In this document: positions 1-64,000 of the stretch, in pieces
Position numbering within the stretch: position 1 is the stretch's first letter
How the letters are laid out: the number at the start of each line of letters is the position of its first letter
Assembly (NCBI RefSeq): GCF_002001105.1
Contig: NZ_MUNP01000070.1
Coordinates: 124,001-188,000, forward strand
Source: Rhodanobacter sp. C06
GTDB taxonomy: Bacteria > Pseudomonadota > Gammaproteobacteria > Xanthomonadales > Rhodanobacteraceae
Direction of reading: 5' to 3'
Length of the DNA stretch: 64,000 bases
Notes under the pieces: generated by a model
Seen by the model: only the letters and a program-made list of their open reading frames with translations
What the model was told of the DNA's origin: nothing
Databases searched by the model: none
Made by a program: the position numbers and the translations under genes

Positions 1-1069
1 GCGCCAACTCGGCGACCACGTTGGCATCGCCCACGACGACGTCGCGCACGACGGCGGCGGTGGGCCGGGTGAAGCCATGCGCACCACTCGCAGCCGAACC
101 GCGCACGGCCTCGCGCACGGCACCCCGGCCGGGCTTGCCGCGCTTGCCGCTGGAACGGCGTGCGCGATCGGCTTCGCTCAGGTGCAGTTCGCCGGAGGCG
201 AAGCGCTTGCCGCCCGGCGCATCGTCGCGGTCGCGACCGCCACCATGACGGGCCTTGCCGCGCGCACTGTCACCGGCGGCAGCGGCCGCCGGACGCGCCG
301 GCGCGGGCGCCGGGGCAGGCGCGGGTGCCGGTTTGACCAGCTTTTCGCGCTTGCGCGGCTCGTGTACCTGCGGAACGATCATGCCGAGACCGCGCGTATC
401 GAGGCGCTGTACCGCGGGCTGCGCCGGCTCGGCGGCGTCGCCGGCCGCGACCGGCTCGGCCGCTTCCTGCGCCGACTCGACGAACTCTTCGGGCTCGCCC
501 GCGGAGTCGGATTCAGCGGCGGAGGCAGCCTCGACTTCGGCCTGGCGGCGGCGCTCCTCGGCCTCTTCATGCGCGCGCTGCTGCGCTTCCTGCTCGCGCT
601 GCTGCGCTTCGTGCTTGCGCAGCTCGACCTCGCGGCGACCCTGTTCTTCCTGCGCGCGCTGCTCGCGCGACTCGGCCAGCTTGCGCACGGCCTCCTCGCG
701 CTCGGGCTCGGCGCTGGCCTCTTCGGCGATCACGCTGCGCTTGACATAGGTGCGCTTGGCGCGCACCTCGACGTTGACCGTCTTCGCCGTGGCCGCGGCA
801 CCGCGGCCGCCGGGCGTGGAAACCTTCAGTTCGCCGACCGTGCGCCGCTTCAGCGTGATCTGGCGCGGGGCGCTGTCGGTGGTCTCCGCGACCGGCTCGT
901 TCTTGCCGTGGGTGCGGCGCAGGAAGCCCAACAGCTTCACCTTCTCGGTGCTGCTGATGACCTGCTCCTGGTCGGAGAATTTCATGCCGGCCTCGCCAAG
1001 CTGCCCCAGCAGCTTGTCGACCGGCATGCCCAGCACCTGGGCGAGTTGTTTGATCGTGACATCCGACAT
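1..1069 (-). CDS. infB: Translation initiation factor IF-2, N-terminal part (runs off left edge)
   Basis: IF-2 is the GTPase that places initiator tRNA on the 30S subunit. The window holds about 356 N-terminal codons, read from ATG at 1069 with no stop before base 1. The first ~55 residues match the bacterial IF2_N domain (MSDVTIKQLAQVLG, then LLGQLGEAGMKF). A long charged, Ala/Arg/Glu-rich linker follows, and a second IF2_N-like segment appears at the edge (DVVVGDANVVAELA). The GTPase core lies outside the window. It is the third gene of rimP-nusA-infB, a very conserved order, 126 bp after nusA. An 8-bp perfect inverted repeat (1143-1150/1154-1161) sits in that gap. Confidence 0.95.
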   Translation of the reverse strand, partial: MSDVTIKQLAQVLGMPVDKLLGQLGEAGMKFSDQEQVISSTEKVKLLGFLRRTHGKNEPVAETTDSAPRQITLKRRTVGELKVSTPGGRGAAATAKTVNVEVRAKRTYVKRSVIAEEASAEPEREEAVRKLAESREQRAQEEQGRREVELRKHEAQQREQEAQQRAHEEAEERRRQAEVEAASAAESDSAGEPEEFVESAQEAAEPVAAGDAAEPAQPAVQRLDTRGLGMIVPQVHEPRKREKLVKPAPAPAPAPAPARPAAAAAGDSARGKARHGGGRDRDDAPGGKRFASGELHLSEADRARRSSGKRGKPGRGAVREAVRGSAASGAHGFTRPTAAVVRDVVVGDANVVAELA

Positions 1070-1195
1070 CGTGTTCTTTCTCCGCCGTTCCCGCGCTTGT
1101 CGTCCGTGCGGCTTCGCCTGCACGTACACCGCCGTCCCTGGTGGAAGGCCCGTGGCCTTCCTCGGCGCGCCCATCCAGGGCGCGGCCGTTCGCGG

Positions 1196-2701
1196 TTAGC
1201 CGCCCTTCTCCAGTTGCTCGATCATCGGTGCGCGCGCCGCCATGATCAGCGCCGCGGCGCGTTCCTCGGTCATGCCTTCGATGTCGATCAGGTCGTCCAC
1301 CGCCTGGTCGGCGAGATCGTCGACCGTCACCACGCCGCGGGCCGCCAGCGCGTAGGCCGTGGTCTCGTCCATGCCGTTCAGCTCCAGCAGCTCCTCGCTG
1401 GGCTGGTGCTCGTCGATGGTTTCCTCGACGGCCAGCGCCTCGGTGAGCAGCGCATCGCGGGCGCGGGCGCGCAGTTCCTCAACGATATCCTCGTCGAAGC
1501 CCTCGACCGCCAGCAGCTCGGCGCTCGGCACGTAGGCGATTTCCTCGACGCTGGAGAAGCCTTCCTGCACCAGGATGTTCGCGATCTCCTGGTCCACTTC
1601 CAGCTTGTCCATGAACAGCTGGCGCGCGGCCTCCTGCTCGGCCTCGCTCTTGGCGGCGACCTGGTCCTGGGTCATCACGTTGAGCTGCCAGCCGGTGAGC
1701 TTGCTGGCGAGGCGCACGTTCTGGCCGCCGCGGCCGATCGCCTGGGACAGCTTGTCCTCGGCCACCGCGATGTCCATCGAGTGCTTTTCCTCGTCCATGA
1801 TGATGGACTGCACCTCGGCCGGCGCCATCGCGTTGATGACGAACTGGGCCTGGTTCTCGTGCCACAGGATGATGTCCACACGCTCGCCGTTGAGGTCGTT
1901 GGACACCGCCTGCACGCGCGAACCACGCATGCCGATGCAGGCGCCGATCGGATCGGTGCGGCTGTCGTGGGCCACCACGGCGATCTTGGCGCGGTCGCCC
2001 GGATCGCGGGCACAGCCCTTGATCTCGACCAGGCCCTGGCCGACTTCCGGCACTTCCAGCTTGAACAGCTCGATCATGAACTCCGGTGCGGCGCGCGACA
2101 CGAACAGCTGCGGCCCGCGCACTTCGGACTTCACTTCGAACAGGTAGCCGCGCACGCGGTCGCCCACGCGCACCGACTCGCGCGGAATGGTCTTGTCGCG
2201 CGGGATGAAGGCCTCGGCGTTGCCGCCCAGGTCGAGGTAGATGTTGCCGCGCTCCACGCGCTTGACGATGCCGGTGATCAGCTCGCCCACGCGGTCCTTG
2301 TAGGCGTCCACCACCTGCTGGCGCTCGGCCTCGCGCACGCGCTGCACGATCACCTGCTTGGCGGCCTGCGCGGCGATGCGGCCGAATTCGGCGTTCTCGA
2401 TCTGCGTCTCGATGTACTCGCCCACCTGGGCGTCGGCGCGCTCGTCCAGCGCGTCCATCAGGCGCAGCTGGTAGAACGGCGACTCCATCTCGCCGTCGTC
2501 GGCGATGATTTCCCAGCGGCGGAAAGTCTCGTACTCGCCGGTGTCATGGTCGATGGACACGCGGATATCCGGCTCCTCGTCCGGATAGCGCTTCTTGGCC
2601 GCCGAGGCCAGCGCGGCCTCCATCGCCTCGAAGATCACCTCGCGCGGCACGCCCTTCTCGTTGGCAACCGCGTCGACCACCAGCAAAAGCTCTTTGCTCA
2701 T
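1196..2701 (-). CDS. nusA: Transcription termination/antitermination factor NusA
   Basis: NusA binds RNA polymerase and modulates pausing, termination and antitermination. The 501 residues fit the usual proteobacterial length. The N-terminal RNAP-binding domain starts MSKELLLVVDAVANEKGVPR; an S1 domain (about 135-200) contains RGNIYLDLGGNAEAFIPR; two KH domains follow (DPIGACIGMRGSRVQ and AIGRGGQNVRLASKLTGW). Two C-terminal helix-hairpin-helix acidic repeats end the protein (ELLAVEGFDEDIVEELRARA and DLIDIEGMTEERAAALIMAA), as in E. coli NusA. It sits between rimP and infB. A pair of intergenic repeats (2751-2867) lies in the 236-bp gap to rimP. Confidence 0.97.
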   Translation of the reverse strand: MSKELLLVVDAVANEKGVPREVIFEAMEAALASAAKKRYPDEEPDIRVSIDHDTGEYETFRRWEIIADDGEMESPFYQLRLMDALDERADAQVGEYIETQIENAEFGRIAAQAAKQVIVQRVREAERQQVVDAYKDRVGELITGIVKRVERGNIYLDLGGNAEAFIPRDKTIPRESVRVGDRVRGYLFEVKSEVRGPQLFVSRAAPEFMIELFKLEVPEVGQGLVEIKGCARDPGDRAKIAVVAHDSRTDPIGACIGMRGSRVQAVSNDLNGERVDIILWHENQAQFVINAMAPAEVQSIIMDEEKHSMDIAVAEDKLSQAIGRGGQNVRLASKLTGWQLNVMTQDQVAAKSEAEQEAARQLFMDKLEVDQEIANILVQEGFSSVEEIAYVPSAELLAVEGFDEDIVEELRARARDALLTEALAVEETIDEHQPSEELLELNGMDETTAYALAARGVVTVDDLADQAVDDLIDIEGMTEERAAALIMAARAPMIEQLEKGG

Positions 2702-2750
2702 TGCAACAACTCCATGGGCGCCGCACGGCGACCGATCGGTAACTTGGCTT

Positions 2751-2867
2751 GCGTTCGTCCTTGAACGCCGAGATCAAGAAACAACCATCCCTGGCTGCAC
2801 TTTCTATATTTTTGCGTTCATCCGTGAGCGCGAAGATCAGGAAGCAGCCATCCATGGCTGCACTTTT
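2751..2867. repeat. Two tandem copies of a ~53 bp intergenic repeat
   Basis: Copy 1 (2751-2803) and copy 2 (2814-2867) begin with GCGTTC and end with TGGCTGCACTTT; they agree at roughly 43 of 53 positions. Copy 2 contains the near-palindrome GCAGCCATCCATGGCTGC. A third partial start (CGTTCGTCCATGA) is visible near 2873. The block lies between rimP and nusA. It resembles dispersed intergenic repeats seen in Xanthomonadales, but I cannot name the family. It opens reading frames on both strands that I do not regard as genes. Confidence 0.75.
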
Positions 2868-2937
2868 CGGTATCCGTTCGTCCATGACCTGGCTTTGTAC
2901 TGCGACCGTCCATGATCGCATGGTTGAACGGGACGAC

Positions 2938-3480
2938 TCAGACTTTCTTCTTGCCGGGGCCCTTGCCGGGCTTGGGCTTGGGTGCGTAGCCCAGCGCCAT
3001 CCAGTCCGGCACCAGCCGTGCGCTTTCCACCTGGGCATGTTCGAAGACGAACAGCTTGCCTTCGGCTTCCAGCGAGATGCGCTCGCCTTCCACCGACAGC
3101 AGCTTGCCGCGCAGGCGGCGACGCCCTTCCAGCGGCGCGCGCAGCAGCAGCTTCACCTCCTGCCCCGCCACCCGTGCGAACTGCGCGGCGGTGAACAGCG
3201 GACGATCGATCCCGGGCGAGGAGACCTCCAGCACGTAGTGGCCGGGGATCGGATCCTCCACGTCCAGCAGCGCGGAAAGCTCGCGACTGGCCGCTTCGCA
3301 ATCCTCGATGCCCACCTCGCGCCGCTCGCCTTCGGCAGCAGCCGCGCCTTCGGGAAGGTCCAGGTAGACCCGCAGGGTACTCTGCCCCTGCGACGGCGTG
3401 AATTCCACGCCCAAGCACACCAGCCCGAGATCGGACAGGACGGTGCTGAAGCGTTGTGCGAGTGCGTGCGTATCCATCAT
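2938..3480 (-). CDS. rimP: Ribosome maturation factor RimP
   Basis: RimP is needed for late maturation of the 30S subunit. The protein is about 180 residues and starts [19 protein letters not shown]; a second in-frame ATG follows at 3477 and either may be used. Family signatures are [19 protein letters not shown], the conserved Asp-rich turn [20 protein letters not shown], and a C-terminal Sm-like domain ending in a Lys-rich tail ([11 protein letters not shown]). Upstream codons to 3621 are open, but they overlap a terminator hairpin and have no family match. It is the first gene of rimP-nusA-infB. Confidence 0.95.
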
Positions 3481-3500
3481 GCATTTCCAGGTCGCAAAAA

Positions 3501-3526
3501 CAAAAAATGGGCACTGGCGGCCCATT
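3501..3526 (-). terminator. Rho-independent terminator/attenuator just upstream of rimP
   Basis: On the minus strand a 7-bp stem (AATGGGC, 3506-3512, with GCCCATT, 3520-3526) and a 7-nt loop are followed by UUUUUUGUUUUUG. It ends about 20 nt before the rimP start, so transcripts initiated further upstream must read through it. An attenuation role is inferred. Confidence 0.7.
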
Positions 3527-3632
3527 CCCTGCTCCGTGCCGGAGCGTCCTCGCCGATGTACCGACTCCAGGCAGCTCCTCCGGCGTCCGCGCGGCATCAG
3601 GCCGAAACAGACGCGGCGCATCCTGCGCCCAA

Positions 3633-3660
3633 CAAAAAAGCCTCACGAGGAGGCTTTCTT
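3633..3660. terminator. Bidirectional Rho-independent terminator
   Basis: An 8-bp stem AAAGCCTC (3637-3644) / GAGGCTTT (3650-3657) with a 5-nt loop is flanked by an A-run on the left and TTTCTT on the right, so it can act on both strands. On the minus strand it lies about 100 nt upstream of the rimP-proximal terminator. Confidence 0.75.
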
Positions 3661-3984
3661 GTCCAAGAAAGATCTGGTAGCGGGGGCGCGCATCGGTCTT
3701 TATCTGACAGAACCGCTGCGTGTCCTCGTTTCCCGCTATCAGTCGACAAAGTCTACACGCACCTAGGATTCCGTGCAATCGCGCGGTGTGAGACACGCCC
3801 TAGGTAGGCTTGGTGCCGCGGCTGACGGCTATCGATTGTGCTCAGAACCGTGGAAACAATGTCCCGGCTCGCGTCCTTACGTACTACCTTACCCTCGATA
3901 ACACAGGCTAATCGCTTTACCCTGATCCAGCAGCCGGCCCCGCTGCTGGATCAGGTTACGCCGTTCATCCGTGCTCAAAGAGGC
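3661..3984. other. Intergenic region with a strong inverted repeat
   Basis: No convincing gene is seen. A perfect 12-bp inverted repeat (CTGATCCAGCAG, 3922-3933, with CTGCTGGATCAG, 3943-3954) with a 9-nt loop lies just past the stop of the minus-strand gene at 3985 and may terminate it, although no T-run follows. One copy of the recurring CYCGATAAC motif is at 3893-3902. Confidence 0.5.
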
Positions 3985-4611
3985 TCAGTGAGCACTCGCA
4001 AAGACGAGGCACGCGTCCGGTTTGCCAGAAGCCTCCACCCATACGTGGGTGGTGCTGCGAACGAACTGCTTCGGGACGCCGATGTCTTCGTTTCGCAAGA
4101 ACGGTGCATATACCATCACGTGAGGTGGATACAGGACCGTCGCCTTCCCCGTTTTCGGGTCCAGCCGTACGAAGTCGTGAGAGAGCATATAGGCGATGCC
4201 GGGCTTTGCGGGTGGCTGCAAACGCCCGGCGGGATATTCGGCGTCGATCATACGATCGACATCCGGGCCAACCGTACCACTCGCCATGATGCGCGCGCGT
4301 TCGAGACTTGCCTGGAGGGTGGTGCGCGAGCCCTCGGCGTCATAACACACCGGGGCGGTCACGTGACTGTCGCGTTCGACGAGGCAGTTGAATCCGTTGT
4401 GGCTGGCGCGGACCAGGACAAATCCGGAATGCTCCAGCACGTAGACACCGGCGTCCGCCTGCAACTCCGGCGGTGCGGCGCTGAGTGCCATGGTCATTTC
4501 CTGGTTCCGGTCGAGCTGCGGAATATCCATGGGCAACGTGTCCGCCATCGCGTTCGTTGCGGACAATAACAGCGACAGGGTTGCGGCGAAGCCAAGCGTG
4601 CGATGCATCAT
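3985..4611 (-). CDS. Hypothetical secreted protein
   Basis: I do not recognise this family. The ATG at 4611 is preferred because AGAGAG lies 7 nt upstream. The protein then begins MMHRTLGFAATLSLLLSATN followed by AMADTLP, a clear Sec signal peptide with a likely cut near residue 24. The mature part of ~185 residues has no obvious membrane helix and reads as one soluble domain (LQADAGVYVLEHSGFVLVRA; NGFNCLVERD; CYDAEGSRTT). Cysteines near CLVERD and PVCYD could form a disulfide. It stands alone between the rimP leader and the EamA transporter gene. Confidence 0.75.
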   Translation of the reverse strand: MMHRTLGFAATLSLLLSATNAMADTLPMDIPQLDRNQEMTMALSAAPPELQADAGVYVLEHSGFVLVRASHNGFNCLVERDSHVTAPVCYDAEGSRTTLQASLERARIMASGTVGPDVDRMIDAEYPAGRLQPPAKPGIAYMLSHDFVRLDPKTGKATVLYPPHVMVYAPFLRNEDIGVPKQFVRSTTHVWVEASGKPDACLVFASAH

Positions 4612-4673
4612 CAGATAGCTCTCTTGCAACGTGGGTATTTGAAAACGCGCAGGCAGGTGCGGCTACGATCCGA

Positions 4674-5576
4674 TCATGTCGCTTTCCATGCGAAGCCAGG
4701 CCGCCACTTGAGGTTCACGCCCAGCGTGCCCAGCACGATCAGCAGGACACCCGTCACCTGGACCACCGCAAGGCGATGCCCGTACAGCAAGTAATCCAGC
4801 AGCAGCGCCACCAGCGGATAGATAAACGACACGACGGCAATGGTCGCCACCGGCAGGCGCGGGTAAGTGGAATAGAACAGCACGTATACGATGCCGCTAT
4901 GGATCACCCCAAGGCCCAGCAACCACACCCAGTGAAGTCCCAAGTGGAACACGCTGCTGCTGCTGAATCCGGCGAGCATGGCAACGCCAACCCAGCACTG
5001 GATCAAGACCAGCGCGAACGGACGCTCCTTGCCGACTTGGCGCGACATCAGCAGCGATGCGCCACATAGCAGCGCTGCCAGGAATGCCAACCCGACGCCG
5101 ATGAGATAGGACGATTCGGCATCGCGGAACAGGTGAACAGGGTCGCTGGTGCAGACCACGCCAACGAAGGCGAGCGCGGTCCACGCCAGCTCGGCCGGCG
5201 GCGTACGTTCGCCCTGCACCAGCGCGGCCAGGACCAGCATCACGAACGGGTAGCACTGATAGATCAATGTGGCGACACCGATCGACGAGCACGCCATGCC
5301 GCCGAAGAATGCCACCCAATTGAGTACCAGCAGCACCCCGCTCAGCACCGCGCCACGGAGTAGCGCACGCTCGCGCCACAGTCCCCGCAAATAGCCCTTG
5401 GCCAGCCCCCAGCCGAGCAAGAACAAGCCGCCAAACAGGCAGCGGTAGAACACTGCGGTAACCGCGTCCTGGTGGCTTTCATGCACGAACACGCCCACCG
5501 AGCCGATGAGGCACTCGGCGAACACCAGTTGCAGGACGACACCGCGCGTTTCGTTGGACCGGGATGAGGGAACCAT
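4674..5576 (-). CDS. EamA/DMT-family membrane transporter
   Basis: A predicted 10-helix inner-membrane transporter of the drug/metabolite superfamily. From ATG at 5576 it has 300 residues, the usual family length; an upstream ATG at 5663 would add 29 residues without family character. Two EamA halves are visible: the first starts VVLQLVFAECLIGSVGVFVH and the second around YLIGVGLAFLAALLCGASLL, ending in a typical KWRPGF tail. The start codon faces that of a MocR-type regulator. Such divergent EamA-MocR pairs are common, with the regulator usually controlling the transporter. The substrate (amine, vitamin B6 precursor or amino acid) cannot be told. Confidence 0.85.
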   Translation of the reverse strand: MVPSSRSNETRGVVLQLVFAECLIGSVGVFVHESHQDAVTAVFYRCLFGGLFLLGWGLAKGYLRGLWRERALLRGAVLSGVLLVLNWVAFFGGMACSSIGVATLIYQCYPFVMLVLAALVQGERTPPAELAWTALAFVGVVCTSDPVHLFRDAESSYLIGVGLAFLAALLCGASLLMSRQVGKERPFALVLIQCWVGVAMLAGFSSSSVFHLGLHWVWLLGLGVIHSGIVYVLFYSTYPRLPVATIAVVSFIYPLVALLLDYLLYGHRLAVVQVTGVLLIVLGTLGVNLKWRPGFAWKAT

Positions 5577-7107
5577 GGTCGGCTGGATCTTCCGGAGCGA
5601 TGAAAGGCAGCGTAGGACCTTCGATGCGGCAGATACAGATTCAGATAGAATCGAAATAGACAAGTACAGATGGGGTGTCCCCTTGCTTCTCTATGAACGC
5701 GTTGCGACAGCTCTGCGCACGCAAATCGCTCACGGCACGCTGCGGGCAGGCGAGCGCCTGCCATCGATTCGGCACCTGGCGCAGGGACACGGTGTCGGAG
5801 TCGCCACGGCGGTCCAGGCTTACCTGCAACTGGAGCGCGAAGGCCTGGTCGTCGCGCGGCCGCGCTCAGGGTATTTCGTCCGTGCATCGACGACGCTGCC
5901 GCCGGCACCGCGGCCCGCAAGGAACCGCGCACCAGGCGAAGTCAAGAACCCCGCATTGCTCGATGCCACGGAAGTAGGTGCGCACGGTGCCCTGTTACCG
6001 CTGCACAGTGCAACACCGGCCTTCGAACTGCTGCCGCAAGGCGCGCTAATCGCATCGGTGTCGCGCTGCCTGCGCCGTGCGCCCGCGGCGGTGTTCGACT
6101 ACGCGCCGGCCCAAGGCCACCTGGCGTTGCGGCGCCTGATCGCCCAGCGTTATGCCCAGGTAGGTGTGCCGGTATCGCCCGAGGAAATCGTGATCACCGC
6201 CGGCGCGATGGAAGCCATCAACCTGGCGTTGCGCGTGACGACTTCTCCGGGCGACGTGGTGCTGGTAGAGACGCCGACTTACCACGGCATCCTTCAGACC
6301 GTCGCCGCATTGCATCTGAAGGTGCTGGAAATTCCCAACCTGCCGGGTCGTGGCATCGATGTAGCTCGTCTGGACCACCTGCTGGAGCAGAATGCGGTGC
6401 GCGCGGCCGTTCTGGTGCCGAACTTCAACAACCCACTGGGCAGCCTGACGAGCGACGCCGACAAGCAAACCTTGGTGAGCAGCTGCGCCCGGCACGGCGT
6501 CATCATCATTGAGGACGATATCTATGGCGAGCTGGCCTGGTCCGGACAGCGCCCGTCACTGCTTCGCCGGTGGGACACCCGCGGCATCGTGATCAGCTGC
6601 GGCTCGTTTTCCAAGATGCTGGCGCCTGGTCTGCGCCTCGGTTGGCTGGCGGGCAGCCTATGGACAGACGCTTTGGTGCGCGCCAAGTTCTTCTCCACCA
6701 TGGGAGGCACCAGCCTTACCCAGCTGGCCATGTCGGACTATCTGCAGCGCCACGATCTGGAGCGGCATCTTCGCCGCCTTCGCCGAACGCTGGCAGACAA
6801 CGGGCAGCGCCTGTTGGAAGCGATCGCGCGTTACTGGCCCGTCGATACGCGCGTGTGCGAACCACAGGGAGGCATGTCGCTGTGGGCGCAACTGACTGAG
6901 TCCGGCGATAGCCGCACCTTGTTCAAGGCGGCCTTGGCGAAGGGGATCCGCATCTCGCCTGGTGTGTTGTTCTCCAGCCGGGGGGACTATGTCGATTACG
7001 TGAGGCTCAGTTGCGGCCTGGTGTGGGATGTGCGACTGGACCGGGCTATGAAGGAACTGGGCACGTTGGTGGCCAGGCTCGGTGGGTCGAAGGTCAAGGC
7101 TCCGTAG
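5575..7107 (+). CDS. MocR-type (GntR HTH + aminotransferase class I) regulator
   Basis: A transcription regulator with an N-terminal GntR winged helix (LLLYERVATALRTQIAHGTL, then GERLPSIRHLA) joined to a fold-type I PLP-dependent aminotransferase domain. The PLP lysine motif is SCGSFSKMLAPGLRLGW, and the Asn/Asp motifs VPNFNNPLG and EDDIYGELAW are present. ATG 5575 has GAGGG 4-5 nt upstream but places the likely operator repeats (5633-5671) inside the gene; TTG at 5683 is an alternative start just before the winged helix. Family members bind PLP or an amine and regulate a neighbouring transporter or vitamin B6 gene. Here the neighbour is the divergent EamA gene. Confidence 0.88.
   Translation: MVGWIFRSDERQRRTFDAADTDSDRIEIDKYRWGVPLLLYERVATALRTQIAHGTLRAGERLPSIRHLAQGHGVGVATAVQAYLQLEREGLVVARPRSGYFVRASTTLPPAPRPARNRAPGEVKNPALLDATEVGAHGALLPLHSATPAFELLPQGALIASVSRCLRRAPAAVFDYAPAQGHLALRRLIAQRYAQVGVPVSPEEIVITAGAMEAINLALRVTTSPGDVVLVETPTYHGILQTVAALHLKVLEIPNLPGRGIDVARLDHLLEQNAVRAAVLVPNFNNPLGSLTSDADKQTLVSSCARHGVIIIEDDIYGELAWSGQRPSLLRRWDTRGIVISCGSFSKMLAPGLRLGWLAGSLWTDALVRAKFFSTMGGTSLTQLAMSDYLQRHDLERHLRRLRRTLADNGQRLLEAIARYWPVDTRVCEPQGGMSLWAQLTESGDSRTLFKAALAKGIRISPGVLFSSRGDYVDYVRLSCGLVWDVRLDRAMKELGTLVARLGGSKVKAP
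5633..5671. promoter_or_regulatory. Candidate MocR operator: direct repeats
   Basis: ATACAGAT (5633-5640) and GTACAGAT (5664-5671) form a direct repeat 31 bp apart, with TCAGATAG between. MocR regulators typically bind direct repeats in the divergent promoter. The position suits autorepression and control of the EamA gene. The assignment is inference. Confidence 0.4.
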
Positions 7108-7588
7108 CATGCCGCGTCGAGGATCGGAAATTGTTTAGTTGGCACCAACGCCCAATTGGACAATGCCCTCTTGCTTCCACAACCGAATCTGGGCAAGTCG
7201 GGTCATAGCTGTCGGCCTGAACGCACGTACATCGGCGTGCCCGGTATATGCAAATCCGAGAGAGGCCTCGCTGAATCGGAAGCCTTCCAGCCATCACAGA
7301 AAGCGCAGGCTAGACCCTTCCCTACCCCCGATAACCCTTCCTAATCACCCTACCCAAGGTCCATATATTTGGCCCCGGCCTCTGCGCGGATATGGCCGAC
7401 TGGCTCAACACCTCTGCCTGCCACTGAGAGGCGGGTCGCTGTTGCATACCGTTTAGCGCCGTGCGCCTGCTGCGTTTCATTTGACAAGCATCAAATGCCC
7501 TCACACCGGCGCATGCCACGCTGCAATCAAGCGTGCACCGGGGACCGCACCATGTCGCCTCCGGAACCCAGTCGCAGTGGAGGATGTC
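7108..7588. other. Intergenic region before the cytochrome-porin gene
   Basis: No gene is supported in these 481 bp. They hold one copy of the recurring CYCGATAAC motif (7326-7335) in a C-rich stretch, an AT-rich tract near 7370, and the FNR-type box at 7481-7494. The start codon and ribosome-binding site of the next gene are at the right end. Confidence 0.6.
7481..7494 (+). promoter_or_regulatory. FNR/Anr-type box upstream of cytochrome-porin/ATPase genes
   Basis: TTGACAAGCATCAA matches TTGAT-N4-ATCAA in 9 of 10 key bases. A start near 7529 would give a ~60-nt leader to the ATG at 7589. The -10 region here is weak. Confidence 0.65.
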
Positions 7589-8974
7589 ATGGCTACCCGT
7601 TGCGCTGTTCGTCACCCTTGGTTTCACAGGCAGGTGCTCCGCATCTTGGCGCTCGCCACCGGACTGCTTGCCCTCGTGAGCGTTTCGCCCAGTGCCCAGG
7701 CAATACCCGCGTTCGCCCGGCAGACGCACGCGCCCTGCACGGCTTGCCATGTCGGTGGCTTCGGGCCACAGCTGACGGCGTTCGGGCGCCAGTTCAAGTT
7801 GCTTGGGTACACGCTCTCCGCCGGCGACAAGGACAATGTGCCGCTGTCGCTGATGCTGGTGGAGACGTACTCGAGCACTCGCAAGGCGCAGACCGCTCCA
7901 CCCGCCAAGGGTTTCGGCACCAATGACAACACCGAACTGCAGCAGGCCTCGGTTTTCGTCGGCGGCCGCATCACCGACCACCTCGGCGTGATGGCACAGG
8001 CGACCTATTCGGAGAATGGCGGACTGCTGGGCTGGGACAACAGCGACCTGCGCTACGCCCGCAGCTCCGCCGCATGGGGCCACAACGTGGTGTGGGGCAT
8101 CTCGCTCAATAACAATCCCAGCGTGACCGACGTCTTCAACACGGCACCATCGTGGCAGTTCCCGTACATGGCGCCCGACCTCGTCCCCGGCGCCCCGGCG
8201 GCGCCCATCCTGATGGGCGGGCTGGCCGGGCAGGTCGTCGGCCTGAATGCCTATGCGCAGATCGATGGAGGACTCTATCTGGAGGCAGGCGGCTATCGCT
8301 CGCTGTCGCCGGCCTTTCTGCGCGACGTGAACGCGGACTTCAGCGGACGGCTGAGTGGCGTCGCTCCCTATGCACGGCTCGCCTACACGTGGAACCTCGC
8401 CGGCGGCAACGCGCAGATCGGCGCCTTCGGCTTCCATGCGGCCCGCGGGCTGGCGGGCGCCAATATGCAGGGTGATGCGGTGGCGTTGGCTGGCCCCAGC
8501 GACAAGTTCACCGACCTGGGTGTCGATGCGAGCTACGTGTTGCAGGGCGGCGACAAGCACACCGTGACCTTCAACGGCCTGTACCTCACCGAACGGCAGC
8601 GCCTCGACGCCACCTATGCCGCCGGAATTTCCTCGAATCTGCACGACAGCCTGCGCGCACTGAACCTCAATGCCAGCTACTGGTACCGCAATACCTGGGG
8701 CATCACGCTGGGAGAATTCGCCGACGATGGCAGCCGCGACCTGGCGCTGTACGGCAACGACGGCCGTCCCGACACGCGGGGCAGCGTCGTCGAGCTGGAC
8801 TGGAACCCGTTCGGCAAGGCGGATTCGTGGATGCAGCCGTTTGCCAATGTCCGCCTCGGCCTGCAATACACCTGGTACACGCGCTTCAGCGGCTTGGTCA
8901 CCAACATCGATGGCGCGGGCCGGCGGGCATCGGACAACGACACGTTATACCTCTTTGCGTGGGTGTCGCTGTAG
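7589..8974 (+). CDS. Cyc2-like fused monohaem cytochrome c-outer membrane porin
   Basis: 461 residues from ATG 7589, chosen because GTGGAGG lies 8 nt upstream and a signal peptide follows (hydrophobic 17-33, cut after AQA). The mature protein begins IPAFARQTHAPCTACHVGG, with one CXXCH haem c site (CTACH, residues 50-54), then LTAFGRQFKLLGY. The remaining ~370 residues are alternating amphipathic segments ending in LFAWVSL, typical of an outer-membrane beta barrel. The FARQT-x3-CXXCH-...-FGRxFKLxGY layout is that of Cyc2-type fused cytochrome-porins, known from iron oxidisers and also present in others. Electron transfer across the outer membrane is inferred; the substrate is unknown. An FNR-type box lies upstream and a P1B-5 ATPase gene follows. 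Confidence 0.72.
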   Translation: MATRCAVRHPWFHRQVLRILALATGLLALVSVSPSAQAIPAFARQTHAPCTACHVGGFGPQLTAFGRQFKLLGYTLSAGDKDNVPLSLMLVETYSSTRKAQTAPPAKGFGTNDNTELQQASVFVGGRITDHLGVMAQATYSENGGLLGWDNSDLRYARSSAAWGHNVVWGISLNNNPSVTDVFNTAPSWQFPYMAPDLVPGAPAAPILMGGLAGQVVGLNAYAQIDGGLYLEAGGYRSLSPAFLRDVNADFSGRLSGVAPYARLAYTWNLAGGNAQIGAFGFHAARGLAGANMQGDAVALAGPSDKFTDLGVDASYVLQGGDKHTVTFNGLYLTERQRLDATYAAGISSNLHDSLRALNLNASYWYRNTWGITLGEFADDGSRDLALYGNDGRPDTRGSVVELDWNPFGKADSWMQPFANVRLGLQYTWYTRFSGLVTNIDGAGRRASDNDTLYLFAWVSL

Positions 8975-9089
8975 TGCCGCGCATGCCCGCCGGTGACTCG
9001 CGCGGATCGGTGAGGCCGGCCCGGCGCCCTCCCCGCGCGACGGGCCCGCGGCGGCAACGGGTTGTGGTCGCCCGCGCCCGGCGGAGCGG

Positions 9090-11411
<2,322 letters not shown>

Positions 11412-11456
11412 AGCGGCTCCGGCCACAATCCGGGCGACCCTGCGCCGCGTCCGCCG

Positions 11457-13175
11457 TCAGCGCCGCAGTGCCCGCAGCAGTCTTTCCAGGGGCAGCGTAT
11501 TCAACACGTCGGATGCGGCGAGCCAGGCGCGCCGTGCCTGGTCCACGCCATGGCGCATGTTCGCAAGCCCGGCAGCGGCGTGTGCATCGGTGGAAACCAC
11601 CAGCTTGCAGCCTGCCGCGCGGGCGGCGCGCGCGTGGACATCGTCGAGGTCCAGGCGATCCGGCTGCGCGTTGATCTCCATGGCCACGCCGCGTTCGGCG
11701 GCGGCGGCGAAAATGCTTTCCATGTGAGCGGCAAACTCCGGCCGTTGGTTGACGAGCCGGGTGGTGGGATGCGCCAGGATCTGCACCCGCCGGTTGTCTA
11801 GCGCCCTGAGGATGCGCGCGGTCTGTTTTCCGGCCGGCAAGCCGAGCTGGTAATGCGCCGCGACGACGACGACATCCATTTCGGACAGCACGGCATCGGG
11901 CAGGTCCAGGTGACCGTCGCCGAGGATGTCGACCTCGGCGCTCTTGAGCAGCCGGAAACCGCGGAAACCGGCGTTGAGCCGATCGATTTCGGCGAACTGG
12001 GCGCGCAGGTCCCGGGTATCGAGGCCATGCGCCACGCGCACCCGCCGCGAATGGTCGGTGATCGCGAGATAGTCGTAGCCGAGTGCGCGGGCGGCATCGG
12101 CCATGGCCTGCAGCGAATCGTGCCCGTCGCTGGCCACGGTGTGGGCATGCAGGTCGCCGCGAACGTCGCCCAGCTCGACCAGCGTCGGCAGCCGGCCGTC
12201 CGCCGCGGCTTCGATTTCGCCGCGGTTCTCGCGCAGCTCGGGCGGGATGAACGGCAGTCCCACGGCGGCGAACACTTCGTCTTCGGTGCGCCCGGCGATG
12301 CGCCTGCCGCCGCGGTACACGCCGTATTCGTTGATCTTGAGCCCCTTCGCCACCGCGATCCCGCGCACCGCGACGACATGCGGCTTGGAGCCCGTGAAGT
12401 AATGCAAGGCGGCGCCGTGGCTCGCCGCCGGCACCAGCCGCAGATCGACCTGCATGCCGTTGTGCAGTTGTACCGAGGCCCGTGTGGCGCCCACGGCCAG
12501 CACGCTGGCCACCGCGTCATGACGGGTGAACGCATGCGTCACCGGTGCTCCGCGACGTGCAGTGACCAGGATGTCGATGTCGCCCACCATGTCGCGACGG
12601 CGGCGCAGACTTCCCGCCACCTCCACCGTCTCGACACCGGGCATGGCGCCGAGGCAGGCGAGCAACGGCGCGGCGGCCTGCTCCGCGTCGACGAGCCGGT
12701 AGCGCTGCGGCGCGACGGCGCGACGCTCGATGGCCGCGGCGATGCGTGCCGTGGTCTTCGGTCCGAAACCGTGCAGCGAACGCAGCGCGCCGGAGCGTAT
12801 CGCGCGCTGCAGGTCCTCCCGATTGCGGATGCCGAGTTCGCGATACAGCGACTTCACCCGTTTCGGGCCCAATCCCGGCAGGTTCATGAGCTCGCCCAGC
12901 GCACGCGGCACGCGGGTTTCCAGCTCGGCGAGCTGCGGCAGCGCACCGGTGCGCACGATCGTGCCGATTTTCGCCGCGAGGTCCTTGCCTATGCCGGGCA
13001 AGTCGTCGAGCGCCTCCCCGGCGGCCATCCGGTCGGACATGCTCCGTCCCGAATCCGCCACCACGCGCGCGGCATTGCGGTAAGCGCGCACGCGGAACGG
13101 ATTGGCGCCCTGGATCTCCAGCAGGTCCGCATAGCGGCTGAAGAGTTCGGCGATGTCCGCGTTGCTGGCAGCCAT
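11457..13175 (-). CDS. polX: Family X DNA polymerase with PHP domain
   Basis: 572 residues, the standard bacterial PolX size. Order: 8-kDa and fingers region with helix-hairpin-helix motifs (LDDLPGIGKDLAAKIG; LMNLPGLGPKRVKSLY; GFGPKTTARI), palm with the catalytic acidic pair (GDIDILVTA; MQVDLRLV), then a PHP exonuclease domain (DLHAHTVASDGHDS; AITDHSRRVRVAHG; ILAHPTTR). PolX fills short gaps in base excision repair, and the PHP part adds Mn-dependent 3'-5' exonuclease activity. It is the last gene of hsp20-usp-adh-polX, starting 21 bp after adh, which places a repair enzyme under an FNR-type promoter. Confidence 0.92.
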   Translation of the reverse strand: MAASNADIAELFSRYADLLEIQGANPFRVRAYRNAARVVADSGRSMSDRMAAGEALDDLPGIGKDLAAKIGTIVRTGALPQLAELETRVPRALGELMNLPGLGPKRVKSLYRELGIRNREDLQRAIRSGALRSLHGFGPKTTARIAAAIERRAVAPQRYRLVDAEQAAAPLLACLGAMPGVETVEVAGSLRRRRDMVGDIDILVTARRGAPVTHAFTRHDAVASVLAVGATRASVQLHNGMQVDLRLVPAASHGAALHYFTGSKPHVVAVRGIAVAKGLKINEYGVYRGGRRIAGRTEDEVFAAVGLPFIPPELRENRGEIEAAADGRLPTLVELGDVRGDLHAHTVASDGHDSLQAMADAARALGYDYLAITDHSRRVRVAHGLDTRDLRAQFAEIDRLNAGFRGFRLLKSAEVDILGDGHLDLPDAVLSEMDVVVVAAHYQLGLPAGKQTARILRALDNRRVQILAHPTTRLVNQRPEFAAHMESIFAAAAERGVAMEINAQPDRLDLDDVHARAARAAGCKLVVSTDAHAAAGLANMRHGVDQARRAWLAASDVLNTLPLERLLRALRR

Positions 13176-13196
13176 GTCCGTGTCTCCGCCCGGTGA

Positions 13197-14180
13197 TCAG
13201 GGAACCAGCACCGCCGCGCCACTGAGCCGGCCCTCGCGCAGGTCCGCCAGCGCCCGGTTCGCCTGCTCCAGCGGATAGGGCCGTGCCGCGGTGCGGATAT
13301 CGATGGTTGCCGCCAGCGCAAGGAAGTCGTGTGCGTCGCGGCGGGTGAGATTCGCGACCGAAACGATCTCGCGTTCCTCCCACAGCAGGCGGTACGGAAA
13401 GGCCGGGATGTCGGACATGTGGATGCCGCCGCACACCACGCGCCCGCCCTTCCGGACCGCCCTCAGCGCCATCGGGACGAGGGCGCCGACCGGCGCGAAG
13501 AGGATCGCCGCATCCAGCTGCTGGGGCGGCGGCGCATCCGAATCGCCCGCCCATGCGGCACCCAGCGAGCGGGCGAACGACTGCGCGATCGAGTCACCCG
13601 GTCGGGTGAAGGCGTACACCTCGCGCCCCTGCCGGATCGCCACCTGCGTGATGATGTGCGCGGCGGCGCCGAAGCCGTACAGTCCGATGCGCCGCCCGTC
13701 GCCGCAGCGCTGCAGGCAACGCCAGCCGATCAGGCCCGCGCACAGCAGCGGCGCGGTGGCCACGGCGTCGGCACCGTCGCGCAAGCGGACGCAGTACGCC
13801 GCACGCGCCGTCACATGGCTGGCAAAGCCCCCGGGACGGGTGTACCCGGTGAACTCGGGATGATCGCAAAGATTCTCGCGATCCGCCTTGCAGTACGCGC
13901 ATTCGCCGCAGCTGCCGCCGAGCCACGGCACGCCCACCCGCGCCCCCGGCGCGAGCGTGCCGACCTCCTCGCCCACCGCCTCCACGATGCCGACGATCTC
14001 GTGTCCCGGTATGAGTGGTGGCCGAATCCGCGGCAGCTCCCCGGACACGACATGCAAATCGGTGCGGCAAACGCCGCAGGCTTCGACGCGCAGCAGCACT
14101 TCATCCCGCCGCACGGCGGGCGTCGCCAGCGTCTTCAGTACCAGCGGCGCACCGACCGCTTCCAGCACCATCGCGCGCAT
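13197..14180 (-). CDS. Zinc-dependent alcohol dehydrogenase family protein
   Basis: A medium-chain dehydrogenase of 327 residues. Catalytic zinc ligands: C in VEACGVCRTDLHVV, the H/E pair in PGHEIVG and a later Cys (LLCAG). The structural zinc site is GSCGECAYCKADRENLCD. The Rossmann motif is altered but present (GLYGFGAAAHIITQVA). It resembles the AdhA/YugJ group that oxidises small alcohols or, under low oxygen, reduces aldehydes to regenerate NAD. It lies between a universal stress protein gene (27 bp upstream) and polX (21 bp downstream) in the hsp20 operon. Substrate not predictable. Confidence 0.88.
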   Translation of the reverse strand: MRAMVLEAVGAPLVLKTLATPAVRRDEVLLRVEACGVCRTDLHVVSGELPRIRPPLIPGHEIVGIVEAVGEEVGTLAPGARVGVPWLGGSCGECAYCKADRENLCDHPEFTGYTRPGGFASHVTARAAYCVRLRDGADAVATAPLLCAGLIGWRCLQRCGDGRRIGLYGFGAAAHIITQVAIRQGREVYAFTRPGDSIAQSFARSLGAAWAGDSDAPPPQQLDAAILFAPVGALVPMALRAVRKGGRVVCGGIHMSDIPAFPYRLLWEEREIVSVANLTRRDAHDFLALAATIDIRTAARPYPLEQANRALADLREGRLSGAAVLVP

Positions 14181-14207
14181 GGGTTGCCGCCTCTGTTCGC
14201 GCTGGCG

Positions 14208-15032
14208 TCAGTGCCGGAACAGCACTGGAATGTCCGCCCACGCCAGCACATGCCGCGTGGCGCCGCCCAGCCACCACTCGCTGAAGCGGTTGCGTCCGTA
14301 GGCGCCCATCACGAGCAGGTCGGCGCCGAACTTCATCGATGCGTCCAGCAACACCGAGCCCACATCGTCGTGCCCGGCGGTGATCGTGCGTTCCTCGGCC
14401 TCGATGCCATGGCGCTGCAGGTATTGGGAGATGCTGAAGGGCGGATCCCATTCCACGCCGTAGCCGGTGTCGCGCTCCGCCGCCCCCCACAACAGCAGGA
14501 CTTCCTTGCCCCGCAACAGGGGTTGTGCCGCATGGATCGCCCGCATCGCCTCGGGCGAGCTGTTCCAGGCAACCGCCACGCGCCGAATCTGCCGGTCGGG
14601 CAGGATTTCCTCGCGGGGCAGGACGATGCACGGCATGCCCGACTTGAGGATCAGGTCCGGCAGGTCCCACGGCGAGTCCCGGTCATTCAAGGGATGGTCG
14701 AGCACCAGCAGATCGTGCCGCGTGATCGCCTGCAACAGCGCATCGGAAGTCCTCCCTTGCGCAACAACCCAGTCGAACTGTGGGGCGCCCAGCGACGCCG
14801 CCCATGCCTGGAGCGACGACCGGGCCTGGACCGCCTCCTTCACGAGTTCGAGTGCGCTTTCCACGTACGCCGTCGTCATCGGCGGGTCAAAGCCCGGTAT
14901 GTAGTGCATGGGATGCGGGCAGGTGTAGACCGCGGTGACCGATGCTCCCAGCGTTGCCGCGAGTCGCACGCCGAACAGGCTCGCCGGCGTGTGATCCCGG
15001 TAATCCCTGGCGTGGATGAGGATGTCTTTCAT
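14208..15032 (-). CDS. Universal stress protein, two-domain type
   Basis: 274 residues, about twice a single UspA domain. The N-terminal half (MKDILIHARDYRDHTPASL) is a degenerate UspA domain. The C-terminal half keeps the ATP-binding-type motif VMGAYGRNRFSEWWLGGATR. It is the second gene of hsp20-usp-adh-polX, with 60 bp to hsp20 and 27 bp to adh. It closely resembles the two-domain USPs at 20070, 24901 and 26533, suggesting local duplication. Such proteins support survival under anoxic energy stress in Pseudomonas; the same role here is inferred. Confidence 0.9.
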   Translation of the reverse strand: MKDILIHARDYRDHTPASLFGVRLAATLGASVTAVYTCPHPMHYIPGFDPPMTTAYVESALELVKEAVQARSSLQAWAASLGAPQFDWVVAQGRTSDALLQAITRHDLLVLDHPLNDRDSPWDLPDLILKSGMPCIVLPREEILPDRQIRRVAVAWNSSPEAMRAIHAAQPLLRGKEVLLLWGAAERDTGYGVEWDPPFSISQYLQRHGIEAEERTITAGHDDVGSVLLDASMKFGADLLVMGAYGRNRFSEWWLGGATRHVLAWADIPVLFRH

Positions 15033-15092
15033 GGAGGTACTTCCACCAAAGGGGACGCGGGTTTCGACGGCAGCCCGAGGTCCCGACCCGGC

Positions 15093-15536
15093 TCAGCCCA
15101 CGGCGATCTTGCGCGCGCTTCCGTTCGCCTTCTTGGGCAGTGTCAGCGAGAGCACGCCCTTGTCGTAGCGCGCCTCGGTGCGGCTCCCGTCGATTTCTGC
15201 AGGCAGCGTGAAGGCCCGGTAGGCCTTTTCCCACGACCTTTCGACGACGAGCTCCTTTTCGCCCTTCCTTTCCTTCTCGCGCTTCGTTTCCGCGCTGATC
15301 GCGACGTGGTTTCCTTCCACGGACACGTCGATGTCGTCCTTGTCCAGGCCGGGAATATCGGCACGCAGGTGGAAGGCGTCCTCGCCTTCGGTGATGTCCA
15401 CCCGCATGTCGGCGGTGAATTCGGGCTGGTTCCACAACGGGCCGAGGCCGAAATTGCGCAGCAGATCGTCGAGCGATGCCGACGTCTCGAACCTTGCGGG
15501 GCTCCGGAACGGAATGAAGCGTGTGATGGCAGTCAT
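15093..15536 (-). CDS. Small heat shock protein, Hsp20/alpha-crystallin family
   Basis: 147 residues with a short N-terminal arm (FIPFRSPARFE), an alpha-crystallin domain (about 45-140; DAFHLRADIPGLDKDDIDVS, NHVAISAETKRE) and the closing GVLSLTLPKK motif. It is an ATP-independent holdase preventing protein aggregation. First gene of the operon reading to polX. The FNR-type box at 15609-15622 and a TAGCGT hexamer at 15582-15587 give a predicted start near 15574, a ~38-nt leader. Confidence 0.93.
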   Translation of the reverse strand: MTAITRFIPFRSPARFETSASLDDLLRNFGLGPLWNQPEFTADMRVDITEGEDAFHLRADIPGLDKDDIDVSVEGNHVAISAETKREKERKGEKELVVERSWEKAYRAFTLPAEIDGSRTEARYDKGVLSLTLPKKANGSARKIAVG

Positions 15537-15608
15537 GGTGAACTCCTCGAGTTTCGAACACGCGCGTGGGAGCGCATCGATACGCTACGTCGGTATTCAC
15601 GCCCCCTG

Positions 15609-15622
15609 TTGACGCATGTCAA
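15609..15622 (-). promoter_or_regulatory. FNR/Anr-type box for hsp20-usp-adh-polX
   Basis: TTGACGCATGTCAA. The -10-like hexamer TAGCGT (minus strand, 15582-15587) is centred 31 bp from the box centre, the class II activation spacing. Confidence 0.75.
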
Positions 15623-15650
15623 CTGCACTTCGCATCGCCGCCGCTTCGTC

Positions 15651-15664
15651 TTGACCGGGGTCAA
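15651..15664 (+). promoter_or_regulatory. FNR/Anr-type box for the MgtA-like ATPase
   Basis: TTGACCGGGGTCAA. CATGGT at 15686-15691 is centred 31 bp away. The implied start (~15699) is only about 4 nt before the ATG at 15703. Confidence 0.7.
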
Positions 15665-15702
15665 CATGCTCGTGCGCTTCCGCGGCATGGTTCCACCTGA
15701 CC

Positions 15703-18270
15703 ATGAATGATGTTTCGCACACATCCGCCGCGACCGATCTCGCCCTGGTTCCGCAGGCGCGCCTGTTCGATCGGCTCGGCAGCACCCGGGATGGATTGCC
15801 CCAGGCCGAAGCCTTGCGTCGCCTGGCCGCGCACGGACCCAACGAGGCCGATGGCAATGAACGCGCCGGCCATTTCGCTGCCCTGGTCGAGCTGTTCGGA
15901 AATCCGCTGGTCCTGATGCTGCTGGCGGCGGCCGCGGTCTCGGGATTTCTCGGTGATCGCGCTGGCGCGGCGATCATCGTGGCGATCGTGCTGATGAGCA
16001 TCACGCTCAACTACACACTCAGCTATCGATCGAAGCTGGCGGCGGAACGGTTGCGGCAAGAGATTGCTCCCATCGCTCGGGTTCTTCGCGACGGAATCTG
16101 GTGCGATGTGCCGAGGCGCGAACTGGTGCCCGGTGACGTAATCCGTCTCATGGCTGGTGACCGCGTACCTGCGGATGCACGATTGCTGGAGGCCCGCGAG
16201 TTGCACGTCCAGCAGTCGGCTCTGACCGGCGAATCCGCACCGGCGGAAAAGGACGCCTGCGAGGAGCCGCACGGGTCGACGGGCGCCGACGCGCAACACC
16301 TGGTGTTCCTCGGCACCTCGGTAGCCGCCGGCACCGCCACGGCCATCGTGCTGGCGACCGGCAGCGATACCGCCTTCGGCGACGTGGCTGCGCGCCTGTC
16401 CGAGCGTCCACCTCCCACCGAATTCGAACGCGGATTGGCCGGCTTTGCACGCCTGATCATGCGTACCGTCTTCGGACTGGTGCTGGTGGTGCTGCTTGCC
16501 GGCATCGTGTTTCACCGCCCGCTGCTGGAAACCTTGCTGTTCGCGCTGGCACTGGCGGTCGGGCTGACCCCCGAGTTCATGCCGATGATCACCACGGTCA
16601 CGCTGGCCCGCGGCGCGATGCGCATGTCCCGCCACCGCGTGGTGGTCAAGCACCTCGCGGCGATCGAGGACTTCGGCAGCATGACCGTGCTGCTCAGCGA
16701 CAAGACCGGTACGCTCACGCGCAACGAAACCGAGGTTTTCGAAGCTGTCGATCCGCTCGGCAAGCCATCGCCGCGAACGGAGGGCCTGGCGCATCTGAAC
16801 AGTTCGCTCCAGACGGGCATACGCAGCCCGCTGGACGAGGCCATCCTGCGCGATTGCGCATCCGCGCAAGAGGGTTTCCGCAAGCTCGACGAGATTCCCT
16901 TCGATTTCGAGCGGCGCCGCTTGAGCGTGGTCGCCGAACACGGGGACGAGATCCTGCTGGTTTCGAAGGGAGCGCCGGAATTCGTGATCCCGCGGTGCGC
17001 ATCGTGCGAAGTGGATGGCTCCAACCACAAGCTCGGCGGCGACGAGCTGAAAGACATTGCCCGCATCTGCGACTCCTATGCCAGGCAGGGCATGCGCGTG
17101 CTGGCGGTGGCCTACCGCAGCGTGGATCGGAAATCCCGCTACACGACAGCCGACGAGGACGACCTGGTTCTCGCCGGATTCATCGTGTTCGCTGATCCGG
17201 TGCTCCCCGACGCGGCTGATTCCCTGCGCGCGCTGGTGCGCGACGGCATCGCGGTGAAGATTCTCTCCGGCGACAACGAATTTGTCGTCCGCCATGTCTG
17301 CGAACAGGTTGGACTGGACACGCGCGAGGTCGTTACCGGTACCCAGGTGGAGCAACTTGACCAGGACGCCCTGGGCATAGTGGCCGAGCGTGCAAGCGTC
17401 TTCGCGCGACTCAATCCGGCCCAGAAGCACCGGATCGTGCTGGCGCTGAAGAACCGCCGTTACGTAGTGGGCTTTCTCGGCGACGGCATCAACGACGCGC
17501 CTTCGCTGCACGCGGCCGATGTGGGTATTTCGGTGGCAAATGCGGTGGACGTGGCGCGCGAAGCGGCCGACATCGTACTCGGCCAGCGCGATCTGGGTGC
17601 CTTGCACGCCGGCGTGATCGAAGGGCGTCGCGCGTTTGCCAATGTCACCAAGTATTTGCTGATGGGCACCAGTTCCAACTTCGGCAACATGCTCAGCATG
17701 GCGGCAGCATCCCTCGTGCTTCCGTTCCTGCCGATGCTGCCGACCCAGATCCTGCTCAACAATTTCATGTACGACATCGCGCAGATCACCATTCCGGGCG
17801 ACAACGTGGATGCCTCTCAGCTGCAGGCGCCGCGTCGCTGGGACATCCGCCTGATTCGGCGCTTCATGCTGGGGGTAGGGCCGATCAGCTCCCTGTACGA
17901 TTTTCTCACCTTCTACATGCTGCTCGCCTTGCTGCACGCATCCGAAGCCGAGTTTCATACCGGCTGGTTCATCGAGTCGCTGGCTACGCAGGCACTTGTG
18001 CTGTTCGTGATACGCACAACGGGAAACCCCTTGCGCAGCCGCCCCAGCAAGACGCTGGTCGCGAGTGTGCTCGCCGTGGTGATCGCCGGCATCGCGCTGC
18101 CCTTCACGCCCCTCGGTACCGATTTCGGATTCGTTCCCGTGCCCCCGGTGTTTTTCGCGTTCCTCGCCGTCGCCACCATCACCTACCTGCTGCTGGTGGA
18201 ACTCGTGAAGCGCCGCTTCTTCAGGGATGATGCCGCCGGGCAGGCACCTGGCCGGTACATGCCTCCATAG
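15703..18270 (+). CDS. MgtA-like (P3-type) cation-transporting ATPase
   Basis: 855 residues. P-type ATPase motifs: TGES in ALTGESAPAEKD, DKTGT in LLSDKTGTLTRNE, nucleotide-domain KGAPE, hinge GDGINDAPS. The TM4 motif (VGLTPEFMPMI) and TM5-6 (NNFMYDIAQITIPGDNVD) match the magnesium importers MgtA/MgtB and not heavy-metal pumps. The N-terminus is a cation-ATPase N domain (GLPQAEALRRLAAHGPNEAD). No ribosome-binding site precedes the ATG, and the predicted transcript start lies about 4 nt upstream, so it may be leaderless. Its place in a low-oxygen regulon suggests a role in maintaining ion balance or nucleotide-Mg status; that is inference. Confidence 0.88.
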   Translation: MNDVSHTSAATDLALVPQARLFDRLGSTRDGLPQAEALRRLAAHGPNEADGNERAGHFAALVELFGNPLVLMLLAAAAVSGFLGDRAGAAIIVAIVLMSITLNYTLSYRSKLAAERLRQEIAPIARVLRDGIWCDVPRRELVPGDVIRLMAGDRVPADARLLEARELHVQQSALTGESAPAEKDACEEPHGSTGADAQHLVFLGTSVAAGTATAIVLATGSDTAFGDVAARLSERPPPTEFERGLAGFARLIMRTVFGLVLVVLLAGIVFHRPLLETLLFALALAVGLTPEFMPMITTVTLARGAMRMSRHRVVVKHLAAIEDFGSMTVLLSDKTGTLTRNETEVFEAVDPLGKPSPRTEGLAHLNSSLQTGIRSPLDEAILRDCASAQEGFRKLDEIPFDFERRRLSVVAEHGDEILLVSKGAPEFVIPRCASCEVDGSNHKLGGDELKDIARICDSYARQGMRVLAVAYRSVDRKSRYTTADEDDLVLAGFIVFADPVLPDAADSLRALVRDGIAVKILSGDNEFVVRHVCEQVGLDTREVVTGTQVEQLDQDALGIVAERASVFARLNPAQKHRIVLALKNRRYVVGFLGDGINDAPSLHAADVGISVANAVDVAREAADIVLGQRDLGALHAGVIEGRRAFANVTKYLLMGTSSNFGNMLSMAAASLVLPFLPMLPTQILLNNFMYDIAQITIPGDNVDASQLQAPRRWDIRLIRRFMLGVGPISSLYDFLTFYMLLALLHASEAEFHTGWFIESLATQALVLFVIRTTGNPLRSRPSKTLVASVLAVVIAGIALPFTPLGTDFGFVPVPPVFFAFLAVATITYLLLVELVKRRFFRDDAAGQAPGRYMPP

Positions 18271-18285
18271 CTTTCCGCGGTTTTG

Positions 18286-18299
18286 TTGATGCGGATCAA
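18286..18299 (+). promoter_or_regulatory. FNR/Anr-type box for BON/nitroreductase genes
   Basis: TTGATGCGGATCAA, a perfect palindromic consensus. TGGAAT at 18321-18326 is centred 31 bp away; predicted start ~18334. Confidence 0.78.
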
Positions 18300-18351
18300 T
18301 GGCCGGGCCGTTGCCTCCTGTGGAATGGGTTCCCCTGGATGGAGAACGCCC

Positions 18352-19002
18352 ATGACCGACAAAGAACTGCGCCAGCTCGTCATCGACGAACTGGAATTCG
18401 AGCCGAGCATCGATGCCGCCGACATCGGCGTAGCGGCGGAGGACGGCGTCGTTACCCTCAGCGGGCATGTCGCCGACTATGTACAGAAGACGGCGGCGGA
18501 GCGTGCGGCCTGGCGGGTAAGGGGCGTCAGGGGCATCGCCCAGGAGATCGAGGTCCGCCTGGCCAGCGACAAGAAGCAGAACGACGACGAGATCGCGCAG
18601 CGGGCTCTGAGCATCCTCGCATGGAACACGGCGATCCCCAGCCGCGACCTCCGCGTGCAGGTATCCCGCGGCTGGGTCACCCTGTCCGGCAGCGTGAACT
18701 GGAACTTCCAGCGCCGTGCTGCCGAAAACGAGGTGCGCAAGCTCGGTGGCGTCACGGGCGTCACGAACAACATCAAGCTGCCCACGGAAGTGCAGGCACG
18801 CGACTTGAAGCAGCGCATCCAGGAAGCGCTGAAACGGCACGCGGAGATCGAGGCGGGAGCCGTGCACGTGGACGTACGGGCCGATGGCACGGTTCGCATC
18901 GATGGGCACGTCGACAACTGGAGCGAGATGCAGGCGGTGGAGCGGGCCGTCTGGTCGGCCCCGGGCGTCCGCGTGGTCGAGGACAACCTGATCTTCCACT
19001 GA
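18352..19002 (+). CDS. BON-domain protein (three BON domains)
   Basis: 216 residues from ATG 18352 (GGAG 8-9 nt upstream, start MTDKELRQLVIDELEFEPSI). Three BON repeats are visible: VAAEDGVVTLSGHVADYVQK, VQVSRGWVTLSGSVNWNFQR and VDVRADGTVRIDGHVDNWSE, each followed by a Val-Arg-Gly or Val-Arg-Val turn. There is no signal peptide, so it is cytoplasmic, unlike OsmY. BON domains bind membranes or act in osmotic protection; the exact role is unknown. It starts about 18 nt after the predicted FNR-dependent start site. Confidence 0.87.
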   Translation: MTDKELRQLVIDELEFEPSIDAADIGVAAEDGVVTLSGHVADYVQKTAAERAAWRVRGVRGIAQEIEVRLASDKKQNDDEIAQRALSILAWNTAIPSRDLRVQVSRGWVTLSGSVNWNFQRRAAENEVRKLGGVTGVTNNIKLPTEVQARDLKQRIQEALKRHAEIEAGAVHVDVRADGTVRIDGHVDNWSEMQAVERAVWSAPGVRVVEDNLIFH

Positions 19003-19113
19003 GGGTTCCGGCGTCGGCATGCAGAAAGCGGCGTGATCACTTCAGCTTCGCCAGCCGGCGCATTGGACCAACCCGCGAACCCTGCGCCTCACCTGCCACG
19101 GGAGAAACGGATC

Positions 19114-19767
19114 ATGGCTGCCTATCCGAATTCGCCGCCGGTCCAGCAGACGATCAAGCTACCTGCTCCCTCCGGTGCCTGCACTGTCTCCATCACCGCG
19201 GCACTGGAGCAGCGGCGCACCTGCCGCACGATCTGCGCCAAGCCTCTGTCGCGGCAGCTCCTTGCGGACCTGCTGTGGGCCGCCTGTGGCGTGAACCGCC
19301 CAGAGGGACCGTTCGGGCGGCCCGGGCGTACCGCGGCCTCGGCCAGCAACTCGCAGGAAATCGACCTCCATGTCGCCATGCGCGATGGTGCCTACCGCTA
19401 CGACGCGCCGGCGCACGAGCTGGTCCAGGTGGCGACCGGCGATCTGCGCGGATACGCCCTGACGCCGGGGCAACGCAGCGCCAATCCCGACATGCCCGTG
19501 CATCTGATCTACGTGGCGGACATCCATCGCCTGACGCACTCCACCGGGTTCCTGGAGCCTGGCCTGCAGGACCCGGAGACGCAGAAGTCCTACTACTACG
19601 TCGATGCCGGCATGGTCGCCGCCAACGTCTACCTGTACTGCGCGGCCGAAGGACTGGCCGCCTGGTTCCACAACTGCGATCGGGACGCGCTGGCGCTGCG
19701 GCTCGGGCTGCGGCAGGAGCAGCGTGTGCTGTTCGCGCAATCCGTGGGGTACCGGGAGGAGATCTGA
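19114..19767 (+). CDS. Nitroreductase/SagB-type oxidoreductase family protein
   Basis: 217 residues from ATG 19114 (GGGAG 9 nt upstream). The FMN-binding nitroreductase fold is indicated by the N-terminal RRTCRTICAKPLSRQLLADL, the middle GRTAASASNSQEIDLHVAM and the C-terminal YYYVDAGMVAANVYLYCAAE with GLAAWFHNCDRDAL. These resemble the SagB-type subgroup, but no cyclodehydratase partner or precursor peptide is nearby, so it is probably a stand-alone flavin reductase. It lies 111 bp after the BON gene and probably shares its promoter. Confidence 0.8.
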   Translation: MAAYPNSPPVQQTIKLPAPSGACTVSITAALEQRRTCRTICAKPLSRQLLADLLWAACGVNRPEGPFGRPGRTAASASNSQEIDLHVAMRDGAYRYDAPAHELVQVATGDLRGYALTPGQRSANPDMPVHLIYVADIHRLTHSTGFLEPGLQDPETQKSYYYVDAGMVAANVYLYCAAEGLAAWFHNCDRDALALRLGLRQEQRVLFAQSVGYREEI

Positions 19768-20069
19768 GCCAACTGCGCAACGCCCGGTCCAGCCCGCATC
19801 CGAGGCGTGCCCGGGCATCCTGGGCCGTCGGGAATGGATGGCCTGCGCGCCGGCTCCCGGAGCGCCACTCCGCCCGTGAGCAATGCGGTTCCCTGCCCGT
19901 TCGCTCATGTTGATTTCCATCAACAAGGGCATCCGCATGGAGGCATAGCGTGTCCTTCAGCCGCCGCGCGGCGAGGTGGGCCGGCAACCTGGCGCGACAG
20001 CCGGTGAGCGGCACGCATCGCCGCGCGACGCGAAACACCCGTCTACTCCCGGTTCGAAGCGAGGCTCCC
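19768..20069. other. Intergenic region carrying an FNR-type promoter
   Basis: No gene is seen in these ~300 bp apart from the FNR-type box at 19910-19923. The last ~110 bp would be the 5' leader of the next universal stress protein gene. Confidence 0.55.
19910..19923 (+). promoter_or_regulatory. FNR/Anr-type box for usp/host-attachment genes
   Basis: TTGATTTCCATCAA, a perfect half-site pair. TAGCGT at 19946-19951 is centred 32 bp away. Confidence 0.75.
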
Positions 20070-20897
20070 ATGCACGACCTGCTTGCCTACTGCGAAAGTT
20101 GCGAGGACTGGCCGGCTAGTGCGGCTTACGCCGCCCGGCTGGCCGCGGCGTTCGACGGCCACGTGACGGGGATCCATGCGTGCCCCGTCCCCAGCCTGAT
20201 GTCGTCTCCCTATGACACGCCGGATTTGATGGCCGATCTGCTCAACGTCACGCGCCAGCTCGAGGAAGATGCCGTCGCCAGCGGCCCGTCCTTCGAGGCC
20301 TTTGCGCGTGCGTGCGGCGCGACCAGGGTGGCCTGGCAGGTCGCGGAGGAAGAGGTTCCCCGTGCCCTGAATCTTGCGGGCAGCTGGCATGACGCACTGG
20401 TCGTCGGCCGGACGCTGCAGACGCCCTGGGGTTCCGCGTCCGCGGTGGGCGGCATGGTCCTTGGTGCCGGGCTTCCGTGCATCGTCGTGCCCGAAGGTCA
20501 TGTCGGGGAGAGCCTGCCGGATGGCATGGCCATCGCCTGGAACGGCTCCCTCGAAGCCATTCGCGCGACGCACGCGGCCCTTCCCCTGCTGCGCCGTGCC
20601 CGCAGGGTGACGATTCTCGATGGCGGACAGCCGCTGTCGGCCAGCCTGGAGGACTGGAAGCCGCCGTTCGGGCTCGCCGGGTACCTGGCCAGACGCGGCA
20701 TCCACAGCGAGACCATGTTTCTTTCGAAGCCCGGGGATTCCGTGGGAACCCTGCTGCTGCACGCAGCGAAACAGGCGGGGGCCGACATGCTGGTCATGGG
20801 AGCCTACGGGCACACCCGTTTCAGCGAATGGGTGCTCGGTGGCGCGACGCGCGACGTGCTCGAGCGCATCGACATGCCGGTTTTCATGCGCCATTGA
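20070..20897 (+). CDS. Universal stress protein, two-domain type
   Basis: 275 residues from ATG 20070, chosen because GAGG lies 6 nt upstream and MHDLLAYCESCEDWPASAAY aligns with the other two-domain USPs here. The C-terminal UspA domain holds MAIAWNGSLEAIRATHAALP and VMGAYGHTRFSEWVLGGATR. The N-terminal half is a degenerate UspA domain. Closest in pattern to the USP at 14208, again suggesting duplication. It is followed 35 bp later by the host-attachment-type gene, probably cotranscribed. Confidence 0.9.
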   Translation: MHDLLAYCESCEDWPASAAYAARLAAAFDGHVTGIHACPVPSLMSSPYDTPDLMADLLNVTRQLEEDAVASGPSFEAFARACGATRVAWQVAEEEVPRALNLAGSWHDALVVGRTLQTPWGSASAVGGMVLGAGLPCIVVPEGHVGESLPDGMAIAWNGSLEAIRATHAALPLLRRARRVTILDGGQPLSASLEDWKPPFGLAGYLARRGIHSETMFLSKPGDSVGTLLLHAAKQAGADMLVMGAYGHTRFSEWVLGGATRDVLERIDMPVFMRH

Positions 20898-20932
20898 GGC
20901 ATCAGTTCGTATTGCCCGCCTGGAGGTCGATC

Positions 20933-21412
20933 ATGTCAACCGCATGGATTCTTGTAAGCGATGCCGCGCGCGGCCGCCTGTTCGAAGCGTCCGGTACGCC
21001 CTGCACGTGGACGGAACTGGCCGGCTACTCCAACTCCGATTTGCGCGGTCTCCCCGCGCGGGGCGGTTCGGGCCGCACCGTACCTCGCACGCACGACAGC
21101 ATCGATCCGGCGAGGCACGTGATCGAGCCCCATGCGAGCCGCCGGGACAAGAGCACGCGAGCGTTTGCGCGCATGCTGGTCGCCGACTTGCTCGAAGCAA
21201 ACGCACGTCACCGGTACGAACGCCTGTTCCTCGTGGCGCCGCCGCGTTTCCTGGGCGTCCTGCGCGGCCAGCTTGGTGACCCTGCCGCCGCCGGCGTGGC
21301 AGGCGAGCTGGGCAGCGATCTCGCCGCACTGCCGACCGAAGCGCTGATCGGGCATCTCCGTGAGGCTTTTCCGCGTGCGTTTCCCGCGAAGGCCGTACGC
21401 TCGGACAGATGA
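20933..21412 (+). CDS. Host attachment family protein
   Basis: 159 residues, ATG 20933 with TGGAGG about 6 nt upstream. It begins MSTAWILVSDAARGRLFEAS, the start of the family annotated 'protein required for attachment to host cells' (first named in Agrobacterium). FLVAPPRFLGVLRGQL is the other conserved block. The fold resembles release-factor-like domains; the true function is unclear and the name is historical. No signal peptide or membrane helix. It follows the usp gene under the FNR-type box at 19910. Confidence 0.83.
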   Translation: MSTAWILVSDAARGRLFEASGTPCTWTELAGYSNSDLRGLPARGGSGRTVPRTHDSIDPARHVIEPHASRRDKSTRAFARMLVADLLEANARHRYERLFLVAPPRFLGVLRGQLGDPAAAGVAGELGSDLAALPTEALIGHLREAFPRAFPAKAVRSDR

Positions 21413-21599
21413 GGCCCAGCCAAGCCGGCGGGCAGGCATCGTGCAATTCGTGTCCCAGGGCGCCAATCTGCCCGACGGCGGGTTCGCGACGCCGGACTTC
21501 GCCCGGAGGACGCCTCGCCGGATTGCGATGGCGCGGAAACCGGCGATGGCGCGATGGAACCGGACGCGAGGGGATGAACGACCGCCCTTTTCCCCAGCT

Positions 21600-22637
21600 T
21601 CATGCCTCGATGATGACCTTCAGCGCATGGGTCCTGGCGGCATGGCCGAAGGTGTCGTAGGCGTCGTCGATCGCGGCGAGCTTGAAGCGGTGCGTGATCA
21701 GCCGGGCGGGGTCGATTTTCCCCGCCTGCACCGTCTTCAGCAGCATGGGCGTGGTCGCGGTATCCACCAGGCGCGTGGTGATGGCGATGTTCCTGTCCCA
21801 CAGGCTTTCCAGATGCAGGTCAACCTTGGTGCCATGCACGCCGATGTTCGCGATGATGCCGCCCGGCGCCACCAGTTCTTCGCACAGCTCGAACGTGGCC
21901 GGCACGCCGACAGCCTCGATCGCGGTATCCGCACCGGCACTCCCAGTCAGCTGACGGAGTTTTTCCGCCACGCCGCCGTCGCGGCTGTTGATGGTCGAGG
22001 TCGCGCCGAAGCGCTTCGCCACGGCCAGGCGGTTGTCGTCCAGGTCGATCATGATGATCTGTGCAGGCGAGTAGAACTGCGCGGTCAGCAGGGCGGCCAG
22101 CCCGATCGGGCCGGCGCCGACGATGGCGACGGTGGAGCCGGGCTGGACCTTGCCATTGAGCACGCCGCACTCGAATCCGGTCGGCAGGATGTCGCTCAGC
22201 ATCACCAGCGCCTCCTCGTCGGCACCGGCGGGAATGTGGTAGAGGCTGGTGTCCGCGTAGGGAATGCGCACGTACTCGGCCTGCGTGCCGTCGATCCGGT
22301 TCCCCAGGATCCATCCACCCGTGGTGCAGTGCGAATACATGCCCTTGCGGCAGTAGTCGCATCTGCCGCAGGACGAGATGCAGGAAATCAGCACGCGGTC
22401 GCCCGGACGGAACGCGGCGACGGCCGTCCCCACCTTTTCGACCACGCCCACACCTTCATGGCCCAGGATGCGGCCGGGCGTGCAGGTGGGCACGTCGCCC
22501 TTCAGGATGTGCAGATCCGTGCCGCAGATCGTCGTCTTGACGATCTTCACGATGGCGTCGCCGGGGTCTGTGATTTCCGGCAAGGGGCGATCTTCCAGAG
22601 CCTTCTTGCCAGGTCCCTGATAGACGAGTGCTTTCAT
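21600..22637 (-). CDS. Zinc-dependent alcohol dehydrogenase
   Basis: 345 residues. Medium-chain dehydrogenase with catalytic zinc ligands in TTICGTDLHILKG and LGHEGVGVVEKVG, and the structural zinc site CISSCGRCDYCRKGMYSHC. The Rossmann motif is VAIVGAGPIGLAALL, with an acidic residue after strand 2 (MIDLDDNRL) favouring NAD(H). The sequence resembles the isopropanol/secondary alcohol dehydrogenase-like group. It has its own FNR-type box (22787) with a ~115-nt leader. It may recycle NADH by reducing aldehydes or ketones when oxygen is low; this is inferred. Confidence 0.9.
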   Translation of the reverse strand: MKALVYQGPGKKALEDRPLPEITDPGDAIVKIVKTTICGTDLHILKGDVPTCTPGRILGHEGVGVVEKVGTAVAAFRPGDRVLISCISSCGRCDYCRKGMYSHCTTGGWILGNRIDGTQAEYVRIPYADTSLYHIPAGADEEALVMLSDILPTGFECGVLNGKVQPGSTVAIVGAGPIGLAALLTAQFYSPAQIIMIDLDDNRLAVAKRFGATSTINSRDGGVAEKLRQLTGSAGADTAIEAVGVPATFELCEELVAPGGIIANIGVHGTKVDLHLESLWDRNIAITTRLVDTATTPMLLKTVQAGKIDPARLITHRFKLAAIDDAYDTFGHAARTHALKVIIEA

Positions 22638-22786
22638 CGGGAGTCTCCATCGAGTGTTGAGCCGAGCGGCGGTGCCTGGACGCGGGCTTCCGCGCTCCCG
22701 CCCCGCCCGCGTCTGCCTGCGTATCGCTCCGGATGCGGGCGAACCCGGTGCGGAACGCAGTTGAACACCGCCAAACGACGACGGGC

Positions 22787-22800
22787 TTGAGCCAGATCAA
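22787..22800 (-). promoter_or_regulatory. FNR/Anr-type box upstream of the alcohol dehydrogenase
   Basis: TTGAGCCAGATCAA. A weak TTCAAC hexamer on the minus strand (22760-22765) is centred 31 bp away. Confidence 0.6.
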
Positions 22801-22905
22801 CCGACTCCCGGAAAACGGGGCTGTCATGCTTCGGTGCGCATCGGGGCTCGTCGCGCGGGTGCTGGACGTCGGCGGCCCGGGTGACGGGAGCACGCCCCTG
22901 CGCCA

Positions 22906-23151
22906 TCACCCAGGCGGACAGTGCTGCTCCTGCGGCATTGCCACGTCTGGTCCGGGCAGTTCGTACGGATAGGTCATCGCGCTGACCGTCACGTCGACAA
23001 GCGCACCGCAGAAACCGAACATCGCGTCCGACCACCATGCGACTGGCGCGCCCAGCAGTGCGAACAGCGCGAACGGCGTGCAGGACGCAAGCGACGCAAA
23101 GGCTGCGCCGGAGTCGGGACAGGTAGCGACATCGTGGGCCGACGCACTCAT
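22906..23151 (-). CDS. Small hypothetical protein coupled to pta
   Basis: 81 residues from ATG 23151, where TTGGAG lies 6 nt upstream; ATG 23169 would add six residues (MPLEPA). It starts within 35 bp after the stop of the MaoC-Pta gene, so it is probably cotranscribed. One hydrophobic helix (about 22-41: LASCTPFALFALLGAPVAWW) precedes a Gly/Val/Ala-rich stretch. The tail contains MTYPYELPGPDVAMPQEQHC. No family recognised. Probably a small membrane-associated protein; it might instead be non-coding. Confidence 0.55.
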   Translation of the reverse strand: MSASAHDVATCPDSGAAFASLASCTPFALFALLGAPVAWWSDAMFGFCGALVDVTVSAMTYPYELPGPDVAMPQEQHCPPG

Positions 23152-23183
23152 GGCTGGCTCCAATGGCATGATCCGTTGTCCGC

Positions 23184-24590
23184 CTAGCCTGTCTGCTTCG
23201 CCTGCGCCAGCAGGACCGCCACCACGCACGAGGCGATGCGCGTGCGCGGCGTGTCGGCGCGGCTGGTGAGGATGATCGGCACCCGCGCGCCCATCACCAC
23301 GCCGGCGGCGTCGGCACCGGCGAGGAACGTCAGCTGCTTGGCGAGCATGTTGCCCGACTCCAGGTCGGGCACGACCAGGATGTCGGCGCTGCCGGCCACG
23401 GCGGAACGAATGCCTTTCTCCCGCGCCGCCAGCGGGCTGATCGCGTTGTCGAAGCCCAGCGGACCATCGACGATGCCGCCGGTGATCTGGCCGCGCTCGG
23501 CCATCTTGCACAGCGCCGCGGCATCCAGGGTGGAAGGCATCGCCGGGTTCACCGTTTCCACCGCCGACAGCACGGCCACCCTGGGTGTGGCAATGCCGAG
23601 CACGCGCGCCAGGTCGATCGCGTTCTGGATGATGTCGCGCTTGTCGACCAGTGAGGGTGCGATGTTGATGGCCGCATCGGTGACCAGCAGCAGCCGCTCG
23701 TAGCTGGGCACGTCCATCACGTAAACGTGGCTGAGTCGGCGACCCGTGCGCAGGCCGGCGTTGGCCAGCACCGCGTGCATCAGCTCGTCCGTATGCAGCG
23801 AGCCTTTCATCAGCAGCCGCACCTCCCCGTCGCTCACCATGGCCACCGCCTGTGCGGCGGCGGCGTGGCTGTGCGGCGTATCGACCAGCCGGTACGGCGC
23901 GATGTCCAGGGCAGCCTGCCGAGCAGTGGCCCTGATCCTGGCGGTCGGCCCGATCAGTACGGGCTCGATCAACCCTTGTGACGCGGCCTCGACCGCGGCC
24001 GTGATCGAAGCCGCGTCACAAGGATGGACGATCGCCGTGGGCAACACCGGGTTGCCCGCAACCCGCGCGCGCAACTGCCGGAAACGCCGGTGGCCGGCGA
24101 CCTGGACCGCGGGCAGATCGGCCGGCGCGCAGCGGATCTTCTCGGCCGGCGCCTGCACTTCCGCCTCGCCGAGGACCACGTCCACGCCGAGCTGGTTGCG
24201 CACGCGGCAATGGAAGCGCACGCGCCGGTCCAGCGGCTCCTTGCCGCTGACGGTCACGCTCACGTCGATGGTGTCGCCTAGGTTGACCGGTGCATGGAAG
24301 TGCAGGTCCTGCGACAGTTGGATCGTGCCTGGCCCCGGCAGCCGGGTGCCCAGTACGGCCGAAATCAGTGCGCCGCTCCACATGCCGTGCGCCACGACGT
24401 GATGGAACAGCTCGCTGCGCGCAGGGTCCGGCGCCTCTTCGGCCGGATTCGCGTCACCGGACATCGCGGCGAACAAGTCGATGTCCCGCTGGGTCAGCGT
24501 GCGCGTGAGATGCGCGCTGTCGCCGATCCGGATCTCGTCGAAGGTCCGGTTTTCCACGCATGCGGGAGCATCCGCAGTGACGGCATTCAT
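23184..24590 (-). CDS. Bifunctional MaoC-like hydratase/phosphate acetyltransferase
   Basis: 468 residues from ATG 24590 (ATGA overlap with the small ORF before it). Residues ~15-140 are a MaoC/R-hydratase hot-dog domain (DIDLFAAMSGDANP; HHVVAHGMWSGALISAVLG). Residues ~165-468 are a phosphate acetyl/butyryl-transferase domain (AIVHPCDAASITAAVEAA; LLMKGSLHTDELM; ITGGIVDGPLGFDNAIS; VPDLESGNMLAKQL). This fusion is known as enoyl-CoA hydratase/phosphate acetyltransferase. With acetate kinase and phosphoketolase in the same island it would interconvert acetyl phosphate and acetyl-CoA; the acyl specificity is not certain. Confidence 0.9.
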   Translation of the reverse strand: MNAVTADAPACVENRTFDEIRIGDSAHLTRTLTQRDIDLFAAMSGDANPAEEAPDPARSELFHHVVAHGMWSGALISAVLGTRLPGPGTIQLSQDLHFHAPVNLGDTIDVSVTVSGKEPLDRRVRFHCRVRNQLGVDVVLGEAEVQAPAEKIRCAPADLPAVQVAGHRRFRQLRARVAGNPVLPTAIVHPCDAASITAAVEAASQGLIEPVLIGPTARIRATARQAALDIAPYRLVDTPHSHAAAAQAVAMVSDGEVRLLMKGSLHTDELMHAVLANAGLRTGRRLSHVYVMDVPSYERLLLVTDAAINIAPSLVDKRDIIQNAIDLARVLGIATPRVAVLSAVETVNPAMPSTLDAAALCKMAERGQITGGIVDGPLGFDNAISPLAAREKGIRSAVAGSADILVVPDLESGNMLAKQLTFLAGADAAGVVMGARVPIILTSRADTPRTRIASCVVAVLLAQAKQTG

Positions 24591-24727
24591 GGCAGTTCCC
24601 GGATACGCGTGTCGGCGCCATTCATCGCGACATGGCCGCCAGTCATCAACGCGGCTGCGGCGATGCAGGCGTTTCCTTCGTCGAAGGTCTTGCATGGACC
24701 GGTCACCGGTATCGCTGCGTTCTCCAT
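24587..24727 (-). CDS. Small ORF (46 aa), predicted leaderless, coupled to pta
   Basis: Codes for MENAAIPVTGPCKTFDEGNA and 26 more residues, ending in IRELP. Its TGA overlaps the ATG of the MaoC-Pta gene (ATGA). The FNR-type box at 24762 and TAGAGT at 24735-24740 predict transcription starting at or next to its A(24727), which would make the message leaderless. It contains two Cys and one His and no membrane helix. No family recognised. It could be a real small protein or a translated leader that couples translation to pta. Confidence 0.45.
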   Translation of the reverse strand: MENAAIPVTGPCKTFDEGNACIAAAALMTGGHVAMNGADTRIRELP

Positions 24728-24761
24728 GTCGGCACTCTAGACAGCAAGCGGCACTGTGGAT

Positions 24762-24775
24762 TTGAGGCAAGTCAA
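24762..24775 (-). promoter_or_regulatory. FNR/Anr-type box for the small ORF-pta operon
   Basis: TTGAGGCAAGTCAA. TAGAGT on the minus strand (24735-24740) is centred 31 bp from the box centre. Confidence 0.68.
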
Positions 24776-24900
24776 TTGCGATGCTCGCCCGGGTGTCGTC
24801 GTGGGCGTGCTGGCGAGATTGGCGGCACGGGCGGCGGATGTCGCGGTCGGCGAACCCGAAATCTACGGATGCGGCATGTCGGAGCAAACCTGCGCGCGCC

Positions 24901-25704
24901 TCAATGCGCCAGCAGCAGCGGCAGCCTGGCGTGCTCCAGCACATGGCGGGTGGTGCCGCCCAGGATCAGCTCGCCGATCCGCGAATGCCCCCACGCACCC
25001 ATCACCAGCAGGTCAGCATGCATTGCATAGGCATGGCTGAGCAGTTCCTCGCCGACGTCGCTCGCGTCGGGGAACGGATGGATCGATTGCAGGGACACGC
25101 CTTGCCGGACCAGCCAGTCGCGCACTGGCAGCGGCGGTGGCGCAATGCCGGGGAGCGTGTCCTGCGCGCCGTCGATCAGGCGCACCATCCCGGCCTCGCG
25201 CAGCAACGGCAGCGCGGCGCGCAGCGCGCGCATCGATTCCTGGGTGCTGTTCCAGGCCACCAGGATCCGTTCCGGGTTGAAATGGCCATCCCAGTCGGGC
25301 GGCACCAGCAGCATCGGCGATGCGGCCGAGAACAGCACCCTGGTGACATCGTCCATCCCGACCAGATGCGACGGATGCGACGGCGACAGCCGGCTCACCG
25401 TGATGTCGGCCATGCAGGAACGGCGTGCCAGCGCGGACACGTAGACGCCGCGGATCACTTCCCAGGCGCCCCTCAGCCCATGCTTGCGGCGCTGCTCCGT
25501 CCACCAGGCGTCGCATTGCCTGGCCTGGTATTCCTCGGTGACCAGCTCGGTCATGATGTCGGGCAGATACATCGATGAGGGGAAGACTCCCACGATGTGC
25601 AGACCCGTCACGTAGGCGTCGTGGCGACCGGCCAGGGCGAGGCCGACCTGCACAACCGGACTGCTGTCCACCATCTCTTCGACATTGACGAGGATCTCGA
25701 ACAT
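24901..25704 (-). CDS. Universal stress protein, two-domain type
   Basis: 267 residues from ATG 25704 (MFEILVNVEEMVDSSPVVQV). The upstream in-frame ATG at 25821 lies beyond the FNR-type box and is rejected. The N-terminal half is a degenerate UspA domain. The C-terminal half keeps ILVAWNSTQESMRALRAALP and VMGAWGHSRIGELILGGTTR. It is transcribed alone, divergently from the GNAT gene, with one FNR-type box for each direction in the 223-bp gap. No good ribosome-binding site was found. Confidence 0.87.
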   Translation of the reverse strand: MFEILVNVEEMVDSSPVVQVGLALAGRHDAYVTGLHIVGVFPSSMYLPDIMTELVTEEYQARQCDAWWTEQRRKHGLRGAWEVIRGVYVSALARRSCMADITVSRLSPSHPSHLVGMDDVTRVLFSAASPMLLVPPDWDGHFNPERILVAWNSTQESMRALRAALPLLREAGMVRLIDGAQDTLPGIAPPPLPVRDWLVRQGVSLQSIHPFPDASDVGEELLSHAYAMHADLLVMGAWGHSRIGELILGGTTRHVLEHARLPLLLAH

Positions 25705-25762
25705 GGAGGCGTCCGGTGGCCTTGCATGAGCGCATGCTCGCGCAGGCGCCCTTCGCCCGGTG

Positions 25763-25776
25763 TTGATGCAAATCAA
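25763..25776 (-). promoter_or_regulatory. FNR/Anr-type box, usp side
   Basis: TTGATGCAAATCAA, perfect half-sites. A start ~41 bp from its centre would be near 25728, 24 nt before the usp ATG; the -10 is weak. Confidence 0.68.
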
Positions 25777-25832
25777 CCGAAGCGGCCGGGTGCCGGCTGG
25801 AATGCTTGCGCACCGTGCCATCTCCGCTTGAG

Positions 25833-25846
25833 TTGATCGTCATCAA
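25833..25846 (+). promoter_or_regulatory. FNR/Anr-type box for the GNAT-usp pair
   Basis: TTGATCGTCATCAA, perfect half-sites. TAGAAA at 25868-25873 is centred 31 bp away; predicted start ~25881. Confidence 0.78.
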
Positions 25847-25927
25847 GTGGCGACGCCACCGGTTCGCTAGAAAGCTCGTGGAACCCCGCCATCGCGGGCG
25901 TTCCGCCCTACCAGCGAGGCCATCACC

Positions 25928-26500
25928 ATGACAACCACGACTGATTCATCAGGCAACGCTACCGCCGGAGCGGCACCTGCCGCCCTCGAAGGCGATCACT
26001 GGATCGAATCCCTGCGCGACGGCACTCGCGTGCTGGTGCGCCCGCTTCGGCTCGAGGACCGCGCCATGGAAGAGGCGCTCATCCGGCGTCTCTCGCCCGA
26101 GGCGCGGCGCTTCCGCTTCCTGGGCGATTTCAAGGTACCCGACAAGGCCATGCTCGACCACCTGATGCACGTCGACTACGTGCACGACATGGCTTTCGCG
26201 GCCTTTGCGCACGACGATGGCGAACTGCGCGAGGTGGGCATCAGCCGCTATTCCACCACTGGCGACGATCGCCAATGCGAATGCGCCGTCACCGTCGCCG
26301 ACGACTGGCGTCACCGCGGCCTGGCCGTGCTGCTGATGCAGCATCTCATCGATGTCGCCCGCAAGCAGAAGCTTGCCCGCATGTTCTCGATCGACGATGT
26401 CGGCAACGAACCGATGCGCGAGTTGGCCCATTACCTCGGTTTCACCTGCGAGCCGTATCCGGAGGACCCGAAGACGGTGGTCTATTCGCTCGCGCTGTGA
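25928..26500 (+). CDS. GNAT-family N-acetyltransferase
   Basis: 190 residues. Single GNAT domain with LVRPLRLEDRAMEEALIRRL at the start of the fold and the acetyl-CoA loop CAVTVADDWRHRGLAVLLMQ (consensus Q/RxxGxG/A seen as RHRGLA). The final strand is FTCEPYPEDPKTVVYSLAL. It resembles the acetyltransferase domain found at the C-terminus of the protein acetyltransferase Pat, but stands alone. A role in protein acetylation driven by high acetyl-CoA/acetyl phosphate in this regulon is possible but inferred. The usp gene follows 32 bp downstream. Confidence 0.87.
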   Translation: MTTTTDSSGNATAGAAPAALEGDHWIESLRDGTRVLVRPLRLEDRAMEEALIRRLSPEARRFRFLGDFKVPDKAMLDHLMHVDYVHDMAFAAFAHDDGELREVGISRYSTTGDDRQCECAVTVADDWRHRGLAVLLMQHLIDVARKQKLARMFSIDDVGNEPMRELAHYLGFTCEPYPEDPKTVVYSLAL

Positions 26501-26532
26501 CGCATCCGGCTCCGGATGCGGGAGGCATGATC

Positions 26533-27417
26533 ATGCTCATCGATGAATCCCGTGCGGTCCCCCGGGCCTCGTCGCAACAAGCGGCGACTCCGACCCTGGG
26601 CTTTCGCGACGTGCTGGCACTGGTGACTTCCAGCGGGCCGTGGAGCCCGGCGTTGCTGGCCGCAGTGGAGATCGCCTCGCGCTGGAATGCGGACCTCACC
26701 GCCTGCTACGTGCCGGTCGATCTGCGTGAGCAGCGCCCCGCCGAGTCGGCCCCAGCGATTGCGGAGCCACCGGGCGAATCGGAGTACGAGCGGCCCGACG
26801 AGTCGCTCGCGTTCGCCCAGTTCGCCTTGGAGCGCGGCGTGGCCCATGCGTCCTGGGCCGTGACACGCACACCGATAGCCCCCACGCTCCGTCATCTCGG
26901 AGCGTGGCACGACCTTGCCGTGATCGAACGCGACATCGTCGACGCGGCGCACATTTTCGACGTACTCGCCGAAGGGCTGCTGAGCGCCCGGTTGCCCTGC
27001 ATCCTGCTGCCGCCGCGCTGGAGCGGCAGCCTGGCGTTCGACCGCATCGTGATCGGCTGGAACGGCAGCTTCGAATCGACCCGCGCCTTGTGCAGCGCCC
27101 TGCCCCTGCTGCGGCTCGCCCGACAGGTGGTTCTCGTCAACGGCGAGCTGCGCACGCCCGATGAGCACAGCACAGGCGTGGCCGAGCCCGATCCGTTCGC
27201 CTACCTCGTGCGGCACGGCGTCGCAGCGAAACTCCACCACATCCAGGTGCCCCCCGACGAAGCGGGCCTTGCCCTGCTACGCCATGCGCATGTGCTGCGC
27301 GCCGACCTGCTGGTAATGGGAGCCTACGGGCGCTCACGCATCCGCGAGCGCTTGCTGGGAGGGGCGACGCGGCATGTCATGGCGAATGCGGACATGCCGG
27401 TGTTCATGCAGCACTGA
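26533..27417 (+). CDS. Universal stress protein, two-domain type
   Basis: 294 residues from ATG 26533, because GGGAGG lies 7 nt upstream; the ATG at 26527 is too close to it. The protein starts MLIDESRAVPRASSQQ with a longer, disordered N-terminus than its paralogues. The C-terminal UspA domain has IVIGWNGSFESTRALCSALP and VMGAYGRSRIRERLLGGATR. It is cotranscribed with the GNAT gene and converges on the next usp gene with only 26 bp between stops. Confidence 0.88.
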   Translation: MLIDESRAVPRASSQQAATPTLGFRDVLALVTSSGPWSPALLAAVEIASRWNADLTACYVPVDLREQRPAESAPAIAEPPGESEYERPDESLAFAQFALERGVAHASWAVTRTPIAPTLRHLGAWHDLAVIERDIVDAAHIFDVLAEGLLSARLPCILLPPRWSGSLAFDRIVIGWNGSFESTRALCSALPLLRLARQVVLVNGELRTPDEHSTGVAEPDPFAYLVRHGVAAKLHHIQVPPDEAGLALLRHAHVLRADLLVMGAYGRSRIRERLLGGATRHVMANADMPVFMQH

Positions 27418-27443
27418 ACCGGCGGCGCCGCAACACCTGTACG

Positions 27444-27881
27444 TCAACGACAGACCATCACCGGGATATCGGCGCAGCCCAGCACCCGGCTGGTCTCGCT
27501 GCCGATCAGCAGGCGGTCCAGGCCGGTGCGGCCATGGCTGCCCATCACGATCAGGTCGCAACCGTATTGCCTGACGGCGCCGATGATGGAATTGCTGGGG
27601 TGATGGTCGAATTCGTAGCTGCCTTCGAACGGTACGCCGGCCTCCTCGGCCAGCGCGCGGACCGCACCGATATACCGCTGCGCCCGGTCGATGGCCTCGC
27701 GCCGGTAGTCGTCCGGCGCGCTCCGGATCAGGTCGGACAGGTAGGCCACGGCTGCCAGCGGCGCCAGCACGTGGTGCGCATGCACTGCCGCGCCGAGCTG
27801 CCCGGCCAGCGCGATGCCGAGGCGGGCCGCATGCAGGGAGGGTTCCGAATCGTCGACTGGAAGCAGGATGTTCTTGAACAT
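27444..27881 (-). CDS. Universal stress protein UspA family, single domain
   Basis: 145 residues, the usual size for one UspA domain. Start MFKNILLPVDDSEPSLHAAR; the ATP-binding motif is VMGSHGRTGLDRLLIGSETS, close to the canonical G-2x-G-9x-G(S/T). It lies third in a predicted unit after a zinc-ribbon-like small protein and a small membrane protein, 40 bp after the latter. It resembles the USPs at 28488 and 30859 more than the two-domain types. Confidence 0.92.
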   Translation of the reverse strand: MFKNILLPVDDSEPSLHAARLGIALAGQLGAAVHAHHVLAPLAAVAYLSDLIRSAPDDYRREAIDRAQRYIGAVRALAEEAGVPFEGSYEFDHHPSNSIIGAVRQYGCDLIVMGSHGRTGLDRLLIGSETSRVLGCADIPVMVCR

Positions 27882-27921
27882 GGTCTGTATTGTTCGAGTT
27901 GGAAGCCTGTCGGGCCTTGCA

Positions 27922-28110
27922 TCACCTGCGTGCGTCGCGCATCAGGCTGCCCACCAGTGTCAGCACGCTGATCCCGCAGACCCATGCCGCACCCGTCCAG
28001 AGGGTGGGAAATTCGTCCCTGACCAGGCTGAACAAGGCACTGGCCGCAGCCACCACCAGCAGGCAGACGGAAAGTGGAGAGAACGCCGGCGGAGCCGATG
28101 AGGTTTTCAT
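27922..28110 (-). CDS. Small two-helix membrane protein
   Basis: 62 residues from ATG 28110, with AGGA about 7-10 nt upstream and its ATG overlapping the TGA of the preceding ORF. Two membrane helices: about 13-30 (LSVCLLVVAAASALFSLV) and 40-56 (TGAAWVCGISVLTLVGS), joined by RDEFPTLW; the tail is MRDARR. No family recognised. Its position between a zinc-ribbon-like protein and a USP in an FNR-boxed unit suggests a membrane-linked stress role, which is inference. Confidence 0.65.
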   Translation of the reverse strand: MKTSSAPPAFSPLSVCLLVVAAASALFSLVRDEFPTLWTGAAWVCGISVLTLVGSLMRDARR

Positions 28111-28289
28111 CGCACGTCCTGCCGATGGATCTCGGCTGGCCTCCGCGTTTCGCCTCGCGCCAGTATCGGCAACGGAGCGCAGGCTTTGCACGCAAGCCAT
28201 GCGTGCAGCCGGTGGAGGCATCCGCAGCGGAAGCACCGCATGCCTTCCATCACGCATCTCTTCGTTGCTGGCCGATGCGATGCGACCAT
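28107..28289 (-). CDS. Small zinc-ribbon-like protein
   Basis: 60 residues, start MVASHRPATKRCVMEGM. Four cysteines in two CXXC knuckles (CFRC, 19-22, and CKAC, 35-38) separated by 12 residues look like a zinc ribbon; two more Cys (12, 24) and several His are nearby. GAGGAG lies 10 nt before the ATG. The FNR-type box 28346-28359 with TAGCCT at 28319-28324 predicts a start near 28311, so the leader is ~22 nt and ideal for this ORF. Its stop overlaps the next ATG (ATGA). No known family recognised. Confidence 0.6.
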   Translation of the reverse strand: MVASHRPATKRCVMEGMRCFRCGCLHRLHAWLACKACAPLPILARGETRRPAEIHRQDVR

Positions 28290-28345
28290 GGTGCTGCACT
28301 CCTCATCCCGGGATTTCAGGCTAGGCGGGTCGCGACACGGGCATG

Positions 28346-28359
28346 TTGATCCTAGTCAA
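28346..28359 (-). promoter_or_regulatory. FNR/Anr-type box for small zinc-ribbon-membrane-usp unit
   Basis: TTGATCCTAGTCAA. TAGCCT on the minus strand (28319-28324) is centred 31 bp away. Confidence 0.72.
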
Positions 28360-28391
28360 CCGGATGCGGGGCATGCCCGGCAGCGGCCGAC

Positions 28392-28405
28392 TTGATGTCG
28401 CTCAA
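28392..28405 (+). promoter_or_regulatory. FNR/Anr-type box for usp at 28488
   Basis: TTGATGTCGCTCAA. CAACAT at 28427-28432 is centred 31 bp away; predicted start ~28440. Confidence 0.68.
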
Positions 28406-28487
28406 TACACCGGAAGACACGTGTTCCAACATGCGAGTGGGATGCACGCACTCGCGTGCGGAACGTGATCACACTGGAGACCTGTCC

Positions 28488-28979
28488 ATGACGTCCCGAA
28501 TTTCCACCCGCCCCGAGCCTGCCGTCGCGTCGCCGAAGGCACCGTTCCATCGCATCCTGCTGCCCATCGACGGTTCGGAGCTGTCGTTGCACGCCTTCCG
28601 CATCGGGCTGGAATTGGCCAAGCCTCTTGGCAGCACGGTCGTGGCGCTGCATGCGGTACCGCCCTTCAATACCATCGCCTACATGACCGAATTCCTCGCC
28701 GCCGCGGAACTGCGCTACAGCCAGGAGGCACCGCAGATTGCATCGCGTTACCTGGACACGGCCAAGGCGCTGGCAAGGGAAGCTGGAGTGTCCTGCGAAA
28801 GCCACTTCGCCTTCGGCGAGCAGCCCCACGACGCCATCCTGAAAGCGGTCGATGAGCATCACTGCGACCTGATCGTGATGGCCTCGCACGGCCGGCACGG
28901 GCTGGACCGGCTCATCCTCGGCAGCGAGACGCAGAAGGTGCTGGCGGGAAGCCGGGTGCCGGTGCTGGTTTGCCGGTAA
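28488..28979 (+). CDS. Universal stress protein UspA family, single domain
   Basis: 163 residues from ATG 28488 (TGGAGA about 8 nt upstream). A ~20-residue N-terminal extension (MTSRISTRPEPAVASPKAP) precedes the UspA domain, which starts FHRILLPIDGSELSLHAFRI. The ATP-binding motif is VMASHGRHGLDRLILGSETQ. Transcribed alone from its own FNR-type box. An in-frame ATG/TTG further upstream overlaps that box and is rejected. Confidence 0.9.
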   Translation: MTSRISTRPEPAVASPKAPFHRILLPIDGSELSLHAFRIGLELAKPLGSTVVALHAVPPFNTIAYMTEFLAAAELRYSQEAPQIASRYLDTAKALAREAGVSCESHFAFGEQPHDAILKAVDEHHCDLIVMASHGRHGLDRLILGSETQKVLAGSRVPVLVCR

Positions 28980-29111
28980 CGCGGCCGACCGTTCCGCGGT
29001 CACGGGTCGCAACGTCGGCACTGCCTGGCAGCCGGTGCCGGCGATGTCCGCGCCTGCCTTACCCTGCTCTGCCCCGGCCCCCGCAGGCGTGTCCCGCGAG
29101 CGCTGGCCGGC

Positions 29112-29237
29112 TCAATAGTCATTGGCGACCGCGGCCCAGTCGCGCTCATCGACGGCATGCAGCTCGAACCACATCGCGTTGAGGATGCCGAACGCGCAGG
29201 CGAGGCCGACGCCGAGAAACCATGCGAAATACCACAT
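29112..29237 (-). CDS. cydX: CydX/CbdX-type small subunit
   Basis: 41 residues, start MWYFAWFLGVGLACAFGILN, closely matching the CydX signature MWYFAWxLG. One membrane helix, then an acidic tail (ELHAVDERDWAAVANDY). CydX stabilises the haems of cytochrome bd oxidase. GGAGG lies about 9 nt before the ATG, and the gene begins 29 bp after the CydA-like gene. There is no cydB in the window. Confidence 0.85.
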   Translation of the reverse strand: MWYFAWFLGVGLACAFGILNAMWFELHAVDERDWAAVANDY

Positions 29238-29266
29238 TGTTCATCCTCCTCGTCGACCGGACGGGA

Positions 29267-30814
29267 TCAGTACTTTTTCGTCGCATCGGAGTCCACCGGC
29301 CAGATCTTCAGTCCATCCGGGCCCAGGCGAACGAGGCGTATCGACAGGATCGCACCAGCCGCGAAGAGGCCGGCGATGGCCGTGTACGCGATAGCGGCGA
29401 CGGCCATCTCCGATGCCGTCGCCTGGATTTCGGTGATGGGCAGCAGTCCGTCGATCAGCCACGGGCCACGGCCCGCTTCGCTCACCAGCCAACCCAGCGC
29501 CCCCGCCACCCACGGTACCGGCAGGCTCCAGGCCGCCAGGCGCAGAAAACCGCGGCGGTCCAGCTGACGTCTCGACGCCAGCCAGAACGCCACGCCGAAC
29601 AGGACGATGCCGTATGCGCCCAGCAGCGCCATGGCCCGGAAAGCCCAGAACAGCAGCGGTACGTCCGGGATCGTGTCGCGGGCCGCGGCGGTCATCTCGT
29701 CACCATTACGCTGCAATGGATTTCGCACGTGACGCAACAGCAACAATCCATAGCCAAGGTCGGGGTTGGCACCGACCTTGGCGGCGTTGGACCCTGCTGC
29801 GCGCGAGGAAGCTTCCTTGTTGTCCAGCGCCATGAATTCCGCGAGGCCGCGGCGGATGCGCTCCACGTTCGCTGCCTCAAGCTCGTCCAGCCCCGCCACC
29901 GGCTTGCGCCACGAATGCATCGCGCCCAGTCCCAGCAGCCAAGGCATGCGCCATGCGACGCGAGTCGTGCGGCTGTCCGGGTCGGGTATCCCAAAAAGCA
30001 CGAACGGGGCTGGAGCCGGCTGCACATGCCATTCGCCCGCGATCGCGGCAATGCGCATCTGCTGACCTGGCGAACCGGCATAGCCGTCCCGGTCGCCGAG
30101 CACGGCCAGTGAGAGCGCCGCGGCCAGACCGAAGCTGGCCGCGACGGTCATCGAGCGGCGGGCGATCTGCACGTTGCGACCACGCAGCAAGTACCACGCC
30201 GAGGCCGACAGCACCAGCGTCGCCGCCACGAGGTAACTGGAGCCGACGAGATGCACGAATCGAGTCTGCGCGGCGGGGTTGAGCAGCGCCAACGGCACGT
30301 CATGGATCCAGACTTGCAGGGTGCCGGGATCGAGGTACGCACCGGAGGGGTTGTCCATCAAGCCGTAGCCGATCGCGATCTTGAGCGCCGACAAGGTCGA
30401 AAGCAGCATCCACAGCCAGGTGATGAGCAGATGCTGCAGTCGCCCCAGGCCCAGCCAGTCGGTGTAAAGGCGCCAGAGGAACACGCCACCACCAAACACC
30501 AGCGGCGTCATGAGCAGGGTCAACGCCAACCCCGGGATCCCGTGCAGGTGTCGGGTGAACCGGCCGGGATCCGCGGCATACAGGATGATCAACACAATCG
30601 ACCCGATCGCCCACATCAGCAGCGCGATGCCGAACAGCCTGCCCCAGTAGCGGGCGATCTGTCGCCAGATCTCCCGTTCGGTCATCACGTACACGCTTTC
30701 CATGATCGCGATGATGGGCGGCAGGCCGACGACCAGCGGCAGCAAGGTGGCGGCATAGCAGGCGACGATGTGGGACCACAGCGCCGAAGCATGGAACGAG
30801 GAAAGTTCGATCAT
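29267..30814 (-). CDS. CydA-like protein lacking high-spin haem ligands
   Basis: 515 residues, about the size of E. coli CydA and collinear with it (GLPPIIAIMESVYV; LNPAAQTRFVHLVGSSY; WHVQPAPAPFVLFGIPD; WLVSEAGRGPW). By my alignment the haem b558 ligands are kept (H188 = His186, M395 = Met393), as is E446 (Glu445). The residues for b595/d and the proton path are replaced: His19 by A21, Glu99 by L101, Glu107 by G109. Q-loop Lys252 and Glu257 are R254 and A259. It therefore probably cannot reduce O2 like CydA. No cydB adjoins; cydX follows and a usp gene precedes (44 bp). Related divergent CydA paralogues are known, but function is unclear. Confidence 0.82.
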   Translation of the reverse strand: MIELSSFHASALWSHIVACYAATLLPLVVGLPPIIAIMESVYVMTEREIWRQIARYWGRLFGIALLMWAIGSIVLIILYAADPGRFTRHLHGIPGLALTLLMTPLVFGGGVFLWRLYTDWLGLGRLQHLLITWLWMLLSTLSALKIAIGYGLMDNPSGAYLDPGTLQVWIHDVPLALLNPAAQTRFVHLVGSSYLVAATLVLSASAWYLLRGRNVQIARRSMTVAASFGLAAALSLAVLGDRDGYAGSPGQQMRIAAIAGEWHVQPAPAPFVLFGIPDPDSRTTRVAWRMPWLLGLGAMHSWRKPVAGLDELEAANVERIRRGLAEFMALDNKEASSRAAGSNAAKVGANPDLGYGLLLLRHVRNPLQRNGDEMTAAARDTIPDVPLLFWAFRAMALLGAYGIVLFGVAFWLASRRQLDRRGFLRLAAWSLPVPWVAGALGWLVSEAGRGPWLIDGLLPITEIQATASEMAVAAIAYTAIAGLFAAGAILSIRLVRLGPDGLKIWPVDSDATKKY

Positions 30815-30858
30815 GTTGGCTTGCTCCGCATCTTGGCCACGACCGCATCACTGGTCGC

Positions 30859-31296
30859 TCAATGCACTACCAGTACAGGAATTCCGGTATGCGTCAGCAC
30901 TTGCTGCGTCTCGCTGCCGAGCATGAATTTCGCGATGCCGTGCCTGCCGTGCGATGCCATCACGATCAGGTCGCAGCCTGACTCCGCGGCCTTCGCGACG
31001 ATCGTCTTCCAGGGCTGATCGCCCTGCACTGCGATCGTTTCGCATGCCACCCCGGCACACTCGGCCTCGTGCACAAGCGGCGAGAACAGCTCGTCGGCAT
31101 ATGCCCTGGCCAACTGCCGCAATTGATCCTGAGGCGGCTCGATCAGTTCCTCGACGATGCCGATGGAGTTGAATTCCATCATCACGTGCAGGCCGGTGAC
31201 GCGCGCTCCGGCGCCTTGCGCCAGTGCGATGGCCTGCTCGATGGCCCGGTGCGTACCCGCGTCGTTGTCGACAGGAACCAGGATGTGCTTGAACAT
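30859..31296 (-). CDS. Universal stress protein UspA family, single domain
   Basis: 145 residues from ATG 31296 (MFKHILVPVDNDAGTHRAIE); ATG 31311 would add MDPTD. ATP-binding motif VMASHGRHGIAKFMLGSETQ. First gene of usp-cydA-like-cydX. The predicted FNR-dependent start near 31552 gives a ~240-nt leader that ends in a perfect 10-bp hairpin (31312-31341) directly before the upper start codon. Confidence 0.9.
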   Translation of the reverse strand: MFKHILVPVDNDAGTHRAIEQAIALAQGAGARVTGLHVMMEFNSIGIVEELIEPPQDQLRQLARAYADELFSPLVHEAECAGVACETIAVQGDQPWKTIVAKAAESGCDLIVMASHGRHGIAKFMLGSETQQVLTHTGIPVLVVH

Positions 31297-31694
31297 GTCG
31301 GTCGGATCCATGGACCGCGATTCTTCCCTGGATCGCGGTCCCTGCTCGGTAAGGGGACGCATGCATCCCGCAACGTCGTCCGGTCCACCGCCTCGGGGCA
31401 TCTGATGCGGCCTGGCGATTTCCTCGCCGTCACACCTGTCGACCTCCGCAAGTCCGATCCAGGCTGCGAGGCCGCGCCCTCGGCGCGTCCTCCCACCTGC
31501 CACGCAACTGCCTCGAAGCGCTTGCCCGTGCATGGATTCCGGCCTGGCCGGCGAGCGTCACTATCCCGCGCGGCCGATGTAGCCTCTTGATGCATGTCAA
31601 CTCCGATCCGGAAAGGTCTGCGTAGCCGGTGCGCGCGCAGGCTGTTGCGTTGCGATAAGCTTTCGGGCCCCTATCCCTGCACACCACGAACGCC
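31297..31694. other. Intergenic region: FNR-type promoter, long leader and hairpin
   Basis: No gene seen in these ~400 bp. A perfect inverted repeat GGACCGCGAT (31312-31321) / ATCGCGGTCC (31332-31341) has a 10-nt loop that contains a purine-rich AGGGAAG on the minus strand. The FNR-type box is at 31587-31600. A possible sigma-70 promoter for the response regulator lies near 31640-31660. Confidence 0.55.
31587..31600 (-). promoter_or_regulatory. FNR/Anr-type box for usp-cydA-like-cydX
   Basis: TTGATGCATGTCAA. GATAGT on the minus strand (31560-31565) is centred 31 bp away. It could also influence the divergent response regulator. Confidence 0.75.
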
Positions 31695-32414
31695 ATGCCA
31701 GAGCCCTTGCATCTGCTGGTCGTTGACGACGATGCCGGCGTGCTGGACCTGCTGCGCCGCTATTTCGCGGGCCAGGGCTTCGAGGTCAGCACGGCGGCCG
31801 ATGGTGCGGGGATGCATGCCGCGCTGGCGCGCAAGCCTGCCGACCTGGTGCTGCTGGACCTCGGCCTGCCCGGCGAGGACGGTCTCGAGTTGACCCGCCA
31901 GTTGCGCCGGAACTGGAACGGCGCGCTCATCATCATCACCGGCCGTGGCGAATCGGTGGACCGCGTGGTTGGCCTGGAACTGGGGGCCGACGACTACGTC
32001 ACCAAGCCGTTCGATCTGCGGGAGCTGCTCGCGCGCGTGCGCAGCGTGCTGCGACGAAGCGTCCCAGCGATGGCCACCGCGGAAACCGCCGAGGCGACGT
32101 TCCAGTTCGCCGGCTACTGTCTGCACCCGCTGGAGCGCACGCTGCGCAACGACCGCGGCGACGCGATCGCGCTGACCACCGGCGAGTACGAGCTGCTGCG
32201 CGTGTTCGTCGAACACCCCAATCGGGTGCTGTCGCGCGACGACCTGATGGAGCGCATCCACGGCCGCAACGCCGGTCCGTTCGACCGCGCCATCGACGTG
32301 CAGATCGCGCGCCTGCGCCGCAAGATCGAGCCGGATGCGACGGCTCCCGAACTGATCAAGTCGGTGCGCGGCGCCGGCTACCTTTTCGCGGCCCGCGTTC
32401 AAAGGGGGCGATGA
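31695..32414 (+). CDS. OmpR/PhoB-family response regulator
   Basis: 239 residues. Receiver domain (1-120) with the acidic pocket VVDDD, phospho-acceptor Asp in LVLLDLGLPGEDGLE and Lys in YVTKPFD. A winged-helix DNA-binding domain follows (about 135-235; TTGEYELLRVFVEHPNRVLS; DRAIDVQIARLRRKIE; VRGAGYLF). The stop codon is immediately followed by the ATG of the hybrid kinase gene, so the two form a two-component pair. The proteins it regulates are unknown, but its location in the low-oxygen island suggests local control. Confidence 0.93.
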   Translation: MPEPLHLLVVDDDAGVLDLLRRYFAGQGFEVSTAADGAGMHAALARKPADLVLLDLGLPGEDGLELTRQLRRNWNGALIIITGRGESVDRVVGLELGADDYVTKPFDLRELLARVRSVLRRSVPAMATAETAEATFQFAGYCLHPLERTLRNDRGDAIALTTGEYELLRVFVEHPNRVLSRDDLMERIHGRNAGPFDRAIDVQIARLRRKIEPDATAPELIKSVRGAGYLFAARVQRGR

Positions 32415-34460
32415 ATGGACGCCCCACCTCCCGCCATCATCAGCCTGGCGATGCTGCATACCTGGTTCGGGATCTCCCCCGACGCGATGATCGCCGTGAA
32501 CCAGGAAGGCGCCATCGTGCTCGCCAACGCGCAGGCGGGACGCATGTTCGGCTACGAGGATGCGATGCTGCTCGGGTTGACCCTGGAGGCACTGCTGCCG
32601 GAACCCCTGCGGCACGCCCACCGCATGCATCGCCACGATTTCATGGCCACCCCCCGTGTGCGTCCAATGGGCATCGGCTACGAGCTGATGGGCGTGCGGC
32701 GCGGTGGCGAGTCGTTTCCGGTCGAGATCGGCCTGAGCCCGATTGCCACCGAAATCGGTGCTGTCGCGATCGCCTCGGTGCGCGACATCTCCGAGACGCG
32801 GCGGGTGCGGCAGGCCCTCGCGCGCGCGCGGCGCGACAACTTCCTCGCGCAGATCGGCCGGCTCGCGCTGGAATCACCGGACTACGAACTTGCGATCCGC
32901 CGGATACCGGAACTCGTCGCGGCCGCCCTGGAGGTGCAGGCCGTGGCCATCTTCTCCACCGACTGGCACGGCAACGCGCTGCGCGTCCGCGCCGCTACCG
33001 GATTGCATGGACAGGCCACGCAGGCGATCGTGTCCATCTTCGGCCAGACCGACCTCATTCGTGGCGCCTTCGGGACCGGGGGCCGTCATGCGGTCACGGC
33101 CGACACGCTGCGTGACGGGGAACTGGGCGGCATTCTCGCCAAGTTGGCCGGGGTCGGCTTTCATGACGTTGCGATGGTGCCGCTGTTTGGCCGCTACGAG
33201 CCGCTGGGTGTGCTGGTCGCGCTCGACTCGAAAGCGGCCGGTTTCGACCACGATCGGCTCAGCTTCCTGCAGTCGGTCGCCAATCTGCTGGCGGCGGCCG
33301 TGCAACGCAGTCGCAGCGAGGAGCAACTGGCGCATGCCCAACGGCTCGACGCGATCGGCCAGCTTACCGGCGGTGTCGCGCACGACTTCAACAACCTGCT
33401 GACGGTGATTTCGGGCAATCTCCAGCTGCTCGAAGCCGGTCTGGCCGATCGCCCGGAACTGCTGGAAATCAGCGATGGCGCACTGCGCGCGGTGGACCGC
33501 GGTTCCGACCTGACCCGCCGGCTGCTCGCGTTCGCGCGCCGGCAGTCGCTGCAGCCCCGCGCGGTCGTGCCCAAGCCGCTGCTGGAGGAACTCGGGCACA
33601 TGCTCAGGCGCACGCTCGGCGAGGCCATCGCAATCGAAATCGCGTGCGAGGCGGACGTGCCGGACGTGTACGCGGACGCGAACGAGCTGGATACGGCCCT
33701 GGTCAATCTCGCGCTGAATGCTCGTGATGCAATGCCGCGCGGAGGACGCCTGCACATCGCCGTGCGCGAAACCGTGGTCGAGGACGCGTCCAACGGATGG
33801 AAACTCCCGCCGGGCCGCTATGTGGCATTCGACATCAGCGACACCGGCACGGGCATGGCGCCGGAGGTGCTGGCGCATGCGCTGGAGCCGTTCTTCACCA
33901 CCAAGGACGCCGGCAAGGGCAGCGGCCTCGGCCTCAGCATGGTGTACGGCTTCGTGACCCAGTCCGGCGGCAGCCTGTCGATCGACAGCCGGCTCGGCTA
34001 CGGCACTCACATCGAACTGTTGCTGCCCGTCGCAAGCGTGCCGGGCGCCACGGCGGTGGGAGCGAAGCCGCCGCGTGACGAACTGCCCGAAAAGTGCGCC
34101 ACCATCCTGGTCGTCGAGGACGAAACGGACGTGCGCACCGTCGCGGTTCGGCTTCTGGGGGCGTTCGGCTACCAGGTCATCCCGGCGGGCAGCGCCCGCG
34201 AGGCGCTGGATCTGCTCACCGGGAATCCCGGCGTGGACCTGCTGTTCTCCGACGTGATGCTGGGCAGCGGCATGAATGGCGTGGAACTCGCACACGAGGC
34301 GCGCCGCCTCCGGCCCGGGCTCGCGGTGCTGCTCACGTCCGGTTACCGGGGGCGACAGGGTGGAGCGGAGGGCCCGACCACGCCATTCGAGCTGTTGCGC
34401 AAGCCCTACCGGCGGGAGCAACTGGTCGAGGCCGTGCGCCGGGTGCTGGATGACGCGTGA
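32415..34460 (+). CDS. Hybrid sensor histidine kinase (PAS-GAF-HisKA-HATPase-REC)
   Basis: 681 residues, no membrane helix or signal, so cytoplasmic. Order: PAS (~10-130; WFGISPDAMIAVNQEGAIVL, typical of sensory PAS), GAF (~140-300; FLAQIGRLALESPDYELAIR, GVLVALDSKAAGFDHDRL), HisKA with the phospho-His in GGVAHDFNNLLTVIS (~315), HATPase (~415-535; NLALNARDAMP, DTGTGMAPEV, GKGSGLGLSMVYGF) and a C-terminal receiver (~555-680; VVEDETDVR, LFSDVMLG). It is directly coupled to the response regulator before it. PAS or GAF may bind haem or flavin and sense O2, NO or redox state, but no ligand residue can be assigned. Confidence 0.92.
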   Translation: MDAPPPAIISLAMLHTWFGISPDAMIAVNQEGAIVLANAQAGRMFGYEDAMLLGLTLEALLPEPLRHAHRMHRHDFMATPRVRPMGIGYELMGVRRGGESFPVEIGLSPIATEIGAVAIASVRDISETRRVRQALARARRDNFLAQIGRLALESPDYELAIRRIPELVAAALEVQAVAIFSTDWHGNALRVRAATGLHGQATQAIVSIFGQTDLIRGAFGTGGRHAVTADTLRDGELGGILAKLAGVGFHDVAMVPLFGRYEPLGVLVALDSKAAGFDHDRLSFLQSVANLLAAAVQRSRSEEQLAHAQRLDAIGQLTGGVAHDFNNLLTVISGNLQLLEAGLADRPELLEISDGALRAVDRGSDLTRRLLAFARRQSLQPRAVVPKPLLEELGHMLRRTLGEAIAIEIACEADVPDVYADANELDTALVNLALNARDAMPRGGRLHIAVRETVVEDASNGWKLPPGRYVAFDISDTGTGMAPEVLAHALEPFFTTKDAGKGSGLGLSMVYGFVTQSGGSLSIDSRLGYGTHIELLLPVASVPGATAVGAKPPRDELPEKCATILVVEDETDVRTVAVRLLGAFGYQVIPAGSAREALDLLTGNPGVDLLFSDVMLGSGMNGVELAHEARRLRPGLAVLLTSGYRGRQGGAEGPTTPFELLRKPYRREQLVEAVRRVLDDA

Positions 34461-34466
34461 AGCCGC

Positions 34467-35189
34467 TCACTGGATCGTGCAGGGCGTGCCGACGCAGGCG
34501 CGCAACTTGGGCACATCCAGCAACTTCACTTCGCGGCGAAGCACCGAGATGTACTGGAGCCGCTCCAGGTGCGACAGCGCCCGGGTCACGGTTTCGTGCT
34601 TCAGCGCCAGGAAACTCGCGATATCCGCCCGCCCCATCCGCAGGATGAAGTGGCGGGCACTGAAGCCGAGGCGGGCGAGGCGGGCGGCAATGTCCAGCAG
34701 GAACGCCGCCACGCGCTGCTCGGCCGGCAGGGTTCCAATCGTCAACATCCAGACGCGGTCGCGGCGGATTTCCTCGGCCAGCGCCGCCGCCAGGCGAACC
34801 TGCAGCTCGGGGATGTGACGCAACGCATCCAGCACCGGCGGATACGGCAGTTCCCAGATCTCGGCATCGTCCAGCGCGACGGCATCGCAGGTGTGCACGC
34901 TCAGGCCGATGGACTCGACGCCGAGCAGGTCGCCGCGCATCCTGAATCCGGTCACCTGCTCGCGGCCATCCTCGGACAACTCGCAGGTCTTCAGGAACCC
35001 CGCATGCACGAAATGCAACGCGCGGAATGGCTGGCCGTTGCGGTACAGGTATTGGCCCGCCCTCACCTTCCGGCGTGTCACGACCATGTGCCGCTGCAAC
35101 TCGGCGATATCCAGCTCGAGCGGCGCTTCGTGCCGGAACGATTGCGGATTCGTGGCTTCAGGCGCGAGCGGTGCGAACGAGGTGTCCAT
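34467..35189 (-). CDS. Crp/Fnr-family regulator without Fe-S cysteines
   Basis: 240 residues from ATG 35189 (GGGAG 6 nt upstream). Cyclic-nucleotide-binding fold (~35-150; VRAGQYLYRNGQPFRALHFV; GREQVTGFRMRGDLLGVESI), dimer helix and Crp-type HTH (~170-235). The recognition helix reads KHETVTRALSHLE: the Glu and Arg that read TTGA half-sites in FNR are kept, with Ser replaced by Thr. It lacks the N-terminal Cys cluster and the central Cys (WELP in place of CEIP) of FNR/ANR, so it cannot hold a [4Fe-4S] cluster in the known way; it is more like DNR-type haem/NO sensors. It is a candidate regulator of the TTGAY-N4-RTCAA boxes here. Confidence 0.9.
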   Translation of the reverse strand: MDTSFAPLAPEATNPQSFRHEAPLELDIAELQRHMVVTRRKVRAGQYLYRNGQPFRALHFVHAGFLKTCELSEDGREQVTGFRMRGDLLGVESIGLSVHTCDAVALDDAEIWELPYPPVLDALRHIPELQVRLAAALAEEIRRDRVWMLTIGTLPAEQRVAAFLLDIAARLARLGFSARHFILRMGRADIASFLALKHETVTRALSHLERLQYISVLRREVKLLDVPKLRACVGTPCTIQ

Positions 35190-35312
35190 GCCGTACTCCC
35201 GTTGTGTGGTTGCGTTCGACGCCAAAGCTAGGGCGCGACCGCAACCACAGGATGTCGGCCGGGCAACGCTTGGTAACAGTGCGTAACAGCGGCGCCATCG
35301 CGGCACGCCGGC

Positions 35313-35326
35313 TTGATGCGCGTCAA
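35313..35326 (+). promoter_or_regulatory. FNR/Anr-type box between Crp/Fnr gene and RNR-like gene
   Basis: TTGATGCGCGTCAA. On the plus strand GATAGT (35348-35353) is centred 31 bp away, giving a start ~35361 and a 20-nt leader to the RNR-like gene. On the minus strand the box is ~130 bp before the regulator ATG and could serve autoregulation. Confidence 0.72.
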
Positions 35327-35380
35327 TTCGCCCGGGCGGCGGTCCGGGATAGTCGACACAGCTCAGCTGCCTTCCCGCCC

Positions 35381-36463
35381 ATGATCGAGCCACGCCGGTT
35401 GTCCCCGTTCATCGACCTCGCCGCCGTCGAAGCCTGGGATGCTTGGTTCCGTTGGCGCGAGCGCAGCGTGCTGCGCGATGTTTCCATCGAGGACACCTGG
35501 TGGCGGGTAGTCAGCACGCTGGCGTCGGCGGAGCCCAGCCATGAAGAAGCGACATGGCAGGTGCGCTTCATGGACGCCTTGGCCAGCTGGCGATTGCTGC
35601 CTGACGAGCGCGTGCTGGCGAAGATCGGCACCGGCCGGTCCGGCTGGCACGGCGATGTGCTGCACGCCGTGCTGAACGCGGCGTGCTTCGTATCGCCGGA
35701 AGGCGCGCCGCGCGCGACCATCGACTTCGCTGCGCTGGCCGATTGCGCGGCCCTCGCTGTGCGGGCCCTCGACAACGCCGCGCTGCTGGCCGGCCATGTG
35801 GCGACACGGTTCCGAATCGGCATCGTCGGCGTCGCCGACGCACTCGCCCTGCTCGGGCTGGAGTACGACAGCGATGCGGGGCGCGCACAGGCAGCGGCGC
35901 TGGCACGAGCGCTTGCGGAGGGCTGCCTGGGCGGCAGCATCGCGCTCGCCGCGTCGCGGGGAGCCTGCAAGCGCGACGCACGCGGGCTCATCGCGCGCGC
36001 GATGCTGCGCGACGCACCGCGGGACCTGCTGAAGGATGCCGCCCGGCACGGCCTGCGCCACATGCAGCTGACTGCGATCACCTCGCAGCCCCGGCTTGCA
36101 CTGCTGGCCAACGACGTGGCCGACGCCGTCGACCCGCTGCTCGGCGAGAACCATGCGCATGCGATCGAGGCGGCCGACGGGCGACGCACGATACGCTCCT
36201 CCGGCTACGCGCTGAACCTGCTGCGCGGCCACATCGGCCGCCCTGGCGAGCGGCCGGACACGCTGGAACACCAGTCGTGGTTCGCGCAGCTCGCGATGCG
36301 CGCCGCGCTGCAACCTTGGATGGACATCCCCATCGCCTACCCGCTGCTGACGGTGCGTCAACCCGAAGAATCGCAACGGCTGGAGGCCAGGAAACTGACA
36401 GCTCAGCATGGCCTCGGCGAACCAACCTGGCGCAGCTCGGCGGAGTTGCAGGCGATCCAGTAG
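35381..36463 (+). CDS. Ribonucleotide-reductase-like protein, function unknown
   Basis: 360 residues from ATG 35381. The segment RFRIGIVGVADALALLGLEYDS resembles the conserved RIGLGVMGLADML block of class II/I ribonucleotide reductase large chains, and CAALAVRALDNAA resembles the helix before it. The start (LSPFIDLAAVEAWDAWFRWRE) also recalls RNR-type proteins. At 360 residues it is far shorter than a working large subunit (600-800), and the radical/active-site Cys pattern is not evident; the only Cys are in NAACFVS, LADCAAL, EGCLGG and GACKR. It is divergent from the Crp/Fnr gene under an FNR-type box. It may be a degenerate RNR module with a regulatory or binding role; moderate certainty. 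Confidence 0.6.
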   Translation: MIEPRRLSPFIDLAAVEAWDAWFRWRERSVLRDVSIEDTWWRVVSTLASAEPSHEEATWQVRFMDALASWRLLPDERVLAKIGTGRSGWHGDVLHAVLNAACFVSPEGAPRATIDFAALADCAALAVRALDNAALLAGHVATRFRIGIVGVADALALLGLEYDSDAGRAQAAALARALAEGCLGGSIALAASRGACKRDARGLIARAMLRDAPRDLLKDAARHGLRHMQLTAITSQPRLALLANDVADAVDPLLGENHAHAIEAADGRRTIRSSGYALNLLRGHIGRPGERPDTLEHQSWFAQLAMRAALQPWMDIPIAYPLLTVRQPEESQRLEARKLTAQHGLGEPTWRSSAELQAIQ

Positions 36464-36471
36464 CGCTGCGC

Positions 36472-38874
36472 TCAGCGCAATATGCCCGCCTCGGGAGACG
36501 CCCATGCCCATTCGCGCACTTCCGGCAGGTCCATGCCGTGCTCGCAGATGTAGCGGCGGTGCTCGGTCAGCTTGTCCAGCAGTTTCTGTTTGAGGTAGAC
36601 GGTCCGCGAGGCGAGCCCGGGCAAGCGCTCGATCGCATCCATCACCAGGTGGAAGCGATCCAGCCCGTTCAGCACCGTCATGTCGAACGGGGTGGTGATC
36701 GCCCCCTCTTCCTTGTACCCATGCACGTGCAGGTTGTCGTGGTTGCGCCGCCGGTAAGTCAGGCGATGGATCAGCGCGGGGTAGCCGTGGTAGGCGAAGA
36801 TCACCGGCCGGTCAGCGGTGAACAGCCGATCGAAATCGCCGTCGCCGAGACCATGCGGGTGCAGGCTAGGTGACTCCAGTTTCATCAGGTCCACGACGTT
36901 GACGACCCGGATCTTCAGCTCCGGGAGGTGGTAGCGAAGGATGGATACGGCAGCCAGCGTCTCCAGGGTCGGCACGTCGCCTGCACAGGCCATCACCACG
37001 TCAGACTCGCCGTCCTGGTCGTTGCTGGCCCATGGCCAGATGCCGATGCCGCGACTGCAATGCTCGACGGCAGCCTCGATGCCCAGCCACTGCGGCGCGG
37101 GATGCTTGCCGGCGACCACCACGTTCACGTAGTGGCGGCTGCGCAGGCAGTGATCCATCACCGAGAGCAGGCAATTGGCGTCCGGCGGCAGGTAGACCCG
37201 CACGATCTCCGCCTTCTTGTTGACCACGTGGTCGATGAAGCCGGGGTCCTGGTGGGTGAAGCCGTTGTGGTCCTGCCGCCACACGTGTGAGGCGAGCAGG
37301 TAGTTGAGCGAGGCGATCGGCCGCCGCCAAGGGATGCGCGAAGTCATCTTCAGCCACTTGGCATGCTGGTTGAACATCGAATCCACGATGTGAATGAATG
37401 CCTCGTAGCAGTTGAACACGCCATGGCGGCCGGTCAGCAGGTAACCCTCCAGCCAACCCTGGCACTGGTGTTCGCTCAGCACCTCCAGCACGCGGCCATC
37501 GCGGGCCAGGAATTCGTCGGTCGGCCGGGTCTCGGCCTCCCATTGGCGATTCGTCACCTCGAACGCGGCCTCCAGACCGTTCGAGATCGTTTCGTCAGGC
37601 CCGAAGATGCGGAAATTGCCCTGGTCCCGGTTGGCGCGGATCACCTCGCGCAGAAAGCCGCCGAGCACGTGGGTATCGCCAATGCCAGCCACGCCCGGCT
37701 CGGCCACCACCGCGGCATGCTTGCGGAAATCGGGCATGCGTAGGTCGTGCAACAGCAGACCGCCGTTGGCATGCGGGCTGGCGCTCATGCGCCGTTCCCC
37801 GCGCGGCGCGAGCCTGCGCAGCTCGGCGCGCAGCCGGCCGCGGGCGTCGAACAGTTCGTCGGGTCGATAGCTGCGCAGCCATGCCTCCAGCGCCGTGAGG
37901 TGCTGCGGCGTGGCGGCGGACACCGGCAACGGCACCTGGTGCGCGCGGAACGTGCCCTCGACCGGCTTGCCGTCGACGATCCGTGGACCGGTCCAGCCCT
38001 TCGGCGACTCGAGCACGATCATGGGCCATGCCGGTCGAGCATGGCTCCTCCCGTCGCGCGCCACGTGCCGGATCCGCCGGATGTCGGCGCAAACCGCATC
38101 GAGCGCCGCCGCCATCATCCGATGCATGGACGCGGGGTGGCGACCGCGCACGAAGTACGGCTTCCAGCCGCAGCCGCGCAGGAATTGCGACAGCTCGCGG
38201 CGAGGAATCCGCGCCAACACGGTGGGATTGGCGATCTTGTAGCCGTTCAGGTGCAGGATCGGCAGCACCGTCCCGTCGCTGACGGGGTTCAGGAACTTGT
38301 TGCCGTGCCAGGACGTGGCCAGCGCGCCGGTCTCGGCCTCGCCGTCGCCGATCACGCAAGCGGCGATCAGGCCCGGGTTGTCGAACACCGCACCGAAGGC
38401 ATGGCTCAACGAATAGCCGAGCTCGCCGCCTTCGTGGATCGAGCCAGGGCACTCAGGCGAAGCGTGGCTGGCGATTCCGCCAGGGAAGGAGAACTGCTTG
38501 AACAGGCGCTGCAGGCCCGCCTCGTCTTCACTGATCTCCGGATAGAGCTCGCTGTACGTACCGTCCAGGTAGGCATTGGCAACCACCGCCGGTCCGCCGT
38601 GTCCGGGACCGGAGAGATAGATCATGTCGAGCTTGTGCTGCCGGATCGCCCGGTTGAGGTGCGCGTAGATGAAATTCTGCCCGGGCGTCGTCCCCCAGTG
38701 GCCGACCAGCGTGTGCTTGACGTGCTCCAGCTTCAGCGGCTCGCGCAACAACGGGTTGGCGCGCAGGTAGATCTGGCCGACCGACAGGTAATTGGCCGCA
38801 CGCCACCAAGCGTCGATGCCCCGCAGGACCTGTGGATCGACCACGTCGCGACGGACTCCGGTTTTCAAGTTCAT
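36472..38874 (-). CDS. xfp: Phosphoketolase (xylulose-5-P/fructose-6-P)
   Basis: 800 residues, full length for the XFP family. Thiamine-diphosphate enzyme that splits xylulose-5-P or fructose-6-P with phosphate to acetyl phosphate plus a triose or tetrose phosphate. Family blocks: [71 protein letters not shown] and [19 protein letters not shown] (TPP site). It is divergent from acetate kinase, which turns the product into acetate and ATP. Box at 38943 and TGATAT at 38915-38920 give a predicted start ~38908 and a 34-nt leader. Confidence 0.95.
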
Positions 38875-38942
38875 GGCTCGCCGTGTCCCGTTCCGCCCCA
38901 GCGACGGCGAACGGATATCAGCATGCGGCCATCCCCTCCCAG

Positions 38943-38956
38943 TTGATCTCGATCAA
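38943..38956 (-). promoter_or_regulatory. FNR/Anr-type box between xfp and ackA
   Basis: TTGATCTCGATCAA, a perfect palindrome. On the minus strand TGATAT (38915-38920) is centred 32 bp away, favouring xfp. ackA begins 135 bp to the right and may share the site. Confidence 0.8.
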
Positions 38957-39090
38957 CGCCGTTGCAGGCGAATGACGCAGGCTGGCCGAAAATTCCACCA
39001 TCGCTCGGCTGGCTGCTACCAGCGGCACGATTCGTCACCCGATGCGTTGCCGCGCGCGGCGACGGTGCCCACGACCCGGAAGGTTCGACC

Positions 39091-40260
39091 ATGAAGGAAG
39101 CCATCCTCGCCCTGAACGTCGGATCGTCCAGCCTCAAGCTGGCTGCTTTCGACGCCACCACGCTCGATCCCGTCCTGCGTGCCGGCGTCACCGGCATCGG
39201 GTGCGATGCCCGCGCGACGTTCGAGATGCCCGTGGGCATTCGCCCGGATACGCCTGTGACACCGGCAATCGCAAATATCGAGGAAGCCGCGCACTGGCTG
39301 CTCGATATCCTGCAACGGCATTGCCCGGACCTGCACATCGTCGCGGCTGGCCATCGCGTGGTGCACGGCGGCACGCGATTCGATCGGCCCGTGCGCATCG
39401 ATGCAGCCGTGCTGGCCGGACTGGAGGCGCTGATGCCATTGGCGCCTGCACACCAGCCGGCCGCGATCGCCGTGATCCGCAGCATGAGCATGCGGCTGCC
39501 AGGTACACCGCAGATTGCCTGTTTCGACACAGCCTTCCATCGCACCCAGCCGAAGCTTTCACAGTGGTACGCCCTGCCGCGTGCCATGAGCGAGGCCGGC
39601 ATCGTGCGCATCGGCTTCCACGGAATCTCCTATGAATATGTCGCGAGCGTGCTGTCGGTCATTGCCGGTAGCGCAGCGCACGACAAGGTGGTGGTGGCGC
39701 ATCTCGGCCATGGCGCCAGCGTGTGCGCCATGCGCGACCTGCGCAGCGTCGCGACCAGCATGGGCCTGACACCGCTCGATGGCCTGATGATGGGGACGCG
39801 CTGCGGCGCAATCGATCCGGGCGTGCTGCTGCATCTTTTGCAGGAACAACGGATGGGCGTGCAGGAGCTGGCGGACCTGCTGGGCAACCGCTCCGGCCTG
39901 CTGGGCGTGTCCGGGATCAGCGATGACGTGCAGGTGTTGGAAGCCAGTGACGACCCACGCGCACGCGAAGCCTTGGACATGTTTGCCGAGCGTGCTGCCT
40001 GCACCATCGCTGCACAGGCGCCGCTGCTCGACGGCCTGCAAGCGCTGGTCTTCACCGGCGGCATCGGCGAACACGCCTCGGGCATGCGACGGCGCATCTG
40101 TGATCGACTGGCCTGGCTCGGCCTCACGCTCGACGAGGATGCCAACTTGCGGCATGCGCGACGCATCGATCGGGAAGACGCCTCCGTCCGGGTGTACGTG
40201 ATTCCGACGAACGAGGAGATCGTGATCGCGCGTGCAGTACGCCGAGTCCTGCTTTGCTGA
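39091..40260 (+). CDS. ackA: Acetate kinase
   Basis: 389 residues from ATG 39091 (GGAAGG 8 nt upstream). ASKHA-fold kinase converting acetyl phosphate + ADP to acetate + ATP. Motifs: ALNVGSSSLKLAAFD (phosphate 1), AAGHRVVHGG (catalytic Arg), IGFHGISYEYV, VAHLGHGASVCAM, MMGTRCGAIDPG, LVFTGGIGEHASGMRRRI. It faces xfp across the FNR-type box, so ATP can be made without respiration. Pta at 23.2-24.6 kb completes the acetyl phosphate node. Confidence 0.95.
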   Translation: MKEAILALNVGSSSLKLAAFDATTLDPVLRAGVTGIGCDARATFEMPVGIRPDTPVTPAIANIEEAAHWLLDILQRHCPDLHIVAAGHRVVHGGTRFDRPVRIDAAVLAGLEALMPLAPAHQPAAIAVIRSMSMRLPGTPQIACFDTAFHRTQPKLSQWYALPRAMSEAGIVRIGFHGISYEYVASVLSVIAGSAAHDKVVVAHLGHGASVCAMRDLRSVATSMGLTPLDGLMMGTRCGAIDPGVLLHLLQEQRMGVQELADLLGNRSGLLGVSGISDDVQVLEASDDPRAREALDMFAERAACTIAAQAPLLDGLQALVFTGGIGEHASGMRRRICDRLAWLGLTLDEDANLRHARRIDREDASVRVYVIPTNEEIVIARAVRRVLLC

Positions 40261-40614
40261 GGACGGGAGGCCGGCGACACAGCTTCCCAGATGCTTTCTT
40301 TGCGAGTGGTCCGTCCTGATTCTGGCGAAAACCGTATCGGCTCGCTCTTTGAGACGGTGATCTGACCTCTCAACCAGGATGGAAATCTTTGGCTGAGCCT
40401 TGGTTTGCGATGGGCCCCATCGTTTAAACCAGCGAGCGCAGGTCCGCCCTGTCCTCGATAACGCGGCTTAGTCACCGGCTGCCATGCGGGTACTTGGATC
40501 GCGTACTCAACGCCAGCTGCGAGAAGCTTCAGTTATTTTGCTGCGTCGGCGGTGAGCAACTGCGCCACTCCATCGGTTGGAGTGCTGCACTTCAAAGTTG
40601 AATCCGCCACACGG
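40261..40614. other. Intergenic region at the end of the FNR-boxed island
   Basis: No gene seen. AT content is higher than in the flanks. It contains one copy of the recurring CYCGATAAC motif at 40453-40462, in the same orientation as the copy at 7326 before the island. Confidence 0.5.
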
Positions 40615-40971
40615 TTACCCCTGTTTCCTCGCATTCGATATCGCCAACGCTTCGTAGTAACGCTCCTCGACAAGCCAGCTAGTGCCATGCGGTGGAGGGA
40701 CATCCGACTCGGCAGGTCGTAGCACGTAGACAGTGCTGCAATAGGGGCAGCGCACGCGCCCGCAATCCTGGATGGGCAGGTAGATGCGAGGATGACTATT
40801 CCACAGCGGCGAATCCGGCGTGGGGCAGCACAGCGGCAATTCAGACCACTCCACTTCAACTGGTGCGGTTGATGAATTGCTCAAGGAGTCTGGCACCAAG
40901 GTAATGTCGCCAGCAGTCGTGTTTGCGGTAGTTGCAATGTTCGTTGGCGACAAAGTCATAACGGACCCCAT
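40615..40971 (-). CDS. zf-CHCC zinc-finger domain protein
   Basis: Up to 118 residues from ATG 40971. The C-terminal ~65 residues are the recognisable part: PLCCPTPDSPLWNSHPRIYL followed by CGRVRCPYCSTVYVL, giving the C-H-C-C zinc ligands of the zf-CHCC family (NDUFS6/YfiR-like small proteins). Family proteins are usually 60-75 residues, so the real start may be lower; TTG 40884 would give MSNSSTAPVEVEW but has no clear ribosome-binding site. Role unknown. It stands alone between ackA and the nos cluster. Confidence 0.7.
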   Translation of the reverse strand: MGSVMTLSPTNIATTANTTAGDITLVPDSLSNSSTAPVEVEWSELPLCCPTPDSPLWNSHPRIYLPIQDCGRVRCPYCSTVYVLRPAESDVPPPHGTSWLVEERYYEALAISNARKQG

Positions 40972-41311
40972 GATGAGTTTCTTTGACGCACGAAGCGTCT
41001 TACACGTCGAGCTCGAATGCTCTGATCCAGATCAGCAGCAGCAAACTGACCAGAGAGAAATCGCGGTACGAGGGATGACAGCACGCTGATCTGAATCGAT
41101 TTGTGGGTACACAAGGGGTAGCGTGCGACACATGCTGACGCGCCGCCCGCGTGCGATCTCTGAGCCCCTCGCGGGATGTCCATGCTGCAATGGTCCCAGC
41201 CACGCCTGTGGCGTTCGACCACACATCCCCCACGGACAAGACTGACCGAAGTCAAGAACACTGCTCTTGTGTGCGCACATGATCCGCGCCGTCCACACTG
41301 CGGATGTATCC
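40972..41311. other. Intergenic region upstream of the nos cluster
   Basis: No gene is supported in these 340 bp. They include the divergent promoters of the zinc-finger gene and the nos cluster. An FNR/DNR-like box lies at 41242-41255. Confidence 0.5.
41242..41255 (+). promoter_or_regulatory. Candidate FNR/DNR-type box upstream of the nos cluster
   Basis: CTGACCGAAGTCAA differs from the TTGAC-N4-GTCAA form by one base. CATGAT at 41278-41283 is centred 32 bp away, predicting a start near 41290, 22 nt before the ATG at 41312. Confidence 0.5.
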
Positions 41312-42376
41312 ATGATCAGCTGCGACACCGTCATCATCGGGGCTGGCCCAGTTGGCCTGTTCCAGGTTTTCGAGTTGGGACTGCTGGGGCTGGATGCACA
41401 CGTGGTCGATGCCGTTCCACACGCCGGCGGGCAATGCGTGGAGCTGTACCCGGACAAGCCCATCTACGACATCCCGGCGGTGCCAGTGTGCAGCGGGCGC
41501 GAGTTGATCGATCGCCTGCAGCGGCAGATCCACCCTTTCGCGCCGCAGTTCCACCTGGGTCACACCGTGAGCGCGCTGGAGCGCATGGCGAACGGCCGGT
41601 TCGGACTGCGCACCAGCGACGGACTGGCGTTCGACGCCGGCGCGGTGATCGTCGCCGGCGGCCTGGGCGCGTTCGCGCCGCGCACGCTCGACCTGCCGGA
41701 AGCCGCACCGCTGGTGGGCCGCACGCTGCACTACAAGGTGACGCAGCCGGCGGTGTTCGACGGCCGGGACATCGTGATCGCCGGCGGCGGCGATGCGGCG
41801 CTGGACTGGGCACTGACCCTGGTCGACCACGCGCGCAGCCTGGTGCTGGTGCACCGCTCGTCCAGCTTCCGCGCGGCGCCGGCCAGCGTGGCGCGCATGC
41901 AGGCGCTGTGCGACGACGGCCGCATGCAGCTGTGCGAAGGCGACATCGTGGGCCTGGAGACGGCCGACGGGGCGCTTGCGCAGGTGCGCGTGCGCACGCG
42001 CAGCGGCATGGTCCAGCGCATCGAGTCCTCGCACCTGCTGGTGTTCTGGGGCCTGCATCCCGCGCTGGGGCCGATCGCCGACTGGGGGCTGGCTCTGGAA
42101 CGCCAGCAGCTGGCGGTGGACCCGTCGACGTTCCAGACCTCCGTGCCCGGCGTCTTCGCCGTGGGCGACATCAACACGTACCCGGGCAAGAAGAAGCTGA
42201 TCCTCTCTGGTTTCCACGAGACAGCGCTGTGCGCGTTCGCCGTGCACGCGCATCTGCATCCTGGCGACAAGGCGAACCTGCAGTACACGACCACCAGCCC
42301 GGCGTTGCAACGGCGCCTGGGCGTGCGCGACGCCGTCGGGCATCCGCCGCCACGGGAGGCCGTTGCCTTGGCCTGA
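41312..42376 (+). CDS. Ferredoxin-NADP reductase-like flavoprotein (TrxB type)
   Basis: 354 residues from ATG 41312 (MISCDTVIIGAGPVGLFQVF). FAD-binding GxGxxG at the N-terminus (IIGAGPVG), GGQCVELYPDKPIYDIPA typical of type 2 ferredoxin-NADP+ reductases, NAD(P)-binding IVIAGGGDAALDWALTLVDH, and the C-terminal FAD motif GVFAVGDINTYPGKKKLI. There is no CxxC redox pair, so it is not a thioredoxin reductase. It lies 46 bp before nosX/apbE and is probably the first gene of the nos operon, where it could feed electrons through a ferredoxin to NosR. This position is unusual. Confidence 0.87.
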   Translation: MISCDTVIIGAGPVGLFQVFELGLLGLDAHVVDAVPHAGGQCVELYPDKPIYDIPAVPVCSGRELIDRLQRQIHPFAPQFHLGHTVSALERMANGRFGLRTSDGLAFDAGAVIVAGGLGAFAPRTLDLPEAAPLVGRTLHYKVTQPAVFDGRDIVIAGGGDAALDWALTLVDHARSLVLVHRSSSFRAAPASVARMQALCDDGRMQLCEGDIVGLETADGALAQVRVRTRSGMVQRIESSHLLVFWGLHPALGPIADWGLALERQQLAVDPSTFQTSVPGVFAVGDINTYPGKKKLILSGFHETALCAFAVHAHLHPGDKANLQYTTTSPALQRRLGVRDAVGHPPPREAVALA

Positions 42377-42422
42377 AAACGCGCACCGCCTTCGTCACGC
42401 CTACCGCCACGGGAGTCATTCC

Positions 42423-43490
42423 ATGCAACGCTCCTTCGATCCCGGCGACCTGCGCTCACCCGAGCGCCGGCGCTGGCTGCAACGGACCGGCCGGCTCGCC
42501 TTGGCCGGCGGGCTACTGGCCGGCGGCGGCTGGACGCTGGCCCGGCTCAAGGCGAACCTCTGGCAGGTGCGGCGCGAGCGCACGCTGATGGGCACCTCGG
42601 TCTCCGTCGCCTGCCTTGCCGACGACCGGGAAGCCGCCGGCCTCGCCATCGAGGCGGCGTTTGCGCGCATGGCCATGGCCGCCGCCGAGCTGACCCGCTT
42701 CGATCCGGCCAGCCCGCTCGCGCGCCTCAACCGCGACGGCCAGCTGCACGTAGTGCCCCATCACCTGCACGCGGTGCTGCGCGAGGCCATGGCGCTGTCG
42801 CAGCGGACGCAGGGCGCGTTCGACGCAAGTGTGCTGCCGGTGCTGCGCTACTTCGAGACGCTGCGCGGCATCAGCCGTCTGGACGGCCGAGTAGACGCGC
42901 GTATCGGGCAACGCGAGCGACTGGTCGATTACCGCGCGATCCAGATGGACGCGCTCGGCGTCCGCCTCGGCAAGCCCGGCATGGCGGTCACCCTGGACGG
43001 CATCGCCAAGGGCTACGTGGTGGATCAGGGCGTGGCCGCGCTCAAGGCGCACGGCATCGAGTACGGCCTCGTGGATGCCGGCGGCGACGTGCACGCCTTC
43101 AGCGGCAGCGACCCGAACCGGCACTGGAACGTCGGCATCGTCGATCCGCGGGACACCGGCCGCGTGGCCGCGGTGGTGCAGGTGCGCAACGCCGCGCTCT
43201 CCACCTCGGGCAACTACCGCATCTTCTTCTCCGCCGATCGCCGCCTGTTCCACATCGTCGATCCGCGCTCCGGCTTCTCGCCGCAGGCCTACGCCAGCGT
43301 CACGATGATGGCAGTGCGCTCCGTGCTCGCCGACGGCATGAGCACGGCGGCCTTCTCGCTGGCGCTGCCGCAGGTGGCCGAACAGGCGGCCGCGCAGGAT
43401 CTGCAGTGGCTGGCGATCTCGCGCGACGGCGCGCGGCGCTGGCGCTCGCGGGCGTTGCCGCTGATCGCCGGGGAGGCGCAGGTCGCATGA
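42423..43490 (+). CDS. nosX: FAD:protein FMN transferase (NosX/ApbE)
   Basis: 355 residues from ATG 42423 (GGGAG 9 nt upstream). A Tat-like N-terminus (RRRWLQRTGRLALAGGLLAG) targets it to the periplasm. The ApbE domain shows LMGTSVSVACLADD, LTRFDPASPLARLNRD, AVTLDGIAKGYVVDQG and GLVDAGGDVHAFSG. ApbE enzymes attach FMN to a Thr in partner proteins; here the target is NosR, whose FMN-binding domain is encoded next. Its stop overlaps the nosR ATG (ATGA). Confidence 0.93.
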   Translation: MQRSFDPGDLRSPERRRWLQRTGRLALAGGLLAGGGWTLARLKANLWQVRRERTLMGTSVSVACLADDREAAGLAIEAAFARMAMAAAELTRFDPASPLARLNRDGQLHVVPHHLHAVLREAMALSQRTQGAFDASVLPVLRYFETLRGISRLDGRVDARIGQRERLVDYRAIQMDALGVRLGKPGMAVTLDGIAKGYVVDQGVAALKAHGIEYGLVDAGGDVHAFSGSDPNRHWNVGIVDPRDTGRVAAVVQVRNAALSTSGNYRIFFSADRRLFHIVDPRSGFSPQAYASVTMMAVRSVLADGMSTAAFSLALPQVAEQAAAQDLQWLAISRDGARRWRSRALPLIAGEAQVA

Positions 43491-45700
43491 ACGCGCCGCG
43501 CTGGCTGCGCTCCTGGCTGCGCCTGGGCGCCCTCGCCGGCCTGCTGGCCGTGGCGTCGCTGCCCGCGTTCGCCGGCATCGACGGCCAGTATCCCGAACTG
43601 CGCAAGGCCTTCCCCGAAGCGACCCGTTTCGGCGACGTCGAGGGCAATCCGCCCGCCGCGGCGGTGTACCAGGGCGACAAGGTCGTCGGCTACGCCTTCG
43701 AGACGGTGATGGTGGCGCCGGTGCCGGCGTATTCCGGCAAGCCGATCAACATCCTCGTCGCCATCGGCGCCGACGGCGCGATCCGCTCCGCGCGCGTGCT
43801 GCACCAGGAGGAACCGATCCTCCTGGTCGGCATTCCGGTGCAGAAGCTCTACGACTTCGTGGATCGCTACATCGGCCACCACGTGGACGACCAGATCGTG
43901 GTCGGCAACGGCGGCGGTGGCGGCACCCACATCGACGCCATCTCCAGCGCCACGGTGACCTCGATGGTCGCCAACGAGACGATCTTGAACGCCGCGCTGA
44001 AGGTGGCCGCCTCGCGCCACATCATCGCCGGCGCCGGCGGCGACGAGGCCGGCAGCGAGGTCACCGTGCGCCGCGACCGTTACCAGCGCGCGGACTGGCC
44101 CGCGCTCGTGGCGAACGGCGCCATCGGCCACCTCCACCTCACCCGCCAGCAGGTGGCCGACGCCTTCCAGGGGCAGCCGGAAAGCGGCCTGGTGGACGAC
44201 CCCACCGCGCCGCCGCCCGCCGGGCATGGCGCGGACAATTTCATCGACCTGTGGTTCGCCGACGTCACGCCGCCCACGGTGGGCCGCAACCTGCTCGGCG
44301 AGGCCGCCTACGCGGACCTGATGAAGCGCCTCGGCCAGGGCGACACCGCAGTGGCGGTGATGGCCAACGGCATCTATTCCTTCAAGGGCCTGGGTTACGT
44401 GCGCGGCGGCATCTTCGACCGCGTGCACCTGATCCAGGACGGGCGGCTGGTGCTGTTCCACGACACCGACCTGGTGCAGATGGGCGGCAGCCCGCTCGCC
44501 GGCAAGCCGGACTTCGCCGAGCAGGCGATCTTCATCGTGCGCCACGCCGTGGCAGCCAGCGGCTTCGACGCCGTGCGGCCCTGGACGCTGCAACTGATGG
44601 TGAACCGCCAGATCGGCCCGCTGCAGAGCATCTACCACACCTTCACCACCGACTACCGCATGCCGCCGGGGTACACCACGGCCCCGGCGTCCGCCGGCGG
44701 CGGCGACCGGTCGGCCACGCCCAAGGCGCTGTGGGAGCAGGTCTGGCTGGGCCGCAAGCTCGACATCGCCCTGCTGCTCGCCGGACTCGGCACGCTCACC
44801 TTGATCCTCGCCTTCCAGGACTGGCTGGTGCGGTACCCGCACCTGCTCGAGCGCATCCGCGTGGGCTTCCTCGTCTACACCCTGGTGTACATCGGCTGGT
44901 ACAGCCTCGCGCAGCTCTCGGTGGTGAACATCTTCACCTTCATCCACTCGGTGCTGAACAGCTTCCAGTGGTCTACGTTCCTGATGGATCCCCTGGTGTT
45001 CATCCTGTGGGTGTTCGTGGCCGCCACGCTGCTGCTGCTCGGGCGCGGCGTCTACTGCGGCTGGCTGTGCCCGTTCGGTGCGTTGCAGGTGCTGGTGAAC
45101 AAGCTCGCCCGCCGGTTCAAGGTGGCGCAGTTCGAGTTCCCGCCGTACGTGCACGAACGCCTGTGGGCGATCAAGTACATCATCCTGCTGGTGCTGTTCG
45201 GCATCTCGCTGCAATCGGTGGCCACCGCCGAGCACTACGCCGAGGTGGAGCCGTTCAAGACCGCCATCACCCTGCACTTCGCACGCTCGTGGGGCTTCGT
45301 GCTCTATGCCGTCGCACTGGTCGCGGTGTCGGCGTTCAACAACAAGTTCTATTGCCGCTACGTGTGCCCGCTGGGTGCGGGGCTGGCGGTGTCCGGCCGT
45401 TTCCACCTGTTCGAATGGCTGCGCCGGCGCAAGGAATGCGGCCGCCCCTGCCAGATCTGCGCCAACGAGTGCGAGGTGCGCGCGATCAATCAGATCGGCC
45501 AGATCAACTTCAACGAATGCCATTACTGCCTGGACTGCCAGGTGACCTACGCCAACGACCACAAGTGCCCGCCACTGGTCGAACGCCGCAAGAAGCGCGA
45601 GCGCGCGGCGCGCCCGTTGCCCACGCCGGTGGTGCTCTCCGGCACGCCCCCTGCGGGGGACCGCCCGGGCACCACTCCAACAATCCCCACCAACGGATGA
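43487..45700 (+). CDS. nosR: NosR, flavoprotein/iron-sulfur regulator of N2O reduction
   Basis: 737 residues from ATG 43487. Signal sequence (LGALAGLLAVASLPAFAG), periplasmic FMN-binding domain with the flavinylation motif around THIDAISSATVTSMV, then membrane helices and CXXXCP motifs (CGWLCPFGALQ; CRYVCPLGAG), followed by two [4Fe-4S] motifs (CGRPCQICANECEV; CHYCLDCQVTYANDHKCPP). NosR passes quinol-derived electrons to NosZ and is needed for its expression or activity. It is coupled to nosX and sits 6 bp before nosZ. Confidence 0.95.
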   Translation: MNAPRWLRSWLRLGALAGLLAVASLPAFAGIDGQYPELRKAFPEATRFGDVEGNPPAAAVYQGDKVVGYAFETVMVAPVPAYSGKPINILVAIGADGAIRSARVLHQEEPILLVGIPVQKLYDFVDRYIGHHVDDQIVVGNGGGGGTHIDAISSATVTSMVANETILNAALKVAASRHIIAGAGGDEAGSEVTVRRDRYQRADWPALVANGAIGHLHLTRQQVADAFQGQPESGLVDDPTAPPPAGHGADNFIDLWFADVTPPTVGRNLLGEAAYADLMKRLGQGDTAVAVMANGIYSFKGLGYVRGGIFDRVHLIQDGRLVLFHDTDLVQMGGSPLAGKPDFAEQAIFIVRHAVAASGFDAVRPWTLQLMVNRQIGPLQSIYHTFTTDYRMPPGYTTAPASAGGGDRSATPKALWEQVWLGRKLDIALLLAGLGTLTLILAFQDWLVRYPHLLERIRVGFLVYTLVYIGWYSLAQLSVVNIFTFIHSVLNSFQWSTFLMDPLVFILWVFVAATLLLLGRGVYCGWLCPFGALQVLVNKLARRFKVAQFEFPPYVHERLWAIKYIILLVLFGISLQSVATAEHYAEVEPFKTAITLHFARSWGFVLYAVALVAVSAFNNKFYCRYVCPLGAGLAVSGRFHLFEWLRRRKECGRPCQICANECEVRAINQIGQINFNECHYCLDCQVTYANDHKCPPLVERRKKRERAARPLPTPVVLSGTPPAGDRPGTTPTIPTNG

Positions 45701-45706
45701 TCAGCC

Positions 45707-47650
45707 ATGCACGACGAAACCGACCACGCATCCCGCCAGCCTGACCCGGCCGAAGCGCCCGGCCAGCCGGCGCGGCGGCAATTCATGAAGAACAGCGCGC
45801 TCGCCGGCCTGGCCGGCGCGGCCGGGCTCACCCTGTCGGCCTGCGGCAAACAGGGCGCCACCGCCGGCAAGGGGGCGGCCTCCGCCGCGGCAGGCACGGC
45901 TGCCGACGCGAAGGAACTCGCCAGCGACCAGGTACCGCCCGGCCAGCTCGACGAGTACTACGGTTTCTGGAGCGGCGGCCAATCCGGCGAAGTCCGCCTG
46001 TACGGCATACCGTCGATGCGTGAGCTGATACGCATTCCGGTGTTCAACCCTGACTTCACCATCGGCTGGGGCATCACCAACGAGAGCAAACGCGTGCTCG
46101 GGCCGAACTTCCCGCCTGGCGGCGATTGCCACCACCCGCACATGAGCCAGACCGACGGCCACTACGACGGCCGCTACGTGTTCATCAACGACAAGGCGCA
46201 TACGCGCGTGGCGCGCATACGCTGCGACGTGATGCGCACCGACCGCATCATCGACGTGCCCAACGTGCAGGCGATCCATGGCCTGCGCGTGCAGCGCGCG
46301 CCGCGCACCGGCTACGTGTTCGCCAACGGCGAGTTCCTCGCCCCGGCCCCCAACGACGGTCACGCGCTGGAGGATGTCGACAAGTACCAGACCATGTTCA
46401 GCGCGATCGACGGCGACACCATGGAAGTGGCCTGGCAGGTGCTGGTGGACGGCAACCTCGACAACACCGAGGCCGACTACGCCGGCAAGTACGCGATCTC
46501 CACCTGCTACAACAGCGAAAAGGGGATGGACCTGTCGGCCACCATGCAGGCCGAGCGCGACTGGGTGGTGGTCTTCAACATTCCGCGCATCGAGGCCGCG
46601 GTGAAGGCGGGCCAGTTCAAGACCATCGGCGATTCCAAGGTGCCCGTGGTCGATGGCCGGCACGGCTCGCCGCTGACGCTCTACATCCCGATCCCGAAGA
46701 ACCCGCACGGCATCAACGCCAGCCCGGACGGCAAGTACGTGGTGGCCAACGGCAAGCTGTCGCCCACGGTGTCGGTGATGGAGTGGAGCCGCATCGACGA
46801 CTGCTTCGCCGGCAAGCTGAAGGACCCGCGCGATGCCGTGGTCGCCGAACCGGAGATCGGCCTGGGCCCGCTGCACACCGCCTACGACGGCCGCGGCAAC
46901 GCCTACACCACCCTGTTCATCGACAGCCAGATCGCCAAGTGGAACATCGCCGACGCGATCGCTGCGTACAACGGCAAGAAGGTCAACTACCTGCGCCAGA
47001 AGATCGACGTGGCCTACCAGCCCGGGCACTGCCACACATCGATGGGCGAAACCCGCGACGCCGACGGCAAATGGCTGCTCTCGCTGAACAAGTTCTCCAA
47101 GGATCGCTTTCTGCCCGTCGGCCCGCTGCACCCGGACAACGACCAGCTGATCGACATCTCCGGCGACACCATGAGGCTGGTCGCCGATGGCCCGGTCTAC
47201 TCCGAGCCGCACGACGTGGTGCTGTTGCACCGCCGGCTGCTGATCGACAAGGTCAAGCACGTCTGGGACCGCGACGATCCCTACTTCGCCGACGCCATAG
47301 CCATGGCCAAGCGCCACGGCATCAACGTGCTGGCCGACAGCAAGGTGATCCGCGAAGGGCGCAAGGTGTACGTCTACATGACCTCGGCTGCGCCGATCTA
47401 CGGCATCAACAACTTCAAGGTGAAGAAGGGCGACGAGGTCACCGTGACGGTGACCAACATCGATGCCGTGGAGGACGTGACTCATGGCTTCTGCATCGCC
47501 AACTACGGCATCAACATGGAGATCAGCCCGGGTGCCACCTCCTCGGTGACCTTCACCGCCGACAAGGCCGGCGTGTACTGGTACTACTGCACGTTCTTCT
47601 GCCATGCCATGCACATGGAGATGCAGGGACGCATGCTGGTGGAAGCCTGA
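45707..47650 (+). CDS. nosZ: Nitrous-oxide reductase NosZ, clade I
   Basis: 647 residues. Twin-arginine signal ([20 protein letters not shown]), marking the Tat-exported clade I type. A seven-bladed propeller carries the CuZ histidines ([58 protein letters not shown]). The C-terminal cupredoxin holds CuA ([18 protein letters not shown]). It reduces N2O to N2 in the periplasm. Order nosX-nosR-nosZ-nosD-nosF-nosY-nosL is intact. Confidence 0.97.
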
Positions 47651-47697
47651 GGCCAGGCCGCGCCGTCGCCTCCCGCGACGGCGCGGCACGCGCAGCC

Positions 47698-48972
47698 ATG
47701 TCCGCCGCCCGCCTGTCCATCCTGACCCTGGCCGCCGTACTGGTGGCTCCTTGCACGCGCGCCGCCGACGACCTGACCGCGCGCGTGGCGGCGGCCGCGC
47801 CCGGCGCGGTGATCGAGGTGCCCGCCGGCGTGCATCATGTCCACCTGCGCGTGGACAAGCCCCTGGTCCTGGAAGGGCGACCCGGCGCGATCCTCGATGG
47901 CGACGGCCGCGGCGACGTGCTGCGCATCGGCGCCGACCATGTCACGGTGCGCAATCTCGACGTGCGCGCCAGCGGCACCGACCTCACCGCGATGAATGCC
48001 GGCATCTACGTCGAGCGCAGCGCGCACGACGTACTCATCGCGGGCAGCACGGTCGAGGACAGCCTCTTCGGCATCTACCTCGACGGAGCCTCCGACGTGC
48101 AGGTGCGGCACAACACCGTGCGCGGCATCCGCCGCCTGCGCGTGGCCGACCGCGGCGACGGCATCCACCTGTGGAACGACACCGGCTGCACCATCGAAGA
48201 CAACGACGTCGGCTGGTCGCGCGACGGCATCTACGTCTATGTCAGCACGCAGAACACGATTGCCCGCAACACGGTGCACGACGTGCGCTACGGCGTCCAC
48301 TACATGTACTCGCACCGCAATCGGCTGACCGGCAACGCGAGCCGCAACAACCTCGCCGGCTACGCGCTGATGGCTTCCGACCACTTGCACGTGATCGGCA
48401 ACACCAGTGACGGCGACCAGGCCTACGGGTTCCTGTTCAACTACATTTCCTACAGCGAGATCGCCGGCAACTTGGTGCGCGGAGTCGCCGGCCAGCGCGG
48501 CGGCGACGGCCAGTCCATCGACGGCGGCGAGGGCAAGGGCCTGTTCGTCTACCTGTCGCAGTTCAATGCGATCCACGACAATCTGGTCGCCGACTCGCAG
48601 ATCGGCATCCACGTGACCGCGGGCTCGGAGCACAACCGGGTCTGGAACAACCGCTTCATCGACAACCGCGTGCAGGTCAAGTACGCGCAGAACCTCGCCC
48701 AGGAATGGTCCGAGCGCGGGCGCGGCAACTTCTGGAGCGATTACCTCGGGTGGGACCTGGACGGCGACGGCATCGGCGACGTGCCGTTCCGGCCCAACGA
48801 CAGCGTCGACGTGCTGCTGTGGAAATACCCGGCCGCGCGAAGCCTGATGTCCAGTCCGTCGATCCTGCTGCTGCGCTACGTGCAGCGCGCCTTCCCGGTA
48901 TTCACCCCGGCCGCGGTGCAGGACAGCCACCCGCTGATGCGCGCCCCGGCCCCCTACGGAGTCGATCCATGA
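47698..48972 (+). CDS. nosD: NosD, periplasmic copper-site maturation protein
   Basis: 424 residues. Sec signal (MSAARLSILTLAAVLVAPCT) and a right-handed parallel beta-helix of PbH1/CASH repeats (GIYVERSAHDVLIAGSTVED; DGIHLWNDTGCTIEDNDVGW; GVHYMYSHRNRLTGNASRNN). NosD works with the NosFY ABC transporter in assembling the CuZ cluster. It ends with an ATGA overlap onto nosF. Confidence 0.95.
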   Translation: MSAARLSILTLAAVLVAPCTRAADDLTARVAAAAPGAVIEVPAGVHHVHLRVDKPLVLEGRPGAILDGDGRGDVLRIGADHVTVRNLDVRASGTDLTAMNAGIYVERSAHDVLIAGSTVEDSLFGIYLDGASDVQVRHNTVRGIRRLRVADRGDGIHLWNDTGCTIEDNDVGWSRDGIYVYVSTQNTIARNTVHDVRYGVHYMYSHRNRLTGNASRNNLAGYALMASDHLHVIGNTSDGDQAYGFLFNYISYSEIAGNLVRGVAGQRGGDGQSIDGGEGKGLFVYLSQFNAIHDNLVADSQIGIHVTAGSEHNRVWNNRFIDNRVQVKYAQNLAQEWSERGRGNFWSDYLGWDLDGDGIGDVPFRPNDSVDVLLWKYPAARSLMSSPSILLLRYVQRAFPVFTPAAVQDSHPLMRAPAPYGVDP

Positions 48973-49898
48973 ACCACGCGATTGCATGCGAGGCGCTGGC
49001 CAAGCGCTACGGCACGCTCGCCGCGCTCGACGGCGTCAGCGCCTGCGTGCCGCGCGGCCGGGTGATCGGCCTGCTCGGCCACAACGGCGCCGGCAAGTCG
49101 ACCCTGATCAAGCTGATCCTGGGCCTGATCGCCCCCAGCGGCGGCCGCCTAGACGTGCTCGGCCAGTCGCCGTGGCGCGCGCACGCGCTGCGCCGGCGCA
49201 TCGGCTACCTGCCCGAGAGCGCCACCTTCTACGCCAGCCTGAGCGGGCGCGAGCTGCTCGACTACCTGGCCCGGCTGAAGCAGGCGCCGCGCGGCCAGAC
49301 GCAGGCGCTGCTGGAGCGCGTCGGCCTGGCCCACGCCGCCGACCGGCGCATCGGCACGTACTCCAAGGGCATGCGGCAACGCCTCGGCCTGGCGCAGGCC
49401 CTGCTCGGCTCGCCGGAACTGGTGCTGCTGGACGAACCGACCACCGGCCTCGACCCGCAGGCCACCCGCGAGCTGTACCGCATCGTCGGCGAGCTGCGCG
49501 CGGACGGCCGCTGCGTGCTGATTTCCTCGCACCTGCTCGCCGAGCTGGAGCCGCACATCGACGGCGCGTTGATCCTGCGCCAGGGCCGGCTGCTCGCCGC
49601 CGGCAGCCTCGACGCGCTGGGCGAGCAGGCCGCACTGCCCGCCCGCGTGCTGCTGCACCCGCGCGGTGACGCCGCCGGCGAACTGCTGGCCCGGCTGGAC
49701 GCGCGCGGCCTACCCGCGCAGCGGCGGCCCGACGGTCGGCTGGAGCTGCAGGTGCCGCGGGCCGGCAAGCTGCCCGTGCTGCGCGAACTGCTCGCCGATC
49801 CCGCGGTGGCCGACCTCGACGTGCGCGAGCCCACGCTGGCGCAGCTCTACGACTGGCTCGGCGCCGGTCAGCGGTCCGCCGCGGAGGCCTGCGCATGA
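48969..49898 (+). CDS. nosF: NosF, ABC transporter ATPase
   Basis: 309 residues. Walker A GHNGAGKST, signature YSKGMRQRLGLAQAL (ABC C-loop variant), Walker B LVLLDEPTTGLDP and H-loop SSHLLAEL. A C-terminal regulatory extension follows (ARVLLHPRGDAAGEL). It powers the NosDFY complex, moving a sulfur species or assembling CuZ. It overlaps nosD and nosY by 4 bp each. Confidence 0.95.
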   Translation: MNHAIACEALAKRYGTLAALDGVSACVPRGRVIGLLGHNGAGKSTLIKLILGLIAPSGGRLDVLGQSPWRAHALRRRIGYLPESATFYASLSGRELLDYLARLKQAPRGQTQALLERVGLAHAADRRIGTYSKGMRQRLGLAQALLGSPELVLLDEPTTGLDPQATRELYRIVGELRADGRCVLISSHLLAELEPHIDGALILRQGRLLAAGSLDALGEQAALPARVLLHPRGDAAGELLARLDARGLPAQRRPDGRLELQVPRAGKLPVLRELLADPAVADLDVREPTLAQLYDWLGAGQRSAAEACA

Positions 49899-50728
49899 AC
49901 ACCATCCTCATCGTCGCCCGGAAGGAGTTCCGCGACGACTTCCGCAACCGCTGGACGGTGGCGCTCACGATACTGTTCGCGCTGCTGGCACTGGGCATCG
50001 CCTGGTTCGGCAGCGCCGCCGCCGGCCGGGTCGGCTTCACCTCGTTCGACGCCACGCTGGCCAGCCTGACCACGCTGGGCGCCTTCGTGATCCCGCTGAT
50101 CGGCCTGCTGATCGCCTACGACGCCATCGTCGGCGAGCGCGACGACGGCACCCTGCTGCTGATGCTCAGCTATCCGCTGGCGCGCGGCCAGCTGGTCGCC
50201 GGCAAGTTCCTCGGCCACTGCGGCGCACTGGCCGTAGCCACCCTGCTCGGCTTCGGCCTGGCGGTGGCGATCATGCAACTGATGCAGCCGCCCGCGCAGA
50301 CGCTGCAGGCGTGGCTGCACATCGGCCGCTTCATCCTCAGCGCCTCGCTGCTGGGCGCCTGCTTCGTCGGGCTGGCCTGCCTGATCAGCGTGCTGACCGT
50401 CGACAAGTCGCGCGCCGCCGGCCTGGCGCTGATCGGCTGGCTGCTCAGCGTGGTGCTGTTCGACCTGGCGCTGCTGGCGTTGCTGGTGGTCAGCGGCGGC
50501 AACCCGGTCGAACGGGCGATGTATCCGTACCTGTTGCTGCTCAACCCGGTCGATGTGTTCCGGCTGGTCAACCTCACCGCTCTGGGCGACGGTGCCGGCA
50601 ACGACCTGCTGACCGGCATGACCGCCCACCACGGCTACTCGCCGCTGCTACTGTGCCTGGTGCTGTTGGCCTGGGCGGTGCTGCCGTTCGCCGGGGCGAT
50701 GCTTGCATTCCGGCGCAAGGAAATCTGA
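49895..50728 (+). CDS. nosY: NosY, ABC transporter permease
   Basis: 277 residues, about six membrane helices. The start MNTILIVARKEFRDDFRNRW and the first-loop DDGTLLLMLSYPLARGQLVAGKF are typical of ABC-2 permeases in nos clusters. It pairs with NosF. The nosL start is 10 bp after its stop, with GAGGAGAAA as ribosome-binding site. Confidence 0.94.
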   Translation: MNTILIVARKEFRDDFRNRWTVALTILFALLALGIAWFGSAAAGRVGFTSFDATLASLTTLGAFVIPLIGLLIAYDAIVGERDDGTLLLMLSYPLARGQLVAGKFLGHCGALAVATLLGFGLAVAIMQLMQPPAQTLQAWLHIGRFILSASLLGACFVGLACLISVLTVDKSRAAGLALIGWLLSVVLFDLALLALLVVSGGNPVERAMYPYLLLLNPVDVFRLVNLTALGDGAGNDLLTGMTAHHGYSPLLLCLVLLAWAVLPFAGAMLAFRRKEI

Positions 50729-50738
50729 GGAGAAACGC

Positions 50739-51398
50739 ATGTGCACCCGTTCCCCACTCCGCTCCGGCTGGCTGGCGACACCGGCCCTCGCGCTGGCCCT
50801 GCTCACTGGTTGCGGTGTCGACCGCACCCCCGCCCGGCAAGCGGTCGACACCCATCCGGACGACACCTGCGCCGTATGCGGCATGTACCTGGACAGTTCG
50901 CCAGGGCCGCGGGCGGAAGCCTGGGTGGCCGGCCGCACCAAGCCGCTGATGTTCGACTCCACCCGCGACTTCTTCGCCTACGTGCTGCAGCCTGAAAATC
51001 AGGCCTCGCTGCAGGCGCTGTTCGTGCAGGACAGCGCGCATATCGACTGGCAGCAGCCCAGCCACGCCGCGGCCAGCTTCATCGACGCGCGCCGTGCTTT
51101 CTATGCGGTCTGGCAGCCGCTGCCCGGTTCGATGGGCCCAACCCTGGCGCCATTCGCCACACGCGTGGCAGCGGCGGCTTTCGTGCACGAACACGGCGGC
51201 GCCGTGCTCGGCTTCGACGAGGTCACTCCCGCGCTGGTGGCCGCGCTGGATTACCGCTGTCCCGCCAAGGCGGCCGCTGGCGCCCATGGCCCGCTGCAGT
51301 GCCTGGCTAGGCCCACGGCATCCACGGGGCTAACGGCCGCGCCGCAATCACTGGATTCGCCTGCACCGCAGGGCCAGTCAGTCCAGCCACTTCCATGA
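50739..51398 (+). CDS. nosL: NosL copper chaperone lipoprotein
   Basis: 219 residues. Lipoprotein signal with lipobox LLTGC (Cys lipidation site) and the copper-binding CAVCGMYL motif characteristic of NosL, followed by FDSTRDFFAYV and PLPGSMGPTLAPF. It delivers Cu(I) to NosZ in the periplasm. The ~40-residue C-terminal tail beyond the domain (Pro/Thr/Ser-rich) is longer than usual. It is the last gene of the nos operon; no clear terminator hairpin was found after it. Confidence 0.93.
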   Translation: MCTRSPLRSGWLATPALALALLTGCGVDRTPARQAVDTHPDDTCAVCGMYLDSSPGPRAEAWVAGRTKPLMFDSTRDFFAYVLQPENQASLQALFVQDSAHIDWQQPSHAAASFIDARRAFYAVWQPLPGSMGPTLAPFATRVAAAAFVHEHGGAVLGFDEVTPALVAALDYRCPAKAAAGAHGPLQCLARPTASTGLTAAPQSLDSPAPQGQSVQPLP

Positions 51399-51943
51399 CC
51401 GGGAATTCTCAGCATGTTCCAACTGAACAGTACTTCGCATCGGGTCGCATTACTCGTGCTGGTACTGAGCCAGCACTCGGGCTCGTCAAGGGTTGCCTGC
51501 GAACGGCTATTTGGCGGCACCAAGCCCCGACGCACCTGAGCGTCATTCGGCAGCGCCGCCACGCGGCGGCAGTGAAACACGGCGGACTGGAAATCACCGA
51601 TGCGGTAGTGATCGAATGCGAGGACACACAGATAAACTCTTCGGCACTGTTCGATCTGGAGTTCATCGCCCCGTTTCGTCTCCAGCTCGGCGCCTTCACG
51701 CGCAACCGCAAGCTCAACGCACCACGTCTACACGCCACGATGATGGCAGACGTTTGCATCTCCGCCGATCGAGGCGGCACGGGGCGATCTATTTGACCAG
51801 CTCAAGGTACCATCGTACGCGTGTGGGCTGTTCGGATCGGGCCTTCTCCAAGGCACGCGTTGGGTGCAGCGCGGTGGTGTTCGATTGCCTCAACCGACAG
51901 CCTGCTAGCGTGGCTGCAAGGGCGGAACAGTCAGTCGTTGCCA
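51399..51943. other. Unassigned region after nosL
   Basis: 545 bp without a recognisable gene. Frames open on both strands (51395-51796 plus; 51409-51780 minus) encode Arg-rich or compositionally odd products with no ribosome-binding site and no family match. Base composition is less GC-skewed in codons than in the neighbours. It may be a decayed gene or insertion remnant. Confidence 0.45.
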
Positions 51944-52246
51944 TCAGTTTTCGCCACCCAGTCCGGAATCAAGATGCTCGACGTGCTCGACCTGGTCCAA
52001 CCACAGATTCCAGGCGCCATGCGGTGCGGCTGGACTCTCCAGGGTAATGACGGCGTTGATTCCTTCTTCGCCTTGGGGATCGCGAAACACTTGCGTACTG
52101 GCGCGCACCTTGACGACGCCGGTGTACGTTGTGCCGTTGCGTAATGACAGTACAACGCGACCGTGCGCGGGAAGTTGCGAGATCAGTGTTTCCAACCGCC
52201 CAACGTCAGCGTCAGTGGTGCAGATTCGAGGGGCTTGTTTGCTCAT
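51944..52246 (-). CDS. DUF3247 family protein
   Basis: 100 residues from ATG 52246 (GAAGGG 8 nt upstream). It has the DUF3247 pattern: DVGRLETLISQLPAHGRVVL, LRNGTTYTGVVKVRASTQVF, GINAVITLE and NLWLDQVEHVEHLD. The fold is a small Sm-like beta barrel in a solved member, as I recall. Known mainly in Xanthomonadaceae/Rhodanobacteraceae, which supports the taxonomic call. Function unknown. It lies 86 bp after acnA on the same strand. Confidence 0.85.
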   Translation of the reverse strand: MSKQAPRICTTDADVGRLETLISQLPAHGRVVLSLRNGTTYTGVVKVRASTQVFRDPQGEEGINAVITLESPAAPHGAWNLWLDQVEHVEHLDSGLGGEN

Positions 52247-52332
52247 GATTCGACCCTTCAACTGAAAGAAACCAATGCATCAAGGTGGGCACCAGTTGCC
52301 AGCATCAAGCGCAGCACGACGATATAGAGCAC

Positions 52333-55170
<2,838 letters not shown>

Positions 55171-55211
55171 CTAAGGTGCCGTGTTGAATACGAGCGCGTC
55201 CGCGATCGGAT

Positions 55212-55634
55212 TCAGCGCAGACTAATCAATAGCACGGCGAAAATGCCGACCGACATTAGCGCGTAACAGATGCCGTGAATGGCGGCCACCACGACGAACC
55301 TGACGCGATCGGCATGCATATAGTCTTCGACGATGACCTGCAGACCCAAGCGCAGGTGCTGAAACAGCGCCACCAGCAGCAGGATCATCGGCACCGACGT
55401 CACTGGTCGCGCGAGCCAGGCCACGAGTTCGGCGTGACCGGCGCGGGTATGGCTGATCAGCGCGGCCAGAAACCATATGAGCAACGGGATCAGCGCAACC
55501 GCCGTGGCCCGCTGCAGCCACCAGTGCGAGGCGCCGGTCTTGGCCGAGCCAAGACCAATGGCCCGGTGCAGCGCCGTGGCGCGATCGCCTGGGGCGCTGC
55601 GCTGCAGCGGGCCATGTCGCTTCCATTCCGACAT
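55212..55634 (-). CDS. sdhD: Succinate dehydrogenase membrane anchor subunit SdhD
   Basis: 140 residues with three membrane helices (about 47-65, 76-95 and 113-135). GASHWWLQRATAVALIPLLI opens helix I, and FQHLRLGLQVIVEDYMH contains the likely haem b ligand and the quinone-site Asp-Tyr. Start MSEWKRHGPLQR, 3 bp after sdhC. It anchors SdhAB and binds quinone with SdhC. Confidence 0.9.
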   Translation of the reverse strand: MSEWKRHGPLQRSAPGDRATALHRAIGLGSAKTGASHWWLQRATAVALIPLLIWFLAALISHTRAGHAELVAWLARPVTSVPMILLLVALFQHLRLGLQVIVEDYMHADRVRFVVVAAIHGICYALMSVGIFAVLLISLR

Positions 55635-55637
55635 GTG

Positions 55638-56027
55638 CTAGGCCCCCATGCTCAAGGCTATTGCCCAGGTGGCCCCGGTCAGCAGCACACTAGTCATCAC
55701 CACACACCAGCCGCTGAGATAGATGTTGCGCAATTCGAACCCGTAATCCAGGTCCCAGGCCAGGTGGCGGATGCCGTTGCACAGGTGATAGAACAGCGCA
55801 AGCGTCCAGCTGAACAGCAGGACATGTCCGATCCACGAACCCATTAAGCTTTCCAGCGTCGCATACGTGTGGCCACCTTGGACCACGGCGATCAGCCAAC
55901 CGACTAGTGCAAACGCGCCCAGCGCCAGCCAGACGCCACTGGCGCGGTGGGTGATTGAAAGTACCGAGGTCAGTTGCGGCCGGTAGATCTGCACATCGGG
56001 TGATCGCGGGCGGGGACGGATAGCCAC
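55638..56027 (-). CDS. sdhC: Succinate dehydrogenase cytochrome b556 subunit SdhC
   Basis: 129 residues, three membrane helices. Signatures: IYRPQLTSVLSITHRASGVW (Ser and Arg of the quinone site) and FYHLCNGIRHLAWDLDYG (haem b His). Starts 6 bp after sdhB and is followed directly by sdhD. Confidence 0.93.
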   Translation of the reverse strand: MAIRPRPRSPDVQIYRPQLTSVLSITHRASGVWLALGAFALVGWLIAVVQGGHTYATLESLMGSWIGHVLLFSWTLALFYHLCNGIRHLAWDLDYGFELRNIYLSGWCVVMTSVLLTGATWAIALSMGA

Positions 56028-56033
56028 GGCCGG

Positions 56034-56873
56034 TCACCCGCAGCGCTGCTGCATCATCAGCTTGATCTCGGCAATTTTCTTGCCGGGGTTCAGGCCTTTG
56101 GGGCAGGTGCGCGTACAGTTAAGGATGGTGTGGCAGCGATACAACTTGAACGGATCCTCGAGATCGTCCAGCCGCTCTTCGGTCGCGTCGTCACGGCTGT
56201 CCACCAGCCAACGATGCGCCTGCAACAACACGGCCGGTCCCAGAAATCGATCGCCGTTCCACCAGTGGCTGGGACAGCCAGAGGTGCAACAGAAGCAAAG
56301 GATGCACTCGTAATCGCCATCGAGTTTCTTGCGCTCCTCCGGCGATTGCAGACGCTCGCTTGTCGGCGGTGGCGTGTTGCTTCGCAACCAGGGCTTGATG
56401 GAGGTGTACTGGGCCAATGCGTGGCTCTGGTCACCGACCAGGTCCTTGACCACGTCCATGTTGTTGAGCGGATACACCGTCGCCGGATCGCTGATTTCGT
56501 CCAGTGAGCGGATGCAGGCGAGCCAATTGGTGCCATCGATATTCATCGCGCAGGAACCGCAAATGCCTTCCCGGCAGGAGCGGCGGAACGTGAGCGTGGG
56601 GTCGACCTCGTTCTTGATCTTGATCAGCGCATCTAGAAGCATCGGCCCGCATTTGTCGCGATCGATGGTATAGGTGTCGATATGGGGACCGCGGTCGGAG
56701 CCTGGATCGTAACGATAAATACGTAGACGCTTGACCCGCGTCGCATTTGTCGGTTCGGGCCAGACTCGACCCTCTTCGATACGCGACGTGGGGGATGTAC
56801 CAAGGTTTCCTGGTACTGGAAAACGTTTGGGAAGACGCCAGCTCGAGATCTGCTTGGAGTTTTTGATCAACAT
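56034..56873 (-). CDS. sdhB: Succinate dehydrogenase iron-sulfur subunit SdhB
   Basis: 279 residues from ATG 56873, with GGAGGGAGG just upstream. Three clusters: [2Fe-2S] [20 protein letters not shown] with a later Cys, [4Fe-4S] [12 protein letters not shown], and [3Fe-4S] [14 protein letters not shown]. The N-terminal ~45 residues ([18 protein letters not shown]) are an extra arm before the ferredoxin-like part. It carries electrons from SdhA to quinone, but no sdhA is in this cluster: sdhB is preceded by norB (55 bp) and followed by sdhC, sdhD. A flavoprotein from elsewhere must be used. Confidence 0.95.
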
Positions 56874-56928
56874 GACACCTCCCTCCAATGATCAAACCTG
56901 TGCTGCTATAACGCTGGAGCGGCGCGTT

Positions 56929-59235
56929 TCAGTGGCCCACTGCAGTTTCCGCACGCATACCCAGATAGCCCTTGGTCGACGCGATTACCAGCGGAACCGC
57001 GCCGAAGATAATGAAGACCAGATCGCCAGGCAACCGCATCCATTCGATCACGTGCGAGCGCGGCATGCTCATGTACTCGACGCTGCGTGCATGCCAGTAA
57101 CCATGCTGCACCACGTCCCAGAGCTGAAGCACACCGCTCGGAAACAGGCTCAGCACCAACATCATCGCGAGCCCAACATTGCTACCCCAGAACGCCACCC
57201 TGACATACTTCTCGATTCCAGGCCAACGCGCATCGCTGCTGGCCTGGCGCAGGCAGAACACCATCAGGGCAATGGCCAGCATGCCGAACACCCCCATCAG
57301 CGCGGCATGGCCATGGGTCGGTGTGACTTGGGTGCCCACCTCGTAATAGCTGACGATCGGCAGGTTGATGAAGAAGCCGAACATGCCGGCACCGACGAAG
57401 TTCCAGAAACCTACCGCCATCAGGAAGTAGAACGCCCACTTGTGCGGCACCGCGACTGCTTTGCCGCAAATCTCGCAATCGCCGCGGGTGGTCCGTACGA
57501 AATCCCAGGCATCCAACGTCAGCAAGGTCAGCGGAACGACCTCAAGAACCGAGAACAGGGCCGACAGCGCCATGTTGAAATTGGTGTGCCCGGTGAAATA
57601 CCAATGGTGCCCGGTGCCAATCAGGCCGCCGAGGAAATACAGGATCGCGTCCAGGTAGATCACCCTCAACGCTACGTTGCGCTGGGTCAGGCCCAGTTGA
57701 TAAAAGGTCAGCGCCACCACCGTGGTGGCGAAGAATTCAAAGAAACCCTCGACCCACAAATGGATGATCCAGAAACGCCAAGTATCGACCACCGTGTAAT
57801 TCGTCTTGGCGCCGAAGAACAACGCCGGCACGTAGAACACCGGGATGGCGACGGCCGCGAACATGAACATTTTCGCCAGCGGTCGTGCCGCCGGATTGGC
57901 CACCGCGCGCGGACGCGCGAGCACCCAGAGGATGGCAAACCAGACCAGCAGGCCGACCACCAGCAGGTACTGCCAGATCCGGCCAAGCTCGAGGTACTCC
58001 CAGCCCTGGTCACCGAGCCAGAACCACCAGTTGCCCAGCTTCTGTTCGATGCCGGCCCAGACGCCGAGCAGGCTGCCGCCGATCACCACCACGAAGGCCG
58101 CAAACAACACGTGCACCCAACCGGCCAGCCAGCGCGGCTCGTCATCCGGCGCGCGCAGGGAGCGGCCAAGGAACAAGGCGGCAGCGACGTAGGCGGTGGC
58201 GATCCAGAAGATCGCAGTCTGCAAATGCCAAGTACGCAGGAGATTGCTGGGGAAGATGTTCTCCAGCTGGAAGCCATAGAAACTGCCCGGGTCCGCGCGG
58301 AAATGCGCCACGCCACCGCCGACCAGCGTCTGCATCAGAAATAGCAAGGCCACCACGACAAAGAACTTCACTAGCGCACGCTGACCCGGACTCGATTGTC
58401 CCGGCAGCAACTGCGGATGCACATGGTGACCGCGGCTGATCCATCCCAGGTAATCGAACTTGCCGAACGCCAGCAGCACGGTCGCGATGCCGGCCAGCAG
58501 CACCAGCAGGCTCAGCGCGCTCCACAGCAGCGCACTGCCGGTGGCGACATTGCCCACGCTGGGGTCGTAGGGAAAATTGTTGGTGTACGACGCATCCGTA
58601 CCCGGCCGCGTCGCCACCGAAGCCCACGCAGCCCAGGTCACGAAAGCGGTGAACTGGTGCAGCTCGGTGGAATCGCTGATCAGATTCGGCTTGAGCCCGC
58701 CATTCCTGGTCGGATCCTTGAAGTAGTTCGCCCAGTAGCCGATCTGCTGCCGGTAGGCGACCGCCTCGGGCTCGATAAGGCGCAACACGCCGCTCTGCCC
58801 ATCGTAACGGTTGGTTTTCAGGGTCACCGTCGTTTCCGCATGCACTGCTGCCCGTTGCTGCGCATCCAGCGCGCCCACGGGTTTGCCATACTGCTTGCCG
58901 GCCATGGCCTCGGCGGTGTCCTCACCGAGACGATGCAGCGCTTCGGCGGAATAGTCCGGTCCGAGATACGCGCCATGTCCCCAGATGCTGCCGTTGTCCA
59001 TCAGGCCGTATTTGAGAAAGACCGCCTGACCGGCACGGATATCGTCGCCGCTGAACAGCAGTCTGCCCTGAGCGTCCACCACCTGCGAGGGGATCGGCGG
59101 CGCATTGCGGTAGGCTAGCGAGGTGATGGCCAGCAATCCGGCAAAGCCGATCATCATCACGATCGCCACCGTTCGCAACCACCACGGTGAAAGTTCGGAA
59201 TCGTCTTCGGTCAAGGGTTGTGCTGCTTCATTCAT
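56929..59235 (-). CDS. norB: Quinol-dependent nitric oxide reductase (qNOR)
   Basis: 768 residues; the length and N-terminal periplasmic extension (about 40-220) define the single-subunit quinol type, with no norC. The haem-copper core shows the ligands in RTWHLQTAIFW, VDTWRFWIIHLWVEGFFEFF (Fe_B site His and Glu) and GTGHHWYFTGHT (adjacent His pair), then the low-spin/high-spin haem His in PTHGHAALMG. It reduces NO to N2O in the inner membrane, feeding NosZ. About 14 membrane helices. sdhB follows after 55 bp. Confidence 0.95.
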   Translation of the reverse strand: MNEAAQPLTEDDSELSPWWLRTVAIVMMIGFAGLLAITSLAYRNAPPIPSQVVDAQGRLLFSGDDIRAGQAVFLKYGLMDNGSIWGHGAYLGPDYSAEALHRLGEDTAEAMAGKQYGKPVGALDAQQRAAVHAETTVTLKTNRYDGQSGVLRLIEPEAVAYRQQIGYWANYFKDPTRNGGLKPNLISDSTELHQFTAFVTWAAWASVATRPGTDASYTNNFPYDPSVGNVATGSALLWSALSLLVLLAGIATVLLAFGKFDYLGWISRGHHVHPQLLPGQSSPGQRALVKFFVVVALLFLMQTLVGGGVAHFRADPGSFYGFQLENIFPSNLLRTWHLQTAIFWIATAYVAAALFLGRSLRAPDDEPRWLAGWVHVLFAAFVVVIGGSLLGVWAGIEQKLGNWWFWLGDQGWEYLELGRIWQYLLVVGLLVWFAILWVLARPRAVANPAARPLAKMFMFAAVAIPVFYVPALFFGAKTNYTVVDTWRFWIIHLWVEGFFEFFATTVVALTFYQLGLTQRNVALRVIYLDAILYFLGGLIGTGHHWYFTGHTNFNMALSALFSVLEVVPLTLLTLDAWDFVRTTRGDCEICGKAVAVPHKWAFYFLMAVGFWNFVGAGMFGFFINLPIVSYYEVGTQVTPTHGHAALMGVFGMLAIALMVFCLRQASSDARWPGIEKYVRVAFWGSNVGLAMMLVLSLFPSGVLQLWDVVQHGYWHARSVEYMSMPRSHVIEWMRLPGDLVFIIFGAVPLVIASTKGYLGMRAETAVGH

Positions 59236-59532
59236 CGCTCATCTCCAAGGCAAACCGAAACACCGGAAGCCGCGACATGCCGAAAACAAAACCATCAACC
59301 ACGAGGCGTCCCATTTCAGTTCGCCCAATAAGGTGGGTACGAGAGCCCGACGATCCGTGCCGACTTCTGCAGTCGAACAAAGCCGGCGTCTGGTATACAT
59401 CATTTTCTACAAGTGAGTCGACAAATTCCCTACCTGATTAGCGTCGATCCCCAGCCGAGATAATTGCTCGCGGCGCGCAGGATCGGCTCGGGGCAAGGCT
59501 TGCAGAGGGCGACGGCCCGCGCCAGGGCATCT
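59236..59532. other. Intergenic region between norB and the IS element
   Basis: About 300 bp without a gene; it must hold the norB promoter. No FNR-type box was found. A minus-strand AATGATGTATACC (59391-59403) vaguely recalls an NsrR half-site; I do not call it. Confidence 0.4.
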
Positions 59533-60863
59533 GAGCGTGTGCAGAATTTTGTGTAAACGGGATTGGGTTTACAGCTGAGGCATGCGGTCCTCGAACTGGA
59601 TGGTAAAGCGGTTGAGCGCGGCCTTCCAATCGCGGATGGGCAACGTCCACCGCTTGCTGATGTTGCGCAGGGCGAGATACAGCAGTTTCATCAGCGCCTC
59701 GTCGCTGGGGAACGCACCGCGGTGCTTGGTCAGCCTGCGCAGTCCGTAGTTGACCGACTCGATGGCGTTGGTGGTGTAGATCACCTTGCGGATCTCCGGC
59801 GGGTAGTCGAAGAACGGGACCAGCCGCGGCCAGTTGCGCCGCCATGACTGGCCGATCGGCGGATACTCCTCGTCCCACCGCGCCTCGAACTCGGCGAGCC
59901 GCAGTTCGGCCTCCTCGGCGGTGGCGCAGGTGTAGATGCGCTTGAGGTCGGCCGCCACCTCCGGTCGCCGCTTCCACGACACGCAGTTCAGACTGTGCCC
60001 CACCATGTGCACGATGCACAGTTGCACCGCGTCGTCTGCGGGAACACCGCCTCGATCGCTTCGGGAAAGCCCTTCAGGCCGTCGACGCAGGCGATGAAGA
60101 TGTCCTGCACGCCGCGGTTGCGCAGCTCCGTCACCACCTGCATCCAGAACTTCGCGCCCTCGGTCTGGGCCAGCCACAAGCCCAGCACCTCCTTCTCGCC
60201 GGCCGTGGTGATGCCGATGGCCAGGTAGACCGCCTTCACCCGCACCGCGCCCTCGCGCACCTTCACATGGATACAGTCGAGGTAGACGATCGGGTACACC
60301 GGATCCAGCGGCCGGCTCTGCCAGGTCTTCACCTCGTCGACCACGGCATCGGTCACCGAGGAGATCAGGCTGGGCGATACCTCGGCGCCGTACATCTCTT
60401 CCAGGTGCGCCTGGATCTCGCGCACCGTCAGGCCGCGGGCGTACAGCGACAGGATCTTGTCGTCGAAGCCGGTCCAGCGGGTCTGGTGCTTGGGGACCAG
60501 CTTCGGCTCGAAGGTGCCGTCGCGGTCGCGGGGGATCTCGATGGGCAGTTCGCCGAACTCGCCCTTGAGCGTCTTGCGGCTGCGGCCGTTGCGGGTGTTG
60601 CCGGCGGCGTTGGCCACCGGCTCGTGCTTCTCGTGACCGAGGTGCTCGGTCATCTCTGCATCCAGGGCCTTCTCGACCAGCAGCTTGGTCAGCTGCTTGA
60701 GCAGGCCGTTCTCGCCGATCAGGTCTTCGGGTTTCTGGTAGTTGGCCAACAGACGGCTAAGCAGCTCGTCGGGTACATCGTGCTTGCGTGGGCTCATGGT
60801 GTCTCCGGGTCTGGCGGCAGTCTCCTGCCTGCGACCCGTTTACACAAAATCTAGGACACGCCC
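59533..60863 (-). mobile_element. IS256-family insertion sequence, frameshifted
   Basis: About 1.33 kb. The ends are imperfect inverted repeats of ~29 bp (59533-59561 and 60835-60863) sharing ATTTTGTGTAAACGGG at the inner side and GCGTGT near the tip. No 8-bp target duplication is evident (GGGCATCT left, CTCTATGC right). A further partial copy of the left tip lies in inverted orientation at 61056-61079. Confidence 0.8.
59569..60797 (-). pseudogene. IS256-family transposase (Mutator type), broken by a frameshift
   Basis: The first frame (60797-59988) gives ~269 residues from [20 protein letters not shown] through the DDE Asp regions ([32 protein letters not shown]) and then slips into [12 protein letters not shown]. 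The matching continuation, [20 protein letters not shown] to the end (IQFEDRMPQL), is in another frame (60177-59569) and carries the final catalytic Glu near TTNAIESVNYGLR. The shift lies near 60027-60035. Whole length would be ~400 residues, normal for the family. Probably inactive unless programmed shifting occurs. Confidence 0.85.
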
Positions 60864-61092
60864 CTCTATGCAGTGCATCGTTCAGATCGCGTGTCAGCCG
60901 CGCCGACGTCTTGTCGAGCGGTTGCGCTGTCGTTTCCACTGCAAGCCACCTGCCCGAAAAAGCGTTCGATACGATGCGTCGACCACCTGCCCGCATAGGG
61001 TCGGAGCCGCTCCGCGCTAGCCCCGATAACCCGGCCTGATCAACCTTCTGTTGGGTTACACAAGATTCTGCACACGCTCCTGGACGATGCTC
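60864..61092. other. Region between the IS and the GGDEF-kinase gene
   Basis: No gene seen. It contains one copy of the CYCGATAAC motif (61021-61030) and a solo IS end at 61056-61079 that pairs with the left IS tip at 23 of 24 positions. Confidence 0.5.
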
Positions 61093-62664
61093 CTAACAGC
61101 CTGATAGAGGCAGAGTTACCACGAAATCGCTACCGCGACCTCGACCAGCGCTGTGCGCAACCACGCTGCCCCCATGTGCCCGCACCAGATCACGCACCAC
61201 CGACAGGCCGACCCCAAGGCCACCGCTGGAATGCGGCAACGCGTCGGCGTCCTGTACAAACAGGTCGAATATCGTCGGCAGAGCCTCGGCAGAAATGCCG
61301 ATACCGTTGTCGCGCACGGTGATCACGGCACAGGTATCCAGTAGCACCAGCTCAAGCGCGATCTCGCCTTTCTCGGGCGTGTACTTGCTGGCATTGTCCA
61401 GCAGGTTGCTGAAGATCTGCGCCAACCGCATCGGGTCGCCGAACATGCGGATCGGCTCCGGCCGTATACACATGCTGAAATGCTGCTGACGAAGCTCCAT
61501 GCCAGGCCGGCATGACGCCGCCACCTGGTTGAGAATACTGCCCAGATCGATGTCGCTGCGCTCGATTCGCAGCGTGCTGGTACTCAGGCGCGAGGCGTCG
61601 AGCAGGTCGTCGATCAATCGGGTCATGCAGGTGACCTGGCCATTGATGATCACTTGAAGCCGCTCGACCGGAATTTCGCCGGTGCTGTTGCGGTTGATCA
61701 GCAGGCCGGCGGCGATGCGCAGCGGAGTCAGCGGATTGCGCAATTCATGCGCCACGATCGCCATGTGCTTCAACTGCTGGCGGTGCGCTTCGGTCGCATC
61801 CGCCGCGGATTCCTGTGCTTTCAATGCGGCCAGCACTAGTTGTGCGTTGGCCTCACGCAGATCCTGCAGCGATGGGGTTGGCTCCTGAGGCCATGCTCCC
61901 AAGTGGGGGTGGAAATCGCCGAACCCGGCGCGCTTGCGACGGTACATGGCAGCATCGGCGTGCTTGATGAGGGTAACCGAGTCTTCACCGTCATCCGGGT
62001 AGATGCTGATGCCCAGACTTGCCGAAAGCTTCAGTATCTCGCCCCCTACGCTGACAGGCGTCCTGAGCGCCATCAGCATCTCGGCGGCGATCCGCTCTGC
62101 ATCGGCGGGCGCCGCGATCGCCGGCAGCAGCACCAGAAATTCGTCGCCACCATAGCGGCACACGGAATCCGATTCGCGCAGCACCGATTGCAGCGAACGC
62201 GCCACGATTTGCAGTACTTCGTCGCCAACCGCGTGCCCGAGGAGGTCATTGATGGGCTTGAAATGATCGAGATCGATAAACACCAGCGCCAGGCGCCGCC
62301 CGTCGCGTCGGGCCATGAGCAGGGCACGTTCCAGCCGATCCAGCATGAAGGCACGGTTGAGCGTCCCGGTCACGACATCGCGCTGGAAGGCCGCGGTCAA
62401 GGTAGCCAGGTCGGCAACGGCCATGGCTGCGATATCGTCAGCATGCAATGCCGCCAGCACCAGTTCCTGGTTGGCTTCCTGCAATTGGATGGCGTGGCTC
62501 TCACTGAGAGAGTGGCGCGCATGAGAAAGTTTCCGCCGCAGTTCCACCAGTTCGTGGCGCAGCCGGGCCGCCTTCTTTTCAAGCAATGCCAGCGCGTGTT
62601 TCGTGGCAGCCTCGGTCGGTTTTGCCTGGTCGGTCATGGCAGTGCTGGCGCGGCGCTCAACCAT
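61093..62664 (-). CDS. GGDEF domain-histidine kinase fusion protein
   Basis: 523 residues from ATG 62664, which overlaps the stop of the KaiC-like gene (ATGGTTGA); ATG 62637 is an alternative. Order: coiled coil (~15-75), GGDEF domain (~95-250) with intact active site (CRYGGDEFLVLL) and substrate residues (VFIDLDHFKPINDLLGHAVG), a second short coiled coil, HisKA with phospho-His in MAIVAHELRNPLTPLR, and HATPase (~400-520; NLLDNASKYTPEKG; DNGIGISAEAL; GGLGVGLSVVRDLV). It has no membrane helix or receiver. A single soluble protein with both c-di-GMP synthase and kinase modules is unusual. It is transcribed with the KaiC-like gene. Confidence 0.88.
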   Translation of the reverse strand: MVERRASTAMTDQAKPTEAATKHALALLEKKAARLRHELVELRRKLSHARHSLSESHAIQLQEANQELVLAALHADDIAAMAVADLATLTAAFQRDVVTGTLNRAFMLDRLERALLMARRDGRRLALVFIDLDHFKPINDLLGHAVGDEVLQIVARSLQSVLRESDSVCRYGGDEFLVLLPAIAAPADAERIAAEMLMALRTPVSVGGEILKLSASLGISIYPDDGEDSVTLIKHADAAMYRRKRAGFGDFHPHLGAWPQEPTPSLQDLREANAQLVLAALKAQESAADATEAHRQQLKHMAIVAHELRNPLTPLRIAAGLLINRNSTGEIPVERLQVIINGQVTCMTRLIDDLLDASRLSTSTLRIERSDIDLGSILNQVAASCRPGMELRQQHFSMCIRPEPIRMFGDPMRLAQIFSNLLDNASKYTPEKGEIALELVLLDTCAVITVRDNGIGISAEALPTIFDLFVQDADALPHSSGGLGVGLSVVRDLVRAHGGSVVAHSAGRGRGSDFVVTLPLSGC

Positions 62665-64000
62665 CGTCAGGGCCGCTTCGCTGCCGAGATCCAGGCTGGC
62701 TGCGCGTGGGGCTGCTACCCAGTAGGCCTTCGTAGTTGGTCAGCATCTGGTCGATCTTGATGCCGTCGTCGTCGATGTGGAACAAGCGCAATTCGGTCGA
62801 GTGCATGCTGGCGCGGACTTTGAGCACCGCCATCATGCGCTGCAATCGGCTCTCCACCTCGATGTAGCGCTGAACGACGATTGCGTCGGTCAGGAAAGCC
62901 GTGCCGTAGGGGCTGAAGCGCAGTTCGGTGTAGCGGTCCTCAAGCTCGGAGGTCATCAGCACGGTGACGCCGGTGCTGGCCAACGCGGACACCATTCGCG
63001 CCAGTGCTTCGCGGAAGTCCTCGCGGAAAGTGGGCGCCAACGAGAGTTCAAAGCCCGACAGCGAGTCGATCACCACACGACTGGCCTTGAGCCGCCGCAC
63101 TTCGGCGGTGAGCACCATGGCGACCTCATCCACCGACAGGCCCGGTGCGCTGGTGTCGACCACGCCGATACGGCCGCTTTCGATCAATTCGGCTACTTGC
63201 TGGCCGCGCGACTGCGTGGCGCGCTGCTCGAAGGCGGCAATCACGCCGGTTTCGCCCCGGCGGCCACCTTCGACCAGGAATGCCGCCGCCAGGATGCTTT
63301 TGCCCGACCCGGACGGCCCGGCCACCAGCAACGAATAGCCACGCGGCAGGCCGCCACCCATCATCGCGTCGAGTCCGGGCACGCCCATCGACAGTCGTTC
63401 AGTGAACGGCGGATTTGAAAGATTCGCCGACACGTCGGCCACCGGTGGCGGCGCAAACACCTGCAGGCCCGCCATGCCGATGCGGAACGTATGCAAACCC
63501 GGCAGCGTGGACTGGCCGCGCATCTTCAGGATGTCGAGCTTGCGCACCATCGAATTGCGCTGAACGCTCTGGCGCAACCAGATCAGACCATCGGCCACGG
63601 TGAATATCGGACTGGGGTCGCTGTCGCTGAAGTACTCCCCGATGAGGAAGGTGGTCGCTTGCCAGCTGGTCATCAGCATGCCCAGTTGCTGCACGAACTG
63701 CTGCAGGCTGATGAATTCCGTGCCACCGCCCTGCCCGGCCAGGATCACCGAGCGGAACGAGTCGACAAACACCAGGGCAGGCCCGTGCGCTTCGACCTCG
63801 GCGACGATCCGCGCAAGTACCCGGGTCAGGTCACCGGTGGCGGTCTCTTCGGCAAGATTGACGAAGTGGATCGTGTGATTGACTTTGTCGTTGTCGAAAA
63901 AGTCGAACTGCTGCTGGTAGCGCAGCATCTTCAGCGGCGGCTCGCCCAGCACGGTGAAGTACAGCGCCGGACGTGCAGGCGTGGCCAGCGCAAACATCAT
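62657..64000 (-). CDS. KaiC-like/RecA-superfamily ATPase, 5' end cut by window
   Basis: 447 residues visible, open to the right edge, so the N-terminus is missing. Two KaiC-type domains. The first lacks its Walker A (outside the window) but shows PALVFVDSFRSVILAG (Walker B). The second has Walker A VAGPSGSGKSILAA, GETGVIAAFEQRATQSRGQQ and Walker B SRVVIDSLSGFELSL. Such non-circadian KaiC proteins often work with histidine kinases; here the partner is the overlapping GGDEF-kinase gene. No KaiB or KaiA is seen. Confidence 0.88.
   Translation of the reverse strand: MMFALATPARPALYFTVLGEPPLKMLRYQQQFDFFDNDKVNHTIHFVNLAEETATGDLTRVLARIVAEVEAHGPALVFVDSFRSVILAGQGGGTEFISLQQFVQQLGMLMTSWQATTFLIGEYFSDSDPSPIFTVADGLIWLRQSVQRNSMVRKLDILKMRGQSTLPGLHTFRIGMAGLQVFAPPPVADVSANLSNPPFTERLSMGVPGLDAMMGGGLPRGYSLLVAGPSGSGKSILAAAFLVEGGRRGETGVIAAFEQRATQSRGQQVAELIESGRIGVVDTSAPGLSVDEVAMVLTAEVRRLKASRVVIDSLSGFELSLAPTFREDFREALARMVSALASTGVTVLMTSELEDRYTELRFSPYGTAFLTDAIVVQRYIEVESRLQRMMAVLKVRASMHSTELRLFHIDDDGIKIDQMLTNYEGLLGSSPTRSQPGSRQRSGPDDG

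Follow-up and report, generated by a model that had tools for sequence, protein, structure and literature searches.

Introduction

FNR and Anr regulons are spread over the genome. In the logic of FixK, a heme-PAS kinase is combined with a cysteine-poor FNR relative that reads an FNR-type box. The response regulator DosR is of the NarL type, and its box is a different one. In the parts of the accounts on which we draw, the lxa locus of Burkholderia cenocepacia is a low-oxygen-activated locus of 50 genes, among them six universal stress proteins (USPs) and an alpha-crystallin, with an Anr-like candidate regulator (PMC6127331, PMC9733578); in one of the same excerpts, the hypoxia-related DosR regulon of Mycobacterium tuberculosis has 48 genes, with 10 USPs and alpha-crystallin (PMC6127331). 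As far as the cited passages go, B. cenocepacia H111 is without lxa (PMC3759415) and carries an Anr-type box before cydPAB (PMC9104464), so that the boxes of this species do not appear to be confined to lxa.

Here we analyze a 64-kb stretch of DNA from Rhodanobacter sp. C06, referred to as the window. A preliminary description of it had proposed an "FNR/Anr" low-oxygen island, i.e., one regulon physically gathered together.

FNR-type boxes are concentrated in one island

A pattern scan of the window found 14 TTGAN-N4-NTCAA sites, the same 14 that had been listed in the preliminary description, and none besides (Table 1). The chance expectation is 0.22, and the maximum in 100 shuffles was 2. 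All 14 read TTGAN6TCAA, five being the perfect palindrome TTGATN4ATCAA, and all lie outside predicted genes, though the span is 89% coding. Scanning the window with a matrix derived from these same 14 sites gave no further site of comparable score (next best 15.2, within a gene; the lowest-scoring of the 14 has 17.6).

Table 1. Genes and FNR-type boxes of the island, in window coordinates; hexamer distances are from the box centre.
Feature	Position	Strand	Remarks
Box TTGACAAGCATCAA	7481..7494		upstream of 7634+; no -10 at 31-32 bp
Protein with one CxxCH motif	7634..8974	+	no family found
Heavy-metal P-type ATPase fused to hemerythrin domain	9093..11411	+	
PolX-like DNA polymerase/PHP protein	11457..13175	-	
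Zinc alcohol dehydrogenase	13197..14180	-	
USP	14208..15032	-	
Hsp20	15093..15536	-	
Box	15609..15622	-	hsp20-USP-ADH-PolX unit; -10 TAGCGT at 31 bp
Box	15651..15664		between hsp20 and Mg-type P-ATPase 15703+; weak CATGGT, score 2.0
Mg-type P-ATPase	15703..18270	+	
Box	18286..18299	+	BON-nitroreductase; -10 TGGAAT at 31 bp
BON-domain protein and nitroreductase-family protein	18352..19767	+	
Box	19910..19923	+	USP 20070+; -10 TAGCGT at 32 bp
USP and Host_attach/baeRF protein	20070..21412	+	
Zinc alcohol dehydrogenase	21600..22637	-	
Box	22787..22800	-	alcohol dehydrogenase 21600-; -10 TCAACT at 32 bp; stronger hexamer on opposite strand
MaoC-phosphate acetyltransferase fusion	23184..24590	-	
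Box	24762..24775	-	MaoC-phosphotransacetylase 23184-; -10 TAGAGT at 32 bp
USP	24901..25704	-	
Box	25763..25776		between USP 24901- and GNAT 25928+; -10 TGGAAT faces GNAT, not nearest gene
Box	25833..25846	+	GNAT-USP 25928+; -10 TAGAAA at 31 bp
GNAT acetyltransferase and USP	25928..27417	+	
USP	27444..27881	-	
Box	28346..28359	-	USP 27444-; -10 TAGCCT at 32 bp; nearest gene start is 28488+
Box	28392..28405	+	USP 28488+; -10 CAACAT at 31 bp
USP	28488..28979	+	
CydX-like, CydA-like (without CydB), USP	29112..31311	-	
Box	31587..31600	-	USP-cydA-like-cydX unit; -10 GATAGT at 31 bp; also upstream of nearer gene, response regulator 31695+
OmpR-type response regulator	31695..32414	+	
Hybrid histidine kinase	32415..34460	+	PAS-GAF-HisKA-HATPase-REC; FixL-like PAS
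FNR-clade regulator	34467..35189	-	no Fe-S cysteine motif; recognition helix HETVTR; proposed box reader
Box	35313..35326	+	between RNR-like gene (-10 GATAGT at 31 bp) and FNR-like regulator gene
Short ribonucleotide-reductase-like (RNR-like) protein	35381..36463	+	
Phosphoketolase (xfp)	36472..38874	-	
Box	38943..38956	-	phosphoketolase; -10 TGATAT at 32 bp; gap shared with ackA 39091+
Acetate kinase (ackA)	39091..40260	+	

The genome as a whole (4.14 Mb) holds 24 matches, of which 14 lie in the 31.5-kb island and 10 in the other 4.1 Mb; all five perfect palindromes found genome-wide are those of the island. The island makes up 0.76% of the genome, and the binomial probability that at least 14 of the 24 sites would fall there is 4e-24. 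The pattern read backwards, taken as a control, likewise has 24 matches genome-wide, and exact boxes outside the island are thus at or below chance. The genome-wide comparison of densities proposed in the preliminary description therefore found no equal density elsewhere.

The island encodes seven USPs and one Hsp20. A NosR gene lies a few kb past it.

Spacing of boxes and -10 elements

A -10-like hexamer, i.e., one that scores at least 2.5 and whose distance from the box centre is 31 or 32 bp, is present at 12 of the 14 sites on the strand facing a gene that starts at the same gap, and at nine if only the strictly nearest gene start is counted. Other spacings gave a mean of 0.67 sites with a hexamer (largest 3), and 2000 draws of 14 random intergenic positions a mean of 1.38 (maximum 7). 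When the sites of the window are pooled with those of 36 related loci (169 non-identical ones), the -10 signal peaks at 31-32 bp: a score above 3 is reached there in 17.5% and 10.9% of orientations, while the other spacings listed, from 15 to 59 bp, give 0-3%. This spacing would place the box at about -41.5 at the 12 sites and supports the class II FNR layout proposed earlier. That proposal had counted eleven sites with a hexamer on the strand of the nearest gene; the geometry holds, but the number becomes 12 or nine depending on which gene is considered. The hexamers it quoted (TGATAT, TAGCGT, GATAGT) are present as well, except that the box at 31587, assigned to the cydA-like unit, has the response regulator as its nearest gene start.

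We also asked how many transcription units begin with a site, using our own gene-calling script, with one 46-aa call dropped and genes less than 150 bp apart joined. A site occupies the upstream gap of all 16 unit starts in the island and of none of the 11 outside, in agreement with the earlier statement that nearly every unit has one. Six of the 16 unit leaders (7634+, 15703+, USP 24901-, response regulator 31695+, FNR-like regulator 34467- and acetate kinase 39091+) have no hexamer scoring at least 2.5 at 31-32 bp on their strand, and class II control of those six is therefore unsupported by the sequence. Neither the regulator gene nor the kinase pair genes have a -10 element at the class II spacing that would support such control of them.

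The island regulator and the Anr of the same genome

The closest solved relatives of the FNR-clade regulator encoded in the island are FNR (2e-46), then FixK2 (8e-24); DNR (3dkw) matches at 9e-12. Two cysteines of the solved FNR, which we take to be cluster ligands, align to Glu21 and Trp112, the latter at the position of the fourth cysteine, while the GDL loop, presumably part of AR3, is kept. The C-C-C cluster motif (CxxC-x5-C) is absent from the island regulator and its 36 relatives (37 of 37 sequences), and oxygen sensing of the FNR type is therefore improbable. The island regulator has a recognition helix of the E--SR type, HETVTR, and the relatives inspected have HETV(T/S)R; ALKHETV-R is invariant across 34 aligned rows. 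In a tree, the island-type regulators form one group, separate from 24 CxxC FNRs. The likely reader of the boxes is the island regulator and not the [4Fe-4S]-type Anr of the genome. Of the "FNR/Anr" island, the clustered regulon and the FNR-type boxes are thus retained, while Anr as reader probably gives way to a cysteine-less regulator inside the island.

Alternatively, the boxes might be read by the ordinary [4Fe-4S] Anr encoded on another contig, with the island regulator as an accessory or a repressor. This Anr, the only CxxC-type one found in the genome, has the motif CSSCAFAEAC and the helix AAETVSR, and its gene has two one-mismatch sites at a distance of about 8 kb. Proteins of the Anr type bind the same box, to judge from the portion of the work on the P. 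putida FNRs cited here (PMC4505428). However, no exact box was found on the anr contig, nor in the 19.9 kb around anr, and those outside the island are, as noted, at chance level. The case for Anr as sole reader is weakened by genomes that yielded no CxxC-type FNR. One of them, from Rudaea, has an island-type regulator, and none of its 6 HTH_Crp_2 hits is a CxxC-type FNR; its boxes (41 vs 6 in the control) stay clustered, with two clusters of 8 on homologues of island genes. A second (G002), also with an island-type regulator and no CxxC-type FNR among 3 such hits, has a weak cluster, with no more than 3 boxes per 15 kb, at most 6 kb away from the regulator. Among 11 genomes compared, the maximum per 15 kb was at least 3-10 boxes in the six with the regulator and at least 1-2 in the five without, the values for G341 and G324 being lower bounds; 3 or more boxes were seen only in those six. 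We therefore regard Anr as an unlikely principal reader; it may bind the island boxes too.

The boxes recur with the regulator. In 36 related loci (651 kb), some of them near-copies, there are 162 boxes vs 1 in the reversed control, and in 22 of these loci a site lies at most 500 bp upstream of the regulator. R. lindaniclasticus DSM 17932 (locus L037) is one strain with both the regulator and boxes. The median number of boxes in 69 genomes of the family is 32 in the 21 with the regulator and 22.5 in the 48 without (p = 3e-4), with a weaker difference per Mb (p = 0.012), although these species are not independent and total counts alone are a weak argument. Genomes without the regulator also exceed the control, which argues that other FNRs read the same box.

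The RNR-like gene was also tried as a tracer of a wider lxa-like family, and rejected. A class-wide profile search matched 220 of 274 genomes, probably for the most part through ordinary ribonucleotide reductases; of 10 regions (14-20 kb) around strong matches, seven had no boxes and three had 4, 3 and 1, two of these also with PolX and a kinase homologue. The RNR-like protein had no match in plasmids.

A kinase with a FixL-like PAS domain beside the regulator

The regulator gene is convergent with a kinase-response regulator pair. The best PDB matches of the kinase PAS domain are 10jx, the nearest, FixL and DosP. His69 aligns with the heme histidine of FixL, which makes it a candidate heme ligand, and is invariant in 33 of the 33 rows (of 34) that cover it. 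Since the HxxH motif has a second histidine that shows the same invariance, His69 is not proof of heme. The position that we take to be that of the FixL distal arginine is Tyr in 21 and Gln in 10 of the 34 rows. Together with the gene content, the FixL-like PAS domain suggests low oxygen as the signal; of the earlier term "low-oxygen regulon", the clustering was confirmed, while the signal is what these two features point to.

The island regulator might instead be the sensor itself, through heme and NO, as in DNR, or through a small molecule. In that case, the regulon would respond to NO or a metabolite, and the kinase would have another role. Cysteine-less FNR relatives such as DNR bind heme and NO, and could by analogy be a precedent; the hemerythrin and nitroreductase-type genes of the island, and the NosR gene beyond it, would suit such a role. 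Yet the match to DNR is far weaker than that to FNR or FixK2, and the regulator is accompanied by a kinase homologue in 34 of the 36 related loci and by a response regulator homologue in 32 (one locus, L044, has the regulator and no kinase pair within 10 kb). We thus consider self-sensing improbable.

Proposed mechanism

We propose, with a probability of about 0.6 for the account as a whole, that the island is a clustered regulon with a class II FNR-clade activator of its own, which receives its signal via the kinase pair with the FixL-like PAS domain. The boxes, their spacing and confinement, the missing cysteine motif and the conserved regulator-kinase module on which this builds were all read from DNA and protein sequences. 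The island would be one regulon kept at one place, its units switched on by the activator encoded within it. We infer that this protein binds boxes of the form TTGA(T/C)-N4-(A/G)TCAA, whose centres lie about 41 bp before the transcription starts, and activates by contacting RNA polymerase in the class II manner. The signal would probably be delivered by the convergent kinase-response regulator pair, with a PAS domain like the heme-oxygen sensor of FixL, in a FixLJ-FixK-like relay. The predicted output, i.e., the USPs, Hsp20, the phosphoketolase-phosphotransacetylase-acetate kinase set, alcohol dehydrogenases and ion-pump ATPases, may serve survival and ATP supply once respiration stops.

That the sites are chance matches or copies of one duplicated promoter is extremely improbable, since the only support found is that some divergent gaps hold two boxes, whereas chance is ruled out by the window expectation, the genome counts and the binomial probability, and duplication is contradicted by spacers and downstream gene kinds that differ among boxes and by their recurrence at related genes of other genera, in which the gene order is different.

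A broader version of our proposal is tentative, and we hold it with some doubt: a self-contained, re-shuffling low-oxygen regulon, in which an FNR that lost its Fe-S sensor came to be controlled by a heme-PAS kinase, with selection holding the targets together round the regulator-kinase core despite changes of order from genus to genus. One locus would then hold almost all of the FNR-box regulon of the genome in some species. Global regulators normally have scattered regulons; here, one activator appears to have a set of its targets gathered in 31 kb. Because the presence, order and number of targets vary in the family, why regulons cluster becomes testable by comparison. The island would also be a case of an FNR that lacks the oxygen sensor, keeps the box and the class II geometry, and stands beside a plausible replacement sensor.

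Comparison with known systems

Like FNR and Anr regulons, the island has the box and the class II spacing; unlike them, it is one locus, and its proposed activator is without the cluster motif. The combination of a heme-PAS-like kinase with a cysteine-poor FNR relative at an FNR-type box would resemble FixLJ-FixK and FixK2. However, the response regulator is OmpR-type and the kinase a hybrid with GAF and REC, unlike FixLJ. FNR is also a closer relative of the island regulator than FixK2, and control of the regulator gene by the response regulator is putative. The DosR regulon, as described in the excerpt consulted, is alike in its set of USPs and an alpha-crystallin-type gene, with hypoxia as its own feature; regulator type and box differ. 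Going by the published descriptions available to us, lxa is alike as a large cluster with several USPs and Hsp20. We take its Anr-type candidate, BCAM0049, to be outside the locus, given the locus limits. By the same partial descriptions, the island differs from lxa in that its regulator lies inside and is without the Fe-S cysteine motif, and in that only inside the island do exact boxes exceed chance.

Number and confinement of the boxes

A pattern scan of the window found 14 matches to the FNR-type box TTGAN6TCAA, compared with 0.22 expected, and no more than two in any of 100 shuffles of the window. The fourteen positions agree exactly with those in the preliminary description. All 14 sites lie outside the gene calls, although 88.75% of the island is coding. 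The whole genome (4,137,396 bases in 82 contigs) contains 24 boxes, 14 of them inside the 31,476 bases of the island; the probability of 14 or more falling there is 4e-24. Because the reversed pattern, the same motif read backwards, likewise gives 24 matches genome-wide, there is no excess of boxes outside the island. The perfect form, TTGATN4ATCAA, occurs five times in the genome, always in the island. If a single mismatch is tolerated, it matches at 68 places, versus 12 for the reversed pattern; thus, weaker sites may exist elsewhere in the genome.

Features of the island, its flank and the HTH_Crp_2 proteins of the genome (positions within the window unless a contig is named)
Feature	Location	Strand	Remark
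Island	7481-38956		
Heavy-metal P-type ATPase	9093-11411	+	hemerythrin domain at C-terminus
CydX-like peptide	29112-29237	-	
CydA-like protein	29267-30814	-	
Response regulator	31695-32414	+	
Kinase	32415-34460	+	
Island regulator	34467-35189	-	HTH_Crp_2 match
Weak box CTGACCGAAGTCAA	41242		directly upstream of the reductase-like gene
Reductase-like gene (first), ApbE-like gene, nosR	41279-45700	+	no full box
Anr (CxxC)	contig C10		HTH_Crp_2 match
Presumably Clp-like protein	contig C25		HTH_Crp_2 match
Atypical protein	contig C22		HTH_Crp_2 match

Promoter geometry

Hexamers resembling a -10 element were scored at each spacing from the box centre. Twelve of the 14 window sites have, on one strand or the other, a hexamer with a score of at least 2.5 that lies 31 or 32 bp away. 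Other spacings yield on average 0.67 and at most three such sites; for random intergenic positions the average over 2000 draws is 1.38, with no draw above seven. The hexamer faces a gene starting at the same gap in all 12 sites, but the strictly nearest gene start in nine; the earlier count of eleven, on the strand of the nearest gene, falls between these two definitions. When the window is pooled with 36 related loci (169 non-identical sites), scores above 3 are seen in 17.5% of orientations at 31 bp and in 10.9% at 32 bp, but in no more than 3% at every other spacing reported between 15 and 59 bp; 91 of the 169 sites have a score of 3 or more at 31 or 32 bp. Class II FNR sites are centred at -41.5, according to the part of the source consulted (PMC6343905). 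The predicted box-to-minus-10 spacing is that of the class II layout, as had been proposed, with the peak at 31-32 bp in both site sets in its favour.

The proposal that nearly every transcription unit of the island begins with a site also holds: by our gene calls, an upstream site precedes 16 of 16 unit starts in the island versus 0 of 11 elsewhere in the window. A -10 hexamer at this spacing on the gene's own strand is absent for six of the 16 leaders, including those of the regulator and the response regulator.

The island regulator and related loci

A profile search identified four HTH_Crp_2 proteins above cut-off in the genome. The one encoded in the island lacks the CxxC-x5-C motif; its E21 and W112 align to cysteines of solved FNR that we take to be cluster ligands. 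Relative to the same structure, the recognition helix and the GDL loop, presumably part of activating region 3 (AR3), are conserved. AR3 is described, in the portion of PMC12531629 consulted, as lying within the domain that bears this loop and as being used in class II activation.

The regulator is 89% identical to its R. lindaniclasticus homologue, which points to Rhodanobacter as the source of the window. It has 36 related loci in Rhodanobacter, Dyella, Luteibacter, Tahibacter, Rudaea and MAGs. None of the 37 sequences contains the C-C-C motif, four have two scattered cysteines within the first 50 residues, and the helix ALKHETV-R is invariant across 34 aligned rows. In a tree with 24 CxxC FNRs, in which long branches were flagged, sixteen relatives form one group apart from these (support 86/100), joined by two more cysteine-less proteins from another family.

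At least one box is found in 34 of the 36 loci, and in 22 the 500 bp upstream of the regulator include one; in total there are 162 boxes (near-copies counted) in 651 kb, versus one reversed-pattern match. Homologues of the kinase (34 loci) and response regulator (32) mostly adjoin the regulator and are convergent with it; the loci lacking either are short contigs or contig ends, L044 excepted. The remaining island genes differ between loci in presence and order. Two loci from another family of the class (L128 and L131) hold PolX, a kinase homologue and a full-length ribonucleotide-reductase-like gene together, with 4 and 3 boxes, respectively, in 19.9 kb. At L126 (G010:C1:52001-71900), a second CxxC FNR of the sister genome lies between two TTGACN4GTCAA boxes, an arrangement resembling a small cluster that belongs to a different regulator.

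Identity of the box reader

Across 69 genomes of the family, the 21 that encode the regulator (E 1e-60 or better) have more boxes than the others, both in total (median 32 versus 22.5, p = 3e-4) and per Mb (p = 0.012); for the control pattern the two sets are alike (p = 0.37). In eleven hand-picked genomes with listed places, excluding that of the window, the most boxes per 15 kb are 3-10 in six with the regulator, among the matches listed (at least that many in two genomes), and 1-2 in five without it. Sister genome G010 resembles the window, with 14 of 25 boxes within 31.5 kb.

Two genomes, G002 and G022, encode the regulator, and their HTH_Crp_2 matches (three and six, respectively) include no CxxC-type FNR. 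G022 has 41 boxes versus 6 in the control, including two clusters of eight, each within 12-13 kb, where there are homologues of the universal stress proteins (USPs), ribonucleotide-reductase-like protein, GNAT, Hsp20, MaoC-phosphotransacetylase, acetate kinase, alcohol dehydrogenase and PolX; its regulator gene (L067) has no box within 10 kb. In G002, three boxes in 15 kb adjoin the regulator. The contig of Anr in the window's genome lacks the exact box, but it has two sites with a single mismatch at a distance of about 8 kb from anr. These genome comparisons point to the island regulator as the probable main reader of the boxes; Anr may also read a share of them in the window's genome.

In another genus, g257, larger clusters occur near the regulator in G341 (C1:252521-293525, at least 16 boxes in 41 kb) and G324 (C1:160353-256633, at least 17 in 96 kb); G353 has neither regulator nor cluster. 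A genome of the same genus as the window, G013, encodes a CxxC FNR and has 0 strong-pattern boxes versus 13 in the reversed control.

Signal

The nearest solved relatives of the kinase PAS domain are 10jx (a multi-sensor histidine kinase), FixL (7e-15) and DosP. The residue aligned to the FixL heme histidine is invariant in 33 of 34 rows, all that cover it, as is a second histidine three residues later. Low oxygen would thus be a reasonable inference for the signal of the island.

Gene content and comparison with known systems

By our gene calls and Pfam/NCBIfam searches, the island encodes seven USPs, Hsp20, two P-type ATPases (one with a hemerythrin domain), PolX, two zinc alcohol dehydrogenases, BON, nitroreductase-type, Host_attach/baeRF and GNAT proteins, MaoC-phosphotransacetylase, phosphoketolase, acetate kinase and a short ribonucleotide-reductase-like protein, together with an OmpR-type response regulator, a PAS-GAF hybrid kinase and the FNR-like regulator.

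The same searches found no CydB next to the CydA-like and CydX-like pair. In an alignment to E. coli CydA, H186, M393 and the GW--E-GR-PW motif are conserved in the CydA-like protein; A/C replaces what we take to be the heme b595 histidine ligand, and both presumed heme d-side glutamates are missing. These losses are common to the four relatives found, wherever the positions are covered. The protein is possibly a b558-only quinol protein and not an oxidase.

The literature sources, as far as consulted, contained no description of such an island or of FNR control in Rhodanobacter. The nearest described kind is the lxa locus of B. cenocepacia, which the consulted parts of PMC6127331 and PMC9733578 describe as 50 genes, including six USPs and an alpha-crystallin, induced by low oxygen.
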